DNA from: Sipunculus nudus
Taxonomy: Eukaryota; Annelida; Sipuncula; Golfingiida; Sipunculidae
DNA length: 64,000 bases
Assembly: GCA_026874595.1 (NCBI GenBank)
Contig: CM049322.1
Location: 53,719,386-53,783,385, forward strand
Direction of reading: 5' to 3'
The notes beneath the pieces were generated by a model, which did no database searches, had not been told where the DNA came from, and saw nothing but the letters and a program-made list of their open reading frames with translations. Numbering within the stretch: position 1 is the first letter of the stretch; each line of letters begins with the position of its first letter. This document shows, piece after piece, positions 1 to 64,000 of the stretch. The position numbers were made by a program, and so were the translations under genes.

Positions 1-1325
1 TCAAGGTTAAGACACCTGCCGTAATCACCGCTGACCTCCGACTTAATGAGCCAAGATACGCAACATTACCCAATATCATGGTGGGTACCAAGTTTTCAAA
101 GTTTGGAATTTTTATCCCAAAACCATATAGGCCTGTGAACTGTGAGGGCCCTTAGAATTGATATCATTTCTTTACATGTGATTCAGTTCTCATTTCAGTT
201 CAAATTTAAGTATTAAATTTTAGGCTTTTTGTAAATATGAGCAATTTCACCAGAATGGATTTAAGTAGACTGAACAAGTAAAAGAAAAATATAGCTCTCC
301 TTCTATTTGTCACTGGTCCACCAGTGAACACTAAAGTAGATTTAGGGCACATGCGCGTTAAAGAGCTTAGTACTTGCAGACTGCTCCATCAAATCAGAGA
401 GCTCACAGAGGACTCCAGGATGCTAAATGAAAGTGGATATTTATTGACAAAACTGAATTTTCAGGATATTTGTATTATCAACATATTTATCTGATTTTAT
501 GTTAACCACTGAATCATAGGTATAGTGAGCATTTTAGTACTTTAATAATATCAGCATGCAAACACTCCAACTGTGCATTAAAAAACCCTTGTTTGACTAG
601 TACAGTGGAACCCACCATTAGACCACCAAATACCGAGTGCCAACATATGGGCCATGGAGAGTGCCTCGTATTAGTTATTAAAACTAGTTGTACAATCCAT
701 GTAAAATAAATAAAGTTTATATCAACACTTGTCTGTTAAGATCACCCTTGGGTGAACCGAATGCTTTACATTGAACATTACTGACATGTCTGGTAATACA
801 GTTTACATGATACAGCTGTTTCCAGAATTGTTGAAGATGTTAATGCAAGTTGATTGTGTAGTGACATTTGTTGTGATCAATACAACATTATGCAAAATAA
901 TAACTTTGATGAATGGAGGGATTAACCACTTTTCCATGCTGATATTAGAAATAAGTGCCAAGGGATCTTTAGTCACATGTTGTCCATATTTACTGACCAT
1001 GCAAGTGGGTTAGTGACTGAATCAAATATCAGGCCAAACAGGCTTAAATCTGTCATTGTTGGCAGGGTTTATTCCTATGCACAGTAGTTGACACTGCGCT
1101 GGAGGTTGGATGTGTTTATTATAGACTGATACATTTTGATATATTTGTTTATAGAAAGCAAAGAAGAAGCCGATTGTAAAGAAGAAGCCTGCTGATCTCG
1201 GTGTAGACATTAGTCCCCGACAAGAGGTCCTTTCTGTAGAGGATCCGCCAGTACGAGAGGCAGGACAGAAAGTCGAAAATGTGGAGGAACTCGTCGAAAA
1301 ACTGAAAGGAGCTGGACTTGTATAG
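1..1325 (+). CDS. ETFB: Electron transfer flavoprotein beta subunit, C-terminal part (2 exons)
   Basis: Coding exons are 1-80 (entered in phase, 26 complete codons from base 3) and 1155-1325, stop TAG at 1323-1325. Donor GTGGGT follows base 80; acceptor TTTATAG precedes 1155. Exon 1 reads [17 protein letters not shown], the recognition loop by which mitochondrial ETF contacts acyl-CoA dehydrogenases. Exon 2 starts KAKKK, continues DLGVD and SVEDPP, and ends in a short [13 protein letters not shown] helix, as in animal ETFB. In the family this subunit pairs with ETFA in the mitochondrial matrix and carries electrons to ETF-ubiquinone oxidoreductase. The two lysines known in mammals to be methylated by ETFBKMT (Lys200 and Lys203) match the first and third residues of exon 2. 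The N-terminal three quarters lie left of the window. Identification is from memory of the family and is firm. Confidence 0.93.
81..1154 (+). other. ETFB intron
   Basis: A 1,074-base intron between the two ETFB exons, with GTGGGT donor and TTTATAG acceptor. It is AT-rich and holds no coding signal. The only recognisable content is a 5'-truncated SINE tail near 630-722. Confidence 0.85.
630..722 (+). repeat. SINE 3' fragment (CCATGGAGAGTGCCTC family)
   Basis: The sequence from about 630 to the AATAAATAAAGTTTATA end matches the 3' half of the full-length SINE at 33711-33951, including CCATGGAGAGTGCCTCG and TTGTACAATCCATGTAAAA. The tRNA-like head is missing, so this is a 5'-truncated copy. A third copy lies near 50268-50500. 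Confidence 0.7.
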
Positions 1326-1752
1326 AGACTTCTAGGAATTAGGGACTTTAGGACTAGACTATTTTTGTTCTTTGTCAGACCAGAACTAAAAAAATCCAGT
1401 CGTACAGTTATTTTGTAAAAACATTAATTGCACAATTTCAAAAGAGAGGGTCAGTACATTCAGTCTCCTTTATTTCAGTTCTGAGTTAAATTTGTTGCAC
1501 CTTTTTTTGAAGTCACACTGAAAGTATCTTTTCTAAATAAATATTGAATGGAGAAGAAAATGAAAATATGAAAATCACCACTAAGTTCATTCATTTTGAA
1601 TGCACTGAGAATTGTGGTGTGATGGACAATCAGAAATCAGATTTCCTACATTTATTAAGATTACAGAGATACTTTCATAAAGAGTGTTTATAAGTTTGCT
1701 TTCTCAATATTGAAAATTAATGCTAAAATAAAGCTCTGCCTGTGTCAACTGC
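1326..1752 (+). promoter_or_regulatory. ETFB 3' UTR with two candidate poly(A) signals
   Basis: AATAAA hexamers occur at 1536-1541 and 1727-1732, 211 and 402 bases after the ETFB stop. The second is followed by a TG-rich stretch typical of a cleavage region, so it is the better candidate for the transcript end. The end itself is not proven. Confidence 0.55.
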
Positions 1753-3624
1753 CAGCAGTGTTTTCTTTACAAGTCCATATCAAAAATAGAATTTGATGAT
1801 ATTTGTAAGAATTTGAAAAATAAAATATATAAATATAGCACAGCACTTCATCAGCTTTTAAAATAACTTACTAATTTGATAAAACATTAATCAGGGAACT
1901 GTCCCATGATAAAATTCAGGGGTCATGTAATATCAGCAGTATCATGTTGAAATGCAGTGGTCGGGTAATATCAGCAGTCACATGGTAAAAAAGTGACCAA
2001 TATGAAAACCATTGTAATCACCTTGACTCAATGAGAAAAAATATGTCATCAAAGGTAAACTTTACTTTAGGCTACAGAAAAATATCATAAGAAACTGCCT
2101 TTTTCATACCTCCCAAATCTTATCAATTTTGATGGAATGGTCCAGCAAATGTAGTAAAAAAGATGTGCATTTAGCAAATCAAGCACATATCAGTAGTGAC
2201 CTTTGACCTTTCTTTAGTCTGTTTTTTTTATGTTATATTTTTATCATGTATCCCATGCTTGTCTCTCTGTTTTGTAAACGTGTACACCATGTTCTACCAG
2301 TATTAAATTTTCCTTGTGGAACTGCACATCAAAATTAAACAAACTTCTGGTACATTTAAAATCATATTTATTATTTTATATAGTTCTTGTCTTCCACAGT
2401 TTACAGGAGTTTCTTGATAAAAAAAATATGGATGTTGAATGTACCCATATGTTTACATCAATACAAGAAAAAATGTTAAAAAATTATACAATGTATGCTC
2501 CTTATGCTGTTGAGTAACGCAAGGCATTAATTTATGTTGTACAGATATTGATTGTATTCTAGCATGTGTTTCTGTTCTTTCTTGTCATCAAGGCCTAGAA
2601 CCATGTTTGTCTTGATGTTATAATTAATATCAAGGTGTGTCTATGTTGATTTTACAGCTCTGTAATTTGCTGATAAATTCAACATAAATTATGATCAATC
2701 TGGACATGGCTTTTAATAGAGAGGCAGCTTAAAATGGAGAAACTACAGTACACAAACAGAAAAGCTAAAAATAAAGAAATCATGTTCTTGCTTGTCACTG
2801 CTATAAGATGCTGTTATTCACTGTTCAAATACAAGTTCATGAAAACAGTATGTCTCTTTTGTTACTTCAGTCTGTGTGAAGCTATTGTGATTGGTTCACA
2901 TTTTGGCTTTGTCAGTGATAACAGTTCCTCTACTTATATATTTTATGACAAACTTATTTGGTCCACATATTCATATTGGATGGATTGTAGGGCTAATACA
3001 AGAAAAATGAGATTTCACATTTGACCAATTTTAACAAGTTTGACTCATTACAGAAATCCCATACAAAAAATGTACATGTTTAAAGAGAGAAAAAAAAGTA
3101 TGTACAGATCAGTTTGATTCTGATGTTTGCACATTTGTGAATGTATAACTACTGTAGATGTACGATTAGGGATAGCCTGGTCATACGAAGAATATTCACA
3201 CATTAACCCATATTTTATATGGACTCGTGTCTTATGCAGGGTTGGGGTCAAATACAGTGTGCCAAATACAAATGTAAATAGGATAGCTGGTCCCGTCCAA
3301 ATACAAAAACGAGTGACTGAATATAAATACAAATAAAGAACATCAAATACAATTACAAATACACAAATGAAGGTTATACAGAATATTTATTAATTTCCAG
3401 CGCCATAAATATTCATTATGTCTAAGGGAGAAGTGAAAAACCGGGCTTGGGGGGGGGGGGGGGACAAAGAGGAAAGTTAGACGGAGCAAGATCAGGTGAA
3501 CAATAGGTTGTTCCAGTACAGCAATGTTCATCTCAGCCATGATCTGCCTAGAACTCCTGGCGTTGTGAGCAGATGTATTGTCGCCATGAATCAAAGCCAT
3601 ATTGATCACGTTCGTCGGTATGAA
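1753..3624. other. Intergenic, no gene seen
   Basis: AT-rich DNA between ETFB and the first repeats. Short open frames have no family resemblance and no splice context. A stretch near 3240-3360 is rich in CAAATAC words, and a 15-base G tract lies at 3449-3463. Confidence 0.6.
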
Positions 3625-4870
3625 AAGCTTAAGCTGCGTGTCCACTTATGCGATACGGATGCGGATGCGTTTTAAATCGTGCAAATGGAATAAAGGAGTG
3701 TGTCCACTCAAGGAGTTTACAGGGATGGAGTATCAAGTGAGAGTCTGGCCGTGTCGGATGTTGCTGACGGGGGTCATAAAACTCGCTGCTCAATGGCACA
3801 CAGAGATGCCGCTGATAAGCCCGGAGCTAACTGATTCAGCGCGAGAGACCACCCTTCGGCGTGACTTCGGAACAGCTCGTTAGTTCCCGGAGACCACCAA
3901 TGTGAACTAACGCGAGACCCACGCGTGATCTCCGTTGCTATTAACAAAATAATTACAGGATTTTATAGTACCGGTATTTTTATTAATGTTTTGACAGGGA
4001 TGAGTAAGTTTCTCCCGAAATTTATCTCCGGTAGTACTTAATATAAATTTTTAAACAATCATAAATTTGAACACCATATTTTCATATGTGTGGGAAACGT
4101 GTGTGAAGGTTTCGTTGCTAATGACGCCTGAGCTATAGCTTGGCTGCGGTACATTTGGGCGATAATACGAGAACAACGCCGTCAGTGACAGAGCGGACAA
4201 TGGCTCGCTGTTATCCATCAAAATGAAAGTCATCCGAGCATAAGCTAAAAATTTTTTTTATCGTCGGAATACTATAATACATGGCCAGTTATTAATATAA
4301 GTCAGAAGTGTGGGAACTAATGGAATTTTTTATAATTCCGAAGTTATTCAGGGAAAGTAAGGTTTACACTTGCCAGTCGTCCGTCATGAATCACGGCATA
4401 AGTTGATGTAGAGTGTCCGCATCTATCAAAAAATTGGTCAAGTGATTCCTCAACACGAGACCTCTCTAGATATATTTGTTGCGCATAATTCTTGACAAAA
4501 CAAACCATTTGCGCATTCATAATTCTGGTCAATGTTATTCCAGTGATTTACTGCTCAGTTACTGGATATATCGCTCTCCGCTTCAGCGAGCTACAGCGGA
4601 CCGCAGAAGTAACATCTAGCAGGCTCGCTTTATCAAAGGCCGTGCCGCCGCTGCGCCTGACACCGCGGCACAATAGGCGTACAATAGAGTTAATGGGCTT
4701 ATCATGTCTTAATTGCAATTAGCGCACGACTGACACTCGCGACCTGGCAGGGCTTCTGACAGTTGTTACTCCAGTCCTGTAAACTCCTTGGTCCACTTAT
4801 GCGATGCGGAGTGCGTGCGGAAACGGATACGTTTTTTTGAAAACCGGACCATGTAGCCGCTCTCTCCATG
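3625..4870. repeat. Diverged dispersed repeat with direct and inverted blocks
   Basis: GTCCACTTATGCGAT followed by a CGGA-rich stretch occurs at about 3639 and again at about 4792 in the same orientation. A second block, CAAGGAGTTTACAGG near 3709, is found inverted near 4770-4787 (CCTGTAAACTCCTTG). The area is locally CpG-rich compared with its surroundings. This looks like one or two decayed DNA-transposon copies; no transposase is visible. Confidence 0.45.
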
Positions 4871-6531
4871 TGACTTTTGTTTCCCAAAAAGCTCAAAGGG
4901 ATCAAGGGGTTTGTTCTGAAGGGCTGGAAGCCATTAAGAGGGCCGAAAAAAAAGATGCTGAGGGGCCTCCTAGAACAATTCTTCAAGCAGTGCATAGAAT
5001 TAAAGCGTGACAGAGAATGACGGAAAAGTGCATGAGACTCAAAAGGGGGTTATACTGACAATAAAACATGTTGGGTATACGGAGAGCTTTACTTACTATA
5101 AAAACCATAATAAAATGAGTATAAAAGCGCGCTGATGACAGACTGGATCACGCTAAAAGATAGTCCGCCACGTACGGACTCCATTTATCTGTGATACGCT
5201 TGTATTGTTTACTATATATGTCAGCGCTGCAAGACTGCAGCAAGCTAAAAGATAAATATCATTGAGACATCATAAATATCATACAAATATCATAATTATC
5301 GAGATGCGTAAAATGCTGCGCAATTATAAAGTCAAGTGACTGTTGTTACTTGTCTAGTCTGGCTGAACAATAATAAAGTTCTCCGTACAAAACTAGGATG
5401 AGACTGGGTGGGGAAGCACTTGACAAGCGCAAAGCGCTAAATGCTAGGAAAGAATGAAGACGTGGCCGGCCTAGGTGACTGGAGGTGCGTGCGCAACTGA
5501 CCGCGAGTAACGCAGGTGCGTTACGCCCGAGTGTACAGAAACAGTATAAACACAATTTAAACCAAGTCTAAATTGTCCGTTACTTTGAAGGGGAAACCAT
5601 GTTCTTTGTTGTTTGGCATTGGAATGATTTTTTTGTGGCACCAGTCCCGTTAACTTTCAGGCACGCCTCGTAAACCCCTAGGCGTTGGTAAAAGCACAGG
5701 CAGGCACTGATCACGATGAATATACAACGTCCATTCTGGTGGTTGTAACTAAACAACACTGGGATTACATACCCTTGATGTCCTCTGAATCACTTAAGTA
5801 TATCCAAAGTGCGCTCATTAAACAAGGAAATTTATGAATGCTCTGATAAGATAAATAGTTGGATTCATTGGGTGGGATCGCAGGCATGTGAACATTTGAG
5901 TTGCGCCCCCCCCCCTATGTTTTTATCAAGCCTGAAAATAATTGGGACTTTAGGAAATTTTACCTGAATAGTGATAGCACCGTCGTCTGCATTCAGTTTG
6001 TACTGTGTCCACCAAAGATGTAAAGGGGCAAGGCAAAAATTAAAGAAAAAGTTACGATTGCAGATTTATGTTAAAATTTACCATTTGAACAGACTGCGTT
6101 CCTGAATGCCAAAAGCATATAATATTTATTTTGTCTGTGAAACATTCACAAATAATCGATCCCACTTGTATATAACATTTGAGGTACCCACCAAAATAAC
6201 CCATACACATTCGAAAAGGACATCTGGCAGCAAATAAGACGAACCAGAATTTGCAAAGGGCCATTTGCATATAAAGTGACCTTTAACCTTCCCCACATAT
6301 GAAACCGACCAATAAGGTTCGTCCCTTCGTGGTTTTTCCATTTGTCAACATTGCTGTGTTTACTAACAACTTACATGTATATAGATACACAAACTCGTAC
6401 GTCATGACACTATACAATCGCTTAATATTCCCGGTTTGTATATGTCTTCTTAGTTTAATGGACCTATATAACACTGTATTTTATTGTAATTTATCTACTA
6501 TTCGGCTTAAAGATGTGGTTCATAGGCATTT
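4871..6531. other. Intergenic, no gene seen
   Basis: No open frame with family resemblance. A 10-base C tract is at 5906-5915. The stretch ends where the family C repeat begins. Confidence 0.55.
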
Positions 6532-6573
6532 TTAGCTCAGCTGACTATAAGTCATCTGAGCTATAGTCGTGGT

Positions 6574-6620
6574 CCATTGTCCGTCGTCCGTCCGTCTGTC
6601 CGTCCGTCCGTCCGTCCGTA
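6574..6620 (+). repeat. CCGT simple repeat
   Basis: Repeats of GTCCGTCC just inside the left hairpin of the family C element. The 15623 copy has a shorter version in the same place, so the repeat belongs to the element. Confidence 0.75.
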
Positions 6621-9470
6621 GATGTGGCACGTTTTGAAACCGTAAGACCTAGGAATCCAAAATTCAGCATAATGTTAGATGTCCCCAAGATCTCCTACCA
6701 AGCCGAAAACTGGGTCTTTGCGACTTTGTTCCTTTGAGAAATTAAGGAAAAACCTCAATTTTTTTATTAAAATCCTATTTTCACACTTCAGGACTGCCTA
6801 ATATCAAAACCACTCATCTGTTTTTCCTCATATTTACCATAAATAATCCTCTATATGGTTCCTATGTACATGCCAGAAATTGGGTCTGTATTATATAATT
6901 TAAAAAAGTTATGGGCCCAAACATAATGCATTTTGTAAATAATTAGGAAAAAAATTTGATCACTTAACACAAAACTTGTTAAAGCTAAGCACTTTTTTTC
7001 CAGTAATATAACTTTTATTAATCAAAATTAAATTGTATACCCAAAATTTGATCAAAATCTTTTAAATTTTTTGAAATATTAGCAAAAATAAAAAATTGGT
7101 ACCTTAAACTTTGCCCAACTTTGACCATGGCACGTTTTTTTCCTGTAACTGCTGTGGATTTAATTTTCAAAGCATGTTTTTGTTAGCATTTCAACTGTTA
7201 ACATTTAAAATTTGAAACCAGTTGATCAAAAACTGTAGATTTAATTCAAGTTTTCAAGCACCATGTCACATATTGTTTACATCAACCTAGTGTTATGCAG
7301 TTTGCTAGAGCTCAGCTCCCCAGCTTCAGCTCTAAGTTCCTTAAATTAGGCATACAGTAAGATGTCTCCAAAATCCCCTACCATGCCAAGAATTTGGTCA
7401 CCAGAACTTAATTCCTTCGAGATATTAATGAAAAACTTCATTTTTTCATTAAAAACCCTTTGTTACACTTCAGGACTGCCTAGTATCAAAACCACTGATC
7501 TGACTTTGATCATATATAATATACATATTTTTCTATACATTCGCTATGCACATGCCAGAAATGATGTCAGTATTGCGTTTTGTTTTAAGTTATGTGCCCA
7601 AACAAAATTGACTTTGTAAAAAGTCAGGAAAAATATTTACTCAGGTTTCATGAAAATTATTGAAGCTAGAGAATTTTTTTTTTAAGTATATAACTTTGTT
7701 TAATTAAGATTCAATTGTATACCCAAAATTAGATCTGTATTTTGTAAATTTTATAAGTTATTAGCATAAACATAAAATCAGTACCTGAAATTTTACCCAA
7801 CTTTGACCATGGCACATTTTTTCCCTGTGAGTACTGTTGATTTAATTTTCTCAGAATGTAAACATAAGTATTTAATGTGTTTAAATCTGAAATTTGAAAC
7901 TAAAAGGTTGAAAATTAGGCTAGTTATTGAATTTTATCTTGAGGGTCTATTGTAGTCACTTGCTTTGTTCCAGATGCAGGTAGGCCACTCCAGGTCACTG
8001 GAAGTCAGCTATGCCAGGGTTCCTGATTTGTTTCAGTCACTGGGGGAGATCCCCTGCTGTGACAGGTGTACAATTGTTCTCATATCACACCCCCTCCCAT
8101 TTGTATGCATGATGTGGTGTTACATGACAAGATTGAGATTTATGATGATGCAATTTAGAATTATGAATCAACGTTTATATTCAGAAATATATGTTATATT
8201 GGAAATGTATAAAAATTAAACTAAAAATAAAAAAATGAGGATCTAATACAAACATGTGTTCATTATTTTCGAGCCTCAGCAGAATTGGAGATCAGGCTTT
8301 GTTTGCCCTGAATGTTTATGCAAAAGAGTTGTTAATTCCATCTCTTCCCCCCCCCCCCCCCGGGCTGTCATTGATCCTTAGCACCTCACTGTCACTTGTG
8401 CACTGGGACATTAGTTATTATTGCAAATGTGTACAATTTTTTCAATTTGAAAGATAATTGGATTAGAAAAAAATTAAGATCTAATATTGAAACATATTCT
8501 TGCCCCAGGAGAATGGAACATAAAGTGATCAGCTCTTGTCTGTCCATCATCTCTCAATTATCATTAAATATATATACTAATTATGAAATTTTTCCTTTAA
8601 GCACTGTTGAAATAACTTTCATATGCTGTATGTGTATGGATTTAAGCCATTAAAGTCTGAAATTTGAAAGCAACTTATGTATTCAGATGTGTTATATTGC
8701 AGATGAAAAACTTTAAAATATTAAAATATATTATCAGCTTTGTTTGTCTAACAGTCTGTCTGTCCTTTTTTAAATATTATGTAATTGTGAATGGACTGTT
8801 TAATCCTGTAAGTATTGTTGAATTAAGTGGAAATCCTATATGTATATACACTATGTTAATACAGAGATGTTGTAACTCCCATCATTCCAGCCCTCCCCCC
8901 CCCCCCCCACAACCACCACCACCAGGTTCTTGCATCTGGGGACTGGAGACATCAGTTATATTTCAACTGTATACATTTTATAAAATAAAAATACATATAT
9001 TTAATAATATATATTATGTAAAATAGATCCAATTGAGCAAATGTGTAAACTACTGAACTGGCAACAAACTATCAAAAAGCCAGCCAATGATCATGGTAAT
9101 AATATACATCTTATGTTCACAAACTGCTCACATGCTTCAATTTTGACATTAGAGAATGCATGGTTTGGTCACAAAATATTATTTGCAACAATTTCTCACT
9201 CATCAATACAAACCAATCATGTCAACCAGCCATGGCATATATTACCTTTTCATCTTAGACTTGATCTCCATTATTATTTTAGATTTTTACCTTCAAGGCC
9301 AACTTCAGCTGAGCACAGTGACCCATATTTATAGCACCATGTCTTGAATGTTTACATCAAGTCATTGGTTAACAGTGTTCCAGGCTGTTACATAACACCT
9401 TCACTCCTTGCCTACTGCTTCTGTGATTGTCTGGGTCAGGCTGGGTCAGGCAGTAATTACCAGAGAGCCT

Positions 9471-9566
9471 TTCTCCTCTCTCTTTCCCTTTCTCTCTTTC
9501 TAGCTCTCTTTCTCTCTCTCTCTTTCTCTCTCTCTCACCCCTATGCCTCCCTTCCTCCCTCCACCC
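9471..9566 (+). repeat. CT-rich low-complexity tract
   Basis: Near-pure pyrimidine sequence dominated by CTCTCTTTCTCTC. It is open in several frames only because it lacks stops. Confidence 0.8.
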
Positions 9567-11039
9567 CATTATGTTGACAGGTACTATAAACCTAATTTAT
9601 TAGATATATATGTTGATGCAATTAAGAAATGTGAATCAACTGAAATATTCACATATATATGTTATACTCTAAATGTATAGTTACATTTTCAAACCTGGAA
9701 AAAAATGATGTTATAAAAAAGGGAATTTATGTAAAAATTGTTCATAATTTCCTGGCTCAGAAGAATGGGAATTAAAATTATTTGCTTTGTTTCTCTAGCT
9801 TTCTTGCCTGTTTTAAATATTTAATAATTATGAATAAACTTTTTTTTCCTGTAAGCTCTGATTAATTAAATTTCATATCCTGTACGTATATGCAAGGGTA
9901 TTGTAACTTCCACCATCCCCTTCCCCCACCCCACTAAGTCCTTGCTCCTTCGCACCGTCAACAATAGTGCTATTGCTATAGCATAAAATTTAATAATTTG
10001 AAGAAAATATATACAGAGAGACAGAGGCGTTGTAACTCCAAACGTAACCCCCCCCCCCCTCCATCAAGTCCTTCCGCCTGTGGAGTGGGGATTTTATAGC
10101 AACTGTATACATATCATAAAATGGAAAAAACAGTTTAATTAAAGTATAAATTAAAAAAATTGGATCTCATTAAACAAATGTGTTAAATGTTGAACTGTCA
10201 ACAGCCTGTCAAAAAGGTATCCAATGAAAGCGCAAGGTCAGATCTTAAAATATTATTTGCAACAATTTCTTCAATCATATCAACCAACCATAGCCTAGAT
10301 TACCTCTTTCTCTCAGACTTTATCTACATTTCATAATATTTTAGATTTTAACCTTCCAGGTGTTTAAGTACTGTTGAATGCTCCCTCTCTCTCTATCTCC
10401 TTTTCTCTCTACATCCAACCCTCCTTGCTGCCCACAGTTTCCTTCTCCGAACCCCATCCCAATGTCAGCCTCAGTAAACGAGAACAAGTTGAATCAGATA
10501 TATTCATATTTTTATATATTGTATAACTGTTTGTTGCCTATGTACGTGCCAGAAATTATGTCAATATTGTGTAATATGTAGATGTGGTGGGCATCAATAT
10601 AATGTACCTTGTCAAGACCTAAGAGATATCATGTCATACAGTCACAATTCATAAATCCACTCTTCAGCATAGTTAATAATAACATTATATATGTCAAATT
10701 GAAATCTTGCAGACTTCTATACACTACTTCAACAAATAGCCTTATCATCATTCTACCACTGCTTAGTGTACTGTCATTGCATTCATATTTGCTCAAATAT
10801 ATTGCTATTTTCAACAGCTCCCAAATAAATAAAAAATAAATCACTATATTTACTCCATATTAATCCATCAGTCAGGTAATTTCATACATGATTTACTCGC
10901 ATATTACATTATAATCCTTTATAATAGCCTAATAGGTCCATGATATTCATAAGGTTTGTCGACTAAATATAGTATCACAATGGTGATACATCATGATCAG
11001 CTGAGCGCCGTGACCCATAGGTCCCTTGTTTCATAAATC

Positions 11040-11230
11040 AGTGTGGGTGGGCGATTGTTTTTGTCTACCTTTTTATGTTTTGATAAAAATGTCATATGAT
11101 CAAGGGAAAGCATGATAACAGAATTTTTTGCTAAACAGGTAAAGCACTACATAACAAAAAAAAAATAAAAATTTTGATGCGGGGGGGGGGGGGGTGACGC
11201 AGGCGGTGCCTGAAAACGATACCTTTATTT
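11040..11230 (+). repeat. Dispersed repeat, copy 1 (ends CAGGCGGTGCCTGA)
   Basis: It shares GGTGGGCGATT, a TTTTTATGTTTTG core, GATCAAGGGAAAGC and a terminal GCAGGCGGTGCCTGA with sequence at about 53235-53495. A 14-base G tract (11181-11194) sits before the shared end. Coding potential is absent. Confidence 0.5.
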
Positions 11231-11588
11231 GGCCTTACAGGCCCCTAGCAAGTGTCATAAAATATTATTTTGATGTATAACCTACTCGGAAAATGTAATA
11301 AATAAACAAATCCGTCACAGAGGCATCATGATGCATAAGCACTAGAATTCATCAATATGCACGATCGGACTTACATGAGCTACATACACTAGGCCTATAT
11401 CCAAGATAAATACCTCCGGGGTTATGATATGACAGCATACATGTGTGACTTTTATTTATTAATTTCAATATATTTATACAGGGTAGCCTGTTCAGTAAAG
11501 TTCAGTTAAATATTTGATGATCCTGATGATACCAGTTGGTGCCTGAGTAAGTTCGCAACATCGATATCAGTAGTCGACAAAAGCGCCC

Positions 11589-11632
<44 letters not shown>

Positions 11633-12035
11633 TTATGAAAACAATACATGCACTTATCACAGGTGTATATGTGTGTGTGTGTTTGGGGGGGGGGGGGGGA
11701 TTGAAATAATAAGCACCGCGGAGGTACGTCCCCTGCCCAGCTGTCGTTTAGCTTATCGCATCGTCAATCAAACTATAATTTCCTTAATTTTTTACTTACT
11801 TGAGTGCATATTTAACCAAGATATGCCGTGACCCGCTAAAAAACGCCTTAAATATAAATTTTCAAACATTTCGTAGCGCCCGGGCCCGTTTCCATTGGTA
11901 CCAATAAAAAGGTTATCCACCACGGCCCATATATGCTCCGCCTTTTTAATCTTATTATTATAATTAGCCCCAAAACGCTCATTCACAGAAGGTCTCCCAT
12001 GCCCATGGTTGCGAGAGCTGTTTACAAGATAATAA
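11231..12035. other. Intergenic with microsatellite and G tract
   Basis: Holds the TA microsatellite at 11592-11631 and a 15-base G tract at 11685-11699. A 64-codon reverse frame at 11792-11986 has no recognised family and no splice context, so no gene is called. Confidence 0.55.
11592..11631 (+). repeat. (TA)n microsatellite
   Basis: About twenty uninterrupted TA dinucleotides. Confidence 0.95.
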
Positions 12036-12085
12036 TGACGTCACAATTAAAGGTCGATGATCGACCTATGACGTCGCAATGACTG
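12036..12085 (+). promoter_or_regulatory. Candidate regulatory cluster: CRE, 17-bp palindrome, second CRE-like site
   Basis: A full cAMP-response element TGACGTCA is at 12036-12043. A perfect dyad AGGTCGATGATCGACCT (8+1+8) is at 12051-12067, and TGACGTCG follows at about 12069. The surrounding 12000-12200 stretch is richer in GC than its flanks. It lies 2 kb upstream of the OLAH start codon on the same strand, so it could serve a non-coding first exon. No TATA box or transcript evidence supports this. Confidence 0.35.
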
Positions 12086-12504
12086 GCGTCATCAACTGGA
12101 ATCGCTGTGCTCCATTGATGAATATACCGCAGTCATTGTGAACTGTCTGGCCATATTTTGGATTATTTGTCTCTTACGAATTACGTGCTAGGTAAGACAT
12201 CATTATTTATTCAGTAGTCGGAGGAATGGCTCCTGCAGCCTATGGCCTAGAACTCTTTGGTCTATCTCCTTTGTATACAAAAAATCCCGGAAAACATCCC
12301 GACATTAGTACTGATACAGACTATCCTTTTGGCAGATCGAGCTCTGCCAAATTATGCAGATTTTGTGCTTGTCAGATGATTTACGGTTTACAATGCCAAT
12401 TAAAGGTCACCTGATTGGTTACTCGTTTGTCCAATGCTTATGATTATTCATTGAATGAATATGCGATTAAGGTTACATGGAGTTCATGGATATAGGTCAA
12501 TTAT

Positions 12505-13510
12505 CTCACAAACTGCAGTCGGAGAGTGAAAGTAACAGACACTTTCAGCTCTCGGTTACGAACATTACAAAGGGTTCCACAAGGTTCCTCGTTGAGACCA
12601 ATTAATATTTAAATGAATATTTTTTATACAGTCGGGGAAGCGAAATCGTACAACTATACAGATGACAAATCCATTTGCTATTATCATATAATTCAACAGA
12701 AGTATTGAAGCCAGCTCTAGAGGCTGAGAGTTGTCTTGCTTTGTAATGGTTTAGAATCAATCACACGCAAGCTAACCTAAATTAATAGGTCTATACATAA
12801 AATTTCAAGGCTTTGTATATTATAAATATAAGGTGGAAAATGTTACTATTTATTCAGCTGCTACTGAGGATGTTATTATTAAAAGTTACAACAATGTCAA
12901 AATACTCAGGATAATTTTTACATCTATTTCTGTTTTAATACTTATAGCATTGCAATTTGTTGCAAGGCAAGCAGAGAGCTCGATGTACTTTACACGCTTG
13001 CTAATCTTTCAGATATATCTAGCCGACTTTCAATTCTTAAGACCATATTTCCTATTTTTTGTTTGGCAATTTTGTGAGGCCAAGAACTCGGGAACTGGGG
13101 AAGTTACTAATCAGTTTCACGATTTGTACCTACCGGTATACCACAATTTCTCGACGCACATGCACCAGCTCTTAACAATATTGGTTGATGAAGCCTATAC
13201 ATAGGCCTATATTTGTTCAACGATTGATAAATATATAATATCACATGTTTTTTTAAAAATACTCCTCAATATTACCTCTAACATGTTATGAAATCTTGAT
13301 ATTGTCAGTGATCGAAGCAATTTCAGGAGAGTATGACCATTAGAGCTTTCTAGAGTAAAGACACTAGAAAATATGGCCTGAACTCACTCAGGTATACAAT
13401 TTGCAGCAAGCTATATATGGAATAACCTGGACAATGACCTTATAAATACTGCTCATCTGTAACAGTTTTTAAACAGACATTAAAAATTAAACACCTGGTT
13501 TGACGAAAGT
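12505..13510 (+). pseudogene. Decayed non-LTR retrotransposon reverse transcriptase
   Basis: Frames near 12540-12670 contain FQLSVTNITKG, then after a frame change VPQGSSLRP, a stop, and YTDDKSI. These match the order of the LINE motifs I..GVPQGS..GP and (Y)xDD, with the usual A of YADD replaced by T. About 40 residues on come LEAESCLAL, a stop, and WFRIN, like the L..W...N.L segment of LINE reverse transcriptases. Near 13395-13440 a frame reading GIQFAASYIWNNLDND resembles the C-terminal WN.LP block of LINE ORF2. Frameshifts and stops rule out function. Strand follows OLAH. The family cannot be fixed by eye. Confidence 0.6.
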
Positions 13511-14054
13511 AAACCAAAATGCATATCCAAACTCTGATCGTTCAGTATACGTCTTATTTATCATGAACTCATTAATTCTCATACTCACGAGTCATAGGCC
13601 TATAGTTTTAGATACTAGTTTTATCAGTAGCCCTAAAGAGAGACTTTAAGCTGTACTGTTTTTCATGATCATACATCTCATACTATATTTATTATACGTA
13701 ATAATTATGTTAGTTGTTCAAAACATTGGTCGACTTAGGTAGCAGTATTACTGGTTTTCCCGTTTTTGAAGACCCTATTATCAATAATACGTTTGAGTAA
13801 GCCAGTTATCATACAAGTTTCATAAAAAAGGGTACCGGCTGTGCAGCTGGTTAAAAAACCTTTCCCCTAAATTCTTAACAGATTTTGTACATGTATTTTG
13901 CTTTCTTTAATTTAGTGACTATGAAAAAAAAAAAAAAACACGAAAGAAATTTACACATGCAGAGGTGTTGCGAGTGGGTCAGGAACGATAAGCGTGGCAC
14001 CTGGTATGAGCCGGTGTTTCCAGCTTAATATTTCCCCGTTTGAAACGGTAAAAT
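13511..14054. other. Upstream flank of OLAH start
   Basis: No gene seen. Contains a poly-A run near 13924-13938 and ends with an in-frame TAA (14049-14051) two codons before the OLAH ATG. The proximal promoter or a 5' UTR exon probably lies here, but no core element is clear. Confidence 0.4.
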
Positions 14055-17000
14055 ATGGCGCATGTGGGCGAGTTGCTGGTCAGTGGAGTCGGGAGGGCGG
14101 GCAAGAAAGCCGGTGCCTCGTGTCGTTTGATCTGTTTTAACTGGGCCGGGGGAGGGGCAGCTCACTATATAAGATGGGCCAGAGACTTCTCAGACGAAAT
14201 AGAAGGTAGGTATTGGATTTGGTGCCTACTGCGGCAGTGATGGCTCTGTACTGTAGTCTGTAGACAGTAATGTCAGTATAGACCATATATTATATAATAT
14301 ACTATACTGATATGGTGCAAGTCTAGAATTCAGGCTGCTGTTCTGGACACGTTGAGACACCATGGATACATGTGAAATGTTGTAATAATATATCCAGTTT
14401 ACTCCTTAGTAAGTTAATGGTATCCTATATCCTTCCCATGTATCTCTTACCCTGTAATAATGTACAATTTATCTTTCCTTCACGCAATTTAACATGCTCG
14501 TATCCGTCATGATTCCAACCTCTTGCTTGTTTACACCACTTGGCCTATGTGCACATGTCCTGCCTACATCATTCACATCCGTTGTCTTGCGCCCTCCAGG
14601 CATTTGTACGCACACACATCATGGATATATTTGGTGTATTTCAAGGGTTAGGGTTCACAAATAAAACAGTGACTCCACCTTGTCTGCGGGAAGCGCGAGA
14701 CGGAGTACGGTTTAGTGGAAGGCAGTTAACAAAGGGCTGAGGGTTAATTTTTCAAGCTGTAGCGACGTCAGGGTGCCCTGACGATGCATACGCTTGACAA
14801 AAATTAACCCTCATTTTAACAACTATGACCAATTCTCAAAAGTCGATTTAAATATCCCACTCGACCCCTCACACCCAACTCGTCTGCAGTGGCAGCGCAT
14901 AGGACTTGTTTATCCATGATTGCTGGTTTGAATCCCGGTGGAGAGCTTCTCAATTGCATGTTATGTGTACTAATAATTGCATTTCTCATTACAGGTTCGC
15001 CACTAGACGGAGACACAGATACATACGGCAGACATACGAACAAGAGACTAGAAACCATAAACATAGACACCAGAAGTTTTATTCATCGACTGAAACTCAA
15101 TGGCTCAAACAGCAGCCTGAATTCTAGATGTGCTCCGTGATATATATCACTGTATGCAGAGCCACAGGATAACAAGGCCCTACCTCTGTTACCTATACTC
15201 CCTTCCAGCACCCCTGTCCAAGTAATTTTTCGTGATAATTTTTATACAATGCACAATAGCTTACCTTTATTTACACCTGAGGCAAATGTGGCATTTTCGT
15301 AAAGTGATTCCTTCCTTCTACCTTTCCCCCTTCCTATCATAGTCAATCAGTCACTGCATGCCTTCAAGTGTAGAATGTCATTAATAATACACAGTATATG
15401 AAAGATGAATAAATATGACACTGCCAGATACGACTTGATCCATTTGTGGCCCTGTAGTATATACAGAGCCACAGACCACTGCCTTCATTTATCCAGCAGA
15501 CGGAAAGCATACAAAAGGTTGATGCAGCACTTGTTCTGAATACTTTTGACCCTGTATGTTGAATGCTTGTAAAGTGAGGTTTCGTGACTTTTCCAGCCAG
15601 CCCTTCTTTAGAACACTATTTTAGCTCAGGTGACTCTAAGTCAACTGAGCTATAGTTATGGTCCTTTGTCCAATAGCTGTCCAACCATCTGTCCGTCCGT
15701 CTGTCCCCTAAACTGGCACTTTTTGAAATCATTGGACCTACGAATCTGAAATTTGCCGTACATTTAGAGGCCCCATAATCTACTACCATATCAAAAATTG
15801 AGTCACTACGACATTGTTCCTTTGTGATATTAAAAAAAAAATGCTTAGTTTTGTATTAAATCCCATTGTCACACTTAAAGACTGCATTATATCAAAACAA
15901 CTAATTAATATAAATATTCCTCTATATATGTCCTATGTAGATACCAGAAATTAGTTCAGTATTGTATAAATTATTGAAGTTATGGTCCCAAACATAATGA
16001 ACTTTGTAAAAAACAGGAAAAATATTTGCTCACTATACATGAGAACTGATGTAGCTAGAGATTTTTTTTTTGCAAGGATATATCTTTATTTAATCAAGAT
16101 TCTATTGTATAACCAAAAAAGATCTGAACATTGCAATTTTTTTAAGTTATTAGCATAAATATAAAATGGCTATCTTAAATTTTGCCCAAAATATGCTATG
16201 GCATGTTTTTTTCCTGTGAGTACTTTTGATTTCACAGCATATACACAAAGGATTCAATCTGTTAAAATCTCAAATTTTAAAATAAAAGCTAGAAAATTAG
16301 TCTACTTATTGAATTTCTGTTTGAGGCTCTTATCCTATTCACTCAATTTCACTGGCACAGTGAAACTCCAGCCAGCCCACTTCTGGTCACTGGAGGTCAG
16401 CTGTGCCAGGGTACCTGATTTATCATGGGCCACTGGTGGAGATCCACTGCTGTGGCAGGTGTACATGCACTGAATCTCATACCAACCCACCAAGTGTTAA
16501 GCAGTAATTGTTATTGTTTAAACTGGATTTCCTGAACTGTATACTGTTTCCACTCCAATATACAAAACTTTTTTCTTGAGATAGGAGTAATCCAGAAGAT
16601 GCCATATTGTAACATATGTAGCATTGTAAAAGAAATTTATTTCTTTTTTTTTTTAATAATTTTTGGGGAATCAAAATATAGTTAAACCTATCAGTATGCA
16701 TAATTTGATAATATATGAGCCAAGTTATGGATATATATAGTGGTGCAATTTAAAATTGTGAATTCTAAATCAAATGTTATTGTATCCCCAGACAAAGTCG
16801 GGGGATACTATGTTTTCATACCGGTCCCGCCGCCGCCGCCGCATATAAATCTTGTTGGCGCGATAACCCAAAAAATATTTCACGGAACTTTACCAAACTT
16901 GGTATATGTATAGATATGGGTGAGAGGACAACGCCTATTTAAAATGAGGTCATGAACTTTACTAGGAGAGTGTCCTTGACCTTGAATAGGTCCAATTTTG

Positions 17001-20000
17001 GGGAAAATCACACAAATTCTTTAATATATCAAGAAATCTTGCATGGATTTATCCCAAAATCAAGTTGATGGAAGATCATGGATAGGGTTGTCATGTTCCA
17101 GAAACTGGTGGCGCCACCTATTATTCTTTACTTGTTTTTGTGCCGTTTAATACCCCCAAAATTGCCACCTTACAGTACTGTGAGCATTATAAGTTAAAAA
17201 CTAATGGACAGATTTCTTTTATATTATGCATATACAAAGGTATGGGTTATGGGATGATGTTTATTTAAATTGGGGTCATGACCTTTCCTATGATAGTGGC
17301 CTTGACCTTGAATATTGCCATATAGGGTGAAAATCACACACCTCTTATGATATCTCCAGTGTTGATAGCCATATGGATTTCAAACATGACTTATGTATGG
17401 CCCACCACTAAAGTAAGAACCCTATAGGTTCTAGGGTCATGAGGTCAAAGGTCAAGGTCACTGGACTGGCATTTTAAAAGATACTGTGGATGCATTTTAA
17501 GCCAAACTTTCATCTTAGGTCTTCCATCTTGAATATATAGCTCACTTGCCAGTAGTGGATGATCCATATAAATTTTGGGGTCACAAGGTCAAAGGTCAAG
17601 GCCACAGGAGCTATCTGTCCAAAAATTAGTTTCTGGATGATAATTCCTGCTTTTAATGATGTATTGATTTCAAACTTGACTTATATATGTCCCATTGAAA
17701 AAGCAAGACTCCAATTGATTTTGGGGTCACAAGGTCAAAGGTGAAGGTCACAGGAGCCATCTGTCCAAAAATTAGTTTCTGGATGATAATTCCTGCTTTT
17801 ATTGATGTATGGATTTCAAACTTGACTTGTATATGTCCCATTGGAAAAGCAAGACCCAAATTGATTTTGAGGTTATGAGGTCAAAGGTCAAGGTCACAGG
17901 ACACACCTTTAAAAAGATGTGGATGCATTTTCAGCCAAACATTTCATCTCAGATCTTTCATCTTGCACATATAGTTCACCTGCCAAGAGAGGAAGAACCC
18001 TATCAATTTTGAGGTCACAATGTCAAAGGTGAAGGTCACAGGAGCCATCTGTCCAAAAATTAGTTTCTGGATGATAATTCCTTCTTTTATTGAAGTATGG
18101 ATTTTAAACTCGACTTGTATTTGACCCTTTGGAAAAGCAAGACCCAAATTGATTTTGGGGTCATGAGGTCAAAGGTCAAGGTCACAGGAAACCTTTTTGA
18201 AAAGATTGTTGATGCATTTTCAGCCAAACAATTCATCTCAGATCTTTCATCTTGCACATATAGTTCACCTGCCAAGAGTAGAAGACCCCTATCAATTGTG
18301 AGGTCACAAGGTCAAAGGTGAAGGTCACAGGAGCCATCAGTCCAAAATTTAGTTTCTGGATGATAATTCCTGCTTTTACTGATGTATAGATTTCAAACTT
18401 GACTTGTATATGTCCCATTGGAAAAGCAAGACCCAAATTGATTTTGAGGTTATGAGGTCAACGGTCAAGGTCACAGGACACACCTTTAAAAAGATGTGGA
18501 TGCATTTTCATCCAAACATTTCATCTCAGATCTTTCATCTTGCACATATAGTTCACCTGCCAAGAGAGGAAGAACCCTATCAATTTTGAGGTCACAAGGT
18601 CAAAGGTGAAGGTCACAGGAGCCATCTGTCCAAAAATTAGTTTCTGGATGATAATTCCTTCTTTTATTGATGGATGGATTTCAAACTTGACTTGAATTTG
18701 ACCCATTGGAAAAGCAAGACCTGAATTGATTTTGGGGTCATGAGGTCAAAGGTCAAGGTCACAGGAAACCTCTTTAAAAAGATTGTGGATGCATTTTCAG
18801 CCAAACAATTCATCTCAGATCTTTCCTCTTGCATATATAGTTCACCTGCCAAGAGTGGAAGACCCCTATCAATTGTGAGGTCACAAGTTCAAAGGTGAAG
18901 GTCACAGGAGCCATCTGTCAAAAAATTAGTTTCTGGATGATAATTCCTGCTTTTATTGATGTATGGATTTCAAACTTGACTTGTATATGTCCCATTGGAA
19001 AAGCAAGACCCAAATTGATTTTGGGGTGATGAGGTCAAAGGTCAAGGTCACAGGACACATCTTTAAAAAGATGTGGATGCATTTTCATCCAAACATTTCA
19101 TCTCAGATCTTTCATCTTGCACATATAGTTCTCCCGCCAAGAGAGGAAGAACACTATCAATTTTGAGGTCACAAGGTCAAAGGTGAAGGTCACAGGAGCC
19201 ATCTGTCCAAAAATTAGTTTCTGGGTGATAATTCCTGCTTTATTGATGTATAGATTTCAAACTTAACTTGCATATGTCCCATTGGAAAAGCAAGACCAGA
19301 TTTGATTTTGAAGTCATGAGGTCAAAGGTCAAGGTCACAGGACACATCTTTAAAAAGATCAAGGTCACAGGACCAACATCTTTAACAAGATTGTGGATTG
19401 TTAGATGGAAGAGACAATGAATATGCCAAGTGTCAGTATATGCTGCTAAAAATGGGGGTCTATTTATAAAGGGGGTGGGGGCCTACTATGTCTGGGGATA
19501 CTCTGGCACCTGCGGTGCCAAGAAATGTCTAGTTTTCAGATATTGGTTGTTTTGCAAATTTATAAAATTTATGTATAACAGTCCTTCGACTGGGTTCAAA
19601 AGAAAAGGGGAAGTGTCCTCTCTCTTCCATCCACGAACAAGCAAACGACCGACGTGGTGAACGGGTTTACTGCGAAGTAACAAACATACAATGATTATGG
19701 CGTGTTCCCATTACGAAGTTTGGTGACGGAATCTCATCTTTTTCTATTACAATGGAATTTTATATATAAATATTGTGGTAGTTACAATCCAGAGACATTT
19801 TAAGAAATACAATATTCAAATGCAAATGGGTTACAAGCAGTGTTACAGAATGTCATTAGACAAACGCACTATAATACAAAAGTACAGTGGATGCTCTTGT
19901 GAAGACAAATATGAGGCTTGATCGAGTGTTATAATACAAGACCGAAAATTATAAAATGAATTACGCCATTGACACACAAACCTTGATATTTGTAATAATC

Positions 20001-23000
20001 TTGTACAAAATTACGAACGCAAATAATAATGACTATCGTAGGCAATGAAGGCAATGCTTACCTGCGAAGTAACAAACATACAACAATTATGGCGTGTTGC
20101 CATTAAGAAGTTTGGTGACGGAATGGCGCAAAAATGAAGAATATTGAAGTCGTTTGTGCGGCAGAGTCAGATGTCAGGTGCAGTGTGACGTGTGCATATT
20201 AGATAAGTGAACTTAACCCTATAAGGAAATATATGCAAATGACTAATTAACTAGTGATGCCACCTGTCGGACATCATAGACACTAAAATGACCTTAAAAG
20301 ACTATAAATGGGGTGCCCTCTATTGGGCATCACTTACACTATTGAAGTATACACATGAGCCTGTTACATATGTCTTAAAAAAATTAATACATCTGTGTGC
20401 ATAATGTGATGTTATCTGATAAAATTATTGATAAATGTTGATGCAGTCAAGAACTGTGAATCAGCTTATATATTCAGTTATATATGTTATATTGCAAATG
20501 TATAAACTTGATAAACAATGTGATCTTATGCAAATATATTGCCCATTATTTTCCTGCTTAAGCAGAATATGAAATTAAATGATTGGCTATGTTGTCTGTC
20601 TCTCAGTCTATTTTTAAATATTTTATAGTTATGAATCAACCTTTTTCTTATAAGCACCTTAGAATTAAATTTCTTATCCTGTGTGTATATATACATGTAT
20701 ATGTTACTCCCACCATTAACCCCCCCCCCCCCCCTTGCCATTGTCCTTGCACCTGTGGACTTGGTGATAAGTTTTATTGCAACTATTTTATCAGTATATA
20801 AATGTGAAGTACCTTTATTTGTATAGGACCAGGATGAAATCTAGAAACCACACCGTTAACTTGTTGCTAAGACATTAGTGTTAGTATCAGAATTTGGTCA
20901 AATCAAGGATCTAAATAAGTAATATAATCTGCATGATTTCAGTGCTGGCAGTACGACTGCCAGGGAGAGAGGTCCGGTTGAGGGAGCAGCCATACACAGA
21001 TGCCGCGTCACTTGCCAGAGACGTCGCCAATTTAGTCAAAGACCAGTACTCTGATAAACCATTTGCATTTTTTGGTCACAGGTGAGTGCACCAGAATTAA
21101 ACTGTAAATTGTCTTGAGGTCTTTTTATATTAATAATTCAGTTAAAGGTTAGTAAAACATATTTTATAATAAAGAGGCATGAAGAGGCAATTCCCAAGTG
21201 GAAGAGTTAGTCAACATCTGACCATCTGGCCATATGCAAAGGTGCAAGCTCAGTTTGCAGTTGTCATTTTGGTGCTATGCATGGGTAGACTTATTAGCCA
21301 GGAGAATCTTAAGCATACACAAGATACAGATTTATTTCAAGTACATTATAGTTATATCTATTAAAATGTGGTATTGGCTGGCAAAAGAAAATGGAAATTA
21401 AACAGGCTATTTTCAGTGATGCAGGACTTTATTATGGTCTTGAGTCATCTCATTCATTGACTCCCCGAGCTTACTTGGATTGGAGGGCCCTGCATTTAAT
21501 TGGACTTATACTTCAACATGAAGTTTAGGACTGCATGTAATATATCCTTTAGAGAAATGCTCTGTTGCATACAATAATGACATAAAGCTACTTACATAAA
21601 ATACAGAAAATGACTTTATATATCAAGCCTCTCATCTGCATCAGGATGAAAATAAATGTAATTAAACATTCAGGTAAAATACATGTGTAAACAAGCAAAA
21701 TAAATATGTAAATCTCAAATTCTGTTTTTAATTTCTTTTAATAAGGAGAATTGTAACAGACTCAGACTTGGACTCGGTGCTCTATATGATTCAATCTCAA
21801 AGAAGGTGGACTTGGACTCGTGTTCCATATGACTGAGGCTCAAAATCGGTGGACTTTGACTTTAACCTCAAGGACTAGGACTTGGACCCATTATCCATAC
21901 GACTTGGACTCAAAGAAGGTGGACTTGGACTTTAAACTTTTGGACGCATATTCAAGTGGCGTGGGCTCGGACTTGCACCCAGACTTTACTACATCACTCT
22001 TAGTTATTATTGTATCCGCCAAAATGAAGTTTTGCGGATACTATGTTTTTGACCGGGTTCCGCCGAGGCGGCGGCGGCCGCGTTCATTTCCGGAGAACTC
22101 CTCTGAGACTACTGGACGGATTTTTCCGAAACTAACACAAATTATTGGGTCACATGTGAACTGGTGCCTGACCAAGTGGCCTTGACCTCTGACCTCTCTG
22201 CCCAGCGTCCATTTGTGCGTCTGTTTCCATACATAAACCCACATATCTCAGAAACCGTTTGACCGATCAGGGAAAAAATTTTTACACAAATGTAGCCCTT
22301 AGACAGCTTTATAACATACACAAAAAAGGTGGCACCACCTGCAACCATGTTTGCACAGTGTCCATCTGTTCATCTGCCTTGGGTTAAAATCGCTCATATC
22401 TCTGCAGTGGTTTGACTAATTCACCTAAAATTTGACATGCATATACATCCTAGATAGCTTTCTTGATTATATGACAGGTGGCGCCACCTTCATTCATGTT
22501 AACACTGCAGACATTAAAGCTCATATCTTGGTAACCGTTCGACCAATTAGGAAAAATTTTTTTACACAAATGTAGCCCTTGGATAGCTTTATAACATACA
22601 CAAAAATGGTGGCGCCACCTGCAGCCATTTTTGCACAGCGTCCATCTGTTCATCTGCCTTGGGTTAAAATCACTCATATCTCTGCAGTGGTTTGACCAAA
22701 TTACCTGAAATTCGGCATGCGTATACATCCCGCATAGCTTTCTTGATTTTATGACAAGTGGCGCCACCTACATTCATGTTCACGCTGTAGACATCAATGC
22801 TTATATCTCCGGACTCATTTGACCAATCAGGAAAAAAGTTTTACACAAATGTAGCCCTTGGATAGCTTTATAACATACACACAAATGGTGGCGCCACCTG
22901 CAGCCATTTTTGCACAGCGTCCATCTGTTCATCTGCCTTGGGTTAAAATCACTCATATCTCTGCAGTGGTTTGACCAAATAACCTGAAATTCGGCATGCG

Positions 23001-26000
23001 TATACATCCTGGTAAGCTTTCTTGATTTGATGACAGGTGGCGCCAGCTTCATTCACGTTCACACTGCAGACATTAATGCTTATATCTCCGGACTTGTTTG
23101 ACCAATCAGGAAAAAAAAATTACACAAATGTAGCCCTTGGATAGCTTTATAACATACACAAAAATGGTGGCGCCACCTGCAGCCATTTTTGCACAGTGTC
23201 CATCTGTTTGTCTGCTGTGGAATAAAATCACTCATATCTCTGCAGTGGTTTGATTTTTCCACCTAAAATTTTGCATGTGTTCTAATTCTCTTTGCCACTT
23301 AATCCATGCCTCACGTCACCCGTCCTACTATGATTTTGGCGGATACACGTTGTCGCTTGTCGACTACCCGTATTCTAATAACTGGTGAGTGGTAGTAGAA
23401 AGGAGGAGACATTCTTGAGTGGCATTAAAAAGAGACCACACACTTGATATTTTTTATTTTGACGGAAATTGGGGAAAAAGTTTTATGGAATTTAAATAAT
23501 GTGTAAAACTGTATTAATTTCCTTTAAAAAATATAATAACAAAATATAAGAAACCAGTCTTATTTATTGGTCATCTAAACAATACTACTTCAGCAGTTAA
23601 TAACATAATGAAGGAATTGTGTAATTTATTCTAAAAGTGATTTTTGTTACATCATTCCTATATCATTCCACAAAAATGAAAGTTAGATCATGGAAGTCTT
23701 GGTTAAATATCCAAAAGACTACAGATCTTAATGTAACTGCTCTTTACAACTAATTACTATTGTCCCAAAATTAAACCATCTGAAATTGTCTGCTGGTCTG
23801 GATTTTTAAAATAAGTACTGAATAAAAAACATGCTTGGATGACTATTGGTTTTGGAAAAGAGTTAAAAATATAAGACATGCAAGAAGTTGTATATAAATT
23901 AACCATTTGATATATCTTTTACAGTTTTGGATCTCACACATCTCTTGCTGTATCACATTACTTGAAAGTTCACCACCAGATGGAGCCAGTGCACCTGTTT
24001 GTTTCTGGAGCATATCCTCTATTTGTAAGTAATTTACAGTGAAGTTTCATTCATTAGAACACAGTCTATTAAAAAGGACATTTATCCATAATTTAAACTT
24101 GAGAACCCAAATTTTGACTATTTTATACAAACTTTTTACAAAAGTTAATTTGTTTATCTGAAATTATTATTTATTGAATCGGAAGGACAGATTGTCATAT
24201 GTGTATTTACAACTTATTAATGCTTGCATCATGGCACAATTTTATTTTGTGCATGACCACTCATCTGAACATTCATTTATCCCAACAAAGCATCGTATTG
24301 CTTGTTGATTGCAGAAAAAGTTGTAAGCTGCAGTTCATTTTTTCATAACATGTAAAATGTTACTTTTTAACTGTTTGTCAAAGACTTTTTAAATTCTATA
24401 AATAAAGTGCAAGTCAATAAAATCAATAAAAAAACTACACTTTTTTAGAGAATATTGTAAAATATATTGTAGATAAATTTTTTAGAGAGTTCAGGGATTA
24501 TTGAGGAGAATGATCATAGCTTACAGGCTTAATGATTAAGATGGGATAAGTAATTCTGCCGGTCAATTTATCAGACATTAAGGCATTCTAGTGTGTCCAC
24601 ATACTACATGCAGTGTTATAAATTCCAGGAGTCCCTGGGTAAATGTTGTTAAATTATAAACAAGGGACCCATGGGTCGTGGTGCTAAGCTGAGTTTAGTC
24701 AACTCTTGGCAAATTCAAAATTGACTTATTTCTGTTATTATACATTTTTTATCTATTTTGCATTGGAAAAGCTAATAGGAACTGGTCCTGCTATTTGATG
24801 AGAATCAACTACTTAATAAACTAGAGGTCTGCTAGTGCCCCCCCCCCCCCATCTTCTTGACTAAATTCAGCTGAGCTAAAAAGTGTATCCTGCTTTTGGT
24901 GCGTTTTCTGTCAGTTTAAAGCCCTACTTCTGACCCTCTTCCGTAAAAGAAATCCTGGCCATTTGGCATGCACAAACACGTGGCCTATACACTGATTATA
25001 ATATTTTAAGTGAACATCAACACCCTTGATGTTAATACTCAAGTTGACGACATAGTACACTGGCATATTTCCCCAGGTCATACTAAACATAAATGATGCC
25101 ACAACAATAAAGCCCTTGCATGTTCTGGTTGTGTGCTGTTTGGCCTGAGACCCCACAGCCAGCTGGATTACAGGTCCTTTAATTTATGTTTTAAGAGTTA
25201 TTGCTGCAAAGCTGGATTTTCTTTATTTTATTTATCATACCTTTTTTTATACATGTAAATTGATAACCTGCAGCAATATTTCATTTTATTTTTGGTGTGG
25301 AAGTAATTTAATGCAAATTGCAGTCCACTGAGTTGGTCCATGCATTGTAAAATTTGTTTGGGAAGTTTCAATTTTGAAATATAAGAATTTATGTATAAAG
25401 TCATAATATCTCTGTGTCTGCATATCATCACATGATTGTATACTGGTAGTAACAATTATTTTTATCTTTGTAGACTGAAGCAGGACAGCAGGTTCTTCAG
25501 TCTCGGTTACCCCCATCACAGGATGACGATGCGTTCATAGAATACCTCAAAAGACTTGGTAATACATATAGACTCTTTTCATTCCAGTGTTATTCACTCT
25601 TTACATTTGAGAACTGCATTAAGCTCAACCAAACTTGAAAGTCAGCAATCTCTGAGGTGGCCATCCTTTTGTTGTTTTAATATAAATGTTGGTCATTCCT
25701 TTTTGATGCCAAAGATTTTTGTGGCATCCCTATGAGAAATTTATCAGAGACTCATGGATGTGTTACTTCCCTAATGAATATTCATATTTTTGTAAGTTTG
25801 TTGTCATTATCAAAATGCGGACCCACCTATATATACTTGCATTAATTTTTACCTGATTTGAAAATAGATATTATGTAATGAACGGGTATGGATGTCACAA
25901 AAAGTCATAAAAAGTAACCAGGCATCTCTATATTACCTACTCAGTTAAAGAATACATATAATACTCAGGAATTTCTAGCCTTAAACATACAAAATGTTTT

Positions 26001-28829
26001 AGAAATGTACAATTTATCAGAATAGTAAAGGATAAAAGTACAGTTCACTGGATGCCGTATTATCTTTTGTTCTTTATCATTTCCCAATTCAACAATATAA
26101 TTACATCTACCAACACTTTACTTAAAATGCCATGAATATTCATGACATCATAACTGTGGGTATTCTTAAGAAATATCCCCCAGTACATTAGTCCCTTTGT
26201 CATTGTCATGGATTCAGCACTTTGTAAAATATCCCATTTTAGGCAATAAACTGAGCACATAGACAGGAAAAATTTATCTAAAAATAGCACAACCTTCGCC
26301 TGCTGAACCATGTGATGGTATACATTACTATGTTGCCAGTGTAAACTACATGGATATGATTCATATTGTAATATCCCCATTCCTTTTCCATTTATTTTCA
26401 ATGCAGGTGTGCAAGATATGCTCATACAGACTTAGCGCCATGTCAGCCCTCTGACATTATGCCCAGATTACTGTCTATCAGAGTGCCTTTAAATCTAGGT
26501 CTGAGGTATGCATTATAAGGCGACATGAGGATGCAAATATTTTGTTAATTTTTGACAATGCCTCATGGCCCACAGCTCCAATGTGAATTAACATAAACCA
26601 GACTAATCGTTAGCATTTTTAGTGTACTTTCTAACAACACCCAACATGAGCAAGAAAAATTTTGTTTTAACTTGGCATATTGGTAAACTCCCCCCCCCCC
26701 CCCCCCCCCCCCCCCCGCATGTTTGTTGAATTTCTGACCGCATGAATACAGACATTGCTCACATGGGGTTACTAGATGCAACCAACTTGTACTCAATACA
26801 GGAAATGACTCATTAGCATCGAGACAGTGTTTCAGTTTGGGTTGTGAGTTCACATGTATTCACTTGTGTTAATTCATTATTTGTAGCATAATGTTAAGAT
26901 TATAGGCTGTTTACCACAATGTGAATGCAACATAATGGAAGACCACTGTGATGCATTCCTCAATATTTCCTGTATCATGACTGAAGTAGGCTTACCAGCC
27001 CAGTTATCATTGCCTACTATGGGTTGTCACAGCTAATAAAGACTACACTAGTTGAACTGAGTGAAGTGTCACTTGTCACTTGTATGTTGTTTTTCCAGGG
27101 GGCACACCTCCTGAGATAATGGAAAATAAAGAAGTGCTCAAGTTTTTCTTGCCTCCTCTCAAGGCAGACGTCAAGGTCATGCAAGGTTACAAGTGAGTAA
27201 AGAGCCAAGTAAATAATTCTGACAAAAATCTGTTCAAGTGACCTATTCACATTCTAAGTATGTTCAGTAGAGTATTATCTCCTTGATATCTGCCAATATT
27301 GTTCATTCTAAATCTATTTGCTAACTTTGATACATTGGTTTAAAAAAAACATTTGGACCAGGCATGATCAGTGGTGCTGGGTTATAAAAGTGTGCATGCC
27401 ACTTGGTGGCCATAATACGCATCTTCACAAATAAAACTTTTTCAAGCTGCACACTTGTGTTCTTTTCTGTTTCTTTATTTATCTGACTTCTCCTAGTTTT
27501 GGAGTTGCTGTGCATGAGCAAGGTCAGACCTCTGGTCACGCAGCCTTGTTATTGTAAAAGACAAACATGGACCCTGTTTACTCGCACAAAGAACCATAAA
27601 GTATTTAAAACAAGTGAATGTGCTTGAGTGCTTTTGAAGAAACTTATATTCAATGGTGTGAGATAATGCACGTATTAATTATTATTATTATTGCATATGG
27701 TTCTTCACCTTTAATGAACAAATAGACTTCTCCTGCTGGAAATCTCAGAATACACCAAGATTTTCATATTCATATTTAATTCAAATTCATGTAAAACTTC
27801 AGCTTCTTTTTAGGAAAACATGTATTAAGTTCCTTGTTGCCATTAAATTTTCATTTTACTGAATAAATCTGGCCTCACACAGTTTAATAACAGCATATGA
27901 GAGCTCCTATATAAGAAGATTCTTTCACTTAATATCAATAATAAATCAGAAGAAATAATAATAGTAAACCATATATTATATGGTGCCACCAAAACGGGAT
28001 CCATGATTAAGGACAAATTTTATACTTTTATCATTATCCGTTTTCAGACCAGACTTTGGAGATGAGCCGCCCCTGTCTTGCCCCGTGACTGCCTTCTCTG
28101 GTAAGGAAGATGAACCAGCAGCATCCATGTTGGAAGGTCAGTTCAAGGTTTTTGGTTGTTGTCATAGAAAAGCACATCTGCTGAGTGTCATTTTCATACC
28201 ATAGGAAATCAGATAAACCCGATCAGTCTTGCTTCACAGGGCTCGACATTTATGGTTAACCTCTTGCCCAGGGCAAGTGACAGTTCCAAAAATAATGGTT
28301 GAGCAACTAGAAGTCCTCTCTTACTTGCCCGACTGGGCAAGTGGGTCCAACATAAACAATTACCCAAGGCATGAAAAAGAACCTTTTTTTTAATACAATC
28401 AATAATATTTGTAGGGCAAGTAAAAATTCATGTAGGGCAAGTAAGAACTAGATGTTACTCTCCTGACTAGGCAAGTACTTTCAAAAGTTAATATCGAGCC
28501 CTGCTTCATCAATCAGTGTGTCATGAAATAGTGCCATCCCTAATATTTCCAAGCTTTCTAAAACTATCCATGCATGGATACAACTGTAGGTGGTCATTTT
28601 TTTTCCCAAGGATCACTAAAACCAGGGACCTCTGTATTGTGATGTAATGCTACTCCCTATTTTAATGCTATTTTCGTTTTTTTTAGGATGGAAGGCTGTA
28701 ACAAGTGGACCATATAACCAGCACATATTGTCAGGGAAACATTTTTATCTGCTGGAACCACAGAATGCAAGCAAACTCAGAGAGCTAATAGAGTGGGAGC
28801 TGGACAAATCATCATGTACACCACTCTGA
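14055..28829 (+). CDS. OLAH: OLAH-type S-acyl fatty acid synthase thioesterase (type II thioesterase), complete, 7 exons
   Basis: Coding exons: 14055-14205, 20943-21081, 23925-24024, 25474-25558, 27099-27192, 28048-28136 and 28687-28829. They total 801 bases (266 aa plus TGA); animal OLAH is about 265 aa. All six introns are GT..AG and the phases fit (1,2,0,1,2,1). An alpha/beta hydrolase fold is evident: RLICFNWAGGG (24-34), RLPGRE (55-60), the nucleophile elbow FFGHSFGS with Ser97 split by intron 2, FGGTP-like RLGGTPPE across exons 4/5, SGKED with Asp211, and SGKHFYLL with His238. These supply Ser/Asp/His. In the family the enzyme releases medium-chain fatty acids from fatty acid synthase in the cytosol. 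An in-frame TAA lies just upstream of the ATG, which has A at -3 and G at +4. The introns, especially intron 1 (6.7 kb), hold element families A, B and C. Confidence 0.93.
14274..14309 (+). repeat. AT-rich perfect-arm hairpin
   Basis: CAGTATAG and CTATACTG flank an AT-rich spacer in the first bases of OLAH intron 1. No role is evident. Confidence 0.5.
15623..16777 (+). mobile_element. Family C element, left part of a copy split by an A insertion
   Basis: It begins TTTTAGCTCAGGTGACT, pairs with AGTCAACTGAGCTA, then has CCGT repeats. It matches the 6532-8190 region through GGTCACTGGAGGTCAGC, CTGCTGTGGCAGGTGTAC and GTGCAATTTAAAATTGTGAA. At 16777 the match breaks off where family A begins, and it resumes at 19533. 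Inside OLAH intron 1. Confidence 0.6.
16783..19532 (+). mobile_element. Family A Helitron-like element, long copy with satellite array
   Basis: The left end TATCCCCAGACA (16783-16794) pairs locally with GTCGGGGGATA and recurs exactly as its reverse complement TGTCTGGGGATA at 19489-19500. After that come the hairpin GGCACCTGCGGTGCC (19505-19519) and AAGAAATGTCTAG, with a T following. A CCG run (about 16828-16842) lies just inside the left end. A subterminal inverted repeat plus 3' hairpin and CTAG is the plan of Helitron/Helentron non-autonomous elements. No Rep/helicase frame is present. The copy at 31212-32473 shares both ends and most of the left part but lacks the 288-bp array. Confidence 0.72.
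17430..19380 (+). repeat. 288-bp tandem array inside family A element
   Basis: TTTCTGGATGATAATTCC recurs at about 17630, 17776, 18064, 18353, 18641, 18930 and 19218 (slightly varied). This gives one short step of 146 and then steady steps of 288-289 bases. Each unit has two AGGTCA-rich segments and the phrase CCATTGGAAAAGCAAGACC. The exact 19-mer AGGTCAAAGGTCAAGGTCA starts at 17442, 17878, 18166, 18743, 19032 and 19319. Open frames here reflect the repeat and are not genes. Confidence 0.85.
19533..20830 (+). repeat. Continuation of the split family C copy, with an internal 65-bp direct repeat
   Basis: From 19533 TTTTCAGATATTGG resumes the alignment to about 8178 broken at 16777. Around 20431-20790 the GATGCAGTCAAGAA unit and the poly-C unit (C tract 20720-20734) match 9610 and 8895. 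Between them, GAAGTAACAAACATACAA with TTTGGTGACGGAAT is present twice (about 19674 and 20066), a separate direct repeat. Confidence 0.5.
21082..21760 (+). other. OLAH intron 2, left part
   Basis: AT-rich intron sequence with no coding signal and no repeat I recognise. Confidence 0.6.
21761..21975 (+). repeat. GGACTTGGACTC-type degenerate minisatellite
   Basis: The word GGACTTGGACTC and close variants recur at irregular 15-60 base spacing, with two copies of CAAAGAAGGTGGACTTGGAC. It lies directly left of the family B element in OLAH intron 2. Confidence 0.65.
22013..23378 (+). mobile_element. Family B Helitron-like element, forward copy
   Basis: The left end TATCCGCCAAAAT (22013-22025) forms a hairpin with GTTTTGCGGATA and returns as its exact reverse complement ATTTTGGCGGATA at 23333-23345. 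A degenerate 3' hairpin (TGTCGCTTGTCGACTAC) and TATTCTAA follow, then T. A GC-rich GGCGGCGGCGGCCGCG lies inside the left end. The interior is about four 280-bp units, each with two GGTGGCGCCACC palindromes (period measured from ACACAAATGTAGCCCTT at about 22283, 22563, 22842 and 23121). It lies in OLAH intron 2. No protein frame. Confidence 0.72.
23379..23924 (+). other. OLAH intron 2, right part
   Basis: AT-rich, no coding signal and no repeat recognised. It ends in the TTTTACAG acceptor of exon 3. Confidence 0.65.
24658..24882 (-). mobile_element. Short family C element, reversed
   Basis: On the minus strand it begins TTTTTAGCTCAGCTGAATT and TAGTCAA. Near its 3' end comes TTGACTAAACTCAGCTTAGC, an inverted copy of the start, followed by the palindrome GACCCATGGGTC and CCCTTG before TTT. 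At about 225 bp with both ends it is the clearest view of family C termini. It contains a 13-base homopolymer (C on the plus strand, 24838-24850) and lies in OLAH intron 3. Confidence 0.6.
25559..27098 (+). other. OLAH intron 4
   Basis: 1.5 kb intron, AT-rich, with no coding signal on either strand. Its one striking feature is a 27-base C tract at 26690-26716. Confidence 0.75.
27193..28047 (+). other. OLAH intron 5
   Basis: AT-rich intron with GTGAGT donor and TTTTCAG acceptor. No repeat or coding signal recognised. Confidence 0.75.
28237..28503. mobile_element. TIR element (hAT-like MITE) in OLAH intron 6
   Basis: It starts CAGGGCTCGACATTTA and ends TAATATCGAGCCCTG, giving terminal inverted repeats of about 14 bp that begin CAGGG, as in many hAT elements. 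The flanks share CTTCA (GCTTCA if the last G is counted as host), shorter than the 8 bp expected for hAT. The inside has repeated GGGCAAGTA words and no protein frame. Confidence 0.65.
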
Positions 28830-28837
28830 TATAAAAA

Positions 28838-29413
28838 TACACCTCTGTAATCTGGATAAAAGGAATATCACAACTACAAAAAATACACCCCTGTAACCTA
28901 GACAAAAAGAAATGTCACTGCTACAGAAATACACTTCTGCAACCTAGATAAAAAGAAACTTTGCAACTACAGAAATACACCCCTATAACCATGATATTAG
29001 GAATATCACAACTACATAAAAACACCTCTGTAACCTAGATAAAAAGTAATTTGCAACTTCAGAAATACACCCCTGTAACCTTGATATAAGGAATAGCACA
29101 ACTACAGAAATACACCCCTGTAACCTTGATATAAGGAATAGCACAACTACAGAATACACCCCTGTAACCTTGATATAAGGAATAACACAACTACAGAAAT
29201 ACACCTCTGTAACCTTGATAGAAGGAATATCACAACTACAGAAATTCACCCCTGTAACCTTGATATAAGGAATAGCACAACTACAGAAATACACCCCTGT
29301 AACCTTGATATAAGGAATAGCACAACTACAGAAATACACCCCTGTAACCTTGATAGAAGGAATATCACAACTACAGAAATACACCCCTGTAACCTTGATA
29401 TAAATAATGAAAC
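28838..29413 (+). repeat. 45-bp minisatellite in the OLAH 3' UTR
   Basis: About 12-13 copies of a 45-base unit, with words ACACCCCTGTAACC, TTGATATAAGGAAT and CACAACTACAGAAA. The array begins within ten bases of the OLAH stop codon. The first copies are more diverged than those at 29040-29400. Because 45 is a multiple of three, the antisense strand stays open for over 130 codons. Confidence 0.9.
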
Positions 29414-30312
29414 TACAAACATTCTCCCTTTTTTTGCCAACAAAAGAATTAACAAGTTTGAGATTTGGTTGTAATGAATAGAGGGTTGGTTGGTGAGCAG
29501 GTATAGATTTGGTGAATGAAAGAATATATTTGGTTCATGAATAGGTCTGGGTCTCCACATCAGTGCTTGGGGGGGGGGGGGGGGGGGGGGGGGAGGGGGT
29601 TAAAAAACCACCATCACAACCCAAGCTATGAGCTGAAATTGAGAGATTCTGTATGACAAACTTGACATCGGAATAACTTTGTTATAACTGAAATTATGTT
29701 GGTGTTATATTCACCCACATTATAGTTTCCAGGGGTACCTGTCAATCTTTTTGTCTATCAGTTCTTTTGTAATATATTTAATATTGTTTGTTGTAATGTT
29801 TTGAAAGTGTCTGTTGAAATTGCTCAATTTTATGAAATGCAGTGGAATGTCATTTATCATAATTTGTTAAAAAAAACAAATATATTCATATGCAGTCATG
29901 TGTAAAATACAGTCACAGTGACAGGATCAACCTCACATGGTTTATTGATTAATTAAAATGAATAAGAATGCAGTAATCCACAATAAAATCCTGTTTACTT
30001 ATATATCATAATGGAAAAATTATAACTGACTTTGAATTGAATTTGCCATCAAATTTCCAGTCATTTCATACGGAATGAGTTGGGTCATTCCAAGCACATT
30101 TAATTAAAGGATGGATGGTTGCATGTGAAGAAGACACACAGCTTCACAGCTTATCTAAAGAAGCCCATTCCAATTAGTCAGAACTGAGTAAATATTAAAA
30201 TCTGTACATTCCTGACCATAGGCATTAATCATTGCTGCCATTCTGGACTTTATAAAATAAGAAGAGCCCATATCTTGCAGGAAAAAAAGTACAGAACTGT
30301 ATTAAAAAGTGC
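29414..30312. other. Intergenic / OLAH 3' end
   Basis: A 25-base G tract lies at 29569-29593. An AATAAA at 29982-29987 is a possible OLAH poly(A) signal if the minisatellite is in the 3' UTR. No gene seen. Confidence 0.5.
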
Positions 30313-30420
30313 TCCCTGTTAGCTCAGTGGTAGAGCAGACGACCGGCAATCGGAGGGTCATGGGTTCGATTCCCATACGGGGTGATCCGACTTTTTCTGT
30401 GTATTCTTGTTCTAAATCTC
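30313..30420 (+). repeat. tRNA-derived SINE-like unit, copy 1
   Basis: A tRNA-like head contains the A box TAGCTCAGTGG and B box GGTTCGATTCC, a perfect 4-bp D stem and a 5-bp T stem. The acceptor stem is imperfect and only three anticodon-stem pairs form. The head is followed by GACTTTTTCTGTGTATTC, which also follows copy 2. This shared tail shows it is a SINE unit and not a free tRNA gene. Confidence 0.7.
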
Positions 30421-30617
30421 CATGAGATGGACCAGCATGACCATTCAACATCTTTGTATATAATATTTGATGCACACCATAAAAGGCCATCAGTTTATCA
30501 CTGCTGCATGCAAAGTCGCCGTGTCGACACAGGTAGTATGTATAATACCAGTCACAGTAGTGACGCCACTTCGCTGGTTCCTATGAAAGTGTGCTGATAC
30601 ACAGAGGAAGTTGGGGA

Positions 30618-30728
30618 TCCCTGTTAGCTCAGTGGTAGAGCAGATGACCGGCAATCGGAGGGTCATGGGTTCGATTCCCATACAGGGGGATCTGACTTTT
30701 TCTGTGTATTCTTGTTCTAAATCTGTAT
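30618..30728 (+). repeat. tRNA-derived SINE-like unit, copy 2
   Basis: Nearly identical to copy 1 across head and tail, 305 bases downstream. Here the acceptor arms TCCCTGT and ACAGGGG pair fully, with one G-U. The loop would read CCGGCAA: position 33 is C in place of T, and the anticodon stem is broken, so decoding function is unlikely. Confidence 0.7.
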
Positions 30729-30730
30729 GA

Positions 30731-31211
30731 AAAAGTATATATCATCACCAAAGTGTTGAACGTTTTGCACAATTTTACAGTGTGCTGCTTCAAGAGATGC
30801 AAAAGGTTTGACATTTATCACTTATTCAGGATTTATAACACATGATTCCTCTGTATTTCATATTTCCGATAATTTTGATGAGCCAATATTTTAACATTTT
30901 GCTATCCTGAGTTGACAGAACATATTGTTTATGTTATTATATGATTATATGACTCCAAAGTACCATAATTATCCTGAAGATAAAGATTTGAACAATACCT
31001 GAGAGTATGGAAAAAGTATACTTTTAAAAAAGCGTAAAGTGCCAGCACTAATTAATTTCAATGTCTTTACTTATGTGATAATTTTGATAAAATGTTTAAA
31101 ATTATGAAGAAGCAGTTAAGTGTGGTTTGGATAAAAGCGGCTCAACTATATCACAAATCTCCTGTGTTCTGACATTGTTTGATCAAAAATGTCATAGGAG
31201 TCTGTTAATTG
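30731..31211. other. Intergenic, no gene seen
   Basis: AT-rich sequence between the SINE pair and the second family A element. Confidence 0.6.
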
Positions 31212-32473
31212 TATCGCCAGACATAGTCTGGAGATACTATGGTTTAGGCACGGTCGCCACGGTCGCGCCGCCGCCGCAGAGATTTCTTTTGGACACAATA
31301 ACTCAAAAAATATTTCACGGATCTTTACCAAACTTGGTATATGTATAGATATGGGTGAGAGGACGACGCCTATTTAAAATGAGGTCATGACCTCAACTAG
31401 TGACCTTGACCTTGAATAGGTTCAATTTTGGGGAAAATCACACAAATTCTTAAATATCTCAAGAAAACTTGCATGGATTGATCCCAAAATCAAGTTGATC
31501 AAAGATCATGGATAGGGTTGTCATGTTCCAGAAACTGGTGGCACCACCTATTATTCTTTACTTGTTTTCATGCCGTTTAATATCCCCAAAATTGCTACTT
31601 GACAGTACTGTGAGCATTATAAGTCAAAAACTAATGGACAGATTTCTTTCATATTATGCAGATACATAGTTATGGGTTATGGGATGATGTTTATTTAAAT
31701 TGGGGTCATGACCTTTCCTATGAGAGTGGCCTTGACCTTGAATTTTGCCATATATGGTGAAAATCACACAAAATCATTAATTTCTCAATAAGGGATGCAT
31801 GCATTGGTCCAAAAATCAACTTGACCGAAGATCTTGGATAGTAATGTCATGTACCGGAAACAGGTGGCGCCACCTGTTATTCTTTTACTTGTTTTCGTGC
31901 CGTTTAATACCCCATCATTGCCATTTATCAGTACTGTGAGCATTATAAGTCAAAAACTAATGGACAGATTTCTTTCATATTATGCATATACATAGATATG
32001 GGTTATAGGATAATGTATATATAAATTGGGGTCATGACCTTTCCAATGAGTGGCCTTGACCTTGAATATTGCCATATATGGTGAAAATCACACAAAATCA
32101 TTAATTTCTCAATAAGGGACGCATGCATTGGTCCAATAATCAACTTGAACGAAGATCTTGGATAGTGTTGTCATGTACGGTAAAAAGGTGGTGCCATCTG
32201 TTATTCTTTTACTTGTTTTCATGCCGTTTAATACCCCATCATTGCCACTTAACAGTATTGTGAGCATTATAAGTCAAAAACTAATGGACAGATTTCTTGC
32301 ATATACATAGACATGGGTTAGGGGATGATGTATATTGAAATTTGGATCATGACCTTTTCTATGAGTGTGGTCTGATATTAATTGTTGCTGAAGATGGGGG
32401 ACCTATTCTTAAAGGGGGGGCGGATTAATTGTCTGGGGATACTATGGCACCTGCGGTGCCAAGAAATATCTAG
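31212..32473 (+). mobile_element. Family A Helitron-like element, short copy
   Basis: The left end TATCGCCAGACA (31212-31223) pairs with GTCTGGAGATA. TGTCTGGGGATA recurs at 32430-32441, followed by the hairpin GGCACCTGCGGTGCC (32446-32460) and AAGAAATATCTAG, then T. The interior has about three units of 320-327 bp, marked by GAGCATTATAAGTCAAAAAC at about 31612, 31939 and 32260, and lacks the 288-bp array of the first copy. It lies between OLAH and SNAPC2. No protein frame. Confidence 0.72.
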
Positions 32474-33134
32474 TTATTGTTATGTGTTTAAATGATATGA
32501 GTATTGTTATACCGTGATAATGATACAACATTTACTGTGGTATTTTTGTAGTATCAAGATCTGTATCATAGTTGTCAGTACTTTTTGTCAGTACAAAAAC
32601 CCACAGAATCTCTGAGTATGTTCAGAGATGAAGATTCTAAAAATTAGTGGACAAATGTTTGGTACATTGTCATATATTTTGGGTATTATAATAGTGAGCT
32701 GTTCAACAATTCTGTATGATAAACATGTTATAAATGCTGCACTTGGAAATAAAAGTGTTATCCTGTGAAAGATAAGACCTAGTTTTGCCATTATTTTCAG
32801 TAAATACTCCTTAACAGCCGTCAATGTGTACCAAATCCATGAACAAAAATGCGTATCATGATATAACAGTAATAGCGAGGTTAATAATGCAGTTATTGTA
32901 GCCTGTGGTAATTGTGAATATTCTGGATATGGGAAATGTTGGATCAAAGTGTCCCTACTGTCCAAATGTTATGACTGCAGTACTGAACTAAGCAAAACTC
33001 AACACTTAATGTACTGTGTTAAATTACTTACTAGTTTGATACACATGTATGTGTTTTGTTAATATATACTGGAGTACACAAGTATGTTTAAGTCCTGAAA
33101 TGTTTATGTAAGTTTTGTTTATATATCATTTTAG

Positions 33135-33241
33135 TACCATCAGATAACGAACACAAAAGTCACGCAGTGAAGGTGTTGACAGCTCTCAGGATCACAACTA
33201 TTGAAATCATGAATAAAAGAAAGTTGGCAAATGTGCCATAA
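33135..33241 (+). CDS. Possible orphan terminal exon, 35 codons, unidentified
   Basis: After ATTTTAG, a frame entered with two bases reads PSDNEHKSHAVKVLTALRI and runs through a lysine/arginine-rich end (NKRKLANVP) to TAA at 33239-33241. The composition is protein-like, but I recognise no family and found no partner exon upstream. Its entry phase would fit OLAH exon 6, but joining them would remove the catalytic His, so that is unlikely to be the main product. It may be chance. Confidence 0.2.
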
Positions 33242-33697
33242 ATTGCATGTGTATAAACATCATGATATCATTCATATCACTGAGTAAAATGAAGTTGCAT
33301 AATGACATATATTAATCATGCTCGACTTACTTTCCATTGATCACTCTATTTTTGTCTACATGATACTTATTGTCTGCTTTTTCAAATTACTAGAAGTCGC
33401 GGCTTCTGCAAGGAATTTTACAGTAGTCTGCAATGCAGTCTCATTCTACTATATTTGTGTGTATTAGTTATTTTTAGAGTGGTCAGTGCAATGTATTGTG
33501 AATCTGAATTCTCGTCTAATGTGGAGCATCATCAAAACAACCAATAAAAATCGTATTTAAAGAATATTTTTCTTGTGTATTAGAAACTAAATATTTTATA
33601 AAGTTCTTAACATACTTCACACCAAAACACAGACACAATATACAGTATAGAGATATTTTAATGATTTGCATGTATTTACAAACTATATATCTGAGAG
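33242..33697. other. Intergenic, no gene seen
   Basis: AT-rich. No repeat or coding signal recognised before the SINE. Confidence 0.55.
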
Positions 33698-33964
33698 TTA
33701 ATATGAAGAGCAACTGGACAGCTGAGTGGTAAAATGCTCCCCCTTCTCTGCTGGCGACCTGGGTTAGATTCCTGGTGTGGCTATAAGAGTGGGTTGTAGT
33801 GGCCCGTCCAAGGTCGATGGTTTTCTCTGGGTCCACTGGTTTCCTCTACCCATACCGACTACCCAGCGCTAACATCCGTGCCATGGAGAGTGCCTCGGAT
33901 TAGTTATTATAACTAGTTGTACAATCCATGTAAAATAAATAAAGTTTATATTTAATATGAAGAG
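33698..33964 (+). mobile_element. Full-length tRNA-derived SINE with 13-bp target duplication
   Basis: The direct repeats TTAATATGAAGAG at 33698-33710 and 33952-33964 are identical and flank the element at 33711-33951. The head has A-box-like CAGCTGAGTGGT and B-box-like GGGTTAGATTCC. The body includes GGTTTCCTCTACCCATACCG. The tail has CCATGGAGAGTGCCTCG and ends AATAAATAAAGTTTATA. The intact duplication points to a fairly recent insertion by LINE machinery. Confidence 0.88.
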
Positions 33965-35380
33965 TAGTCTTATTGCTGGGCAGCTCCTGCTATAACTGTA
34001 ATCCTTCTAAAGAACTGACCAGGCTAAGATTACACCAGACTGGGCTTTAATGGAGATAAGCCAATTTTTTTTTTTCTTCAAAGAACAACTGATCAAGAAA
34101 CTGTTTAAGAAGTTTTCTATTTAAAGCTGTTAGAACGTGTCATTTGAACTTATACTTTAAAGCTAAGATACTTGTCTCATTTGAACTGAAACTTTAAAGC
34201 TGGGATACTTTATGTACAGCATGTGGAATTCCTGTCATGAGATCACTTGCAGCACGCTTACTTTCTGTGTCACTCAGGGATACTCTGCAAAAACTGCAGA
34301 AATTTGCTACATAAAGGGATTTGTTTTGCTGGATATGCATCACAGGCATTAGGAATCACCTTATTATTTAGTCAATGCTGATTTTCATTCGCTTTCCACA
34401 TCCTGGATCCACATTTGGTACATGAGGAATTTTAGCAGAATTCCTCCACTCATCACCATACTTAACTTTACTTTTTATAAAAATTTATAGCCCTAAACTA
34501 ATTATTTTCTGAAGTTTTGTTCATCATTTGGTTATTCTGGTGCAGTTTCCAGAGAAGTCTCTGATTCACCTGTAGCAGATAGCTGTGGGAAGCATTAGAT
34601 AATTAAACACCTGATCTTGTCTAATTCCTGTGTTACCTTTTATGACATTCTTAACATAACTTTTCAGACCACAAAGACCCCTGATGGGAATTAACAACAA
34701 ATTTCTTACAACAAAAGCTAATGTTTGGTCATATCACATACATGGTTTATGAATTACCCAACCTGGAAGACTTAATTACTGGGTATTCATCATCTATACT
34801 CCATTCCACTACCCCTGCCTGCCTCTACATTGTCAGGGGTGGGGACTGCTTTTCATAAAATTCACTAAAGCTTACTTTTTTCTGTGAAACAGAAAAGGGA
34901 GGTAATAATAACGCAACAAGGAAGTACCCTCCCTCCCATGAATTTCAAGTAATGAAATTACAATGATATCTGATAAAACCTGTATTACGACAAATTTTCA
35001 CTTGCTTGTCCAAAACAGTCCTAAACTAGATCAAGTGAAGATACAAAGAGATGACATCAAAATAGGATCTTTCTTTTTACTTGCAAATGGTACATTCAAG
35101 TGCACTCTGTTATGCTACAACAAGCAATATATCTCCAATATATCACTGATGACCAAGATGGCCACTTGGTAACATATCCTTTTTTTTCAAAGATAATATC
35201 ATTTATTAACCAATGTATTTAAGCAATTATATTTATTTCATTAATTACCGCCAAGCCTCCTGTGATAATAGTGTTTGCTTCATTCAAAATAAAGTAGAAA
35301 GAAATATTACAATTAAATGCCAGACATGTAGGGTGTTGGAATGGAGTATAGTCCATATGTCTTCCCACTAAAGTCAAAGT
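33965..35380 (-). other. Intergenic and SNAPC2 3' UTR
   Basis: Minus-strand AATAAA hexamers (TTTATT on plus) at about 35232-35237 and 35202-35207, 144-179 bases past the SNAPC2 stop, are candidate poly(A) signals. ACTCCATTCCACTACCCCTG near 34800 resembles the left terminus of the 38961 and 52162 TIR elements. No gene seen. Confidence 0.5.
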
Positions 35381-38300
35381 TCAGATAGGCTTGTACTTGG
35401 GATTGAGTAAGGGTATGGGGATACACAGAGGATTAATGCTGTAGAGATCATGTTGCACAACAGAGGCAGTGGAACGTCGCGACGTTTCTGTCAACCTTGA
35501 CCTTGCTTCATTACTGGGAGCACTTTCTGTTGTGTTTGCCGCATCTCCTTTTCTGTCTGCTGCCTTTTGATTGGTATTCAAATTAACTGGGTCAGGTGTG
35601 GCAGTGTTCCCTTCTGATTGGCCAGTTTGTGTGTCAGTCATCTGATCAGGAGGCATGGCCTGTGAATCATTCACTTGGTCAGGAGGCGTGGCCTGGTTAT
35701 CAGATGTGGCAGTGCTCTTCTCTGATTGGCTTGTTTGTGTGTCAATCATTTGGTCAGGTGGCGTGGCATGTATGTCAGTCACTTGGTCAGGGAGTGTGGC
35801 CTGGTTATCAGGTGTGGCAGTGTTCTTCTCTGATGGGCTTGCTTGTGCGTCAATCACTTGATCAGGAGGCATGGCCTGTGTGCCAACCATTTGATCAGGA
35901 GACACGGCTTGTGCGTCAATCACATACTCAGGGGGTGTGGCTTGTTTACTAGTTGATTGTTTTTTTTCTTCAGGCTCTTTCTTTAGTGGGATCACCTCCA
36001 GTTCCCCTGACTCAGTGAGTGTGTATTGGTACACCTTCTCTGGTTCCTGTTTAATGACATCTGCTACACCTGTAGCGTCTGAATCTGCAGTATCTGCATC
36101 TGAAAGGAAAAAAAAAAAACAGAACATTAAACCTGTATCTGAAAGTAAGATAAATAAAAGGAAGGAACATTAAACCTGCTATCTTTTTTTTTGTCTGCCA
36201 CCCAGTTTTAATGTTACCAGATTCTTCCCCCAGATGTCACCATCAGTGCAAATCCCTTCCTCAGAGACAGCAGTCAGTTCTGGTTCTTCAGGACCATGAA
36301 ATTCTCTTATAAATAACTTAGATTTGGTGGCCCAATAGAAAGGTGGCCCTTAAATTTCCTAACTTGCATTGAAGTGATATGAACTATGCTTTTTCATGTA
36401 GATACAATTGGCTAAAAGTGGTTTTAATCAACACAGATCTGATAAAAATTACAAAAAAAAATAAATTTTTCTCAAGACAGATGTGTTATCTGTTCATGTA
36501 ATGGGACCTGGGGGGGGGAGATATATCAGCTGGTCCTGGATATTTCCGAACAGAAATTACAAAATCAAGCATGGATACATACAAGGTAAAGATAGTCTGA
36601 AATTAAACTGTTTCCATATGAGCATATAGGCGTGAAAAATCACCTAAGACTTTGCAACTGTGGTGAATCCATGTTTCCATTAGCATATACTGTGGTTGTC
36701 TTTTTGTTAACGAGGGTATCAAATTTGTGATATTCACTACAGGAAAATTACCGTGAAAATGAAACCTTCATGAATATGACGTCTCATCTACACAGGGGAT
36801 TGGTCATTTAAAATATAGGTTTAAGAGTCAAAAAGAGGTAGACACTGGGCCTGGGTGACAAGAGGATACAAAATAATATATGATAGGAAGTACATACTTA
36901 GATTAAAGATTAGATAGGAGTGCAAGAATTTCTACTCGTTCTTGTGTGTCCTTGTCAAATAATGCAATACTGGATATACAATGTATAAGTTACCGCATGA
37001 TAAGATTGTGAAAATGGAACCTGCGCGAAAACAATGAAAAGTGAAAATCACGAAACTTTATACTGGGGAATATTAATCTTACCACAACGTGCATGAACGT
37101 TGCAATAGGCATGATTTTCATACGGATATTTTTGAACTAGGAAAATCTCAGTGAAATGACATTGCATAAAACATTTTTAAGAGAAGACCTGCAAAATATA
37201 CTGTGCATCTATAAACATATGCCACTTCATGCACATATGCACACATAGAAACACAGCTTGATTATTCAGTCTAAAGCATTCCTGTCAGGATATGCTTGCT
37301 TGTACACAATACATAAATCTGGATTAAACATGAATTCCTATTGAATCATTTCTCAGTATTTACCAACTGCACAGTATAATAACAATACGGTTACACCTGT
37401 GTTATCAGACCACCCATGGGGCTAGCCAAAAGTGGTCTTAAGTAAAAGCTGGTCTTATTAAACAGGTGAGTTATAACCAATGTTAATGCTTTGGGTTCAC
37501 TCAAGAGGGGTCTTAATAGACTGGTGGTCTTATCAGACGGGTAGTCTTTCAGACAGGTTTAACTGTAATACAACCAGGTTCGTAACTTACTAGAAGTTTG
37601 TAGTGCTGAGGTTGTTTTGGGTTGTGATCTTGGTTGAGTCAGTGTGGTTGTAATTTGTAGAGTTGATGGTTGTGCCAGTGTCAGTTTTATTCCCTCTTTC
37701 TCGTGTGTTGACTTTGCTTTATTGATCATCTTAGCTATAGACTTTAGCACTGTGGGAGGAGCCAGTGTCGTTGTGGTTAATGTTGTTCTTGGTCCTGATG
37801 AGGTATGGCTGGACGTAGCTGCAGATGCTCTGGATACTGCAGGACTTGCCGCTGTGACTGTGGCTGATGTTTTCTGAGCTGATCCCTGTGCTGCAGGGCG
37901 TGTCAGCGTGGCTGTTCTAGGCGCTGCTGCTGGCCTTTGCGGCTGGGCATTACTGGCAGAATTGGGGCTCTGAGATTTCTTGTGGCTGCTGGCTGCTGTG
38001 TTTTTTGGTGTCTCTTTAAGTTCCTCAGGAATTTCAAATTCTAAAAGAAAGTATGTAAAGAACAAGTAGCTGAGAGACAAAGAGCCTGGGAATCAGCTCA
38101 CCAATAAAAGGAATAAGATATACATTGAAGAACTGAGAAAAAGATAACAAAACCAGAATGACAGAATAAATCAGAAAGGGGCAATGAGAGAATAGGACAG
38201 CAAGAAAGAGTAAAAAAAGTGTGACAAAAAGAGGCAGAAAGAAAAAAAGAATGAGCCCATTTCCCCAACATGTGTTTAACAGGGAATATATAGTTTACTA

Positions 38301-41300
38301 AATGAAGGAATTAGATATACAGTGAAACTACCTGAGTTATGAGATCATCAAAAAGTGGCCTTTATTTACAGGTGGCCTTATTAGAGAGGTCAGCTGTAAC
38401 CACCGTGAATGATTTCTGTTAAGGGTGGTCTAAATACAGAGGTTGTCTTATAGGACAAATGAACAGAGTTTACTTACAGTTTAATTTCCTGTTATCAACC
38501 AATAAACATATATTAATTACCCCATAACTCAGTGTTAAACAGAGCTTAATCACCAAGTTACTCACCATTAAACAGAGCTTTCCGGACCCCCTCCAGCCAC
38601 TTCTTGCGGTCCGCCCCGACCACCAGCGGAGACAGGAGTCGCATCTTCTCCTTCATGACCCAGCGCTGCACCCTGGTGTCCATGACCTGAAGCTCTTTGA
38701 CGAGTGACTCCAACAGGTCCAATATAACTGCTGCATCTGTAATGAAGTGATGCACAGATGGGTCAAAAGGTCTCTCAGTGCAATCCATTGACAATGCTAA
38801 TCAAAGTGTATAAAAACGCGAAATCACCTTCCACTGGACATTTATTGGTTTTCATGTCCATGGCACACATCACAGGACTTTCCATCTAAAACAATCAAAT
38901 TTTTTATGGTTTAAAATTAACTTAATCCTCTGATGTTTGCAATAGACCTTTTTGACTATAGTCTGTTCCTGTACCCCTGTCCACCTGATTTTTTGCGATT
39001 ATCTCTACATAAGACAAATTTGGCAAACAAAATTTGCATCTTTGGCATAATGAGGCAAAAGCGTAATTTTTGGTATCTTACCTACTCACAATATAAATAT
39101 TATTTACTTTACGGCCTTGTTGACATGTCTAAAATATATCCGTGGTTGATGGTGTCCCTAATATGCTGCCATTCTTTATCCTCCTTGGATATGGATATAA
39201 AGTAATGTGACGTAACAGTGAAGCGCGTGCACGTGCAGAATACAAGTCTCGCTATAAAACAGGGGTCGGCAGCTCTTGATTATTGGTCCCGTGAATGTTG
39301 GTGTCTCTATAGTACGTCACGTCTATTATGACATCATCACTATCCCCTGATATGCCCATTTAACAGATAAGTGGCAAGATGTCGCTAAAGAATAGACTAG
39401 TTACTCATAAAATGCTTTTAAATTGTTTACAAGAAAATTACATAAGGTAAGCTATCATTTCCATAATAGTTAATTACGCTTTTTCCTCTTTCTTCCCCAA
39501 GGTCAAACAGTTTTGGCATTCTTTGATTCACAAATAAATAATAGCAAAAAAACAGGTGGACAGGGGTACTGGAACGGATTATACACATAATGGTGGTCTG
39601 CTGGGCTTGGGTTCTTTGAGCCAGCATTGCGGGTTTTGTTTAATGAAGCCAGATACATGCCACACACACAGACAGGGCTCCTACTTCTTATGATAAGACA
39701 GGATTCTTATACTTTCATCATTTTGGATAAAGCAATTAGTCTCTTTCCTTGATGTAAGGGACCCACACTGTTAGTGTGAATCTTCGCCAACAGATGTCGC
39801 TAATGTGGTGGAAAAGGTCTATTTGAGGAATATGTCTGCGTTTCTGTGCAAATGAAAAATAAACCACCAATCAGCACTTTTTTCTCCATTTGCTGAAATG
39901 TGAGTATTCCTACACGCATAACATAATGACACATAAGAGAATTTATTTACACTTAAAATAAATTAGAGCAACTCAACCAGTGGATGCTCTGCTTGTAATT
40001 ATCATTTTTGATCATGCCATATGCCCTGCGAGTATGATGTCACTTTGATTATAAAAGATCAAGCATAATATACATTTATACTTTAATAATAACAAGCATT
40101 GTGCATGAACAGGTATCAGCAAATATTAAAGATAAGTGGTGATGTAAGCATAGCTTTCTTGCACACCTTTGGGGATCATTGGATATTTTGTTGAAAAAAA
40201 AGTATTTTCTGTGTATTAAATGGCCTATTCTGATATCTGGGTCTATTAAGAAAAGGAAAATCTCAACCACCTCAAGTTACATGGTTTGTCTGTTTGTCAA
40301 CATTGCTGCATTTACTAACAGTTTTTAGATAGCTGAGCTCATACATACATCACATAAGAACTTTTCTTAACAGGAAATATCCAGGGTTCATTCATATTTG
40401 GACAGAGTAAGCCAGAAATCACATTATTTCTATATAAAAGGATGGGTGAATAGCTGGTTTTAATGGCTCAATTACAGCCTAATTCTATACAGCAATGACC
40501 ACTTAAACATATAGATTTCTGTACGACTGGTGTTATGGCTTGAAATAGGCCCAGTCTGTCCACATATAGTGCTAACAAGGTCGTGGCTGTTATGTGAAAA
40601 GTCCAAACAGATTCATCCCATGTACGCTTGTTCTCATAATGATAAGCTTACTCACCAACAGGCCGTACTTGATCAGGTGTATGGCCCCGCAGCAGTGACA
40701 CCAAGAACTGGTAGATGGCGCTGTAGTCTGCACTCTTTGTATTATGTTGTAGTTCTCTGGGTTCGTAAGCTTGTATAAGGGACAATACCTGTAGTCAGAA
40801 TGAAGTGGAATAAGGTAAAAAACAGGTATAGTTCTACAGCATAGCTAATTATGTAACTGTCAGCAAAAAACTATATTATTGTTTGAATTTATGTTAAAAT
40901 TATCAATGCTTTACCGTGTTATAATTCGTTTTTATATACAGAGGATTCATCCTTATAAATATTCTTAAATATTCCTGCACTTCAATATTAAAGTCATGCA
41001 CAAATAAGAAATTTAATTGATGTTAAATAAATGTCACCATGAATACATATTGTGGTAAGCTGAATTATCATCATATTGAAACTACAAAGGCTGACCCATT
41101 AAGACTTGCCACATAAACACTGTCGTTAGATCACAAGTAAGCAATCTAACACTTCTTTTATCACTCATCAAATGATCTTGAAAACACATGGAACCTTTGA
41201 AGTTAAGTTTATCAACTGAAACATTTATACAGGTTTATTTACTTGGATTAAAATTAATGACAGAATCATTATTCTGACAGAATTTTCTATTTTTGTAAAA

Positions 41301-44300
41301 AAAAAAAAAATTTTAAATGTATCATGTAATGGACCATGCAGGTGCAGGCACAGTTCAACAAACTGCAGGTCAGCAAGGTCACAGGTTAACTAGCTCAAAG
41401 GGAATTCCTACTCAAGTAAAATCATATCACAAAAATACCCAAAAGTGACATAGGAAAATGGGAATTAGAATATAGAATAAACACTTGGTTACAGCAGAGA
41501 AAACAGGAGACATGCATATTTTGAAAAGGTTGTTTTCAAGTTGAGCAGATCTTGGGAAAAATTTATTTGATGATTCTCAAGTTACAGCAAAAGATAATTA
41601 AGAATCTAAATGTTTATGATTATCAATCTGATTAACCCAGATTTGTCAATAATCTCTGAGTTCCAGTGGGCACAAAAAAGTACACACCTGAGCCAGAGTA
41701 TACGAGTAGTCAGTAGTGTTACTTGTCAGGGTCTCCATTTCTTCCAGCCAACACTGTAATAATACAAAGATCACATGTCATACCCCTTTCACACACAAAA
41801 CACTTTCAAATCTATTTGGGCAAAATGGTTTGGTCAAACCTTTTTGGTGCGTTCACATGGCATCTAGCACCAATGTGTGTTGAGTACATTTCGTGTGTGG
41901 AACAATGTAACAACATGCTGACACAAGCATTCATGACTGAGTTGCTGCTTGAAAAAATGAGTCTAAATAGTTTTAGAGCATTCACACAACAGTTAAACAA
42001 AGCAGATAAAAGGATTCTCATTCAAAATGGTTTTAAAAGACCTCCAGAGCTTGATCCAAAATGCTTTGGCCAAAACAGTTCGAAAACTCTTTGGATTGCC
42101 GTGTGAATGCTCTAAAAGGTTACCAAACCGTTTGAAAATGGTTTGCATTTGCCGTGTGAATGGGATAGTAATTCTGTACTACAAAGTATCAAATACTGCC
42201 ATGACTGCAGTACAGTACTGTTATATCAACATACAACATTCTGTTATATCAGAACCAAATAAAGCACAGTGCATTATTAAATACTTGGACTGGAGTACTC
42301 GTTACCAAAGCAACAGTACATTTCAACAAAAATATTGTACGGCAAAAATATGCTATAAATTTATCTAGAGGCTTCTAGAAAGATTTGACGATGTAAATGT
42401 ATGGCACTGAAGAGTTAGTGATCCTTAAATAAATTGACTTATTATGAATAATTACATGTAATTACAAATGTATATTCTGATATGTGAGCATGCACATGTA
42501 AAAGGAGTCTTAGGTAATTTAATTTGGTTTTGATTAATGTTATATATTTATTTTAACTAAAATACTTGGCATCTCCTATCAGCTATATTAGGGGTACTTG
42601 AAAATAATATTGAATGTTATTACACAAACACCTTTCCAGACTAACCTCAATAGGTGCCTTGATATTAAAATCATGGTCTGGCAGTGCTTTTTCTGAAAAA
42701 AAATCACAGGAGTCAGCAGTATACAAATTATTCCCTTCAATTCAGATAAGCTGATGTTATCTTATTATTTTGCAACTAGATATTCACTATGCTTTTTTCA
42801 ATGGAAACCAAAATAATGTTTTCAGATGAAAAGACCATATGCTGTGTTAATTCTTGTTACTGGTCATGTGTGTCTGTCTTATAATGGGTTCCACCAACCT
42901 GTTTCCACCTGTTTCTTGGAGATAATTTTCTTTAAATTTTTAATTTTTCAATAATTTCCCAATATGTCACATGAGCTCCACCGGCATCAAACCCTTGTTC
43001 ATTCTTTATTAAGGTTTTTTTTGCCTAACATTACATGTATGCCTAATATAGGGTTTAAATAAAAAAAAAAAAACCCTATATTGTGGTAGGTGACACCCTT
43101 GTCCTGTCTGAAGATGCTTTATTCCAATTTGCTCTGCTGCTCTACAACAACAGTTGTGGTTTCAAACATTTGACACCCCATCTGGCATATCCCCTATTGG
43201 CCTAAATTTGACTGGGAATACAAAAACAGCTTGAGCTAATTCCATTTCTAACCTCCCCCCCCCCCCCCCAATTATATGTGATATAGGGTCTGATGCAGAT
43301 TGCATTTCTGTGTGAACAACAGAAATTATAAAAGGCTGTAAAATATAATAATGATTGGCCTTCTTTAGAGCTCATATTATTTACTGTCAGCTTAGCTATA
43401 AGGTACTAACACCACCTGTTACATTTTCTTTAATTAACTTACCTTTGTTCCTCAGCCGTAAACGGTCCATGTACTCTTTTACCTGATAAAAAAAGAGAAA
43501 AGTATAATTAATTTTATTTTCAAATGAAGTTAACAGCATCCAAAGTGAGCATTACCAATTCAACCATGGTTTTTTATATTACATCAGAAATGTTATATAT
43601 TCTTATTATATAAAATGAAATAGCATCTGATGTGTGGAGATAAAACCTGCTCTGTAAAGATTAAACCCTGCACTGAGAGGATGATGCTTTGGAATGTTAA
43701 CCTAAGTATTGCACCTCGGAACTTTTTTCAGGAGTGCTGTATGCTGACTTGCTGCCTCATCTTTTACAGATTTACTATGTTATGTTGACATTGGCACAAG
43801 TGCAAGACTGAATTAAACTAGAATACTGGTAGTCGACAAGCGACTACGTGTATCCGCCAAAATCAGAGAAGGACGGGTGAAGTAAGGCATGGATTGAGTG
43901 GCAAGGGGATATAGAGTTACATGTGTTAAATATTAGAATGGATCTCTGCCACATAAACATGATTGTAGGTGGTGCCACCTGCTATTTGAAACTATCCAAG
44001 ATAAATACACAAGCAAAATTTCATGTGGAAAAGTCAAACCACTGCAGAGATATGAGTGATTATATCCCACAGCAGGCAAACAGATGGACGCTGTGCAAAA
44101 ATGGCTGCAGGTGGCGCCACCATTTTTGTGTATGTTATAAAGCTATCCAAGGGCTACATTTGTGTAAAAAATTTTCCTGATTGGTTGAACGAGTCCATAG
44201 ATATAAGCATGGATGTCTACAGCGTGAACGTGAATGTAGGTGGCGCCACCTGTCATAAAATCAAAAAAGCTATGCGGGATGTATAAGCATGCTGAATTTC

Positions 44301-47114
44301 AGGTAATTTGGTCAAACCACTGCAGAGATATGAGTGATTTTAACCAAAGGCAGACAAACAGATGGACGCTGTGCAAAAATGGCTGCAGGTGGCACCACCA
44401 TTTTAGTGTATGTTATAAAGCTATCCAAGGGCTACATTTGTGTAAATATTTTCCCTGATTGGTCAAACGGTTCCCGAGATATGAGCTTGGATGTCTGCTG
44501 CGTTAACATGAATGTAGGTGGCCCCACCTGTCATAAAATCAAGAAAGCTATCTAGGATGTATATGCATGCCAAATTTTAGGTGAATTAGTCAAACCATTG
44601 CAGAGATATGAGTGATTTTAACCCAAGGCATATGAACAAATGGACACTGTTCAAACATGGTTGCAGGTGGCGCCACCTTTTGTTGTGTATGTTATAAAGC
44701 TATCCCAGGACTACATTTGTGTAAAAATTTTTTACGGATCGGTCAAACGGTTCCAGAGATATATGGTTTTATGTGTAAAGGGTTAACGTGAATGTAGGTG
44801 GCGTCACCTGTCATAAAATCAAGAAAACTATCTAGGATGTATATGCATGCCCATTTTTAGGTGAATTAGTCAAACCACTGCAGAGATATGAGTGATTTTA
44901 ACCCCAGGCAGATGAACAAATGAACACTGTGCAAACATGGTTGCAGGTGGCGCCACCTTTTGTTGTGTATGTTATAAAGCTATCCCAGGGCTACATTTGT
45001 GTAAAAAATTTTTCCGCATCGGTCAAACGGTTCCCGAGATATAAGGGTTTATGTGTGGAGCGTTAACGTGAGTGTAGGTGGTGCCACCTGTCATAAAATC
45101 GAGAAAGCTATCTAGGATGTATACGCATGCCGAATTTTAGGTGAATTAGTCAAACCACTGCAGAGATATGAGTGATTTTAACCCCAGGCAGATGAACAGA
45201 TGGACAATGGCAAACATGGTTGCAGGTGGCGCCACCTTTTGTTATGTATGTTATAAAGCTATCCCAGGGCTACATTTGTGTAAATTTTTTTTCCGGATCG
45301 GTCAAACGGTTCCCGAGATATATGGGTTTATGTGTGGAAACAGACGCACAAATGGACGCTGGGCAGAAACGAAAGGTCAGAGGTCAAGGTCACTTGGTTA
45401 GGTACCTGTTCACATGTGACCCGATAATTTGTGTAAGTTTCGGAAAAATCAGTCCAGTAGTCTCAGAGGAGTTCCCCAGAAACGAACGTGGCGGCGGCAG
45501 CGGAACCCGGTCAAAAACATAGTATCCGCAAAACTTTGTTTTGGCGGATACAATAAATGGATACTTAATTTAACAGTGACAAAAGCAAGCTGGTGACGAA
45601 GTGCTGTTCCATACTGTACCAAGAAAATTTGCATCACCCACCTCATTTGTTTTCTTGGTTGGAATACAGCGACTTATCTTGTTTAGGTCTGTCTGGCCAT
45701 ACCTGAAAAGGAAAACGGGTATACATTATTCACTATATATTAAATAGATATATATCTATATATAGTTTAGGACTAGAAACTACATGTGTTTTACAGCATT
45801 TTACAAGGTGTGTGTGTTTGTATTTTTACTTAAATATTGCTGGGTTCAGATTTAAGCTGTGTTTTCTACTGCTGTTTGCTTATACATATTCATGACAAAC
45901 AAACATGCATGTATTATAACATATCTACTCCCTCTGCTCCTCTCAAAAAATCAATAAACCAAAAATAAAAAAGTCTGGTCTAACTTGGGTGATAATGATT
46001 CACTGGTGAGCAATATCGCATGACACAAAGCAAATAATCAAACTGGTATCATAAGATGTTCCTGCACTGATAGGCTGATGATATTTGATCATTTGATGAG
46101 AAGTGACATCTGACATTTAAAATACTGCCAAGCCTTAGCACCATGTAACACATTAAAAGTGAAATTTCACTCGTAAGAAAAATAGTTGAAAGACATCCTT
46201 ATGACTAATTGTTTGTTAATAAAATACATTTATGGTTTAAAAATACATTTTGCAAGAGTAAATTTATTCAAATTTCCATATACAAAATAAAAATTCACCT
46301 TGGAATGTAATTATTTATATTAAATTATCATGTGTCATATATTGTATTGCGTATTATATGGTGAGTAAAGGATAGTGGAACCCCACAATTACAACCACCT
46401 TGCAGACTGACCATAGTGGTTATAATTTAAGGGTGGTAATAGTTGTGAAATTCTGGATACCTGGTCAATATATCTGGGACCAAGAAAAGTTGTAATTGTC
46501 TGGCGATTGCAATTATGGCGTGGTCTCAAAGCAGGGTTCCACTGCATCGAGATATGTATCATATGGTGGGATAATGTATGGTTACAGCCCTTGGTCTAAT
46601 GTTGTATTGTGAGATAATATACAATTACACTCCTAGGCCTAACATCCTATTGTGAGATTCTGTGGGGTTACAGCCCTAGGTCTAATGTCAGATCATGATA
46701 TAATGTATGATTACAGCCCTAGATCTAATTTTGTATAGTTACATATCATGGTCTGACTTCATATCATGAGATAAAGTACGGTTACAGCTCTAGGTCTAAC
46801 CTTTTTACAGCCTCCAGCAGCCACTGTTTCTCTTCAATTGTCCAGTTATTGGTCCTCCTCCAGTCACACTTCTTTATCTTGTATAAGTCCATGTTATCCG
46901 CTTCGTATTCATCATCACATACTCTCTTTCTCCTCTCACGCTGGCTCCGCCTGGTGGAGGTGGGGTCTACTGGCTTTCTCTTTCTTCTCCGTTTTGTTGT
47001 TTTCTCAGACTCCCCTGGCTCAGTGCTGCCATCTTGTGTGGGTTTCTCTGTATTACATGTTGTATCTTCCTCTGCATTTGTGGCAGTTCCTTCCTTTGAC
47101 CTGGTAGCTGCCAT
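35381..47114 (-). CDS. SNAPC2: snRNA-activating protein complex subunit 2 (SNAPC2-like), complete, 9 exons
   Basis: Exons on the minus strand, in order: 47114-46801, 45702-45642, 43482-43443, 42692-42646, 41753-41688, 40788-40656, 38736-38566, 38040-37591 and 36099-35381. They total 2001 bases, 666 aa plus TGA, with GT..AG introns and matching phases. Residues 41-64 are strongly basic. Residues 88-138 form a SANT/Myb-like helix set (NNWTIEEKQWLLEAVKR). APIECW (151-156) matches the APIEVW block of human SNAPC2, DAAVILDLLESL (221-232) its AVVLDLL block, and INPLCIPIPLLNP (649-661) its PLNPFLVPLELL end. SNAPc binds the proximal sequence element and starts Pol II and Pol III snRNA transcription. 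At 666 aa it is about twice the human 334; the excess is a Ser/Thr/Ala-rich exon 8 and a repeat-bearing exon 9. The start is the first ATG after a possible TTGCAG acceptor, so a 5' UTR exon is likely. Confidence 0.87.
35588..35943 (-). repeat. 108-bp coding repeat in SNAPC2 exon 9
   Basis: Residues about 480-598 hold three diverged copies of a roughly 36-residue unit built on PPDQVxD, PPDQMxDTQ and SEKxTATxDN. The last two copies are exactly 36 residues. The phase-preserving period and low complexity suggest a disordered tail expanded by DNA slippage or unequal exchange. Confidence 0.8.
36687..36800 (+). repeat. Dispersed repeat, copy 1
   Basis: ATACTGTGGT, CTTTTTGTTAAC and GAAACCTTCATGAA followed by a CTACACAGG end are shared in order with 52979-53095. 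It lies in the last SNAPC2 intron. No ends or coding frame identified. Confidence 0.55.
37386..37567. mobile_element. Small TIR element, mariner-like (SNAPC2 intron 8)
   Basis: It starts TACGGTTACACCTGT and ends ACAGGTTTAACTGTA; the inverted repeats match at 13 of 15 positions and begin with TA, as expected for Tc1/mariner. The inside repeats GTGGTCTTA-type words. It ends 24 bases from the SNAPC2 exon 8 donor. A related, more decayed block lies at about 38314-38460. Confidence 0.55.
38961..39580. mobile_element. TIR element, GTACCCCTGTCCACCTG family, copy 1 (SNAPC2 intron 6)
   Basis: The left end contains GTACCCCTGTCCACCTG and the right end CAGGTGGACAGGGGTAC, exact reverse complements over 17 bp, with weaker pairing outward. 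The inside aligns over its whole length with 52162-52752 (for example TTGGATATGGATATAAAGTA and GTGACGTAACAGT). No transposase frame in either copy. Confidence 0.75.
39581..40655 (-). other. SNAPC2 intron 6, remainder
   Basis: AT-rich, with no coding signal and no repeat recognised. Confidence 0.6.
40789..41687 (-). other. SNAPC2 intron 5
   Basis: AT-rich intron between exons 6 and 5, with a short poly-A run near 41298. No repeat recognised. Confidence 0.65.
41779..42168. mobile_element. Candidate MITE in SNAPC2 intron 4
   Basis: The left end TACCCCTTTCACAC and right end GTGTGAATGGGATA are imperfect inverted repeats. The interior is rich in AAACCNTTT-type words in both orientations (GGTTTGGTCAAACC near 41829, AAACCGTTTGAAAATGG near 42125), so the single strand could fold extensively. 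No target duplication confirmed. Confidence 0.45.
42693..43442 (-). other. SNAPC2 intron 3
   Basis: AT-rich intron containing a 15-base C tract (43255-43269). Nothing else recognised. Confidence 0.65.
43818..45550 (-). mobile_element. Family B Helitron-like element, reversed copy (SNAPC2 intron 2)
   Basis: Read on the minus strand it begins TATCCGCCAAAAC (45550 leftwards), pairs with GTTTTGCGGATA, and has GC-rich sequence inside. It ends with ATTTTGGCGGATA (43863-43851), the hairpin GTAGTCGCTTGTCGACTAC (43847-43829) and CAGTATTCTAG, then T. The interior is five units of about 280 bp (GTTATAAAGCTATCC at about 44132, 44412, 44690, 44973 and 45251), each with two GGTGGCGCCACC-type palindromes. 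No protein frame. Confidence 0.75.
45703..46373 (-). other. SNAPC2 intron 1, part
   Basis: AT-rich, with no coding signal and no repeat recognised. Confidence 0.55.
46374..46543. mobile_element. Small TIR element in SNAPC2 intron 1
   Basis: AGTGGAACCC near the left and GGGTTCCACT near the right form short inverted ends. The inside alternates GGTTATAATTTAAGGGTGG with TTGTAATTG words. An ACAGTGGAACCCACC at about 602 looks like a lone end of a related element. Limits are approximate. Confidence 0.4.
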
Positions 47115-47539
47115 TTTCCTGCAATCCAGCAAAATAATACAAGGACCAGAATAAGGGCAGTTGACCAGCCAATTTAGAACTGTCCCTTTTTATCTTGTTT
47201 TGATTGTAGGTTGTCCCCCACATTTTTACCCTCTGCCATTATGATCCTACAAATGCCTTGTGGCATTTTGCTTTAAAACATTTGATCTTGGTGACACTTT
47301 GTTCCCAGATATCATTTTCTGTGGCATTTTGTGAAGGACACTTTGTTCTGATGGCATTTTGTTCCTGGAGACACCGATGACATTTTTATCCTCATTGGTC
47401 TTGATGCTCAGCTGAATTTGTCTACAAGGATATGTTTATGAGCTTTTTAAAAAGATGGGTCTTGTCATCAGTTTGAAGCCAACCTGTCTAACCATCCAAA
47501 CTGGAGTTATCATCAATAAACAAAATTTGTGAATGAATG

Positions 47540-48070
47540 GGCCCTGTGACCCTAACACTTTTACCTAGTGACCCCAAAACAAAACATGCACCACATGTGG
47601 AATACAGAAGGTTTGCGATGTAAAGTTTGGCTTAAAATATCCACAATCTTTTTAAAGAAGTTGGTTCTGTGACCTTGACCTTTGACCTCATGAGCCCAAA
47701 ACCTAAAGGGTTCTCATATAATTGGCTGGTCATATATAAGTCAAGAAACTATATGTCAAACCAAACTGGAGTTATAAGAGGTCAGATGGCTCCTGTGACA
47801 TTGACCTTTGACCGCCAGACCCCAAATCAATCAGGTTCTTCCCCTGTTGAGAGGTCTGAGCTCTCATATGTGCAAGATGGAAGGTTTGGGATGATTAGTT
47901 TGGCTTAAAATGCATCCACAATCTTTCTAAATAAGCAGGTCCTGTGACCATGAATTTTGACTTCATGACCCCAAAATCAATAGGATTCTTGCATTAGAGG
48001 TAGGCCAAATATAAGTCAAGTTTGAAATCCACGTCAGTCCAAACTGAAGTTATCATCAGGTAACAAATGT
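47540..48070 (-). repeat. Relic of family A satellite units, reversed
   Basis: GTGACCTTGACCTTTGACCTCATGA, CCACAATCTTT and AAATATAAGTCAAG phrases are minus-strand versions of the 288-bp unit at 17776-19380, with many substitutions. Roughly two units are present. No element ends seen. Confidence 0.55.
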
Positions 48071-48585
48071 GACAGACAAACATAAAGATGAACAGAAGAA
48101 CTGACAGGGTGATGAATTTGGGGCATCCGCTTATTCAATCGGGCCCTAATAAACCCTCAATGTTTGAGGACACAAATGAAACCACAGTTGCGAATCTGAA
48201 AGTGTGTATCATTATAGTTTGTCAGTCTCAAAATAAGGGAACAAATGCATCAAAATTAGACATTAGGCCTACAGGCCCAATGCGAACCTGTGCAATGGGA
48301 TATACATCAGGTATATAATGCTTCCATGCTGGACCTTTACTTTTCAAGTACTTGTGTGACATGTACATTTACAATGGAAGCACTGAACATTTTGAACCAG
48401 AGTGATTGCATCAATTACACAAACTTCACTGCTGAAATACTGGCATGGATGCACACAGCACAAAAATGATTGTAAGTGACACCACCAGTTATGCTTACAA
48501 GAAAGCCATCAAAGATGTATGGACATGACAAATTTCAAGCAGATAATTCAAACTAATGTTAGGCAATGTGCACAGATGCATGAAA

Positions 48586-48960
48586 CAACTAGTAAATGGG
48601 TAGTCAACAAGAAACAACCTGTATTCGCCGAAGTCAGAGTAGTACGGGTGAAGTGAGGGATGGGTTGAGTGGTATGTCACATCATGTCCTGAATATAGTA
48701 CACAAAAATTCTGAGAAAAGAGCATTCAATTATTCAACAAAAAACATGTGCTGCCACCTGTCTGGTTTAAGAGAAAACTCTCCAAGACTGATTGACAAGC
48801 CAAATTTCAGACCAATACCTTGAACCATCCTGAGATATGACCAATTTTCACCAAAAAACACATGTACAGATGGACGCCACGGGAAAATGATTGAAGATGG
48901 CACCACCAGTCTTGGGTACAAGATGGATGAGTCCAAGATCTATAAATATGCACAATTTCA
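48586..48960 (-). repeat. Family B 3' fragment, reversed and decayed
   Basis: CTAG at about 48590 is followed by TAAATGGGTAGTCAACAAG, CCTGTATTCGCCGAAGTCAG and GTACGGGTGAAGTGAGG. These align with the 3' end of the 43818 copy in the same order, and the palindrome-bearing unit follows in worn form. Confidence 0.55.
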
Positions 48961-49045
48961 GGCATTAAAAGGGCTTGGACCTAGCAACCCTGTTGCCACC
49001 AAATTTCCAAGATCCTAGGACAGCATAAAAACATTAATAAACTAG

Positions 49046-49500
49046 AATAAGTGTAGTTGAAAAGCAACTACCTGTATCAGCCAAAATCAGAGTGGGACGG
49101 GTGAAGTGAGGCATGGATTGAGTGGTAAGGGGAAATAGAGTGAGATGTGTTGCACATTAGCATGGATGTCTGCGACATAAACATGATTGTAGGTGGGGCC
49201 ACCTGATATTTGAAAAAGAAAGCTATCCAAGATGTATATATATGCAAAATTTTAGGTGGATAATTATAAGTCAAACCACTGCTGGGATATGAGTGATTTT
49301 TACCCTTAGGCAGATGAACAGATGGACACCATGCAAAAATGGTTGTAAGTTGGGCCACCAAATTTGTATAAGCTGCAGAGCTATATGTAAGATCTCATGC
49401 AAAATTTCAGACTGACAGGTCAAACCAGTCCTGAGATATAAACATGTCTGCAGTGTAAACATGAATGTAGGTGACCTAATTTCAAATTTTCAAGATGATT
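49046..49500 (-). repeat. Family B 3' fragment, reversed
   Basis: ACTAGAATAAGTGTAGTTG, GCAACTACCTGTATCAGCC and GGACGGGTGAAGTGAGGCAT match the 43818 end closely, including CTAG and hairpin arms with paired changes (GTAGTTG with CAACTAC). About one and a half internal units follow before the match fades. Confidence 0.65.
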
Positions 49501-49559
49501 TTTTTTTAACCTACCTGCATATTCAGTTTAAAGTTTCTAAGATTAGATGTTACAATTTG

Positions 49560-49640
49560 TGCCTTGAATGACGGACCAAGGACAAAGCGCCAATCCTATA
49601 CCTCAACTGACCTTCAGTCAGCTGAGCTAAAAATAGAAGT
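49560..49640 (-). repeat. Family C left end, reversed
   Basis: On the minus strand TTTTTAGCTCAGCTGACTGA is followed by AGGTCAGTTGAGG, giving the family C terminal hairpin. The rest of the element is not recognisable. Confidence 0.55.
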
Positions 49641-50267
49641 TGAATAATAACAATTACAGATCAGCTAAAACATCAAATGTGCAGCCACATATAACAAGGA
49701 AACAGCCAACTAACCACAACAAAACCCGGCGTGTAAGTATTAAGTCAAAACCAAGAGGTCAGAGAGTGCTAGTAGTGCATATTATATATTTCAAATGAGT
49801 GGTTTATCAACAAGGATATTACAGAGCTACACCGCAGGTTTTTATCTCATACAGCATCAACTAACCACCACAGATAAATACAATGAGAAAAGTCAGCTTA
49901 AAGAGCTGAGAGTCCTGAGGTTATAGAGACTTAAATTGATTCCCTTAACCTGCATGGTTACTGGTGTACTGTGAATCACACATCCAAGCCAGCCCATACA
50001 CCAGGACATATTATGAACACACCTTCCTCGTTTAACAAAGGATTATCACATACAAGGATATCCAGTGTCAATACTACCGGCCGACTCACAGGAAAACAAA
50101 TTTAACAAAACGCGATCTGTGTTACATGCATGTATAAATAGTGTTTTATCATGTACTATTAAATAACATCAGAAGTATTTTGCTGTACACTTTTCACTTT
50201 CTAATAAATATAATTCTAATGATCTATAATATATAATTAAGAAAAAAAAAATTAAATTATTAAATCG

Positions 50268-50505
50268 ACCTGGTTAGTTGAGGGGTAAATACTCGGCTCT
50301 CTCTAATGGTGACCCAGGTTTGATCCCCAGCTTGGCTATGAGAGTAGGTTGTAGTAACCCATCAAAGGCTGGTGGTTTTTCTCCAGGTTCTCCGGTTTCC
50401 TCCATCTTTAGACTATTGAACGCCACCTCCTGAGCCATGGAGTGTGCTTCGTATTAGTTTTTATAACCAGTTGTACAATCCATGTAAAACAAAGTGTAAT
50501 TTTAA
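50268..50505 (+). repeat. tRNA-derived SINE, older copy
   Basis: The head (TGGTTAGTTGAGGGG, then GGTTTGATCCCCAGC), body (GGTTTTTCTCCAGGTTC) and tail (CCATGGAGTGTGCTTCG, TTGTACAATCCATGTAAAA) match the 33711 element with many changes. No target duplication is evident. Confidence 0.7.
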
Positions 50506-51130
50506 CTAACCTGAGGGAATAAATCTACAGTACTTTAAAAGTTATGGGGTTCACATAAATTACATTTTTGGCATAGTTGACCTTCAGTATCAAGGTCAAG
50601 GTGATAAGTTTTCTGAGAATTAACGTAGTCAAACCTGAGGGAAAAATTTGCGATAAAAAAATTCATTGGTTTCATAAAACTCTTATATTTTGAATTATAT
50701 AACCTTCACAGATTTGATGCTGTAGATCAAGGTCACCAGTTTCAGACTTCTGTAAGAACTTTGTCAAAACTACTGGTGTGTCAAATTCACAGTAAAGGGG
50801 TTTACAAAAATATATATTTCGTAATATTTGACAATCCAGATCAACGTAAGGGGCTCAAGTTGTTGATGGTCCAAGAACTTGGTTGAAACTATACATTTAC
50901 AAAATTTGAAGAAGAAATATTTGCAGTGCTTCAAAACTTACAGGGTTCACAATAATCCTTTATTTACACTCATTCAACCTTGGAGATCCAGGTCAAGGTC
51001 TCCAGTTTTCAACTTATTATCTGAGATATTTAATTTTGATTTTCAGAACCTTCCATCTATCTAAAGAATTTTAAGATTTGTGTTTTTCATCAAATATGGA
51101 ATTACTCAAGGTCAAGGCCACATTCTTGGA
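50506..51130 (+). repeat. Diverged tandem repeat, about 125-135 bp units
   Basis: AACCTGAGGGAA recurs about 125 bases apart (50509, 50634), and later units retain TACAGTAN-TTCACAN-type phrases with ATCAAGGTCA or ATCCAGGTCA. About four or five worn units. The shared AAGGTCA words recall family A satellites, but the unit length differs. Confidence 0.4.
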
Positions 51131-52161
51131 AAAGATACTGGTCCCCACGTGAGCAGGATTCTTCTACTGATCCATATCTAATCATGTGCACAGAATGAAT
51201 AGTTATTGAATAATATTGCTTGCACTATTGCCAATTTGCAGTGATGGTAGAATGAAATGACACAAAAACAAGAAAAGGACTATAGGTGGCACCACAAGTC
51301 TTCTGTACAAGACAAAGTTATCCAGAATTCTCAGTCGGTCCGATTTTCAGACAAAGTTATCAGGACTTTTTATATCATCAAGAAAAGGTAATATATTCCC
51401 TGTATCCTTTCATAAAACACCCCTCCTTTACTTAAAGTTGACTAACCCATCTACATCCTTGTGATAAAGTAAGCTGGCTTGTCTGAAAGAGGGAGATTTA
51501 TACTTGACCACCAGCTGGCCAAAAGGGAAGGAGGCCTCTGTCAAACATAACATGCCTCCACCCAAATCTCTGTATTCTAAAATAGATGCTTTCCCAAGGA
51601 CTGGCAGGATGAACATTTTTGGCATATTAATAACGGTCATTCAAACTTCTCTGAGATATTTCAGTCATTTGTAAATGTAAAGCAAAATAAATGTGTAGTT
51701 GAATCTTATCTGTGGAGGCAATCATGCAAGATAACTGTGCTTACGGTAAGTTTCAGTCAGAAATCAGTTACACTTTATATATTGTTTATCTAAACAGTTG
51801 ATTATCAAACAATCTGTTTCTCAAAAAAAACCTGAAAACAGAAATCAAGGCAGTTTATTTTAAATCTGCTCAAGAGGATGATGTTGAAATTTACACCATT
51901 TATGACAGGTTAATTGTGACTTCTTCATATTTCCTATCATCTTGTATATTAAAGTTTTAATAATAACTCATCACTATTATATGGCTGCACTCATCCTGAT
52001 TTAAGCATTGTGATACTGACTGAAGCTTGTCTGAACCAAATGATGATGTATAATAATGATATATCCAACATAATCATAAAATTTGATTAATGCAAAAGGA
52101 TTGGTTGTGTTGCTACCACAAAGATTATTTGGTATATGTTTTAATGTATATATAATTATAT
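51131..52161. other. Intergenic, no gene seen
   Basis: AT-rich DNA. A 70-codon reverse frame at 51428-51640 has no recognised family. Confidence 0.5.
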
Positions 52162-52752
52162 AGTCCATTCCAGCACTCCTGTCCACCTGATTTCTCGCGA
52201 ATATCTCCACTTTAGACAAACTTATTAAACAAAACTTGCACCAATGGCAGAAAGAGGAAAATGCAAAACTACTATTGGTACACTATATACCTGCTTATGA
52301 TATAAATATTTTTTACTTTACAGCCTGGTTGACATGTCTCACATATATCTTTGGTTCATGGTGTCCCCAAAAAGTAACCATTGTTTATCCTGCTTGGATA
52401 TGGATATGAAGTAATGTGACGTAACAGTAAAGTGCAGGGGTTGGCGGCTCTTGATCATTGGTTCCATGAATATGGGCGCCTCTTGGCTGCATCATGCCTA
52501 TTATGACATCATTACTATTCCCTGGCATGCCCAATTCATATATTGGTGGCATGATGTCACAACAGAATAGACTAGTAACTCATTAAATGGTTTTAAACTA
52601 TTTACAGGAAAATGCCACAAGGAGGTTATAATTTCCATAATAGTTAATTATGAATTTTATTCTTTCTGACCTGGGACAAAAAGTTTTGGCATCTTTGACT
52701 TGTACAAAAATAATCACAAAAATAGAGATGAACAGGGGTGGTGGAATGGACT
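52162..52752. mobile_element. TIR element, GTACCCCTGTCCACCTG family, copy 2
   Basis: AGTCCATTCCAGCACTCCTG at the left and CAGGGGTGGTGGAATGGACT at the right are inverted repeats with a few mismatches. The interior aligns with 38961-39580. No target duplication was certain. Confidence 0.75.
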
Positions 52753-52978
52753 CTATTAAAAGCAATGCTTAAACGCTGCTGATCAAGGTTATTGTTCTCT
52801 CATATCATTAAGAAACGAAGGTATATTTAAGGCTTATGTCAATGTTTACATTTTATAATAGTAAGGTATATATGGAAAGTAAAACAAACTGAAAGCAAAG
52901 CATCATCAATAAAGATAAAGATTTTGATAAACAACAGAGCAGCAAATAGTAGTTGATACTTACTGCATAATACAATTC

Positions 52979-53095
52979 ATATACTGTGGTCAGCTTTTTG
53001 TTAGCAGGGTTTCAAATCTGTGTTATATGCAATAGGGAAATTATTGCTATTGATTTCATGAAACCTTCATGAACATACATTCCTACTACACAGGT
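52979..53095 (+). repeat. Dispersed repeat, copy 2
   Basis: Aligns in order with 36687-36800 (ATACTGTGGT, CTTTTTGTTAGC, GAAACCTTCATGAA, CTACACAGG). Confidence 0.55.
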
Positions 53096-53229
53096 GACTT
53101 TTTTTAATCCTGTAGCCTCATTTAAATCTCATATCATAATGCATGATCTATACTTGCAGTGATGCAAGGAAAAATTTGATGTTAACAGGCTAAAAAACAT
53201 TTGGTTCTCAGGCAATTTTTTCCTTGGAA

Positions 53230-53520
53230 TCAATGCGGGCGGGCGATTTTTTTTACCATTTTTTGTATGTTTTGTTAAAATGATCAAGGAAAAGCTTGAT
53301 AATAACATATTTATTTTTCTAAACAAGTAAAAGCACCAAAAAACAAAGGAAATTTTAACAAAATTTTATTTAATCTTCTTCAAGTTGAAAGAAATGTCCA
53401 GCGGCTGGAGCTTAAAATTGGTAAGTTTCTATTAAAAATCAAATTAACAAATCTGGATGCCGGGGTTTAAAAGGATGCAGGCGGTGCCTGAGAACCATTC
53501 CTTTTAATTTTTTACCTTAA
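53230..53520 (+). repeat. Dispersed repeat, copy 2 of the 11040 family
   Basis: Shares GCGGGCGATTTTTTTT, GATCAAGGAAAAGC and GCAGGCGGTGCCTGA with 11040-11230, but is about 100 bp longer internally. Confidence 0.5.
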
Positions 53521-55100
53521 TAAACATTTGTTTTTAATTATCTGTGAGTCAAAGACTGAGATTATGAGTAATATAAAATCGTTCATATTATCATCCTATA
53601 ATGAACAAGGGTTTCCACTTCATTTAAGGCTCCCAGGGACCTTGCACCATATTGGCAAACATATTAATAATTCTCACAATAATATACAGTGTAATGTACT
53701 ATGTAGGGTAAAATTGCAATAAGGGAACCCTCTGGGCTCATAAAAAACACTGAAAAAGTAGAAACTGTGCAAGTTTAACCTCTTGTATATGAAGCCAACC
53801 ACAGAACATTACTGAAATATGGTGCTGTAAGGTCTTAAAAAAAGTGAGCAACTTCAAGCATTTGAGAAAAGTGTCTAAGCACTATTTCATACAATAACAT
53901 GTATGGTGAAACTCCATTGGTTAGATACCAGTGTATATACAACACAAATCTGACTGCCTGCTTAATTATAAGGATGATAATCCAACTGAAGTAATTCAGC
54001 CTGACACCTTAATAACATAAGGTATTATACAGGCAAGTGTGGAGGTGGGATTATGTTCTCATGATCCATCCATGCACTGTATTCATGAAATTTTCCTTAT
54101 TCCTTATTCAGATGGTCAATACCCTTCTCTATGACTATGTATTAATTTTCAAACTTGTTTAAAAAAAGTTTGTTATGATTTTAAGTTCAATGTGTCAGAT
54201 GATTGAGGAAAGGCTCAGTATACCTTAATCAGCAAAAGTGGCTTCTTACTACTTCTGATATATCATGGAAAATCAAACTAAATTAAAATTTCATTGGTTC
54301 AAAATGGCAATGAATTAATATTCCAATAGGCTAAATTTTCACAGACTTTAATTCCGCGACCATCTGTGGCATCTGTTTCATGAATAAGGCAATTGAACCA
54401 ATCAAATGTCTCCTACACACTTGTTCTGCGTGGATGTGTGGTGCATTTAGATCGTATGTTTAACATTGCTGGGAAGGCATCAAGAATCTAATCAATCAAA
54501 TAAGCCTGTACTGTATCTGGCACATATTAATGTTTCGATGGTGTGTGAGTAGTGTTTATTTGCATTTTTACGTCCTCATTGGATTTGATTGGCAGATGTT
54601 ATTTAAGCCCAACTACTTGCACTCTTGTTCATTCTTCTTGTTAAAGATAACAGAGAGGGTTGCAGAATCAAGGTCTGTGAAAGCATAGCCATTAAATTGG
54701 TAGTATGAAGATGGTTATATTTAATAAAGACAGGCTGTCTAAATGTATTATGCTATTTACTGGCCTCACAGTGTCTCATAGTATTTTAGGAAGATATGCA
54801 CAATTTAAAAGTCCTTTGTGTGCCATTGGTAAAGAAACAGGGATTGTAAGGCAACAAGCAGGGGGGGGGGGAATTAATATAAATTTAAAATATATACTGA
54901 ACAGAAATATCATTGAAGCTCCAGCTAAAGTACAAAAATGAACAGAGAAGGTTTAAACACTAGATAAAACAATTGTAGTACCACTGTAACTATCACTAAT
55001 AATTACAAATCAAATTAACCAGTTCAATTTTAAAAATGGGTCATCATATGCAGATGATCATATTTTTCAATAATTGAAAATTATTCAAATATGAATTTAT
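53521..55100. other. Intergenic 3' of ERCC6L2, no gene seen
   Basis: AT-rich. An 11-base G tract is at 54861-54871. No repeat family recognised. Confidence 0.55.
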
Positions 55101-58100
55101 TCAATTCTTAAGCAGAGGAACAAAATCAGGATGCTGTTTGCCATAAAATTTCTGCAATATTTTCTCCAATTCATCATCACCACACTGTACTAATACTTCA
55201 GCGAGTTCAGTTAGTGACTTGTGCTTGGTTTTTGCTAACAACTTATTTAAATGCTTCTGGCTGATGGCCTTTGGTGTCTGACCCACCAATATCTTTTGGC
55301 CCTGATAATTCAGTGACACAGGTTTGTCAATTTGAAAATTAATGCTTGTATCACTGCTTGGTCCAGGAGTCTTTCGACCTGTTCTTCTTGTAGTTTTACT
55401 AACACTCTCCACATCACAATCTTCCTCAGGTTCACTCTCCAATTCAGTTGAGTCAGAATACGGATCGCACTCCATGGCTGGTGCCTGAGTCATGTGATGC
55501 AGTTCGTAGACATCCTTCAATGCCATCTTGCTCATGTGGTCCTCGGCTTTGCTGGCACCGATCAGTTTACTATTCTGGTGAGTATGGACCACACTACACT
55601 GCATCAGTACATCACTCACGCTCTCCAAGGTCTGTGCCATGTCTACCATTACACCTGTACCACCTTTATCATCACTCTTAACTTTCTTTGCAGGAACTTT
55701 CCCTTTTCCTGCTGTAGCCTTTCCAAGATCTTCTTCATCTGAGGAACACCAATCCAAGGATGGTCGCTTAACTTTTATGGCAGTGAAGTTCACTTTTGCA
55801 CTCTTATTCTTTACCTCACCAGTACCTTTCGCAGTTCTCTTTCTTCCCCTGCTACTGTAGTTTAGAGTTTTTCCAGATTCAACCTCTTTCTCATCTTCTG
55901 ATGATGAATGTAAACAGTGTCTCTTTCTTATATTGGATGTGCTTGGCTTTGGTGAGCTCCCTTCCTCAGAGTCTTCAATATATTCAGTTTGCATCTTCTT
56001 TTGTTTCATGTTATTGCTGTCTCCCTGGCAACTTTTGTCTTTAGTATGTGACATGGGTTTGGCCCTCATCCCTTCAGATTTTTTCTTGATTTTTTCTAAT
56101 TTGGTATTAAAACTTTCTTCTTCACTTAAAAATTCATCAATTTCAATATCTTCATCTGACTCCACCATTAATGTGTTATACACATGATGAAGCCCAAACT
56201 GGTCATCATTTTCATTTTTTCTTGTGTGTTGCATTTTTCTAGATACCTGACCATCCATAGCCCCGCTATCAGACTGATCACTGACTGACTTCTGATTGAT
56301 GTATTTTGTCATTTGAACTCCAGCAACCAAACCCTCAACATTCTCATTGCGGCTGATAATGTCAGAGGTCAAACAACTGTCTCCAGTGCGCAACTTAAAC
56401 ATGTTCTCAATGCCGAAGAGTTCACCTCTGTTCTTTTTGTCACCCTGGATACCATGGAAGTATCTTTTGGCATTAACCTCTGACACAGCAACATTGTCCA
56501 ACTGTTGTTTGTACACTTGTCGGAGGTAGATATTTTCTTCAATGGTACCTGAAGATATCAAACGATAAATTCTGACATCACGTCCTTGACCCAAACGATA
56601 GGCTCTGTCCTGAGCTTGTAGATCATGTGTTGGGTTCCAGTTAGGGTCATAAATCACTACTACATTGGCACCTGTGAGATTCAGACCAATACCTCCTGCT
56701 TTTGTGGAAGCCAAGAACAAGAAAATGTTTGCATCCTTGTTGAACTCTCTAACAATCTGCATGCGTTTAACATTACTAGTTCTGCCATCCAGCCGGCGAT
56801 ATTCGTACCCTGAGCACATCACATGGTGCTCCAAAATATCCAGTAACTGAACGGAGTAGGAGAACAATAACACTTTACAACCCTGCTTTCGGAAAACCTT
56901 TAGGAGTCCTTGCAAGACCTTCATTTTCCCACAGTGTTTGGGGTCAGACAAGGTCCTGAAGGAAGCTTCTTTTGCTTGCTGTACAAACTCTGAATGACCA
57001 ATCAAAGCTTCTTTGCATACAGCTATGGCATATTTTCTCTGATTATCACTTCCTGTTTTCTCAGGTAGCAATAATCCCACATGATTGGCTACTTTCAGCA
57101 GCAGATGCATATACATAAATGTAAGGCCTGCCACCTTTTGACCCTCCTTATTGGTTTTGTAACAACATTTACCATGAGTTCTTTTCCGTCCACAGTCACA
57201 AAGATTGTGCTGGTTCAAGATGAGCTTCATGTCTGCTTGGTTTAACAGAGCTTTATATACACTGACTTGCAGGTCTGTTAACTTACAGTACACAACCATT
57301 TCTTCTTTCTTGGGCAGCTGATCTGCAATATGCGTTTTGAGTCTTCGAATCATGAACTGATTTTTCACAGCTGCTAGTTCTTCCATAGCTTTCCTGCCCT
57401 CAGCAAGTTCACGTTTTGTAGCATCATGTCTCTGCCCTAATTCTATTGGTTTAGCGATCTTCTCAACAAAATTTGCAAGTGTACCCAAGCGATTTGGAAC
57501 AATCCAGTCTAAAATACACCAAACTTCAGTCAAGTTATTCTGCAACAATGTTCCTGTCAAACCAAAGCGTCTTTTACATCTCAACCTTTTCAGCGCTCCT
57601 GTTATTTCTGCATTGAGACCCTTGATTTTATGAACTTCATCAGCAATAACAGCACTCCATTTGAAAGCATTTAACTCTTCAACATGATCCCTACAAGTTT
57701 CAAACGTGGTCACTACCACATCCAAACGACCTTTTTCAAGCAAGGCCAAAGTTTCCCTCTTGTGACTCTGGTGGAACTTTCCAACAGAAAAGTAACCCCA
57801 CACATCAAGCTCATCGACCCAATTATACAACACACTGGCGGGACCTATGATGAGGAATGGTCGCTTTTGTTTCTCTTCCTCCTCATCCAAAGTTGCATCA
57901 GACATTTTTCGGATAAACATTGGTCTTTGTTTAAGCAGATCCACATCAGTGCCTGTTTTCTTTAAAACTGCAGACATAAAGCCAATGACCTGTATTGTTT
58001 TGCCTAACCCCATGTCATCCCCCAGAATGGCGCCTTCGTTCTTCACATAATGGTCATACAAAAATTGTATTCCATCACGCTGGTAATCTCGAAGGTACTG

Positions 58101-58253
58101 GTTGATTGTAGCAGGCACCTGAAGCACTGGATCATCAGGTTTGGACAGTACAAAGGGTATTTTCTTTGAGGATGCTTTCTGTGAGAAAGAAGGCTTCTCC
58201 TTCACATCATCGTCAGAGAATGTTCCATAAGGGCTGGTGGGAGCTGCTGCCAT
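55101..58253 (-). CDS. ERCC6L2: SNF2-family DNA translocase ERCC6L2 (DNA excision repair ERCC-6-like 2), intronless
   Basis: One uninterrupted frame of 1050 codons from ATG at 58253-58251 to TGA at 55103-55101. An in-frame TAA lies six codons upstream, and the ATG has A at -3 and G at +4. Helicase motifs in order: Q-motif region YLRDYQRDGIQFLY, Walker A GDDMGLGKT (78-86), Walker B variant DEVH (205-208), LTGTLLQNN (232-240), STKAGGIGLNL (516-526) and DRAYRLGQGRDV (549-560). A four-cysteine cluster (352, 354, 363, 364, with CCYKTN) and KRYFHGIQGD ... GELFGI are characteristic of ERCC6L2 and separate it from CSB/ERCC6. An acidic, serine-rich stretch follows, and the last 65 residues form helices resembling the C-terminal module of long ERCC6L2 isoforms. 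In vertebrates it acts in DNA repair and transcription-linked genome stability. Vertebrate ERCC6L2 has many exons, so the absence of introns here is notable. AATAAA overlaps the stop. Confidence 0.93.
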   Translation of the reverse strand: MAAAPTSPYGTFSDDDVKEKPSFSQKASSKKIPFVLSKPDDPVLQVPATINQYLRDYQRDGIQFLYDHYVKNEGAILGDDMGLGKTIQVIGFMSAVLKKTGTDVDLLKQRPMFIRKMSDATLDEEEEKQKRPFLIIGPASVLYNWVDELDVWGYFSVGKFHQSHKRETLALLEKGRLDVVVTTFETCRDHVEELNAFKWSAVIADEVHKIKGLNAEITGALKRLRCKRRFGLTGTLLQNNLTEVWCILDWIVPNRLGTLANFVEKIAKPIELGQRHDATKRELAEGRKAMEELAAVKNQFMIRRLKTHIADQLPKKEEMVVYCKLTDLQVSVYKALLNQADMKLILNQHNLCDCGRKRTHGKCCYKTNKEGQKVAGLTFMYMHLLLKVANHVGLLLPEKTGSDNQRKYAIAVCKEALIGHSEFVQQAKEASFRTLSDPKHCGKMKVLQGLLKVFRKQGCKVLLFSYSVQLLDILEHHVMCSGYEYRRLDGRTSNVKRMQIVREFNKDANIFLFLASTKAGGIGLNLTGANVVVIYDPNWNPTHDLQAQDRAYRLGQGRDVRIYRLISSGTIEENIYLRQVYKQQLDNVAVSEVNAKRYFHGIQGDKKNRGELFGIENMFKLRTGDSCLTSDIISRNENVEGLVAGVQMTKYINQKSVSDQSDSGAMDGQVSRKMQHTRKNENDDQFGLHHVYNTLMVESDEDIEIDEFLSEEESFNTKLEKIKKKSEGMRAKPMSHTKDKSCQGDSNNMKQKKMQTEYIEDSEEGSSPKPSTSNIRKRHCLHSSSEDEKEVESGKTLNYSSRGRKRTAKGTGEVKNKSAKVNFTAIKVKRPSLDWCSSDEEDLGKATAGKGKVPAKKVKSDDKGGTGVMVDMAQTLESVSDVLMQCSVVHTHQNSKLIGASKAEDHMSKMALKDVYELHHMTQAPAMECDPYSDSTELESEPEEDCDVESVSKTTRRTGRKTPGPSSDTSINFQIDKPVSLNYQGQKILVGQTPKAISQKHLNKLLAKTKHKSLTELAEVLVQCGDDELEKILQKFYGKQHPDFVPLLKN

Positions 58254-60952
58254 CTTTATTTCAAACAATTACAACAGTTCAGGTATACATCCACAGCAGA
58301 AAATGGATGAATGTCATGGGGCTGGGTCAAACATTATCTTTTTTCCATAAGATGCCTCACAGACTGTCCTTCTTTGGATTTATTACCAAACACCATTCCG
58401 TACTCAATGTTCTGTTCAACAGTGAACTTCCATATCAGTCTTCTCCCTGAAAAAACACAGGGATTCAATTATCTTTATCTTCTCATCATCATCATCATCA
58501 TCATCACCATCATCACTTATTAATGTGCTAAGTTTCTTCATTTGATTTCTCCCTTTGTCTCAAAGTTCACATCTGCCTACCTGGATGACCAATATCACCA
58601 GGCTGACACAATCTGACAGAAACTATACTGGCTGTCATCCTTTTTTTTTTAGGGGGGGGGGGACGAAATAAGTTATCAACTGGGTCATCACACAACAACT
58701 AAGAACAACAGCTAGTTCAAAGAAACTTTTGCCACTCAATGGGTATTTAGTGAAGATACAATACTGAAGATATGATAAAAGTACACAATATATACCAGTT
58801 CTTTTAAATCAGTAGGGATTAAGAAACCTTGTCCTCAATACCTAACACAAAAGGCCTATGGTTCAATTAACTGCTTTAATAAATCCATAAGCAATAGGCA
58901 AAACTGAGCCACATATTGACAGACAATTACATGGCTAGATAGCTTGTTGACAATAATCCTAGCAGACACGACCAGACAAAACAATTTTAACAGGGAAGTC
59001 CCAATTTTAATTTTTTTTTGACTTTTTATTATCATAAAATAATGTGGTGTTTATCACATTATAACCCTGATTCTGCAACATATTGTGAACGGAGCATCAC
59101 AGGCAAAATCAAATAAAATTTTACTTCCAGGCTTGGGCCCAAATGTAAGTGCACTTGAAAATGTTCTTCTTAATTCAGACTTCAATACTGCCTTAATGAT
59201 ACTCTGTACCTGTATATTACCATTGAACTGAAAAACAGGTAATTTTCAAATGCAAATGCAGTTCCACAATGCTATTTTAGAATAATAAACACAAAAGAGA
59301 ACTTCAATCAAAATCATGTAATAATTTTTAAAAAATATTCTACTATGACAGTTTAAAGTAGCTCATTAGATAATACGCACATGTATATATCTTGATGTAA
59401 GGTAGCAAAATGGAGATAAATTCGGAATGCCTTTGTAAGTGTACTTGATCATTCTTACAGCATTTGAAAAATTTTCATTTCAATTTAAGTCACAGTTGAA
59501 CCCAACATGGCTCCATCTTTGAACTGTTTGTGGTGAGATGTGTACAGATACAGACATGGTGTGTGAAAACCCAGTGTCTCCTTGAAGCTTTTGTCAAGAG
59601 GTAGTCTGACAAGGAGATTTGAACCATAACAGCTAGTGACTAATATATATTAAGTTTGATATGGTTCCTGGTGGAATTTGTGCTCAATGACATTTAATTA
59701 CTTTCTTTTTTAAAATGTTATTATCACCTTTCCAAATTTTGTGTTACCAGTTTGGACAGTTTATAGTTCTTATATCTTCCCCTAATCAGATAGAACAAGT
59801 TCTGGCAAGTTACAACCAGATACATTAAACAGAACTGCTTTCAGAAAACACCTTGTTAATTAACTCACCTACACTAATGAGATACAACTGTGCTATTGTG
59901 TAAATTACAATAAGTAATTAAGTCACTGCATGGCTCACTTGTCTGGACATGATGAAACCCCACATGGGGCAGTGAAAATGCTCATTAAGCTCTGCCTCTT
60001 TCACAATTTCAATAAACTTCCTTTACTTTCTCTGAATACAATACAATCAATTTAAATTTTACACTCCTTGAATATGAATACATGACAATCAGCATAAATT
60101 TTACACTCCCCAGTCAATGTGTGTGGTGGACAAGAATAGTGAAAAAAATAAAGTTCCAAATATCAAAGCATCACCTGATGATCCAGTGGAACTTATTTCT
60201 TTAAAGTTATAATAACCTGGAGCCACATGATACAGAAGATGACAAAATGACTCTAATTAAGTGAAACTGTTTTTTCCTTCAGTGGTACCTTTCAAGTTAC
60301 AAAATTACAGAGGACTAAAAATACTTTTATCTCTTGCTTTTTTTCCCAAAAAAATAAGGGTATGCTCAAAATGTAACCAAAACCTCCTTAAATATGTAAA
60401 ACTCTTTTCTAAATATTTTGTTGGAACACATCTAAACATCAAGTATGTTGAGAAGAGACATTATCAGTAATCAATGTATGGCAGCGTTATGTCCTAGTAT
60501 ATTTTATGCCATGTCTATCAAATTAAATTGCTGTAATGGTGTTAAATAGGACTTACTGTGACCCATGTGGTATTACGGGTCTGGCGGAGTGAACAACACT
60601 ACGAAACGAGTTTGTGTAGAAAAGGTGGACTAGTTTATTCGTATCTGGATCTGCAAACGAAGTGGATACACTTGAAGCAACCTATAGGTGCCATCAGAAA
60701 TGAACTCTTTTGTTTTCTCTGAATGTGGGTTAGTCATGACAGCCTGAGAGGAGAAACCTCCATTGGATCAAAGTCATTCAGGCATCCTCCTCTACTGGAC
60801 TCTAGTTTCCCCAAAAGTTACTGACAGTGGGCTGCAAATGTCATCCTGAAGCCTGCCCTTGGCTTTAAGTTAATTTAAGTGGCTTAGGAAGATGCTATAA
60901 AGATTATACATCCTAATGACAATCAGCTAGAAGAGTAACACAGCATAAGCTA
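58254..60952. other. ERCC6L2 upstream region
   Basis: Contains an ATC microsatellite at about 58483-58516 and an 11-base G tract at 58652-58662. A non-coding first exon and promoter of ERCC6L2 could lie here; CACAGTAAGTCC on the minus strand near 60550-60570 is a plausible donor but unsupported. No coding signal. Confidence 0.45.
58483..58516 (+). repeat. (ATC)n microsatellite
   Basis: About ten TCA/ATC triplets with one ACC interruption, 230 bases upstream of the ERCC6L2 start. Confidence 0.9.
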
Positions 60953-61427
60953 ACGGTCCCCTTAAACACCCAAAACACCGATGTTTTGGGTATCTGTGAC
61001 GAAACATCACAAAACACCCACTTAACTTCAAACCTGAACCCAAAACGTAACACCAATCAATAAATAATCATCCTATGGATATATATCTGCAATTTTGTTT
61101 CATAAATTTATGACATAAAGATAAAAATGAGTGTTTCGTGCCATGGTCGGTTCACCGGCGCACACTGCAGCCATTAATGCCAGCTATGACCCTGCCCCCT
61201 AACGGCGCAAGTCGCAATCAGGCAGCGCACTTGTCAGTTGTACAAAACACCATTGCTTTCTTTTATTTTACAGAATAGTGGCACAATATCGCATTAATAT
61301 ATGCAACAGATGATGATTTATTAACTGGTACCAGTGTTTTGCTTCAAGAACAATTTTAAAAGGGTGTTTCGTGGTGTTTCGTCACACGTACCCAAAACAA
61401 AGGTGTTTTGGGTGTTTAGGCGGACCC
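60953..61427. mobile_element. MITE with TAAGCTA target duplication
   Basis: TAAGCTA is present at 60946-60952 and 61428-61434, directly flanking the element. The ends carry inverted CTTAAACACCCAAAACACC and GGTGTTTTGGGTGTTTAGG, about 28 bp in total with few mismatches. A second inner inverted pair (ACCCAAAAC with GTTTTGGGT) makes each end foldable. A 7-8 bp duplication fits hAT-like elements. 475 bp, no transposase. Confidence 0.82.
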
Positions 61428-61599
61428 TAAGCTACAAAGGCTGCTGACAAAGGTGAAACCTGAACCTGGAGGAACTTGCCAATTAAATATCAAGCTTTTA
61501 CATTATTAATATATTAAAAACCTTTCTTTAATTATTTATCCTGAATAACATAAATTGTAATTTAAATAAAATTTGACAAGGTGATTCTTAGATTGATCC

Positions 61600-61710
61600 A
61601 GTAGAATTCCAGTTTAATCCTGTATAGTCTGGATAAAACTGGATTAAACTGGCTAAAACCAGTTTTATCCAATGTCCTGGATTAAACAAGTTTTAACCGG
61701 ATAAAACCAA
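61600..61710 (+). repeat. GGATAAAACTGG-rich block with perfect hairpin
   Basis: GGATAAAACTGG (61631-61642) and CCAGTTTTATCC (61659-61670) are perfect inverted arms around a 16-base loop. Flanking words GGATTAAAC and CCAGTTTAATCC repeat the theme on both strands. Confidence 0.6.
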
Positions 61711-62269
61711 ACCCTGATATAATGCTCGGGTTCCTGAATCCTTTATCTGCTTTTTTTAATATTCTCCCTTTAACTAAAGGTTTAAACGTTTAGTTAAGTT
61801 TTACTTTTTTTCCAGTTACCATATATAAATTGAAAATATGATAGGAATTAATAGCCAACATTGTAGGATTGTAACCAGGAGTGATGTATACATGTGTGTG
61901 ATTTATGTTAAACTGTCTGTTGTGGTTCTTGTTGCTTGGCTGATTCACTTAGTTACCATACTGACCCAAGAAACAAAAACTGCGTGGGTTAACTTATGGG
62001 CAAGACTCCAAACACGTCTTGGTATGATTAGAGATATCCATGAAATTGATAAATTACAATTCCTTTGACAGAGTATAAACCAATCTGGGGACCTCATTTC
62101 GATTTCAATCGTAGCATAATATTCTTGTTAGGCGCATGTGTTGGTTTCAGTTTGATTACTTACGTATGTATGAAGTGAAACCATGGAATCAGGTCAAATC
62201 AGTTGAGTGATAATAGGAGATATTATGGATAACAGTGGTTTCAGCAAGTCCTCGCATCCCGCCTACGTC

Positions 62270-62748
62270 ACTATCATGTGACTTCTGACGTCACGATTTT
62301 CTGGGATCAGGCGGATACGGACGTACACGAGTCTTCCCGACACTTATCCCGAGTTTCCAAATAAGATTCTGATTGGTTACGAGATTTGCCGAGTGCTCGC
62401 TACGAGCATGGATTACATCGTCATTGTACGAATGCAACAGCCATTGGAAACGATTGTAGGGCCAAACAGGGGATAGTACCGTGTTCGACGCGAATATATG
62501 CCTGGATCTACCTAATGTGAGAACAGATCAACTATTTAACCAGTCCGTATGTAAGATAAGGCCCTGAACATAGTTTATATGTAGAAAAATTCCTGGAAAT
62601 TCTGTCAGAAGTGGAATTTTTAAGCCCATATTCCGAGGCCTACCCCTGTGAATTTTCAGGCGAAACGGTGACAGATCTTGCAATCTGAAATGTGACTGCC
62701 GCTGTTGAAACGGGAAAATTACCTAAAAACCAGTTTCATGAGCGTACG
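62270..62748 (+). promoter_or_regulatory. Candidate GSK3B promoter and 5' UTR
   Basis: A CRE TGACGTCA at 62286-62293, ATTGG (inverted CCAAT) near 62371 and raised CpG content precede the GSK3B start by 370-460 bases. A start-stop mini-ORF ATGTGA lies at 62690-62695. GAATTTTCAG ending near 62659 could be an acceptor, so part of this may be an intron. No TATA box is clear. Confidence 0.5.
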
Positions 62749-62830
62749 ATGAGTGGAAGGCCAAGAACTACTTCATTCGCTGAAGGTGGAAAACCTGGGA
62801 ATACATCTTTTGGAGGCATGAAAACTATAA
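62749..62830 (+). CDS. GSK3B: Glycogen synthase kinase 3 beta, first coding exon
   Basis: ATG at 62749 opens MSGRPRTTSFAEGGKP, continuing to SFGGMKTI, and the exon ends in phase 1 before GTGAGT at 62831. The first twelve residues (MSGRPRTTSFAE) are the same as vertebrate GSK3B. They include Ser9, where Akt/PKB-type kinases phosphorylate and inhibit the enzyme, with arginines at positions 4 and 6. The later FGGMK matches FGSMK of the vertebrate N-terminus. GSK3 is a cytosolic and nuclear Ser/Thr kinase in Wnt and insulin signalling. The kinase domain must lie beyond 64000. A frame continues upstream of the ATG, but only from a GTG, so the ATG is preferred. Confidence 0.92.
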
Positions 62831-64000
62831 GTGAGTATCCCAATGCGGGCCAGCCATTTTCCTGGTCGGGTCAGCGAAGGCAAAGTTGATCAGGATTGCT
62901 TTTTCTTCCAAGATTATTGATGGATGGTTTAACGTTGTACCCCTACCTCACTATCTTCTTACTGTGTACATATGAACCAGCCGTAAACCTGCTCACGTTT
63001 TGTTGTGCTCCATCTGGAGTTGTATCAAATTTTGACAGGTTTGTGGTGTGTATTCAACATGTCGAGTCTGTTTGAGTGACTGCACTTGTATGTCACTAAT
63101 TGACAGTATGCAGCCCCCCCCCCCCCCCCAACACACCTGACAGAGAAAATATTGCCTGTTTACATGTCAGCTGTACATGAATTTAGTGTTTTTCCTTTCT
63201 TTTTTTGTTTGTAAATTATTCAGAAACCCGTGGTTTCAAATTTTTTTATGTGAAATTTTATTTGAGCCATAAAAATGTTTTACATTAAGATTAACATTTA
63301 CAGCTCATGTGTATGTCACTTATGGCTAGTGCTTGGAGTTTGGTATTTATAATACTGCTATTTATATGGAACTCTGTGATTATATGTTTCTTGGGTTGCT
63401 TTTCAGGTTTGTTTTCACACAACAGTATAGTTTGATGGAACTCTCATTGGTTTGAGCATTACATCCAGCTGTTATTAGACAGAGTGTTTAGGTTGTTATG
63501 TGTTGCATTTCTGTGGGAGTTTAAAGAACCATATTCACTGCAGCATTCTCTTGAGAAATGGTTTATTTAATTGATCAAATTATGTTGGACTTCAGTAATT
63601 GTTTGTCTGTTTTCTCTGCTCATGAACAAAAAGAAATGTAATTGGTCTGTCACAGGTTTGCTAGGTGCTGTCATTTAAAGTGTTTTTTTTTTCTGTAAAT
63701 GTTGTTATTGAATTTTTTAAGTTAGTCCCATACAAGTACTGTGGTACCAAGGCTTTCGAAGTCTTCTTTGTAGAATTATTCAGACTGGCTCATTTTCAGT
63801 GGTATGAGTGCATGATCTGTGACATTGGGGGATGCGGTAGTTAAAATCCTGCAGCCTGTCAAGGTCCAACAACTGAACTGATTAAAACAGTAAGATGTGA
63901 TGAAGTATTGATTGCTTCTCAAATTGCCATTCAGGTCCAGCTGTAGGGGCCATTTCAGCCTTCCAGGTACATCAAAAGAGAGCAAGAATAAAGTACTGAT
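62831..64000 (+). other. GSK3B intron 1 (start)
   Basis: Begins GTGAGT and runs off the window. It holds a 16-base C tract at 63114-63129. No second exon is visible. Confidence 0.8.

Follow-up and report, generated by a model that had tools for sequence, protein, structure and literature searches.

The 64,000-nt stretch of Sipunculus nudus DNA analysed here (the window) contains four elements with intact ends, which fall into two short non-coding families: A, with A1 (16780..19532, 2753 bp, + strand) and A2 (31209..32473, 1265 bp, + strand), and B, with B1 (22010..23378, 1369 bp, + strand) and B2 (43818..45553, 1736 bp, − strand). The left end has the same order in each element: TT, a site that we call S1 (GTATC...), a loop of 3-5 nt, an adjacent inverted copy (S2) with which S1 forms a 5' hairpin, and TATG. 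A short CCG-rich stretch lies behind the left end and is followed by tandem arrays. S1 is 12 nt long in A and 13 nt in B, and in all four copies it begins 2 nt in from the inferred 5' end, a boundary ambiguous by 1-3 nt. The third site, S3, is a second inverted copy of S1; it is subterminal in all four, upstream of a 3' hairpin, with 31 nt (in A) or 32 nt (in B) between it and the 3' end.

Two families of short elements and their surroundings

In A1, S1 occupies 16782..16793 (+; GTATCCCCAGAC), S2 16797..16808 (+; 11/12 complementary to S1) and S3 19490..19501 (+; 12/12 complementary to S1, 31 nt before the 3' end). Its 3' hairpin at 19504..19520 (+; TGGCACC-TGC-GGTGCCA) stands 12 nt before the end, and the central tandem array at 17572..19359 (+) has units of 146/288 bp. 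A2 carries one change in S1 relative to A1 (31211..31222, +; GTATCGCCAGAC) and a mismatch in S2 opposite the changed base (31226..31237, +; GTCTGGAGATAC); its S3 (32431..32442, +; GTCTGGGGATAC) matches its own S1 at 11/12 positions and is followed by the same 3' hairpin as in A1, with central repeats of 326 bp at 31399-32370. The two A copies are identical at 529/591 aligned positions (90%) in their first 600 bases and at 86/108 (80%) in their last 110.

B1 has S1 at 22012..22024 (+; GTATCCGCCAAAA), S2 at 22030..22041 (+; TTTTGCGGATAC, 12 pairs and one bulged base) and S3 at 23334..23346 (+; 13/13, 32 nt before the 3' end), with a mismatch in the 3' stem downstream and central repeats of 279 bp at 22256-23253. 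On the − strand, B2 has S1 at 45539..45551, S2 at 45522..45533 (again 12 pairs with S1 and one bulged base) and S3 at 43850..43862 (13/13), then the 3' hairpin GTAGTCG-CTTGT-CGACTAC; its central repeats of 280 bp lie at 44032-45336. Identity between B1 and B2 is 166/184 aligned positions (90%) in the first 190 bases and 91/109 (83%) in the last 110. Two further pieces on the − strand belong with this family: a diverged B-type 3' part (E, 49042..49473) with an S3-like site and a 3' hairpin (GTAGTTG...CAACTAC), in which no 5' end was seen, and a second, more decayed B-type 3' end (F, 48590..48672), for which no 5' end was found. About 450 bp separate E from F, which stand in series at 48590-49473 (−); they could be a truncated element backed by an older 3' end, or else two elements of which one is nested in the other.

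A1 and B1 share only 60-63% aligned identity at their ends, which we take to be little above what unrelated sequence may give in a gapped alignment, so that common descent of the A and B ends is not demonstrated outside the motif. Two stretches on the − strand without recognised ends are partial relatives of these elements: 47503-48068 resembles the A1 tandem array (longer matches 69-76% identical) and 51065-51324 the A2 body (longer matches about 65-67% identical). The A1 monomers (17572-19359) carry GGTCAAAGGTCAAGGTCA repeatedly, which we take to resemble a nuclear-receptor half-site, and the B monomers (22256-23253 and 44032-45336) carry the palindrome AGGTGGCGCCACCT; each insertion therefore brings a regular array of such sites.

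The longest stop-to-stop frame is 80 codons in A1, 56 in A2, 105 in B1 and 108 in B2, the element ends being rough by a few bases. No Pfam match to a Rep/helicase was found in the 10 scanned of the window's 21 frames of at least 110 codons. Among these 10 of 21, a single frame had Pfam matches: an ERCC6L2-type gene encoding a SNF2-type helicase, taken as a host gene, in an uninterrupted frame of 1055 codons at 55101-58268 (−), to which the ERCC6L2 C-terminal domain model scores 23.7 bits, below its cut-off of 27. The window also holds a separate tandem array at 28835-29403 (45-bp unit, 12.6 copies) and a short repeated motif at 39177-39197 and 52386-52406 (TATCCTCCTTGGATATGGATA and TATCCTGCTTGGATATGGATA), near a pair of 188-nt repeats that are 79% identical. 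This motif apparently represents a repeat family different from A and B.

Chance, folding and joint change of the three sites

A preliminary description of this DNA, made from the sequence alone, had placed a terminal motif three times in each element, and S1, S2 and S3 are indeed found at the proposed places in all four copies. The repeats are one base longer than it had read them (GTATCC...GGATAC, 12 bp in A and 13 bp in B), and its motif for family A holds for A1, with A2 departing from it at the sites given above. To gauge chance, both strands were scanned for an 11-mer S1 followed, across a loop of 1-14 nt, by an S2 with no more than one edit and, 400-4000 nt further on, by an S3 with no more than one mismatch. 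This arrangement occurs at 11 places in the window, whereas 97 dinucleotide shuffles gave 3.8 on average and never more than 9; four of the 11 are A1, A2, B1 and B2, and the remaining seven are probably noise. The three-site pattern alone is therefore weak, and one copy of it would not convince, but four that keep the same spacing do. Requiring a 3' hairpin as well leaves three places (A1, A2 and B2), where the shuffles average 0.07 and never exceed 1; B1 drops out because of the mismatch in its 3' stem.

Single-strand folding points the same way for the 5' hairpins, which reach −9.1 to −10.9 kcal/mol (z −5.5 to −7.5), with none of 200 shuffles as good for any of the four. The 3' stem is perfect in A1, A2 and B2 and is less distinct than the 5' hairpins by folding: z is −2.9 in A1 (4/200 shuffles as good), −4.4 in A2 (0/200), −2.5 in B2 (4/200) and a weak −1.0 in B1 (31/200). 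Among the 3' remnants, E folds with z −3.0 (3/200) and F shows no fold (z +0.9, 156/200). Chance hairpins as the source of the four copies are rejected by the composite search, which all but B1 pass, together with the 5' folding.

The sites differ between the families in step. One inserted base and two substitutions separate S1 of B from that of A1, and S3 of B has the exact complement of all three. When S2 of B is compared with a perfect partner of A's S1, three positions differ, each restoring a pair with B's S1 (judged by eye); S2 of B is also one base short, leaving one S1 base bulged. With the alignment set by hand, matching positions within a copy number 11-12 for S1:S2 and 11-13 for S1:S3, whereas across families the four intact copies, under the same kind of hand-set alignment, give 8-9 and 9-10, respectively. 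The proposal that the three sites change together from A to B is therefore borne out as a joint difference seen in four copies; it should be noted that this is a single contrast, comprising three alignment columns.

The further proposal, that the hairpin and its match to S3 are maintained, fares less evenly: the joint change of the two families speaks for it, while unmatched changes in A2, and in S2 generally, speak against it. S2 is imperfect in all four copies (11/12 with one mismatch in A1 and A2, 12 pairs plus one bulge in B1 and B2). In A2, the changed bases of S1 and S2 face each other as G against A, unpaired, which is decay and not compensation, and S1:S3 has one mismatch. The S3-like sites of E and F match B's S1 at 12/13 and 10/13 positions, respectively. 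Unmatched changes in A2, in S2 of A1, in E and in F are as expected for old, dead copies. One paired change, C-G to T-A, distinguishes the 3' hairpins of B2 and E.

Patterns built from these elements were also searched for elsewhere. The 5'-end pattern had no match in viral contigs and three in genome contigs (L001-L003, bacterial and archaeal records). These three were taken as chance and not as relatives, their arms pairing (by eye) for just one base more than the six that the pattern prescribes. The 3'-end pattern of A and a 21-mer of the B central repeat gave no matches in viral contigs.

Classification, pairing strength and alternative explanations

The two families are very probably non-autonomous, HINE-like rolling-circle elements of the Helitron2/Helentron type, with S1 and S3 as the ATIR/subTIR (S1 the 5' and S3 the 3' ATIR) and S2 as the known extra inverted repeat. 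The preliminary description had likewise pointed to a rolling-circle transposase and to Helitron2/Helentron-type ends, and the asymmetric inverted ends, the hairpins at both the 5' and 3' ends and the absence of coding capacity fit a non-autonomous element of this type moved by a Rep/helicase from elsewhere. Central tandem repeats and a lack of coding capacity, both features of HINEs, are present in A1, A2, B1 and B2. In all four copies an A precedes the terminal TTG and a T follows the terminal CTAR, which reads CTAG in A1, A2 and B2 and CTAA in B1. Such flanks fit the canonical Helitron rule of insertion between A and T, and, with the end moved by one or two bases, also the Helentron rule of insertion between T and T.

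In all four copies the S1:S3 duplex is stronger than the S1:S2 duplex (−14.1 vs −11.2, −11.8 vs −10.6 and, twice, −15.7 vs −11.0), and cross-family controls pairing A1 with B1, both ways, are weaker (−5.5 to −8.9). On the mechanism that we propose, a Rep/helicase from an autonomous element would nick at the 5' end, and strand displacement would expose S1:S2 as a hairpin. At the 3' end, S3 would pair with S1, or the enzyme would recognise the same site again; the hairpin would open and the second nick would be made after CTAG. If so, S1, S2 and S3 must keep matching, and would consequently change in concert as a family and its own transposase diverge. Bao and Jurka (2013, excerpts of PMC3627910) proposed that pairing of the 5'-ATIR with the 3'-ATIR destroys the 5' hairpin and sets the endpoint of replication, and the energy order in the four copies agrees with their proposal. 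The idea of a switch is theirs; what is added here is the consistent order of S1:S3 over S1:S2 in four of four copies from two families, and this preference for S3 over S2 is the point worth carrying forward. We also entertain, as an unlikely speculation, that the weakness of S2 relative to S3 is deliberate: the 5' hairpin would work as a reversible latch, always open to displacement by S3, and the joint change would tune a strand-exchange switch ending rolling-circle transfer.

The same joint change would be forced by a protein that binds at several sites, and one can therefore ask whether S1, S2 and S3 are three copies of a single duplex binding site for a Rep protein, with the hairpin never needed and the covariation reflecting a changed protein preference. 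This reading contests the mechanism and not the classification. S2 and S3 repeat each other in direct orientation, both readable as duplex sites, and the bulge and mismatches in S2 indicate that perfect pairing is not required. However, the 5' loop is only 3-5 nt, with the arms adjacent in all four copies, which favours a hairpin, and at the 3' stem A1, A2 and B2 form a hairpin with sequences that are unrelated between the two families. We regard the binding-site explanation as doubtful, while giving it real weight.

Two other explanations bear on the classification itself. That the elements are cut-and-paste MITEs moved by a DDE transposase, with S1 and S3 as terminal inverted repeats, might be suggested by the history of the Pearl-type bivalve elements, which were first called MITEs (excerpts of PMC7492417), and by 4 bp (TTTA) that match precisely at the junctions inferred for B2. 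Yet the ends are asymmetric, and conserved sequence runs for 31-32 nt past S3 (29/31 positions identical between A1 and A2, 29/32 between B1 and B2, by eye), so S3 is not terminal. Comparison of the flanks of A1, A2, B1 and B2 found no target duplication common to the four: A2 has a 5-bp junction match at shifted offsets, and no tested offset gives a match longer than 3 bp in A1 or 2 bp in B1. With neither symmetrical terminal inverted repeats nor a target duplication of fixed length, a DDE MITE was rejected, and we find it scarcely credible. Canonical Helitron1 elements in which the 5' hairpin arose by chance would account for the CTAG/CTAA ends, the 3' hairpin 11-12 nt upstream and, in one possible reading of the boundaries, the A and T flanks in all four copies, and oyster elements that combine marks of Helitrons with those of Helentrons are published (parts of PMC7992393). 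Against this, a 5' TC is found in none of the four copies, whose 5' ends read TTGTATC, and both families have an ATIR and a 5' hairpin, which Helitron1 lacks by definition (PMC3627910, in the parts cited). A Helitron1 origin is thus very improbable, and the Helitron2/Helentron-type assignment is the one that we compare with published elements below.

Comparison with published elements

The three-site end signal that differs in step between A and B is real, yet this end structure is already published for Helitron2/Helentron-type transposons. The preliminary description erred in regarding the third, hairpin-forming copy and its covariation as undescribed, since, in the parts of the papers drawn on here, this anatomy is published for Helitron2 (PMC3627910), DINE-1 (PMC2374699), Helentron (PMC4067079) and Cg_HINE (PMC7492417). 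What that unaided reading of the raw sequence did achieve was to recover correctly the published structure that defines Helitron2/Helentron ends, its compensatory logic included. Excerpts of one paper on satellite DNA and pearl elements in molluscs (PMC5139131) contain nothing on the three-site arrangement.

The 5' hairpin copy defines Helitron2 in Bao and Jurka (2013; PMC3627910, in part), where compensatory base mutations keep both features in Helitron-1N1_CQu and -1N2_CQu. A and B resemble Helitron2 as described there, in which the 5'-ATIR lies 0-2 bp from a 5' end that begins with T and forms a 5' hairpin with downstream nucleotides, the 3'-ATIR immediately precedes the 3' hairpin at a distance of about 20-30 bp from the 3' end, and related elements show compensatory changes. 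Unlike Helitron2 in the same excerpts, A and B end in CTAG/CTAA, as canonical Helitrons do, and have S3 31-32 nt from the 3' end. An extra inverted repeat was described for DINE-1 of Drosophila by Yang and Barbash (2008; passages of PMC2374699); DINE-1 inserts at TT, whereas the flanks of A and B can be read as A and T or as T and T. Thomas et al. (2014; PMC4067079, in part) carried the extra inverted repeat over to Helentrons and reported DINE-1-like elements in molluscs, with palindromic subTIRs replacing the IR in some Helentron families.

Helitron-like sequences of the Pacific oyster have a 3' hairpin and CTAG ends, and 86% are inserted between A and T; subTIRs occur in 257/751, 33% of those with an IR (parts of PMC7992393). 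A and B are like them in the CTAG end, the 3' hairpin, insertion between A and T (in one reading of the boundaries) and, for a portion of the oyster sequences, subTIRs with an IR, and differ from them in starting with T(TG), where the oyster sequences start with TC. Among the non-autonomous Helentrons named Cg_HINE in Crassostrea gigas, Vojvoda Zeljko et al. (2020; sections of PMC7492417) described 11 elements with a subTIR of 11-12 bp, accompanied by a complementary IR of 7-12 bp at a distance of 1-12 bp, and, in one group, element-specific changes in the subTIR, IR and stems. The likeness of A and B to Cg_HINE, which is one of anatomy and not of sequence comparison, extends in the same sections from the subTIR and IR to a microsatellite after the left end, central tandem repeats and a 3' subTIR followed by a palindrome. 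The gain for biology is further copies of two families of a known kind, and, set beside these systems, A and B are ordinary, both families being of a kind already in print and having the end anatomy described for it.
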